Assembly (NCBI RefSeq): GCF_000003605.2
Contig: NW_003142308.1
Location: forward strand, 408,162 to 440,410
Direction of reading: 5' to 3'
DNA: 32,249 nucleotides
Origin: Saccoglossus kowalevskii
Lineage: Eukaryota > Hemichordata > Enteropneusta > Harrimaniidae
The notes under the pieces: generated by a model
Database searches by the model: none
Told to the model about the DNA's origin: nothing
Seen by the model: only the letters and a program-made list of their open reading frames with translations
Part shown: in pieces, positions 1-32,249 of the stretch
How positions within the stretch are numbered: the stretch's first letter is position 1
Layout: every line of letters begins with the position of its first letter
Made by a program: the position numbers and the translations under genes

Positions 1-130
1 TTTATGTGATACAATAATAATTGCATTAACATTACAGTAGTGATTTTATGTGATACAATAATAATTGCATCAAAATTAAGGTAGTCGCTTACTGTGATAC
101 AATGATATTACATTAACATTGAGGTAGTGA
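1..130. repeat. Tandem repeat, about 43-bp unit, 3 copies
   Basis: Three head-to-tail copies of a roughly 43-bp AT-rich unit start near 1, 45 and 88. Each contains the core TGTGATACAAT followed by a GCATTAACATT-like stretch and ends in GTAGT. Copies 1 and 2 share their first 26 bases exactly; copy 3 is more diverged. The array begins at the window edge, so more copies may lie to the left. No coding role is visible. Confidence 0.85.
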
Positions 131-2930
131 CGCCCGAATATTCTGTAGAAGATTTTACAATATGACAAAAATGAAATTGTTTTGACAGAATTACAACAGT
201 TAGTAATCAAAACTATCATAATGAAAATTATAGTGAAATGTAGAATATTTCTAATGCACTGCAACTGTTCTGGCATCAAAGTAATTATCTCATTGCGGAA
301 ATGCGATTTTTTTAGTAATATTGATTTGAACACCTGTTCCATAAGTGCTCAGCTGATATGAAAAAATGATGTTTTCACTTAATTAGGTGACAGGAGACAG
401 ACACACGTATGAATTTAATAGAGGGAACTTAATGTAAATGTTAATAGTCGGCATTTTACTCGTAAGTTTAGGTATATTTTAAAGAAATATTTACCAACAT
501 CCGCCAAATGTGTTTTCACGAACACTACGAAGGAGGTAAAGATAAGCACTCATCCTGTAGCGAACATCGATGTATAATATATATATATATATATACATAC
601 ATATATTGTGACTGTCCCCAAAGACTACTTTGGGCGGAAGTGTGGACGAATTAAAGATTGTATCTGACTATTTGTTTTAATCTCATATTCAAGTGCACGT
701 GTAAGTTTAGGTTAGTGCGGAGTGAAAGGGGTCAGGTGTGTGTCGATAGTGTATATTAGTGCACAATTGAAGGGGTTAAAAGGACAAGAACGATAATATA
801 ATTTCACCACCTGCCACACCTAACTTAGTATATTTCACGATGATCCAAGTTCAAGTTAGAATCCAAGAACTCCTCTGACTCAGAGGAACAATTAATATAT
901 ACAATGATTGTAGGTAACATTTATGTCGGTTTTGATCAGAAACAACTTTCGCAAATAATTATTTAGGAGATTATAGCACGGGCCGTTTATAACGTGGTGT
1001 TAAGCGTGGATGTAACGTCGATGAACTTCACAAACAGCCGGCCGTGGTTCAGCGCATGCCTCTGCCATGTAAGGCGGCTCCTGAAATGTGTTATTCCGTC
1101 TCCGTCCAGAACACTGAAAGTAAAAGTTCATATTTGTGTAACTGGTGTATCCCCCCTCCCTGATATTAAAGCAAGTCGTTGAAGCACGAAAGAGCTGTCG
1201 GCATTGGAGACAGATAACAAAAAAATATTGTTACTTCAACTTCCATACAAAAACAATATGATTTGACCTCTATTGCCTACACTTATTATCCTAAAAAACA
1301 ATTATTCCACTCTCAACTTAAACTAATGTCGCAAGTTTAGATGTGAGCTAAAAGACTGCATTAATGAATTTAGAATGAAGTTACGCTTCTATGATTGCTG
1401 AAACTTTGCAGGCACAATGATGTTGTTTCAATTAATAGTTGCATGAAGATAACGATTTGTCATTTCCCTGCCTTTAAGGTTCTAGTTTGGATTATATTCT
1501 CATTGTGGGATTTAGCAGTTTAGAATAAACACGTGTTTTATAGACAATAAACGTGTTGTTGTATTCATCTGTATTATTTTCTAAATTAATATCTACAAGA
1601 CATAGCCTAGTTTTAGTGGTAACGTGGAACCGACACGCATGTAACGTTGTCAGTGAATGGCGACGATATGATCCGGTGTAAATAACACTACGCTTAAACA
1701 GTACAAATCAAGCAAACTGTTTTATGAAAATTGTGATTCCTCCAATAAGCCTCTAAACAAATCTACGTAGCACTGCATCACATTTAATAGCTTTCTTATA
1801 CCGCTCTTTTCCTGTAATGATTTATGTGACGGTTACCATAGCAACACATACAAATAATGATTACCTGGCCATAATGACATGTAATTGGGCGAGATTTTAG
1901 CTGATACTTTGTATCGTATTTACTCACGTTTCCTTAATGCCAGATGAGGCGATCCAATACGTGTGTTTGATGAAAATAGACACCACTGAGGCAGAAACAA
2001 TGGAAAAATATCAAACTGCTAATAATGGTCTGTTTTCACAGAGTATAATCATTTTCCACCTAAATGTGCTTGATCGATTATTTTGTTAATCTAGATTTAT
2101 GATCAAACACTGTTCTGTCTGCCTAAGTGGGGTGAACAAATTTAGACCAGAAATTGAACTCGGTTCATCAGATACACTTCTGTAGCTCTATGTGAATCTC
2201 ACAGCTAGCTATAAAATACCTCGCTTCGGGGATCCAATACTAAAAGATTATAGCGTACATTGAACTAGTGTCACACACAACTCTACATAATCACAATTTA
2301 AGAATATGGTGCCTTTCACTTAGATTGTATAACTCTAAATTAGAACATGTCACTAGCGCAATATTGATAAAATGATGGATTATATTCAACAACAGATATC
2401 ATTTATTTTGTTTATTTCAATCACAAATCCAGCAATTTATTGTTTCTTAAAAGCATATTATAACATGATGAATCATATCGCAGTGACTAAATGTGTTGTT
2501 AATTATTAAGAAAATAAATCAGATACGTACTGTGTTTATGTGCACAATGAGAATGAATAAACAAACAACAAACAAAAAAACCATGATAAACTTGCTATCA
2601 TGTAAAAATAGTTAAAATGACGAGTATATTTCTCCATACGAAACGCCAATCAACAATAAACAATACAAATCGTTGCAATGACACCATTCTACAGACGTAT
2701 GACATAAATATCTCTTATACATTCGACTATATAACTTTACTTTCACATTATTTTATGGGATGTCTACACCGACCATGAAGAGAAGCCAAATCGATTTTAT
2801 AAAATTATATAGCTTGTTGAAATCAAACGTTGTCAGCAAGACTTAGTCGCATCAAAGAGGGGCATTTATAACAGATTTTCATTTCTTTTAAATGGTCGAC
2901 AACCTTTACGCGACCGCTTTGCAAGCGTTC
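131..2930. other. Non-coding AT-rich DNA, no gene seen
   Basis: I see no supported gene here. The only frames are short and of biased AT-rich composition. A (TA)n tract lies at 577-595. The stretch at 712-733 resembles 31,422-31,442 inside the Penelope-like element (14 identical bases, then a near match), but the similarity does not extend, so I do not call an element. Confidence 0.6.
577..595. repeat. (TA)n microsatellite
   Basis: About nine uninterrupted TA dinucleotides followed by a short TACATACATA variant tail. It is simple-sequence DNA with no other role seen. Confidence 0.9.
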
Positions 2931-3306
2931 TTAAAGCCACGTAGCTGCTCGACTCCAAGCGGCGTATTTGATATCTCTTGGAGGCGTAGTATCGGTGTCG
3001 TTTGATCTACTCAAGAGACGTATGGCACGATCACCAATAACTCGTGCTATTAAGGCGACTCGTGGGTAAAGACCCAGTAAAGAGTATACATGGCTTACTG
3101 CAAAATATACCACAATATACATCATTAAGCAAGCTGTGCCGTAAAATTAAATGCCTAAGATATTGTCACTTACCGATTCCGACGTATGGGTACGTTGCGT
3201 GTTTTGCTCTGCGCTGAGTCCGTGTGGCGTTGCTGCTTGCAGCAGGTGTCAGTCGTATGACGCATGTGCCGCTATTATCACGTGACGCAAGCACCGCACC
3301 GATCAT
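2931..3306 (-). CDS. Candidate two-exon gene, 99 aa, function unknown
   Basis: Two minus-strand open stretches, 3,306-3,174 and 3,097-2,931, are joined in frame by a 76-base intron (3,173-3,098). The intron has a strong donor (ATCG|GTAAGT) and a good acceptor (TATTTTGCAG). The exon-1 frame reads only two codons past the donor before a stop, so splicing is what extends it. The first ATG of that frame is at 3,306; an upstream exon ending near the acceptor-like TTGCCTTAG at about 3,361 is also possible. The predicted protein is basic, with a serine/threonine- and arginine-rich first half and a hydrophobic patch (YSLLGLYPRVALIARVIG) at the start of exon 2. The region is richer in CpG than its neighbours. 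I recognise no family. A chance in-frame pairing is a real alternative. Confidence 0.28.
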
Positions 3307-6100
3307 TTTAATGAATCTATCCAGACATTGTGAAATCAGGGCACATATCACTCTAAGGCAAAGCGTTGCTCCTTGGCAATAACCTTAATTGTCGTTGACC
3401 TTCTGTACTGTTTCTGAGGTTATGCCGCTCACATTGCTTATTAATTTCATGTCCGAAACTTGTATTTAAAGTCACTGGAAAGCGATGAAGTGAATCGATC
3501 TACACCGGCAACGAATATCTCCCTAAAAGTATAAACACAAAACTTACTTCGAACCCTGGGGAAAGGAGTGTTTCTCTAAATTATTCAGTATCTTGCGGAC
3601 TAATTCTCGCTTGTTTGAGTACAATTTTGGTAATACAAAACTGCAATATTTTCCACCGGATTAAATGACTGCACGTTGAGACGAGGATCATCGGCCTATC
3701 GTATTTGCTTTATATACCACTTATGTTTGGTATTGCATTCAATTTATTTTGGGAAACACAGAACAGCGTCGAATAGCGAACGCAGAGCATGTACTTCGAT
3801 TTTCATCCAAGATATCGTTGCAATACACAAAGAATTTAAGTAAAATCAATATAGCGTATAGACCACCTTATTGCAATTTAAACCGAACTCGCTATACGTA
3901 CGTACAAACTTTATGAATATCGACTTATTTGGTGCTAAGTGATACTAATGACTTATAATTTTTTGTTTTCTTTAAAGCAAATCAAAAATATAATATATAT
4001 CCCACACAGAAAACGTATGTATATATTTGCTTTGATCTAAAATAAATCCGAGTATAGCAGTATAACGGCTAGTAATGGCAGCTAGTATCAATCCAGATAT
4101 CGGCATAGAAACAATCTCTTACCAGGCTGTGAAAAATGAGAGCAGTTGGAAATCTACATAAATCGATATAGGTTGCAATGTTATCGTATAAATTCAAGTT
4201 TGTGGCTGACAGTTAGCATATAAACAAAGCAACACGCCTGGGCTTATCGGCATACAAGCTTTGATTTTTGTCCACAATCAGACCGACATATAGGTAAGGC
4301 TTAAGTATCATTAGAAGAGAAACATCAACTTCTTCTTACTTTTGCATGTTATTGTAATTGGTGAAAATTAACATTGCTCATTTCCACAGCACCTAGTGAC
4401 CTCATTATTCATTTCCACAGCACCTAGCGACCTCATAATTCATTCACCTGACACACAGGTTGCATCTCAAGCGTAGACATGTCACAATTACATAATAAAT
4501 TAAAATATTACCATAGAACAATATTATATATCAGAGACCCTTTACTCCATACACGTGCTGCAGTTGTCAATTACAGATAAAAAAGATCGTATAGTATATC
4601 ACGTGTTTTGAAATTGTTTCATGAATTTGAACCATGGATATGGTGTGCATATCTTGGAAGTATGTACTGGATTGAGAAATCTAATAATGGTGTCCTGGAG
4701 GACACCGGGATTGAAGAACGTTGTCCGTATAATCGGGATTCGTGCCTAAAAACAGAAAAAAAAGATAAAAGAAATGCGTCCATGAAGACGTATTAAATGT
4801 ATAAATTATATGTATGGTCTAGTATAGATTGCATGCATGGAAATAGTGTAGCTTTTACGTGCAAGGGTGTGAATTGTACATATGGGCAGCGTTGATCGCT
4901 GTCTAGTTTGGATAAATGATTTCTGCATATCTTTCAAAACCACCATTGCGATACTGTGGCGGTGAATAATCGGATATACAATGCGTTGGGGTAGAAAAGA
5001 CATCACCATGTTATGTCTCTAATAACACGTGAACTCATCGAGCAAAATCACTTTTAAATCATGTTGCTCTCTAATGTCACGTTTCGAACAATCACACCAC
5101 TGAGATGTAATAAACTATATATAAATATATTAAATATTGCCAAGCCTTTTTTCCAATTTCCTTAACAATTATTAGTAGTCTTGAAAAACCGGAACCGCAC
5201 AATTAAACCAGATTAAACTGGTTGGTATTTGGATATGTGCTTCGACGTTGCTGAATGACATATCAAAACAAATTGTTGCCAATTATTTGTTGCCATGATA
5301 TCCGATGTGTTGTAATGTATAATAATGATAAAAAAAACGCACTTAGACAATATGTTTTCATCTAAACGCGTGCTTATGTATTATGTTAATTTTCACTCGG
5401 CCACACTATTGCTAATTGTATGACTGCAATTACCACATTCCGGATTGAAAAAAAATACTCTAAACGTGACTGACATACTGGTGACGCTTTTCTGATCATC
5501 AAATTGGAGACTATTAAGGTAGCAACAGGGGTAAAACGTGTTAAGAATTGATCTGTGACATTGTAATAACCATTCTACTATAACAACATACACCTCGTCT
5601 CTCAGCCTACATATAAGCAAATACGGCACTGCATTGTCCACCGTTGTTTTCTAACTACATCCAATAACTGTGGCTATATTACGGACAGCGGATTGTCGGT
5701 CGAATGTCTGTAGTTGTTCGATCATAGCTAAAAAAAGCAGATACAGAAAAACTAACACGTAGTCATATAGCATACAGCGTTATGAATTTACTGTGTATCT
5801 CAAGGGTCATCGCGTGACTGAAGGTGTTTTTCAATAGTATGAATAGTAAAAAAATAGCAAAATAGGCCTCACGCAGTTCTGTGGATAAATATTGATACGG
5901 CATACTGTCAGCATCTTTTTTTTATATTACCTAAAACTCTGTAAATTGAAGTGTGCATGGAATCATGGGTCGAAACTTTGTACATTGTCGTGTGATAACT
6001 GTCATGAAATTGATTGACATGTCATACTTGTTTACAACTCTTGAAGGACAATTGGAATCTACTAGGTGTGCTTGTGATTTACATAAGGAAAGATGTTTAC
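3307..6100. other. Non-coding DNA, no gene seen
   Basis: Single-copy-looking AT-rich sequence. It contains a 31-bp tandem pair at 4,379-4,440 and a few frames of 60-80 codons with no recognisable domain, no convincing splice context and no similarity to the tandem units further right. Confidence 0.55.
4379..4440. repeat. 31-bp direct tandem pair
   Basis: Two adjacent 31-bp copies (4,379-4,409 and 4,410-4,440) begin CATTTCCACAGCACCTAG and differ at two positions. A recent local duplication. Confidence 0.9.
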
Positions 6101-6155
6101 GATCCAGTGACTTGCTTACATGAGTGTCTGCATGTCATCGTGAGACCTAATTCTG

Positions 6156-6240
6156 ATTGGCTCCAGTGGAAACCCAGGTGGTGTATCTGAATCAGGGTCA
6201 TTTATGCCCTATAAATAGACTAGACTGAGGACAGTTGGGG
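6156..6240 (+). promoter_or_regulatory. Core-promoter-like site (ATTGG box plus TATAAATAG)
   Basis: An ATTGG box (inverted CCAAT) at 6,156-6,160 lies about 50 bases upstream of a consensus-like TATAAATAG at 6,210-6,218. A run containing GGACAGTTGGGG follows 20-30 bases downstream, where a start site would be expected. A short hairpin (GTGTGAA / TTCACAC) sits at about 6,541-6,566. This layout is typical of RNA polymerase II promoters and of retrotransposon LTRs, so the segment from about 5,950 to 6,600 might be a solo LTR. I found no second copy in the window and no clear TG...CA ends. No convincing reading frame follows. Confidence 0.3.
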
Positions 6241-6600
6241 TCCACCATTTCAACTGAGTACTGCTGCGATATTGTGAGACAAGATATATAAGCTTCAATC
6301 ATTCTGTGAGACTTATATGAACTTCTCTGCCTTCTCCTGATATCAGCGGTGCCCTCCAGAATAACAGCGTTCCTCTGCAAGCAATACTTCTGTATCTCTT
6401 CGTTGTTGTATTTCAGAAGCCATTGACTGTCATAAACTAATGCACACTTCCCTAATTTTAGTGAATTAATTCATTATATTATTTTAAGCCTTGTTTCTTG
6501 GAATTATTTAAGCCAGGAGCCTTAACTTGATATTTTGGTGTGTGTGAATTTTATTTTCACACCACTGATTTGTCAGCCCCATTCAAGCAGTGGAAGGACC

Positions 6601-7710
6601 CATGACTCCAATCTCATGAGAAGAGTAGAAAAACATCGAACGGACAACCTGAATTTCTAGAATAATAATACGCATTTTTCTCAAATCATAGATTCAGCAA
6701 ATAAAAATCAGAAGAGGCAAATCATTAAATCCAGTTTTCAATTTTCCCCCCAAATTTGTGTTAATGATTTACACAAAGGAAGTTGTTTTGTATTAGTACA
6801 TTGTTTTTTGTATTAACTACTTAACAGTATTTACTATGTAACGGACATCTGCACAGATATGTTAAACAATTATAGACACATAAATAAAAGAAATGTGTTC
6901 ACAATAAAATGATTATACATAGCTGTCATGCAGCGTATTCAAACATGTTCTGAAGAATAAATATTTGCCAGAAATAGCAATGTATGCGTTTTACCAGTTT
7001 GAAACATCATACCTTTCTCTATTATATTAGTAGGCAGATATTAATTAGACATGCACAATTTGATATTTCGGAATCATGAAAAGTGGGTAATTTAAGTATT
7101 GTCATATATTACCTTGGGCCTAAATATACGATGTGTATTTGATTTAGAATTGCTATTTAATTCAGACCCCTACATCTGTAAATGAGCATCCAAACATCAC
7201 TACCATTATTTGTAAAATGATTGTAATACTTTTTCTATACTTCCTCATAACCGTGCATTATATGATAGTGCCCAGAAAACGACAGATGAGCGTATCTAGA
7301 ATTGCTTTTTATAACTACCTGAGATCGAATAACAAGTTATTGGACAGATTTTCACATGAAATATCCCCATTGCTGCCGGTTCATTTACTTGTTATTGAAG
7401 AAAGGATAAAGTGTTTTCAGTTTGCTAGACTTGGTGAGGTGAATTTTATTATGACTAAGTCTGAATTATTTAGCATATATATGCTGGGATCATGGATCAT
7501 GTAACATGATAAGGACACTGTGTAAAGATTCAATTACGATTCAGCGCCAACTTAAACCTCTTCTGAAAAATCGCATAATAATCGCTGAGAAGATTTTTAC
7601 ATTTTAGTTGTATATCTATATTCATTACCTGTTCCTTCGACAAGATACTTCAAATATATTACAGTACATAATTTGTGAAAGGTAAACCATAGTAATTAAC
7701 ACATTTTTTT
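6601..7710. other. Non-coding flank of the tandem array
   Basis: No recognisable gene. A 95-codon plus-strand frame at 7,217-7,504 starts with ATG and encodes a hydrophobic first stretch (LFLYFLITVHYMIV), but nothing else supports it as coding. It lies immediately outside the left edge of tandem unit 1. Confidence 0.45.
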
Positions 7711-8133
7711 GCTCACTTTAACATCTCGAGGTATGTGACTCGCACGATTGACAGATGTAAGCATTTTATTTTGGGTAATTAATTTCTTATCAATAATGTA
7801 CTTGTTTATGTTGAAAATTACACTGTTATTGTGTTGGATCATGTGATTAATGGTTGTAGTAAGATTTTTGTTAACCCTAATCTTGTCAGACCCATGTATT
7901 TTTACATTGACTTGACAACTTAAAGGTCACTGTGGTTGTGGTATTGATTAAAACATTTGTTTAACAAATAATATGTGGTTTTATGAGCATACGCATGATT
8001 GATGCAACAATATTAAACGGTGTGTGCATTTCATTGATTTCGCTGTGCTAGACAGTAGACACTATGATATCCCATTGTACAGTAAAACGGTTGAAGTTAT
8101 ATTGCATCTCAAATAAAATAAAATATGCTATAA

Positions 8134-9198
8134 AAATCTATCCCATAAATAATGGCAGGTAATAAAACACTGTATAATATTTTCCACATCTCCATACTAT
8201 TGCATTACAAATCCTACTTGTCTGGGTTGGTCGATTCAACCATATTGAATTGTTGACATGGTGGTTGACAATGTCTTAATATAGTAATATGCTCGCGGTT
8301 TTAACATAGAATAGAATATACTCCAAATTTAGTAACGGTGTTACCAATGCAGTCACTAACCCTAAATATGACAAATCCAGGGTGGATATTAATGGACGGT
8401 AATTATTTAAAGAAAGGCGAAATAAATACAGACAGAATATCAAATTCATGATCCTACTTATTAATACCAAGGCCCTGGACATACGAACATTAATGTGTTT
8501 GTTAAGTATCTGTGATTTTCTATTTAAAAACATGACTTTTCGCTAACATTCACCTCATAGTGTGTACCAATTATATACATGTTTGTGTCTGCTGGCTTCA
8601 TAGTGTTACTCCCAAACGCCTGTTATTGTGTGAAAAACATGGGTAAATATAGCTTTTGAAATTTCGTTGAGCTATAAGAAAAGCTCATTATCATCACTCC
8701 TATAAGAGTTTAACTTATTTATTTTGTTGTTTTACTGGTAGTTTATTTTAGTAGCATCTATGTCACTGTTTCACTTGCCAGAGTTCTTTCGTAACTTTTT
8801 TTGCATTATTCATATACATGTCACTGGTCATACCTGACGTCGTCACTGGTCATATCTGACGTCGTCACTGGTCATATCTGACGTCGTCACTGGTCATATC
8901 TGACGTCGTCACTGGTCATACCTGACGTCGTCACTGGTCATATCTGACGTCGTCACTGGTCATATCTAACGTCGTCACAGATCATATCTGACGTCGTCAC
9001 TGGTCATATCTGACATTGTTTTGACCCCTTTACCATGAATATCAAGCGTGATTTATACCTGTCCGTAATCAAATATTTGACATGTAGCCAGAGCGCTGTC
9101 ACAGATTGCTTCGTTATTTTATTAAAGAAGTCTTTAATGGTGTTAATGATGTTATGGATCACCCAATAAGTATTCTGTTCTAACATCATTAACGCCTT
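8134..9198. other. Segment private to unit 1
   Basis: Between two blocks shared with unit 2 (7,711-8,133 and 9,199-9,250), unit 1 carries about 1,065 bases where unit 2 has only about 150 after its (TA)n tract. The segment includes a 22-bp minisatellite and a 9,131-9,204 stem-loop. Either it was inserted in unit 1 or it was deleted from unit 2. No terminal repeats were recognised. Confidence 0.6.
8821..9014. repeat. Minisatellite, 22-bp unit, about 8.8 copies
   Basis: Eight full units begin at 8,821, 8,843, 8,865, 8,887, 8,909, 8,931, 8,953 and 8,975, with a partial ninth from 8,997. Each unit holds TCACTGGTCATA followed by CTGACGTCG, and unit junctions create TGACGTCGTCA. Only a few substitutions separate units, so the array is young compared with the duplication it sits in. 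Confidence 0.97.
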
Positions 9199-9204
9199 TA
9201 AAAG
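9131..9204. other. Stem-loop, 16-bp main stem with 26-base loop
   Basis: GGTGTTAATGATGTTA (9,139-9,154) pairs with TAACATCATTAACGCC (9,181-9,196) with one G-T wobble. After one mismatch the stem continues for five more pairs. The loop is 9,155-9,180. An adjacent short palindrome TTAAAGAAGTCTTTAA lies at 9,122-9,137. The size is compatible with a small hairpin RNA or a decayed transposon palindrome. No expression evidence is available. Confidence 0.6.
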
Positions 9205-10239
9205 CCTTATGCTCTTCTGTATATCTACCAAAGGAGAGAATTATACATTGAATAGTATTCTCTGTGTGAGAGTTCACATTATATTATAGCATCATACAAC
9301 ACCTACACGCTATGGATATTGAGTGCATTACATCACGGATTGAGTAGTTTTCCCAGTAGGGACTAAGAATGTTTCACCTCCAAGACCCCTTGAAATAAAA
9401 TCGCGTGTTATCTAGCGTCATGTCTATATATCATAGTGAAAAATTATAATTAATTATATTTCGCCTCTATGCCCAGCTTTAGAGTGAAAATTTTATTTAA
9501 ATATTTTTTTAATATTTTGGTATAAATTATTGTTATGCATTTATTTTTAAAATAAAAATGTACCTAAATTGTTTAATGATTCACAAATCATACAAATAAA
9601 TACATACATAGCTATTTAAGAATGCCCTTATGTGAATAACTATAAGGGTAATTAGGTTTTTTGTTTAATTATTTAACAATTGATCTGAAAATTATCAATA
9701 GTACTGCTTACCCGATTTGCCTAAAATGTTCAACTATAACTGAAATATGTATTAGTATTTTTTTTGAACAGAGGGCGCAATGAAAATTGTATTTTGACCT
9801 ACCCTCTTTAAATATTTGTTAAATAAATAAATTGCAAAAAATAAAAATGCATCTCCTCAATACAATGGGTTTTGGCACTACAGTAGTACGTTTTTGAAAT
9901 AAAATGACTGAAACTTACATGTCACATGTTTTTGATTTAATGTAATTACGCTTTGTAAATGCTTTCATATAACACATACTTTTGCGCAATTTGACCTTTA
10001 TAAACCAATTTCCCAAGATTTGATTTCGAAATAGAGGTCAGTTTCCAAATGTCTTGTTCAAGTATTAAAGTACTGATCGTAACAGACTGTCGTGTAGGTA
10101 TTACTTTAAACTACAGCTTCAAGATTTGTTCTATTTGTGTATTTATGTTGTTGTCCACTCCAGCACCTGGTACATCATTATCAACACAACCATTACAAAT
10201 GTGAATGCATAAGCTGGACTAATAGTTTATTGCACAATT

Positions 10240-11590
10240 GAATAACTAAACCGCTGATAATAGATTAACCCTGTTATGCTTTCTGATCAAACACACCAAC
10301 TATCCTTATGTCTGGTAGACCTGCAGACACCACAGCTTTGTGTCAATTCTTAAGCTGATAACATCGTCGGACGGTTGTCTACGTTTGGCAATGCGGTCAG
10401 TGGCAATACACACTAAAGAACAGGAAGGAACAGATCACCTCCATAATATCTCACCACAATATCTACTTCCGATTTACTACAGTCAAAGCAGCAATATTTC
10501 CATATATTATTCAATTGTGGAGACTGGTTCGATGGCAATCAAGAGCAAAAAACAGCTCATTTTGTAATTTTGTATATTTGTTTCACACTGTCCACCGACA
10601 ATGAAAATACGACAAAAGTAAATGAAAATAAAAACTATTTTTGAATGTTCTGCAAGCATTGAGTCGTTGACAGCTGTATCTGCAAATGTGTTTCCATCAA
10701 TGCCATAAACATCGTGTGGTTATCACATGAATTTTAAGTGTAGTTAAGTTTTGATATTTAGCAGTTGATGTGATAACAATATTATCAGCTGATAATTCAG
10801 CTGTCTATTCATTGAACTGGTTCATACGATTGATTCAATGGGATAGCATGAAAATACAGTACAACCAATGATATCAGATATCTTACAGTGTATAACTTAA
10901 CATAATTATTACTTTATGTTTGAATGTGAGATGCCAGTTTCTAGGCCGAAATATTCATTTCTCAGTGTATATACATGCAATTCACTTTCTAAAACAGACA
11001 CACACATTGATACGTTACACTCTACTACAGAAACGAGGCTTAATGAACCACGACTGTTAGATTACAATGGATTGTCAGACCATGTAAAAATACAGTACTC
11101 AGTAGACATTCAAGACAAGTGTTATATTGTACGTTACTGAGCATGAGCTGAATGTTCATTGTGTAATGAACATGTGCAGGAATCCCAGGTGTACTCTCAT
11201 TTACATAAAAACAAGAGAATACATTAGAACGACATACGCCGGATGTTTCTATTCTAAACTATATACATCGAATTTGCGCATACATTAAATTGCTCTTATT
11301 CTTCCATTACAGCTGAAACCAAATAGGCACTAGGGTAATGGAAATGCCAATTCCTCACATATAATGGATGGGCGAAATGGATGTGTTCATAATATAACAC
11401 ATATTGACAAAAACTATCATTTATTATGCATTAGCGCATCGAGAATTCCATCATCGAGGGTACAGTAAAAATACAATAAAAAGTGATAGAGAACCTTTTA
11501 ACAGCATGCTATAGATAACACTTCTCACTTGAGATATCAACAAAAAGAGATGATGTTGGAAGTCATTGTAATGACACCAGAATAATCACC
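10240..11590. other. Unit 1 segment without a clear counterpart
   Basis: I could not align this stretch confidently with units 2 or 3; unit 3 has only about 380 bases between its flanking homologous blocks, half of them microsatellite. It contains a perfect 16-bp palindrome ATTATCAGCTGATAAT at 10,781-10,796. Frames of 74-75 codons at 10,340 and 10,916 have no recognisable domains. Confidence 0.5.
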
Positions 11591-12599
11591 GAATAATAAC
11601 ATATGGATTGAAAGAGGACAGTCAAGTTGTAACTAAATCATGCTACATGTTAGTCTTGGTATCTTTAATATGTTATCTAACGAGTGTCATCCCACCCCAG
11701 ATCAAAATACCAAAAAAAGTCCTAACTTCGGCATACATTATAATTATTATTTGAATGTCGACATATTTTGTTATTCCGGAATGTATTTTGTTCCTGAATG
11801 CAGTGTATATAATCCAGTCTGCTGTTCTGATAGCCTATTCTCAGTCGTTCAGATGTTAAACCTACGTGGTCTAGGTTTTGCCTTTTTCACTCTTGTGTAG
11901 AGGAAATGTCACTCTACCAAATCAATTTAATGGGATACCAAATTAAAGAATATATCACAAAATGACTGAATAATCTGAGTGGTATTACTAACACTCTGAG
12001 GGATAAAATCAAAGTAACTGGTGACCCTTGAACAAAGCCGTTGAGTTAATATACTGTGTGCAGAGAAAGGAATTCTCTCGAAGCAACCCGACTTTAAGAG
12101 TCCATTAGCAATTGTGGTAATAGAGTAGAATTCCCACGTTGTGTGTCATTTTTAAAGTGTTTTAGGGTTCGGGCAATACCACATTGTATATTTTAACATC
12201 GTAATAGCATAAACATTGCACTATTGTTGCAAAGGCCAGTACCTGTATCTACTTATAACAGATGTGTTTTATAAACTGTGTATTTTAGTGAGTTTGATAA
12301 GGATATGCATTCGAATATGACTGAGTAATTCAAAACTGCAGTCGTCTGAAAGTAAATGAGCAATGAGTCACCATTGTTTTTCATTCTATAAATAGATCAG
12401 TGTATTTCGACATTTGAACAAGATTGCATACTTCAGTGCCGATATAATTTTTGGTGCATCTGCCCTACTTCATCAGTTCATTAAGCTTTAATATCATGCA
12501 ATTTGATCGAAGCAGGACACCGAAGGCTATTGCAAATAGACTGCAATACACACCGAGCAGGACGTCAAGCGTGTAGTCGATAACACTGTGGCGTCATGT

Positions 12600-12613
12600 A
12601 ACATTATTATCAG
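12600..12613 (+). repeat. AACATTATTATCAG box recurring in all units
   Basis: The 14-mer AACATTATTATCAG lies in a shared context following GTGGCGTCATGT-like sequence. Related copies occur at 17,479-17,492 and 17,631-17,644 (both unit 2) and 27,504-27,518 (unit 3, ATTACCAA variant). It marks the start of the second half of each tandem unit. Confidence 0.7.
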
Positions 12614-14781
12614 ATGCGCATCAAATGCTGTTTTTTTTTATATTAACTGTGGTTATTGTAATGACAAATAGAAAATAGGCCTACCTTCGGAAAACATGCA
12701 TGCACTCAGATCTACACAGAGGGTTCTTGTTATTGCATTGATTTTCAAGTTTGTGTTTTCCCACGCACTGACATCTTGAAATATGTTGATATACAGGAAT
12801 AGTATTATATAAAATTCAAATGAAAAAGACTGTATTTTCCTTTTTGACAAGTGGAGCAGTATGTTCCCCTCATATATTCTTTGAAAATCATTGATTCAAC
12901 AAAACATTGTTACATATATATCAGTCAGTCGTTTTCTTGTATGTTGCTTTGTGTTTATTTACTTGTACATCACTTACGAATAATGAATGACATAATATTG
13001 ATTTTATACAATTTAACATGGCCTCTATCATGATATAGGATTTTACATAGAACATTTTCAAAGGTTGCCAAAGCTGTATAATGATATCCTCCCTAACCTG
13101 ATTACAAATGCAGGACATTCAAACAGACTACATTAAGAAATAAAAGAGCAAATCCTCTTGCAAGAAAACGCCTGCCAATTTAATTCTTTAAATCTTTCGG
13201 GAAGTCCTTCGTGACATAAAGATATTAGCCATACACAAATTACAGGTATCATGTTGTGGGAGATAAATAGATGTATATCGTGTAGTGTAGACAGTGTTCT
13301 CTAGTTCTAGTGCAGATTGTATTACATTTGGTCATTGAGTGAATTAAGCACCCGCCACATTTGTCGCAGTTACAGACCAGCGCATATAACCAATCATGTT
13401 TTCAGGCGATGTAACCAAATGTATTTTGGGCACGATTATATTTTCTGTTTTTACTTAATAGCACCCTGTACTAAACTCATTCTACTTTACCAACGTTGTC
13501 ATGTGCTTACATTGGGTTACATTAAATAATATAATATACATTCATGCCATAAATAAAATTTGGTATCATCATTGCCAGATTAATTTTCCAGCGAAAACAT
13601 TCCAGCCACGCCATCCTTAAATCGTATATTTGTGTATTACCAACAACAAGAGTGAAAATCACTGGGATCTGTTATTTAGCAAATTAAACGTAAGCAGGTG
13701 ATGGTTAGTATCTATGTTGACTATACTGCCTTAGAAATTACAATTCAGTGTTAATAGTGACAGGTCATCAATAAAAGTTAATGGTAGATTTGAGTACATA
13801 TCACCATTGCATCTCAGCCTTTATAATTGCAACGTACTCTCCTAGAATACAAGATGAATACTGCAATGCACGTCATCCAGATAAATCAGCTGTAATCCAA
13901 AGTCGAAAGTTGTCAATTATTAATATAAGATGATATAATATATTTTTACTAATTGCGTTGACTACCTAATTGTGTCAGTACTCGACTTATAATAATTGTA
14001 CGCACTGTCACCCGGCAGTAGTGATCAAGTCGTTTTTGTGATCAAGTCAAAATGCGTGATGAAACATCCCACCGATTGACGATAAAAATCCTATTTGCAA
14101 CATTTAAGAATAATTTCTTTTTTAAGCTGAAGCTATGACCTGGTTACTGGAATGGACACACTACATCATTCATATAAAATCACAATATAGCATTTACACT
14201 GCTGAGACGTAACTTGTCAGAATGAAAAGTTTTATACATACATCATTCAATACCGGTGGCAGACCAATACAATTACAATGCGTCACTTGGGCACAACGTG
14301 TTTACATTATTACACCAAGGTGTACACTTGATGTTTCATACAACACCTGTTTTGACAGCGCTCGAAATCCAGTGTTCTGTCTTCATTCAACAAATATGGT
14401 GGCAGACATCTCTTCTAAATATTCTGCATAATATGTATCTGTACATTTTTTCAATCTCCGACTGAGTCTTTGAAAAGACCTGGATATTTTTATCGAGGGG
14501 TGTTATGTTATGATATACGCTGCGTAATATGGGCAGCTCCCGAGGCGCTGTGTCGGATGGCTTGATATTCAAACATTATTGGCAGTTTTCAACATAAATA
14601 CCAGTCTCAACGTGTTGTCTCTAACAACATTATTATACCGTATAGACATGTAGATGTAGACATATTATATGATGTATTGAAAATATTATTGCAAATTACA
14701 AACTTTTACTATAATGTTCCTAAAGAAATTGCGTTTTGAGTAGACGTAAAAGGGCGTTGCGATTACATCATTTCATGAATT

Positions 14782-14929
14782 GAATCTCTGTGGAATTTCA
14801 ACTGAACAGGTTGTTCCATTATTGTCTACATTGAGAATAATTAACTAATTTATGTGATGTCCTGTATTCTCTAAGCGTGTATTACATGAACGTCCCTGAC
14901 CTGGAGGTCTAATTCGACATTACTAGGCT
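14782..14929 (+). repeat. 148-bp block, 96% identical between units 1 and 3
   Basis: This block matches 30,759-30,906 without gaps at 142 of 148 positions by my count, whereas flanking parts of the duplication are visibly more diverged and gapped. It contains TGACCTGGAGGTCT at 14,897-14,910, invariant between copies: two AGGTCA-like half-sites in everted arrangement spaced by two bases. Both strands lack a long open frame. It may be a constrained non-coding element, a gene-conversion tract or a chance slow patch. Confidence 0.75.
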
Positions 14930-15940
14930 TAAAATAACCAATGCCGAGTGGGTGGTTTAACAGTCACGTTGTCAGATGACAGACTGACAATAACGAATAT
15001 ATTTTCTATCAATAGAGGAGCGTTTACAGAAGTTACTGTTTAATTATAAAGATGAATTTAGAAAAACACTATTTCCGTGCTGCGTTTACATATAGAAGGC
15101 TTTTAAATTAGGTTTGTTTGTTCTTTGCCATACTGTACCGAACGTCATAACGTAATAAATTAATATGTAAATTTATACACCCTGCCAAGTATATATATTG
15201 CATGCATGTATGTTCCCATAAAACACACTTACTATCACTGAGGTCGTAACACTGTATGACGTTTATTCATAGACAAGTCGTGTTAATAACACCATTATGT
15301 ACATCTAATATTCTGGTTTTATGGTTCATGACATACTATGTCTGAGATCGCCAACTATGACGACATTTACACAGACTGCCCAATGCTTTATAGGGAACGT
15401 TGATGCGAACTGATTGACTTCAGCAGGCTTAATTAAATTACATCTTTAGTAGAGCTACTGTTTTCCTATGCGCTGTATTTGTTGTGTATCCCAAAATTCA
15501 TTTATTTCTACCCACTCTAATATCACAACAGTTGCGACTCACTCAAATAGCAGATGCATTCCACTGAAATAGGTGTTTTATTTTGGGTTATTAATCGGTT
15601 ATCAATAATGTACTTGTCAATAACTGGTTAGTGCTTACTACTATGCCATGACATGAACGTGACTGTTACTGCATTGGAACAATATGATTAACGGATTTGT
15701 CCTAACCATAGTAGTTGCTTTTGTTACGGTGGTTGAGTTATTGATACATTTGTTTAAAAATAATATGTAGTTTTTATATGCATGTGCAAAAAGGAAAGTA
15801 ACATTATTAAACTACGTGTAAATGTCAATAATTTCCCTGTGAAATAGAGTAGACAATCAGATTAGGAAGATACACATACTAATATCCAACTGTACAAAAA
15901 GACGGTTGAAGTTGTTATATTGCATAGCAAATAAATTATG

Positions 15941-15941
<1 letters not shown>

Positions 15942-15993
<52 letters not shown>
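15942..15993. repeat. (TA)n microsatellite, about 26 repeats
   Basis: A pure TA tract. It sits just after the sequence AAATTATGC that in unit 1 (about 8,121-8,133) is followed by a non-repetitive TATAAAAATC. The expansion therefore arose after duplication. The open frame running through it simply encodes alternating Tyr-Ile and is not a gene. Confidence 0.98.
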
Positions 15994-15995
<2 letters not shown>

Positions 15996-17436
15996 AAAAA
16001 GATGTACTTATATGTCAGTTGCTGTGTTTGTGCTACACACTGACACATAGACGTGATGCACTAATTTCCTCCGGAATTAGAAAAATAATTGGATCGAATT
16101 TTGCGGAAAGCGTCATGCCTTAACGTCTTCCCTGTAATTTAAAAGCCCCATGTCCTCTTTTGGTCTACCAAAAATGAAACGTATACATTGAATGAAATTC
16201 CATGGATGAAACTATAGGTATATAGCCCCATAACGAAGATACAGACATTTGCGTCCACTATATATTTCATTATTGCTGTGCATATAAAGTCAATTGCAAC
16301 ACACAAGTGGGGACTAAGATTGTTTCGCCGCCAAAACCTCGCCAGAAAGCAATATTACATTAATTACATATTGAATGGTATGATTGTTATGTACTATTTT
16401 AAAAAATGTAGTCGTCGAGCCTGTAAGTATGTGAATGTTTATTAGCTCTATTATGAATGAAACACAGAATACAAACATACCCAGTGCGGACAATCGTTTT
16501 AATGACCTTATTATTCATAATTAATACATCATTCAAGAATTTCAAAGTACTTAACTATTTGAGATTGACTTTATATAAATACCTATCCATCTCATTGTTT
16601 CTAGCCTGTTACACTAAGCTTGTAACTGTTTTTTAACACTACACATCTCGACCTTGATAAACCAATTTCCAATTTTGATTTCGAAAAAAAAATGTCTTAT
16701 ATATCTTTCAAAACTTCTTATAAACGTATTACCATTTGGTTACCCATCTTTTGTCTTGTGTAACCACAAATCTTGAAAGCAACATTGAGTAGAGATAGCC
16801 CATTGTTCTATATTTACTTTGTTGTGTGATCGATTTAATAATGTGCCCCTCGTTTCTAGTGTTAATTAGTAATATAAAACACCTGAACACTGAACCTTAC
16901 TTGATGTTGAAATTGGCAATCCGGACTATCCCTCTAGTGAGTCAATAGGGCATCAGGAATTCTCAGGCAAATGGTATGCGTGTCAATTCAAGGTTTGAAC
17001 TTCATGTCAGCACAGATGGCGCACTTCTGGTAGATACACTCAGGTCCGCTATTGTTTGTGACAGAGAGTATACATCAAGCTGTCATAATCACCTTGTAAT
17101 ATGAAGAAACAGATGTTTTCACCTATGTTTGAACGCTGTGTTTGAACGCTGTGTTTTCTGTGTTCTTTATTGTTCTATAGAAAATCACTGTATTTTCAGT
17201 AAGGAATTTATAAACGGTATGCTGTTAAAAGTGAATGAGTACTTCACAACTACAATGAACAAATCAGTTGCATTACCGGTACACCGTGACGCAGTATCCA
17301 CAAACTATATCCTATTTAACAGTACGAAGTACTTCATAACGATTCGGTGCAACTGCCTGCACAAGCTTTAATATTAGCAATTTGATCGACGCAAGATGCC
17401 GAAGGCCTTTGCAAACATGCTACACTATACACATAG

Positions 17437-17770
17437 AAGGAGGTCAAGCGTGTAGTCAATGATACTGTGGCGTCATGTGACATTATTATCAGATACGGAT
17501 CTGATTAATTATTAAATGTGGTTGTTGTAATGACAAATATAATATAGGTCTACATTCGGGAAGCATACATGCACTCAGATCTACACCGAGGGTTCTTAGG
17601 CATTATGTCTATAACACGGTGTCACTATATAACATTATTATCAGACACATGTCTACTACTGTGTTTGTGCCACTTATTGAGCGTTTTTCTCTTTTATAAT
17701 CAAGCGTGGTTAATGTAATAACAAGTGAAATAACATGCCTTTAAATCTTGTGAAAGTTTTCACATTTGTG
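17437..17770 (+). repeat. Nested partial duplication inside unit 2
   Basis: Unit 2 contains two successive diverged copies of the part matching 12,560-12,735 of unit 1. The first runs from about 17,437 to 17,605. The second starts near 17,606 with GTCTATAACAC and repeats the AACATTATTATCAG box and the GTGGTTAATGTAATAACAAG stretch. A smaller 14-base duplication (TGTTTGAACGCTG) lies upstream at 17,124-17,151. Confidence 0.6.
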
Positions 17771-18331
17771 TTTTCTACGCATGCGTGGACATGTTTTTCA
17801 ACACATGTAAAACAAGAATGTATTTCTTCCACTGTAACATGCAGACCATGTTACCATTTTTGGGAATTATTGATCTGACATACTATACTCGTCACTCAGT
17901 CATTTAGGTGTTAAATTCTGAATCTGAATATAGATTTTACATAATTTATTCATGACATGCATCATCATATAAGATGGTATTAAAGTGTTGCGTCATATAA
18001 CAGCTTAACTTTAAAATATGCCAAACATTATGATAATATAAACCCGAATTTAATTTCAATTACGTGACTTGCAGCACTTTGGTGAATGAGATCACAAGCT
18101 GGACAATCAGATCGCATTAAGAAATAATAAAGAATATATCCCCTTGCGTGAAAACACCTGAAAATTTTACTATTCTCAGGAAAGTACATTGTCATATAAG
18201 GATATTAGGCGTACATAAAATCGCTTTCAACAGGTATGTTGTTGGAGGTAATAAGATACGTAACGTGTAGACAGTGTTGAGTTTTAGTACAGATTGCATT
18301 ACATTATTGGGAGAATTGAACACCTAAAAAC

Positions 18332-18354
18332 TATATATATATATATATATATAT
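18332..18354. repeat. (TA)n microsatellite, about 11 repeats
   Basis: A short pure TA tract in unit 2 directly after the shared GAATTGAACACC. The equivalent positions in units 1 and 3 have CACCCGCCACATTTG or CACCCGTCATATTTG instead, so the tract is private to unit 2. Confidence 0.95.
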
Positions 18355-19377
18355 CTGAACCGTATTTTTCATGAGAAACAGAATTTATTCGTATCCTGTA
18401 TCAAACAATCGCTGCTTCATATACGTGTGCAAGTGCTCACACTGTGTTACATTATAAAAAGATAATTATAAGTAATCATAGTTAAAAATCATATATACGG
18501 GTATTATTATAAAATGTCTCTTCAACATTAATTTTCATCATGTCTGTCCGCGAACATATTCATTCCAGGCTGCAACCATCATCAAATCGTGTAATTGTGT
18601 ATTTCCAACAACAAAGGTTTCAATCATTGGGGTCCGTTGTTCAGCAAATTAAACGTATGCAGGCGATGTTTAATATCTATCATGATTGTATTGCACCGGG
18701 AATTACAATATCGTGACAGGTCAAAAGTTAATTGGAGATTTCAGAACTTATCATCTTGTCTTATAAGCCTTAATAATTACAACGATGACCAAATCAGCCG
18801 TGACACTAATTTGATTTTTTTTAATTATTAATTTTAGATTATGATTAATTGTAATACCGGGCATTATCTGTGCATTCATGCTGGCGGCACAGCCTGGCAA
18901 TAATAATTTTAAGTGGACGTAAGACTAAATTTAGCCTTTAGAAAGATTCGTTAATAATTGTACGCACTGTCGCCCGCAGTAGTCATCGAGTATTTTCCAG
19001 ATCAATCAAGATATTTGACGAAACAGCTCACCGACTGACAGTAATGCTCTTATTTGCCGCATTTATGTAGAATTTAACGCTTTTCAGTTATAATACTAAA
19101 ATGAACCCACTACACCATATTGGATTGACCGTTTACATAACATCACTATAGTGGGTCTACTGAGAATTGATTAGTTACGTGTCAGAATAAAAAGTGCAAT
19201 AAATACATTAATCCAAAACGGCATGGCAGATAATATTTGGTAATAGTTGTAATGTGGAAAATCGTTACTGTGGTTGTGATATTTATACATATTGATGGTG
19301 TAAAAAAGTATATGTACATGCGTATATACAAAAGAAAAAACCGACAAGTCTCTGAAAATGGAACATTCGTATCATCG

Positions 19378-19491
<114 letters not shown>

Positions 19492-20143
19492 TGTGGGGAC
19501 ACTCGTGAGTTATTCTCTGAGAGATGTTACATATAGCAACATGTATAACAACTTTTGCGTTGTGAATATAGAGAGCATTATATCACACACTAAATTTTAA
19601 TTCCACATGGAACCAAGATTGTTTCGCCTCCAAAACCCCTTATCATTATATATCTACACCAAATACAATTTGAAATAAACCCAATTTAGATTTTACATAA
19701 TTAATAATTCATTCAATTCAATACATAACTATTTGAGATTGCCCCTATTTAAATAATTCTAAATATTTTTGATTATTATTTATCAGCAAACGACTTGACC
19801 AAAACAAAACCGTCCAATTTGTTCAAATTGTTCAACCATAACTGTTTCTCCAAATTACCGTTGGATTTTCCCCTAATTAATACAATTTTGAAATGAGTGA
19901 AACTAACATGTGAGATGAGTTAAGTGTTTTTCTATCACATAAATTTCATATAACCATATTATCGTATTAAAATATGGTCGTGCTGGTATTATCTCTAGGT
20001 CAAGACACTTTGATTTGCTCTTTTAGTCTATTTATGTTGCTTGTCGTGCACTCCAGCATTTCATTTATTAGACAAACAGCGTGAATGGCGATGATATAAC
20101 GTAAAATATAATGTATGCATTAGCTGGACTAATAATGTGATGT

Positions 20144-20331
<188 letters not shown>

Positions 20332-20905
20332 ACGTTTGTTAAACAATTTATTAGCAAAGTTGGAACTTTAATCACTTACATTATTTTGTTTGTTTAATAT
20401 TGTTGACAGAATGTTTATTCTTCTGTTGTGCCAAACAAGACTGCTGACATTAACTGTCTACTTGTAACTCTTCTTGCAACCCTAAGTCCCCTGTAATATC
20501 ACTACAGCCGAACAATCGCTAAATAGTAACATATGGCTAAAAAAGAACACTCAAGTTGTAACTAGATCACGCTACATGTCCAGTCATTGTTACTGATCTG
20601 CTGAGTGTCACTCTACCAATGGATCTTAAATTACCAAGACAGTGTTAATCTGAGCATTTTTTGAATGTAATTCACTTTGAATTCAGCCTACTGATTGTAG
20701 ACACCAAATAATATTCAGACGTTATTATACTTGTTTCACTCTTGAAGGGAATGACACTTAATTTAATAGGATACCAAATTAAACAATAATTCGCACATGC
20801 TGAATAATCTGAATGGTATTATTAGTATTATTGACAGTGTGAGCGATAAAATAACAGTAATGGGTGACGCTTGAACAAAAATGAGTCATTATACTGTATA
20901 CCGGC

Positions 20906-21974
20906 AAACAACAGTTTTTGATTCGAATTAAACAAACGTAAATCATGTGTGAGAGCTGAGGCTAGCATGCATGAATGACATTTCTATGATATCTTTATTC
21001 TTAATTTTTGAAGAACAAAAAATAAAGCTATTTATTGCAAATAAAATAGCAATTGAAAATAGTTATTGCACAATTCTTGATTCGCTGATTCGTTGATTCT
21101 TCAATTAGCCTTACCCGTTGAAGGCTTCATTTGTTTTGAGAATACGAAGTCCAAAAACGGGGCCTTATAATTCGGTCTCTGTCCGTGCGTCCGTGTGTCC
21201 ATTCGGAGTCATATTTCAGAATCATTTGGACTGATTCCGTTCATTCTTTGCATGGGCCTATTACTTTATGTGGGACATATGCACATGCAGTGGTTTAGCG
21301 ATTCGATTCAAAATGGTAGACTGGCAGCCATCTTGTTTTTTGAAAATGTTGTATTTTGGATATGCTTTGTAAGTATTCATTAAAACTTGGTACATAGACT
21401 ACATAGACAACTTCTTTCGCAATTGGATCAAAGATGGCCGACTGGCAGGCATCTTGTTTTGTTTTTAATGTGGTATCTTGGACTTGCTTTGCCAGTTTTC
21501 ATTCAAATTTGGAACATACTTTCTACATGTTAGGATACATGTCCATGACATTTTGTTTCAAAATCGGATCAAAATCAAAAAAGAATGGCCGATTGACAGC
21601 CATCTGACTTTTTGGCCTTACTACTATATTCCAAGATTTATGTACCATTTTTATTCGTATGTGGCACATATGACCGAATAACGGCTGTTTTTATTTTTGG
21701 CCATATTACTATATCTCTGTCACCCATGTATCAATTTCATTGATATTTACCATTTCATAAATGGATACATGTACATGTCAATTCAATTTGCAATTTGATC
21801 AAACATGGCCAACTGGCGGCCATCTTGTTTGTTCAAAATGTGATGTTTTTCTTTGCTATGTCTTAAACCGGAGGGGTCGTCACGCAACACATGTTCAAAT
21901 TTCATGTAAATAAACAATGTGTTGTATACGCCACTTGGGACTCAAGTTTCATGGACATGCTCGCAACAGCTCCT
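20906..21974 (+). repeat. Dispersed-repeat-like segment with recurring ATGGCC...GGCCAT motif
   Basis: From about 21,140 the text changes character. It has a CTCTGTCCGTGCGTCCGTGTG stretch at 21,178-21,198, then four spaced copies of a motif like ATGGCCGACTGGCAGGCATC at about 21,313, 21,434, 21,584 and 21,805. These are embedded in partly repeated text (GATCAAA before the motif, CATCTTGTTTT after it, and CTTTGCCAGTTTTCATTC-like spacers). The motif is an imperfect inverted repeat, best in the last copy (ATGGCC...GGCCAT). Spacing is irregular (121, 150, 221 bases). I read it as a decayed tandemly organised repeat or part of a transposon. It is absent from the homologous point of unit 1. Confidence 0.6.
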
Positions 21975-22604
21975 TCACATTAAAGTTGCATTCCCACTTT
22001 GTAAATATTTTTACAATAATATATATAGATTACTATGAGAGGTATTTGAAGTTACAAAAGTGTGCAAATAACAAGAAAACGACGCTGAAACTCTATTTTA
22101 GGTGGGCCACCTAAATTATTAGCCGAAGACCAACGAACAAACATCGGCGCGCTTTCCATTCCAATCCACATCTGACCAATAGGGTGAAGGCAATTCATCT
22201 CAACACCCCGACTGCCGCTAATAAATTTTCAGACAATTTACGTTCACCACTTTAATAAGTGCACATTTGGGGGTGAACTATCAGGTGAATAATAATACAC
22301 AAAATATTTGGTGAATGTGTTATGCTGTCTGGCAAGTCAAATACCCTGTGTGAATAGAATTTAGAGTAGAAAACAGCGTACAAATCAGCGTACAATGTCA
22401 AACTAGAAATAGTGTTCGATTGTGGAATGGTGGTCGCCGACAATGATCGGAACGGTTCAGCAGTGACCGGGAAAGTTCGACTATTCGCATGTTTGGCCAG
22501 ATTTCTCTTTATAAGTGTACTTTCGTTCTTTCAATTATCACTGATAGGAATTCATATATAGCATTTAAAAATGTTTACAAAGTGGGAATGCAACTTTAAT
22601 ATGA
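21975..22604. mobile_element. Non-autonomous element with 39-bp terminal inverted repeats (630 bp)
   Basis: The 39-base arm at 21,975-22,013 is the reverse complement of 22,566-22,604 at 37 of 39 positions. The shared core reads ATTAAAGTTGCATTCCCAC. The 552-base interior has no coding frame. Terminal inverted repeats around a short non-coding interior indicate a MITE-like DNA transposon. I cannot define a target-site duplication, because the right end runs straight into retrotransposon gag-like sequence. It may have inserted into the Gypsy copy or provided its 5' junction. Confidence 0.7.
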
Positions 22605-23317
22605 CGAGCACAAAGAGAACTTTCAAAAAATTTACAGGGACTGTGTCATTTTCAATGGCTTGTATTTATTGTGATATGCATAATTTGAGAGAGAGTCAAC
22701 GCAAAGAGTGTTTGCTGGCAATGTTAAATGGACCAGCTTTACAGTTATTAAGCACGGTTGACATAGCACAATATATAAGAGTTTATGTCACCGTTTGGCC
22801 TCACGATTTGGTGTTATAGGTAAAAGAGATATTAGTCGCTTGAGTTTAAAACACACCTAAATGAGGGTGTAAGTTTACGGAGTTTGGCTCAAGATATACG
22901 TGAGATGGTTGTTATTGATTACCCTGAAACTAGAGGGGAGATGTTTGAACAGATCTGCATATTTCAATGCTATAGATACGCCTGAAATCCGCCGTAAAGT
23001 GAATGAGACAGCTAGAAAGCCAGGATGTTTGTTTGACGATGTAGTACGTGAGAGCACACATACGGAAAACTATTTGACATAAACCAAACCTGGCTCTGAT
23101 TTGAAGAATTTGCCTGGTATTAGAATTCTTGGTAACAGTGATAGTGGCCCTGGTCAGCTGTCTGATTTAGTTGGTGTTGTAAAACAGCTACAACAATGTG
23201 TAGGAATACTGAAAACCGGGATTGTGACTTCCGAGAGAGGTCAAAAGGTCAAACCAAAATTAGAAAGTATGTTATGCTTGTCAGCAACCTGGTCATTTTC
23301 GTAGGGATTGTCGCACC
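22605..23317 (+). pseudogene. gag: Gypsy gag remnant: capsid region and CCHC zinc knuckle
   Basis: The first part (to about 22,770) reads RTFKKFTGTVSF and then ESQRKECLLAMLNGPALQLL, typical of the capsid start in metazoan Gypsy gag. It continues in other frames at 22,805-22,855 (RFGVIGKRDISRL) and 22,859-22,982 (SLRSLAQDIREMVVIDYPE), then 22,983-23,080 (EIRRKVNETARKPG). A complete CX2CX4HX4C knuckle, CYACQQPGHFRRDC, is encoded at 23,270-23,311 and ends at a stop. Gag would package the element RNA; here at least three frame changes prevent that. Confidence 0.88.
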
Positions 23318-23466
23318 TAACAAAACCTAGTGATTTAAACACCGACCTACTGGGTGTGGTGGTCAACCCCCAGTCCCAGTAAAACAAAACAAGGAAAGTG
23401 AGCAGACCCGGGAAATCTGTCACAGTAGTGTCTTGGGGAAAGTTACAACACGTTCAATGACCAATA

Positions 23467-23726
23467 ATGAAAATTGATGTGGTAAAACAAGATTGTTTGC
23501 TGATTCATGGTGTTAAAGGCCGTATTCAAATAGACACTTGGGCTACCGATTCGTTTCTAGCTGAGCATTGGCTTTTGAAAGTACCAGAAACGGAAAGACC
23601 ATAGCTGCAGGTGGTCAGGGAGCCAGTATGTGCTTTTGGTGCATGCATGTCACTTTATGTGGTAAAACGGTCGAAGTACCGACATATATTGTTGAATTTG
23701 AATCTTGGGATACCAGTGATCTTGTG
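23467..23726 (+). pseudogene. Gypsy aspartic-protease remnant
   Basis: A frame from the ATG at 23,467 reads KIDVVKQDCLLIHGVKGRIQ and then the active-site region at 23,533-23,544. There the aspartate and threonine are present but the third position is Trp where the family has Gly. A stop follows near 23,602. A second open part (about 23,611-23,722) encodes VTLCGKTVEVPTYIVEF, consistent with the flap half of the domain. The linker towards reverse transcriptase (23,726-23,935) contains RSTGSFENGIGVCHAVV. The protease would cleave gag-pol; this one is doubly disabled. Confidence 0.72.
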
Positions 23727-24169
23727 TGGTCCATGAACATGAGGTGAATTACACTGCTTGTGTTATGCCAATTCGGTCTACTGGTAGTTTTGAAAATGGC
23801 ATTGGAGTGTGTCATGCTGTTGTATATCCATGGAGTGCTAGGATTCCAATCCGAACACTCAATGTGACTCCCACTGACCAAAAACTTAAAGCTGGGATGG
23901 CTATCGCACTTCTTAGGGTACACAGATAGGGTCTTACCATACAGTCTCCAGCAGGAATCCTTGGCGGATAAGAAGGAAACCATTGTAAAAATCATAGTAA
24001 TGAAAGTTCTATTAGTACACCTTCTAGTACTACTAGATCTAATTCCCTTCAGGCAAATTCAGACGATTTTGAAGCACTTGTGCCGAGTCATCTTAAGTAG
24101 CTGTACAGGAAGAGTAGTGTGGGTTTTGGATACAAGGGAAGAAACAACAGTTTGTTGATTTGTTGGTCA

Positions 24170-24880
24170 AATCTTCTGGGGTCTTTAGTTATGATGGTAA
24201 GGATTTAGTTAAAGTGGATTTGATAAAACATTAGATAGTAGTAGACAGAAAATCAGTGCGACAAGCTCCATACCATACTCCAATATGGAAACACAGGGAG
24301 ATTGAGAGACGAAAAAGATCTTTCGGATAGGGGCTTAATTGAAGAGTCGGTCAGCCATTGGGCCTCCCAGTAGTCTTGGTCCAGAAAAAAGATAGGACAC
24401 AGAGGCTGTGCATAGACTATCATAAACTAAATTCAGTGAATGTCCAGGACAGCTTCCCTCTCCCAAGGATTGACGATAATATGGAATCACTTTATGGGTC
24501 GAAATGGTTTTCTACATTAGATTCACAATCAGGATAATGGCAAATTGAACTTGCGCCGATGTCTAAACCTTGCCTTTTGTACGAAAACTGGGTTATACCA
24601 GTGGAAAGTGCTTTCATTTGGCTTGACCAATGGTGTAAGCACTTTTGAAAGAATTATGGAGCGTTGTTTCAGTGGTTTGTCATGGAAAATCTTAATCGAG
24701 TATCTGGATGACATTATTGTATTTGCCAGAACGTTTGAGGAGTTGAAACGGTTAGAATTAGTTTTTGACCGGCTACAACAGACAGGGCTAAAACTAAAAC
24801 CTAACAAATGTGTGCTGTTTGCCCCTGTAATTGAATTGTTGGGTCACAAAATGTCGGAATATGGGGTTGAGTCAGATCCT
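24170..24880 (+). pseudogene. pol: Gypsy reverse transcriptase remnant
   Basis: The N-terminal part at about 24,370-24,560 reads VLVQKKDRTQRLCIDYHKLN and then WFSTLDSQSG, with the first catalytic aspartate. It is interrupted by a TAA at 24,535-24,537, where the family has an aromatic residue, and by earlier stops near 24,232 and 24,330. After a frameshift around 24,560 a long frame continues to 25,249 with WKVLSFGLTNGVSTFERIME and the catalytic box YLDD at 24,701-24,712 (IEYLDDIIVFARTF). The palm motifs are therefore retained although the chain is broken. Confidence 0.93.
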
Positions 24881-25401
24881 AAAAAGGTGGACGCAACACG
24901 GCATTGGCCTACAACCAGTTCTGTGACAGAAGTTCGTTCTTTCATTGGTTTGGTCTCATACGGCATACGTTTTGTTAGGGGGTTCGCAGAACTAGCACGA
25001 CCCTTGCATGATTTAACGAAGAAGAATGTTTTCTTTGATTGGACAATGCAATGTCAAAACGCCTTTGATAGTCTGAAGGATGCTTTGACATCTGTTTCCG
25101 TTTTGGCATTTCGATCTGAGGATGAAACTTTTATACTAGATACCGATGCTAGTGGTTGTGGCATATTGTGTGACCAGAAAATAGTTGCTTGCAGTTGTAA
25201 ATTATGTCAAATACTATCGCCATTATTTGTTGGGAAGAAAGTTCACACTTAGGACAGATCATGCTTCTTTAATGGTTAATGCGATTCAAAAATCCTGAGG
25301 GTCAGCTGGCTCGAATTATTGGATTGAATCATTGCAACAATTTGATTTCACCATTGTCCATAGTCCGGGCAAACGTCATGGCAATGCAGATGCATTAAGT
25401 C
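24881..25401 (+). pseudogene. Gypsy connection and RNase H remnant
   Basis: The frame through RT continues with EVRSFIGLVSYGIRFVRGFA (tether) and DTDASGCGI near 25,138-25,165, which carries the RNase H first acidic residues. The middle of the domain appears deleted. The rest is in another frame: FTLRTDHASLMV at about 25,240-25,275, then, after a stop, FTIVHSPGKRHGNADALS ending at 25,400. Domain order and motifs match Ty3/Gypsy RNase H; the deletion and frameshift make it non-functional. Confidence 0.85.
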
Positions 25402-27031
25402 AAGCACCTACTTATAGATGTAAACAATGTGATCAGATGCATGCTAGTACTAGTATCTCTAAATGTGATTCAGATTCGGATAATCGATCTAGTCAGAAAG
25501 TTACCTCATTGAGCCCATTAGCTTCTGAATATGTAGTTGGTCGGGATGTTGTAGGAGTTGGTAGTACTGCTGTAATACCCCCTGGAAGGGTGATGATGGT
25601 ATGTCGAGATGAATCCAAGAAGGGAGGTGAGACGAATGGGCAGTCAGATGTTGGTATTTTGGTGCAATACCTGACATGGACCCACATTGAACTCCGGGAG
25701 AAACAGCATCAGGAGGCTGGTATGAGCATTTTAATTTCTGCTGTTAAGCATGCTATGCAAAGACCTGCGTGGAAGGAAATTTCTGCATTTTCTCCTGGGG
25801 TAATAATGTGTTGGTCTTCATTTGATCATCTTCGTGCCAGTAATGGTGTTCTTCATAGATTGTTTGAAAGTGCTGATGGTACGCAAGTGACCTGGCAGCT
25901 GTATTTGTCCCTACACTGTAGACAGCAGGTGTTGCATGGACTGCACACAGCTAAAGCAGGTGGACATTTGGAAATGGATAAAACCCTCTCTAAACTGAGA
26001 CAGCGGTACTTCTGGTATAAAAATGAAATCTGATAACAGAGCATATATCAGATCGTGTGATGTATGTGCACGTCGTCAGAGGCCACAAAGACATAAGAGA
26101 GCCCCTTTACAATCCTACCTGGCTGGCTACCCGGTAGAAAACACAGCAATTGACATCCTTGGTCCTTTCACGGTAAAAAGAACGTGTTTTTGCTGACTAC
26201 TTTAGTAATTGGTTGGAATGCATTCCAGTGAAGGATGATGCTAAAGCAATGGTTGATAATGTGTTCACTAGGATTGGTATGCCTCGAGAGATTCATTATG
26301 ATAAAGGTAGAGATTTTATATCCACGGTTTTCAAGGAAGTATGTCAGTTATTGGACATTTCTAAGACCTACACTACACCACGCCACTCCACCACGACGGT
26401 TTGTTTGAAAGACATATGAAGGTTATTGTTGGATCGATTAATACTTATCTTGATCCATTGGCATAACAGCATGACTGGGATCAGTATTTACCCTATGTCA
26501 GCATGGCTTATAGATCATTTCTCTACAGGTGAAACTCCTAATTTGTTAATGCTTGGCAGAAAGGTATGTTTGCCGGTTGACTTAATGTTTGAAAGTAATG
26601 ATCCTGATGCCATGGCACAGACAGACTATGTGACAGATCTGAAATCTAAGTTGCAGAAAGCGCATGACTGGGCTAGAGAACAGGTGGCAATAAGTGCCCG
26701 TGTCCAGAAGAAACACAATGATCGGCACTTGAACAGACAAGGTTTTCAACCTGGAAAATTTGTATGGTTAAAGGAAGAAAGAAGGAGAAAGGGGTTGAGT
26801 CCAAAATTGCAGCTAAACTTTGAAGGGCCTTACTTGGTCATAGGTAGACTTTCAGATGTGGTGTACAGGATTCAAAGAAGCCCTCACAGTAAGTTTAAGA
26901 TCGTCCATTATGAGAAGCTGAAGAAATATAATGGAAACCCACTTTTCGCGGAAACATTGCAATCCATATATGGGAATAGTACGCGTATAATTTCTCTTAG
27001 CCTATTACGTGCTGATTTTGAAGTCACGTGA
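25402..27031 (+). pseudogene. Gypsy integrase remnant (HHCC, DDE, GPY/F)
   Basis: The zinc-binding part is visible as HTAKAGGHLEMDKTLSKLRQ (to 26,033) followed, in another frame, by CDVC at 26,056-26,067. Catalytic residues can be located: first Asp at 26,152-26,154 (AIDILGPF), second Asp at 26,300-26,302 (IHYDKGRDF), and Glu at 26,408-26,410 (GLFERHMK), the last in a shifted frame. The final frame, 26,426-27,031, encodes the C-terminal domain with GPY at 26,825-26,833 and VVYRIQRSPHSKFKIVHYEK. I see no chromodomain after it. At least four frame breaks exclude activity. Confidence 0.9.
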
Positions 27032-27449
27032 TCGAATTATGAGGTCATCTTTATTATCTGCTTAGTTTTTCTTTAGTAAGCGTGTGTTGTAGTTTTGAAG
27101 CGGTACGACGAAGAATACAGTTCTTTGCTGTTTATTCCTGAATGGTGTGTGTGTCTTCATTGATTACGTCCACGTTACCATTCCTCGACGGATGGGAGTG
27201 CACTGGTTGATTGTGGTAGTCAAAGCGAGATTTTTGCTGGTTTTGAACCGGTGTCGTCAGTGAGAGTCGATATCGACCATTGATTTGGTGCGAACAATGT
27301 CAGTTTGTTACAGGGTGATACAACTTGTGAGAGACTGTCCCTGAAATACTCTGAAATACCCTGAAATATTTCTCTTACATTATCATTGCTCCACTAGATA
27401 AGTTTAGATAAATTTTGATACCAGACAATTCAATAAAATAGTATATACC
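27032..27449 (+). other. Non-coding tail after integrase, possible LTR remnant
   Basis: After the integrase stop come about 290 bases ending near TTTGTTACA (about 27,306-27,314), a typical kind of LTR end, but no polypurine tract and no upstream copy are evident. Three imperfect copies of CTGAAATAC lie at about 27,340-27,372. Similarity with unit 1 resumes near 27,450. Confidence 0.3.
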
Positions 27450-27706
27450 GTAGGCTACTGCAAACAAATATGAGGTCAACCTTGTTGTCGATAACATGTT
27501 ATATAACATTATTACCAAATACCGATCTAACGTTGGTTATTGTAAGAGCGAATGGATGAATGCATGCTCTTAAGCCTACACCCGAGGTCTCGTATTGATC
27601 TTTATGATATTTTAAACATGCTGATATACAATAATAGTATTCCCTACTGTGACAAGTGGAGCAGTATGTTCTCCTCATATCGTCATTGATTAAACATAAC
27701 ATTGTT

Positions 27707-28497
27707 CGCCAGCAAAAAACAATTTATTTGGCCATAGCCTCAACATTAACCCTTTGCATATTTCACCACGATTTACTGTATGTCGCGCGCCCTCAAACGA
27801 TTATAAGATTCAACTCGGCTCATTTGCATCACCCAATCAGAACTCATGAAAGAAACCATGTGGAAAGAAACTACACATTTCTTCGGCTGATCTGCACTGG
27901 CTCGGAAGATGAATTCTGATTGGCTAAAAAAACAAAAAACTTGTGGCGTTGAATGCACGTTCATTGTCAGTATTGTTATGCAAATTCAAACTAGCTAATC
28001 ATTTACAGCCTTCCGAGCCAGTGCAGATTAGCCCCATTTCTTGGTAAAATTAAAATGGCGGAATCAAATAAACGTGTTGCTATCTTTTTTTCTGAAAGAG
28101 CTTACTGTGCATCAAAAGAAAGCACTTAGTGCTGTATCTGAAGAAAATGACGTGTTTGTTGCAAACACAGTATCTCGACTGTGTTGCCGGGCTGTGTTAC
28201 AACGAAACCGAATCGGGCAAGTTGATATGTTATCAGTTTCGACAGTTTTGTCAGTTTACTAAAACACATTCACTTGCCCACAAACAATTTTCACCGTTGA
28301 AATGTGAAATTTTGGAAAGGCCATTGTTTTAATGTTTGATGAGCAACTCTTATTGGTGGCGCCAGCTCCTTGGCGCGCCCAATCAAATGAGTCAATTTAG
28401 CTACAGTGAAATACCGCTTTTCCTAACACGATCACGCACGGGTTCGTGGGCTGGTTATGAATGGCCGGCTTTAGCGAAACTGTGCGATTCGGACGAT
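27707..28497. mobile_element. About 790-bp insertion private to unit 3
   Basis: Unit 3 follows unit 1 up to AACATTGTT (27,698-27,706; unit 1 about 12,903-12,911) and again from CAGTCAGT (28,501; unit 1 about 12,921). Unit 1 has only about ten bases between these points. The inserted DNA is locally more GC-rich and carries inverted repeats, two octamer motifs and several CCAAT boxes. No clean terminal repeats or target duplication were identified, and frames from 28,041 to 28,332 match nothing I recognise. Its nature (transposon, processed or captured promoter fragment) is open. Confidence 0.65.
27822..28031. promoter_or_regulatory. Divergent-promoter-like palindrome with octamers and CCAAT boxes
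   Basis: A perfect 19-bp inverted pair ATCTGCACTGGCTCGGAAG (27,890-27,908) and its reverse complement (28,010-28,028) extends imperfectly on both sides. Around it are ATTTGCAT at 27,822-27,829 followed by CCAAT at 27,833-27,837, ATTGG at 27,919-27,923, and ATGCAAAT at 27,978-27,985. Octamer plus CCAAT is a known combination in histone and snRNA promoters, but I find no histone reading frame beside it. A second CCAAT pair flanks a GGCGCC/GGCGCGCC core at 28,352-28,383. An ATG in good context (AAAATGG) at about 28,054 opens only a short frame. Confidence 0.4.
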
Positions 28498-29117
28498 GGT
28501 CAGTCAGTATTTTGGTTTATGTTGCTCTGTTTTTTTAGACATTCAATGAATGTAAACGTAGATTCTACACAATTCAATTATGGACTTTATCAATACATAA
28601 AATGTATTTAATTGTTAAATGCCAAAACTTTATGACAATATAATTCGCAAAGCTTTCAGTGCCGTGATAAGCAGGACAGTCAGACTAAATTAAGAAATAA
28701 TAAAAAACAGATCCTTTTGTATGAAAACCCTTGCCAATTAAATTATTTCAGTCCTATGGGAAGTACTTTGTGAAATAAAGATGTTAGCCATACCCAAATT
28801 ACTCTTTGATAGGTATGTTGTGGGAAGGAATTAGATGTATATCGTGTAGTGTAGACAGTGTAGATGTTTTGCAATTCTAGTACAGATTGCATTACTTTAC
28901 ATCACTGGAAGAATTGAACACCCGTCATATTTGTTTCAGATACAGACCAGCACAAATAACCAATGCTGTTTTAGGCGATGCATTCTTATGTATTTCATTT
29001 TTTTATCTTTATTGAAAATGGAATTATTCTTACATCTTCCCACTTTACCAACGTTACCATGTGCTCAAATTTGGTTACATTATGTAGGATGCATATATTA
29101 TACATTATGTTGTTAAT

Positions 29118-29125
29118 CCGTTAAA
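29118..29125 (+). repeat. Target-site duplication, left copy (CCGTTAAA)
   Basis: Exact 8-base match to 29,529-29,536 on the other side of the MITE. Confidence 0.75.
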
Positions 29126-29528
29126 AAGGGTGGGCAAAGGGTATTTTCGTAAGCTGTAATCAATCGTTTTTATTCTCGTAATAATGTAGTTTAAAAAAAT
29201 AAAAAAACGTCAATTCGTTGACATGAGCAAGGTGTTAACTGTAATCAGCTGGTTTATTCGTCCGTAATTTGTACGAAGATATTATTTTTTTAAGCATATA
29301 AAGCATTTTCCAAAATGATGCCGAAATTCGTACGCAATTTCCAATTTTGATTCTTAAACTCAAATTATCAAAAAATATTTTAAATATATAAAGTGTAATT
29401 AGAAATTTGCTTTATCTGTAAAGTGTAAAAACCTATTGTTTTACTGTAAATGGAACTCATTTTATTTATCTGTAAACACGTAAAACGCCGTTATTTCCTG
29501 TAACCTGTACCAGCTATCCCTTTGCCCC
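29126..29528. mobile_element. hAT-like MITE, 403 bp, with 8-bp target duplication
   Basis: The element begins AAGGGTGGGCAAAGGGTA and ends with the reverse complement of GGGGCAAAGGGATAGCTGG; the inverted ends share GGGCAAAGGG. It is flanked by CCGTTAAA at 29,118-29,125 and again at 29,529-29,536, an 8-bp direct repeat as made by hAT transposases. Unit 1 (about 13,530-13,560) has continuous sequence without the element. The interior is AT-rich, non-coding, and shows repeated CGTAA words on the left side and CTGTAAA words on the right, resembling subterminal motifs. Confidence 0.8.
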
Positions 29529-29536
29529 CCGTTAAA
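29529..29536 (+). repeat. Target-site duplication, right copy (CCGTTAAA)
   Basis: Exact 8-base match to 29,118-29,125. The assignment assumes the element ends at 29,528; a shift of one or two bases within the C run is possible. Confidence 0.75.
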
Positions 29537-30758
29537 TACGTACTATAAAATTTGTTATTAATATTGCAAGATTAATTTGCATCATGTATGCCTCTTTGCC
29601 GTAAAAACATTCCAGCTACGCTGCAAACCGTAAATCGTATAATTGTATATTTTCAACAACAAGAGTACCAAATTCAGGGATCTGTTGTTTAACAAATTAA
29701 ACGTACGCAGGTGAGGGTAAATGTCTATGATGACTATATCAAACTGAAAATTACAAGAATACGGTGATAACACGTCATCAGTAAAAGTTAATTAAGATTT
29801 GAGTACAGATCACCGTTGCATGTCAGCTTTTATAATTACAACGTACTCTCCAAGAATACTAGATGACTACTGCACTGCACGCCATCCAGATAAATCGGCT
29901 GTTAACCTAAGTCGAATGTTTTTAGTTATTAATACTAGATAACCAAACATTATCTGTATGTTAATGAGGGTGACTCGGCCTGGCAATAACTTTAATTTCA
30001 ACTGTCATTGAAATTGAATTCAGCCTAAGAAATACTCGACTTGGAAATTGTTTAATAGCTGTATGAACTGTCAGCCGGCAGGAGTCATCAAGTCATTTCC
30101 TGATCAAGAAAATGTGTGATGAAACCGATTGACGATAAAAAAAAACTTAATCGCGACATTTATGAATATTTTCTTTGTTTAGACTATATCTATGATCTGA
30201 TTACTGTAATGGACACACCATACCATATTGGGTTGGCCATTCACACATTTCGTGTCAGGATTATAAATACATTATTTCAAATTGGTGAAAGACCATCACC
30301 AATAAACAATGCCAGCGCTCTAAATCCAGTGATCTGTTCATTCAGATGATATTGTGGCTGACTTTTTTTATACATATTCTGCATAATATGTATATGTACA
30401 TTTTCCAATTTCCGACTGAGTCATCAAAGAACCTGGACATTTTTATCAAAGGGTGTTATGTTATTATGTACATTCCGTCACATGGGCTGCTCTCGAGACG
30501 CTGTGTCGGATGGCTTGACATTCAAACATCATTGGCAGTTTTCATCAATAAATCTCAATGATCTGTCTCTAACAACATTATCATTCCGTATGGAGATGAA
30601 TATATATTACTTGTAGTGGGATATAGTGAAACAATGATGTCACAATTTAATGTATTGGAAGTATTATTGCAAATTCGTAACTTTTACTATACTGTTTCTT
30701 ATAAAATTGCGTTTTGAGTAGACATAAGGGGAGTTGCGATTACATCATTTTGTGACTT

Positions 30759-30906
30759 GAATCTCTGTGGAATTTCAAATGAACAGGTTGTTCCATTATT
30801 GTCTACATTGAGGATAATTAACTAATTCATGTGATGTCTTGTATTCTCAAAGCGTGTATTGCATGAACGTCCCTGACCTGGAGGTCTAATTCGACATTAC
30901 TAGGCT
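30759..30906 (+). repeat. 148-bp conserved block, unit 3 copy
   Basis: Counterpart of 14,782-14,929, with six substitutions and no gaps. The everted half-site pair TGACCTGGAGGTCT is at 30,874-30,887. Downstream, AATGCCGAGTGGGTGGTTTA (30,918-30,937) is also shared exactly with unit 1 (14,940-14,959). Confidence 0.75.
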
Positions 30907-31201
30907 GAAACATATTCAATGCCGAGTGGGTGGTTTAACAGTCACGTTGCCTGACTGAAAATATTACAAATGAGTGTTTTTTTTCAATAATATGGTTTGC
31001 GAAGTTTGTTCGCGAGTATTTAAGACTTTGAATTATGAAGATGAGTTTGGAAAAAAATAGGTATCCCGAATTACTATTTCCGTGCTGCATTTATATGTAG
31101 GCTTTTAGATTAGGTTTTTGTGTGTGTTAATTCATTGCCATATTGAACCGAACGTCATAAAATAATATAAATTAATGTGTAAATTGATATACCCTGCCAA
31201 G

Positions 31202-31223
31202 TATATATATATATATATATATA
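31202..31223. repeat. (TA)n microsatellite, 11 repeats
   Basis: A TA tract at the 3' junction of the Penelope-like insertion. Unit 1 has only AGTATATATATTG at the same place (about 15,189). Confidence 0.95.
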
Positions 31224-31356
31224 CATACGGTGATATAGGGATTAATACACAACTACATGAATATTGAAGAAGCTATATGTTTTATAATTCACTGTACCAA
31301 AGAGCATACATTATAAGCTTCGTAAATTAACATATTAAATAAATTGAAAAGAAAGT

Positions 31357-31830
31357 TTAAATGTTACTTATTAGAGCTATTGATCTCAGTCGGCATGATG
31401 ACACGAGTTCATTTCTTTTGTTTAGTGCGGAGTGATGGGGTCTAACAATTATGATGAATTTTTCCTTCAAACATAAAATGCATCGTTTGCTGGAGCTATT
31501 ATACGGGCTACCGCGAGCAAGAATTTTCCATTGTATTTTATATCCAATATCTTTATCTTTGAGTGACCAGACGTGTTTACTTAGTTCTGCCTTATTTCTG
31601 GAAGCCTTATAGCGAAATGAGGCCGTGTGGTTTCTGTATCTTGTTTTGAACTCATTACCAATAAGTCCGACGTACGTTTTGCTGGTGGTGTCTGTCTAAA
31701 CGCGTAACTTCCGCTAGGCATACGACACCAGGCTGCAAACACTTCCCGTCTAGTGGACATGTTTTTTTTTTCTGGCAATTGCATAACTTATTGGCTTTCG
31801 TTTCGTCAGTCGTAGTGTTATTTTCGGTGG
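31357..31830 (-). pseudogene. Penelope-like GIY-YIG endonuclease domain
   Basis: A cysteine-rich entry motif, CNCQKKKTCPLDGKC (about 31,783-31,739), leads into GVVCLAEV. After a frame change comes TYVGLIGNEFKTRYRNH (about 31,675-31,625), the YIG-equivalent with the conserved Arg and His. The frame then runs open through SKHVWSLKDKDIGYKIQW and CILCLKEKFIIIVRPHHSAL, containing the expected Glu, and LNKRNEL, to a stop at 31,357-31,359. The domain cleaves target DNA for priming. Here the 3' two-thirds is intact in one frame, so decay is modest. The first signature position is Cys rather than the usual Tyr. Confidence 0.85.
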
Positions 31831-31859
31831 CGAAAATTTGGTGTTTGGTTTTATTGTTG

Positions 31860-32185
31860 ATGGTATCTGTGATGTTGTTCAAACACAATAGCAGACTTTG
31901 ATTATATTTCTGTTAAATATTTTCTTGGGATTGTTACTGTTAGGAAAGCACTTGTTGATTAGATCCAAGAATCGCTTTCCGATACTGTTGCGGACGTTGC
32001 AGCTATATGGTGAGTTGAACCAAAGGACGTTGCTACGCGGCCGGTTTTTTTACCCTTCTCCGTGAGGGGCTCAAACTTTAATTGATGTTTGTAGACGCTT
32101 TCGCGTAGAGCTCTTTGGTAAGGTGGTGCCGCGATGTCAAACATCTTTTTATCTGACGATATTAAAGAAAGACGCTTGTTAACAT
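31860..32185 (-). pseudogene. Penelope-like RT distal (thumb) fragment
   Basis: From the junction the first frame reads VNKRLSLISSDKKMF and then AAPPYQRALRESVYKHQLKF. After a frameshift near 32,040 the next frame gives NVLWFNSPYSCNVRNSIGKR followed by FLDLINKCFPNSNNPKKIFN. A stop follows near 31,880. The motif pair (NKRLS.ISS.., then WFN.PYS.NV...IG..FL.L..K.FP) is characteristic of the region just after the RT palm in many invertebrate Penelope-type proteins. The catalytic palm itself would lie upstream and is absent. Confidence 0.82.
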
Positions 32186-32249
32186 ATATATACATTGCAT
32201 GTATGTTCGGAACAGCGTGTCGATTTCCCATAAAACTCACTTACTATCA

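Follow-up and report, generated by a model that had tools for sequence, protein, structure and literature searches.

A probable old, locus-specific array of at least seven non-coding units 5' of a transporter gene in Saccoglossus kowalevskii

We describe a large tandem arrangement in the genome of the hemichordate Saccoglossus kowalevskii that we read, with a probability of roughly 70%, as an old segmental duplication array, locus-specific and non-coding, in which seven or more units, the longest of about 8 kb, lie on the 5' side of an MFS (SLC22-like) transporter gene. The duplication is real and of a well-known kind. The array as a whole most likely has no dedicated function, and single blocks within its units may be cis-regulatory. 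We began from a 32,249-bp stretch of contig NW_003142308.1 (hereafter the window), and all coordinates, including those to its right, count from its first base.

Results

Three collinear units in the window

Self-comparison of the window by BLAST gave collinear diagonals that resolve it into three collinear copies on the same strand, bearing out a first-pass annotation that had proposed three copies in the same order and orientation.

About 7,700–15,498, plus strand: unit 1 (U1), 7,799 bp, the longest copy
15,499–about 19,250, plus strand: unit 2 (U2)
About 19,262–32,249, continuing past the window end, plus strand: unit 3 (U3), carrying four insertions, its first ~200 bp weakly supported

The masked window yielded 22 self-hits at E ≤ 0.01 (18 between units and four inside one unit or insertion); of ten first-order Markov control sequences, seven gave no self-hit and three gave one. 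U1 and U2 align from 7,700/15,499 and across 12,247–14,263/17,121–19,230, and U2 has no strong match to U1 at about 8,150–9,200, to most of about 9,700–12,240 or to anything past 14,263. U1 and U3 share ten same-strand blocks over U1 9,263–15,187 in the masked self-comparison, and their match spans 9,216/19,471 to 15,198/31,210 in the contig-wide one. The order is head-to-tail, with the tail of U1 abutting the head of U2 at 15,498/15,499. The unit starts annotated earlier at 7,711 and 15,511 fall 11 and 12 bp from those found by BLAST. The third, at 19,262, was recovered in the MAFFT alignment alone (24/37 identical columns for U1/U3 and 25/31 for U2/U3, falling to 12/25 and 10/25 in the stretch that follows), whereas BLAST support for U3 begins only at 19,471–19,514.

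Pooled over supported blocks, identity is 1631/2565 (64%) for U1/U2, 1743/2252 (77%) for U1/U3 and 590/828 (71%) for U2/U3, and individual blocks range from 57 to 84%, a wider spread than the 70–85% first reported. The corresponding Jukes–Cantor (JC) distances differ by pair (0.27–0.50), as expected if copies were made or exchanged at different times. Between the matching blocks, large portions of the three units do not align, and the absent and inserted parts differ from unit to unit; unit sizes are unequal because of deletions and the four insertions in U3. We found no long open frame common to the units, as had been noted from the start.

Insertions in U3

20,909–27,386, plus strand: replaces about 390 bp of U1 and holds decayed Gypsy-type pol pieces
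27,707–28,506, no strand assigned: resembles stretches within or next to U5 and U6 (68–84%)
29,118–29,533, no strand assigned: imperfect 16-bp inverted repeats near the ends (87.5%, E 0.24)
31,211–32,178, minus strand: a peptide like the endonuclease end of a Penelope-like element

The pol remnants of the largest insertion comprise RVT_1, RT_RNaseH_2, Integrase_H2C2 and Integrase_p58_C; a search for an LTR pair in it found none, and a repeat inside it (about 21,144–22,665) recurs 55 kb left of the window. The insertion at 27,707–28,506 is probably a mobile element, because of its similar stretches in or beside U5 and U6, and the one at 29,118–29,533 is perhaps a small DNA transposon. The peptide of the last insertion, which by its motif we take to be Penelope-like, matched neither a PDB entry nor, above cut-off, a Pfam domain, and the minus strand of 31,200–32,249 gave a sub-threshold DUF2043 match alone (13.5 bits, cut-off 25). 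U3 picks up again at about 32,179.

The array continues to the right

The array is larger than first described, with at least seven units on the same contig, the seven copies lying within 65 kb. Six of the seven share one orientation.

33.9–37.7 kb, plus strand: unit 4 (U4), right of the window
44.7–50.3 kb, plus strand: unit 5 (U5), right of the window
51.0–54.8 kb, inverted: unit 6 (U6), right of the window
66.0–72.7 kb, plus strand: unit 7 (U7), right of the window

An end of U3 and a possible fourth unit had been predicted just past the right edge, and both are there. The last 25 bases of the window match U1 from 15,213 with one mismatch (the next best place has seven), and a run of Ns (32,250–33,604) is followed by a unit head that matches U1 7,704 from 33,875. 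A second tail-to-head junction is evident at 33,696–34,283, which matches 15,334–15,937 across the U1/U2 junction at 72%. U5 and U6 are 83% identical over 2.5 kb and 97% identical in one block. Runs of Ns separate U3 from U4 (32,250–33,604) and U6 from U7 (55,536–65,003), and the order of those pieces therefore depends on the assembler.

Compared with the contig, U1 gave 33 matches at E ≤ 1e-5, two of them on the minus strand in a TAAA repeat of U3. As controls we took eight 7.8-kb segments of the left flank; three contained Ns and were left out, and the other five gave 7, 6, 2, 0 and 0 matches. One control piece has 44,890–46,249 in common, which is therefore a dispersed element that also lies in the U5 area. 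Where it can be read, the 70-kb left flank holds no copy of the unit, its sole match being the repeat within one U3 insertion. Genome-wide copy number was estimated from one part of the unit, an 846-bp tail query (U1 14,353–15,198), with a tool that skips very common words; it matched three places in the 572-Mb genome, all on this contig, within 58 kb and on one strand. Distant blastn of 14,340–15,240 against phage and plasmid collections gave no match, and exact searches with a 24-mer (viral contigs) and a 45-mer (genome contigs) gave 0 matches each, although these virus and prokaryote collections say little here.

A transporter gene beside the last unit

Past U7 begins a gene for an MFS transporter that looks SLC22-like by eye; about 1.25 kb separates the unit end from the first open piece of the gene, and U7 lies on the 5' side of the gene. 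The first-pass suggestion of a segmental duplication whose gene lies outside thus holds in part, in that the array is real and a gene follows the last unit found. Five exon pieces of this transporter have no counterpart among the units, the best further match having E 0.30. The unit tail contains a short stretch reading MSEIANYDDIY in U1 and VSEIAIYDDIYQL in U7, whose start codon is lost in U6 and U7. This peptide vaguely resembles the start of the first transporter exon.

Coding and RNA content

In six frames, U1 has no Pfam domain above cut-off (one sub-threshold match, MetOD1, 16.8 bits against 23.8); 1–7,650 gave sub-threshold ARM_CPL3 alone (12.7 bits, cut-off 26), and 37,650–47,051, between and in U4 and U5, gave no Pfam domain. 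Within U3, the Pfam scan covered three Gypsy pieces and the minus strand of 31,200–32,249. Pairwise dN/dS on forced alignments served as the coding test. Its lowest values (0.06–0.12), seen for U1/U2, arise in saturated runs that align poorly. A plus-strand frame at about 13,587–13,650 gave 0.29 for U1/U3 (21 codons) and 0.27 for U2/U3 (29 codons). In U1, U2, U3, U4, U6 and U7 this phase stays open for 23, 67, 38, 46, 34 and 11 codons, respectively, the other two phases are similarly open (23–51 codons) and the stops differ between units; as a coding signal this frame is weak and is not upheld across the six units.

Rfam gave nothing at gathering score over the whole window and two chance-level matches in 12,400–15,400 (E 0.028 and 4.6, far under gathering scores), and a tRNA search found none. 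Local folding in the tails of U1 and U3 was unremarkable (best z −2.5 among 128 windows), and a block aligned from six copies combined a folding term of −3.86 with an unfavourable covariation term of 1.64 kcal/mol, which is no signal of RNA structure. An array of structured non-coding RNAs was set aside, with no known family or stable covarying fold in the parts tested.

Unevenly conserved blocks

12,939–13,376, plus strand: core block of U1, matched at least partly in all seven units
14,725–14,975, plus strand: island best conserved between U1 and U3 (92.4% of 250 aligned columns)

Copies of the core are alignable in 7/7 units at 61–97% identity, which is more than one would readily expect of purely neutral DNA of such age. 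U1 and U3 are 92% identical in the island, compared with 73–83% in the four other stretches measured, and the best 200 columns of the island were reached by 0/2000 column shuffles and 3/2000 block shuffles. This high identity could reflect selection or a late exchange. BLAST finds no match to the island in U2, U4, U5 or U6, and U7 keeps its right part only (78% over 89 bp, 68% over the longer tail); the island is therefore not constrained in all copies, which sets it back as proof of selection. Sites at which U1 and U2 agree against U3 are clustered (1/2000 shuffles reaches this clustering), suggesting patchwise exchange between units, although uneven constraint could give the same pattern.

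Discussion

We envision that an initial tandem duplication was followed by unequal exchange among units, which would have multiplied the segment, and that the U5/U6 pair arose by inverted duplication. Later divergence would have come from point changes, from deletion, which joined the end of U2 to a U3 without its head, and from the insertion of transposons, four of them in U3.

Other readings fit parts of these data. The units could be cis-regulatory modules in several copies, an array of enhancers or control regions that tunes expression of the downstream transporter through copy number or diversified copies; we consider this rather unlikely. The short distance from U7 to the 5' side of the gene, the lack of recognised coding content and the uneven conservation, with both the U1/U3 island and a core present in every unit, all agree with it, but proximity to a gene is weak evidence, and the island is missing from four units, partial in U7 and explicable in U1/U3 by late exchange. 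The bolder version, in which at least seven diverged control segments would form a long-lived array of duplicated, diversified enhancers upstream of the transporter, with blocks kept, exchanged or lost, is distinctly unlikely. We also give little credence to the units being remains of a tandem gene cluster (a decayed transporter, an unrecognised gene or a long non-coding RNA) with exons that can no longer be read. The tail peptide would suit such an origin, as would the low dN/dS near 13,587 in two of three pairs and the similar peptide there in 5/6 units. Against this stand the unmatched transporter exons, the tail start codon gone from two units, the absence of a Pfam domain above cut-off in U1 and a frame that is short, open alike in three phases, ended by differing stops and lost in U7.

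We regard it as very unlikely that the unit is a macrosatellite, or a large repeat dispersed in the genome, that is dense here by chance. Seven copies in 65 kb, one of them inverted, could be seen in that light, but the tail query finds this contig alone and the readable part of the left flank lacks the unit. The satellite-like alternative of the first-pass annotation fares no better, since the units are seven at one place rather than many and near-identical, and divergence among U1–U3 is far above that of a homogenised satellite. Least probable of all, and hardly credible, is an assembly artefact that set haplotypes or copies in series. The near-identity of U5 and U6 in places and the Ns between array pieces speak for it, and assembly may have contributed to that pair; U1–U3, however, lie in one N-free stretch, differ at 23–36% of aligned sites and have unlike missing and inserted parts, and their 64–77% identity excludes serial haplotypes for them.

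Our preferred reading, a segmental duplication array, has familiar counterparts. Tandem segmental duplication by unequal crossing over leaves head-to-tail units at one locus. The array resembles this in its single locus, its tail-to-head junction found twice and its diverged, trimmed copies, and differs in that the unit holds no recognisable gene, the copies are old and one is inverted. Duplicated conserved noncoding elements of vertebrates reportedly accompany duplicated genes (McEwen et al., 2006); they share with this array paralogous non-coding blocks possibly under selection, whereas the present copies sit in a single array next to a single gene. Literature searches made without the species name turned up no such array by name, and we make no claim that it is unpublished. 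Macrosatellites and other large tandem repeats, among them DXZ4 (PMC6985041) and a CTCF-binding tRNA repeat of 7.3 kb (PMC4041453), likewise set multi-kilobase units in series, but the latter is reported to have 9–43 units per allele, whereas this array has seven copies that are strongly diverged, with one of them inverted. Duplications of a GATA2 regulatory region, reported as the cause of hereditary facial paresis (PMC10335940), are also non-coding copy-number changes near a gene; those are tied to a disorder, whereas a function for this array is hypothetical.

Even if the array is ordinary, it accounts for the window as three units, one trimmed and one both trimmed and swollen by four insertions. 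Beyond this, seven copies that lack readable genes and are old enough to have changed at between a quarter and a third of their sites, yet are alignable, could serve to ask which non-coding blocks survive redundancy.

Organization of the array

Self-comparison finds three collinear copies of a non-coding unit in the window, bearing out the first-pass annotation, which had claimed three head-to-tail units restarting at about 7,711, 15,511 and 19,262. Its first two starts are correct to within 12 bp, and the third is plausible on the basis of a weak alignment. Four more units lie on the same contig beyond the right edge (window numbering throughout; negative values lie to the left of the window).

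Units of the array other than U3
7,700–15,498, plus strand: U1, from self-comparison
15,499–~19,250, plus strand: U2, from self-comparison
~33,875–37,653, plus strand: U4, from contig comparison
44,652–50,298, plus strand: U5, whose first short match is followed by a 2.3-kb break
50,998–54,776, minus strand: U6, inverted
66,025–72,713, plus strand: U7, from 66,329 onward at E ≤ 1e-5

U1 and U2 align in three blocks (7,700–8,151 with 15,499–15,967; 9,197–9,700 with 16,138–16,641; 12,247–14,263 with 17,121–19,230), and ten blocks on the same strand link U1 with U3, together spanning 9,216–15,198 and 19,471–31,210. Two minus-strand matches of U1 inside a TAAA repeat of U3 (20,091–20,386) are taken as low complexity. 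In the masked window, 18 of 22 self-matches link different units, and ten first-order Markov control sequences gave 0 or 1 self-match apiece. Pooled identity is 64% for U1/U2 (1631/2565), 77% for U1/U3 (1743/2252) and 71% for U2/U3 (590/828). U5 and U6 form an inverted repeat with arms of ~2.5 kb at 83% identity, reaching 97% in one block.

The window occupies contig positions 408,162–440,410, so that window numbering equals contig numbering less 408,161. Together with thirteen further stretches it covers contig positions 338,162–500,300 (the contig has 500,300 bases), with 20,465 of 162,139 bases being N. To the left of the window, the sole match is a repeat located inside the Gypsy-bearing insertion of U3. 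Runs of N, which may be assembly gaps, lie at −54,302 to −54,008, −23,731 to −23,428, −8,351 to 0, 32,250–33,604, 55,536–65,003 and 80,303–80,993; U1–U3, U4–U6, and U7 with the neighboring gene therefore form three pieces, ordered as the assembly places them, and the gaps may hold further units. Genome-wide copy number was gauged with a single 846-bp query from the tail of U1 (14,353–15,198), which gave three matches in 572,110,611 bases on 4,830 contigs; the search tool passes over words of very high frequency. The size of the genome, its kinds of retroelement and the split transporter gene suggest an animal. Outside the window, open pieces at −66,090 to −62,913 (plus strand) and −52,815 to −48,268 (minus strand) resemble further retroelement genes by eye.

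Losses and insertions

Strong matches to U1 are lacking in U2 for ~8,150–9,200, for most of ~9,700–12,240 and for everything beyond 14,263. Because parts of U1 10,200–11,800, absent from U2 and mostly from U3, recur in U4, U5, U6 or U7, they are better read as deletions from U2 and U3 than as insertions into U1. Four stretches of U3 have no partner in U1.

U3 insertions
20,909–27,386: Gypsy-type element represented by fragments of reverse transcriptase, RNase H and integrase
27,707–28,506: resembles sequence within or next to U5 and U6
~29,118–29,533: short imperfect inverted repeats (E 0.24)
~31,211–32,178: putative Penelope-like endonuclease piece, read on the minus strand

The Penelope-like peptide, which we take to be such by its motif, had no Pfam match above cut-off and none in PDB. 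U3 picks up again at ~32,179, where U7 matches 32,179–32,248 and the last 25 bases of the window match U1 from 15,213 with one mismatch. An inverted repeat of ~104 bp (78%; 21,975–22,078 and 22,502–22,604) flanks a stretch of ~630 bp to the left of the Gypsy remnant, and a minisatellite at 8,820–9,014 (22-bp units, 8.9 copies, 94% matches) occupies a part of U1 without a match in the other units.

Conserved blocks

A core of U1 at ~12,950–13,450 has at least a partial match in each of the seven units, with pairwise identities of 61–97% over the aligned block. In an island at 14,725–14,975, U1 and U3 share 92.4% identity, compared with 72.8% at 12,939–13,600, 75.7% at 13,600–14,330, 82.5% at 14,353–14,724 and 75.5% at 14,976–15,187. 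Its best 200 columns (188 matches) were equaled by none of 2000 column shuffles and by three of 2000 shuffles of 25-column blocks. A simple reading as constraint is weakened because the island has no match in U2, U4, U5 or U6 and only its right part survives in U7 (78% over 89 bp; 68% over the longer tail). Sites at which two copies agree against the third are clustered, most strongly for U1 and U2 against U3 (1/2000 shuffles), more weakly for U1 and U3 (28/2000) and most weakly for U2 and U3 (62/2000). Patchwise exchange between copies explains both the island identity and this clustering; uneven constraint would too.

Coding and RNA content

Six-frame translation of U1 gave no Pfam domain above cut-off, and a search of the window against Rfam yielded nothing that reached a gathering score. 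The lowest dN/dS values among 111 runs in three unit pairs come from saturated runs. The best lead to a hidden or decayed exon is a weak signal in a plus-strand frame near 13,587–13,650, where dN/dS is low in two of three pairs (0.29 for U1/U3, 0.27 for U2/U3). This phase is open for 11–67 codons across six units (the other two phases, 23–51), and its peptide is similar in five of the six, not in U7; the frame is short and its stops differ in place. Folding was little better than in shuffles for the island (z −0.87 and −0.56) and for the tails of U1 and U3, where z fell no lower than −2.5 in 128 local windows; a six-copy alignment showed almost no structure.

A unit-tail stretch, TGTCTGAGATCGCCA.CTA.GACGAC, is kept in U1 (15,336–15,400), U6 (minus strand, ~51,000–51,200) and U7 (~72,600–72,700); it is readable as MSEIANYDDIY in U1, but the start codon is not preserved in U6 and U7. 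Left of the array, the minus strand at 2,890–3,300 looks by eye like an exon-like open stretch after a splice-acceptor-like site, with a donor-like GTAAGT upstream; the minus strand of 1–7,650, which holds it, has no Pfam domain.

Neighboring gene, origin and function

Beyond U7, exon-like open pieces on the plus strand extend from 73,961 up to 82,186 or further and belong to a transporter gene that we presume, from the appearance of its peptides, to be SLC22-like. The domain scan covered four of the five pieces (the fifth lies at 81,926–82,186); three matched MFS_1 or Sugar_tr, with the curated cut-off exceeded in two cases, and the first had no match. None of the five pieces has a copy elsewhere in the 162-kb stretch (next best E 0.30), and the array is therefore not a set of readable copies of this gene. 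Further on, the minus strand at 86,630–87,586 contains a 319-codon open frame without a Pfam match; by eye, its start is rich in histidine and arginine and it has hydrophobic stretches.

The units, their junction order, the inversion and the missing and inserted parts are seen directly. The array probably arose by tandem duplication and was enlarged through unequal exchange, with U5 and U6 formed by an inverted duplication and the units decaying afterwards. We give most weight to an array that, as such, is without function; a cis-regulatory role at the transporter gene is less likely, at about one in five.
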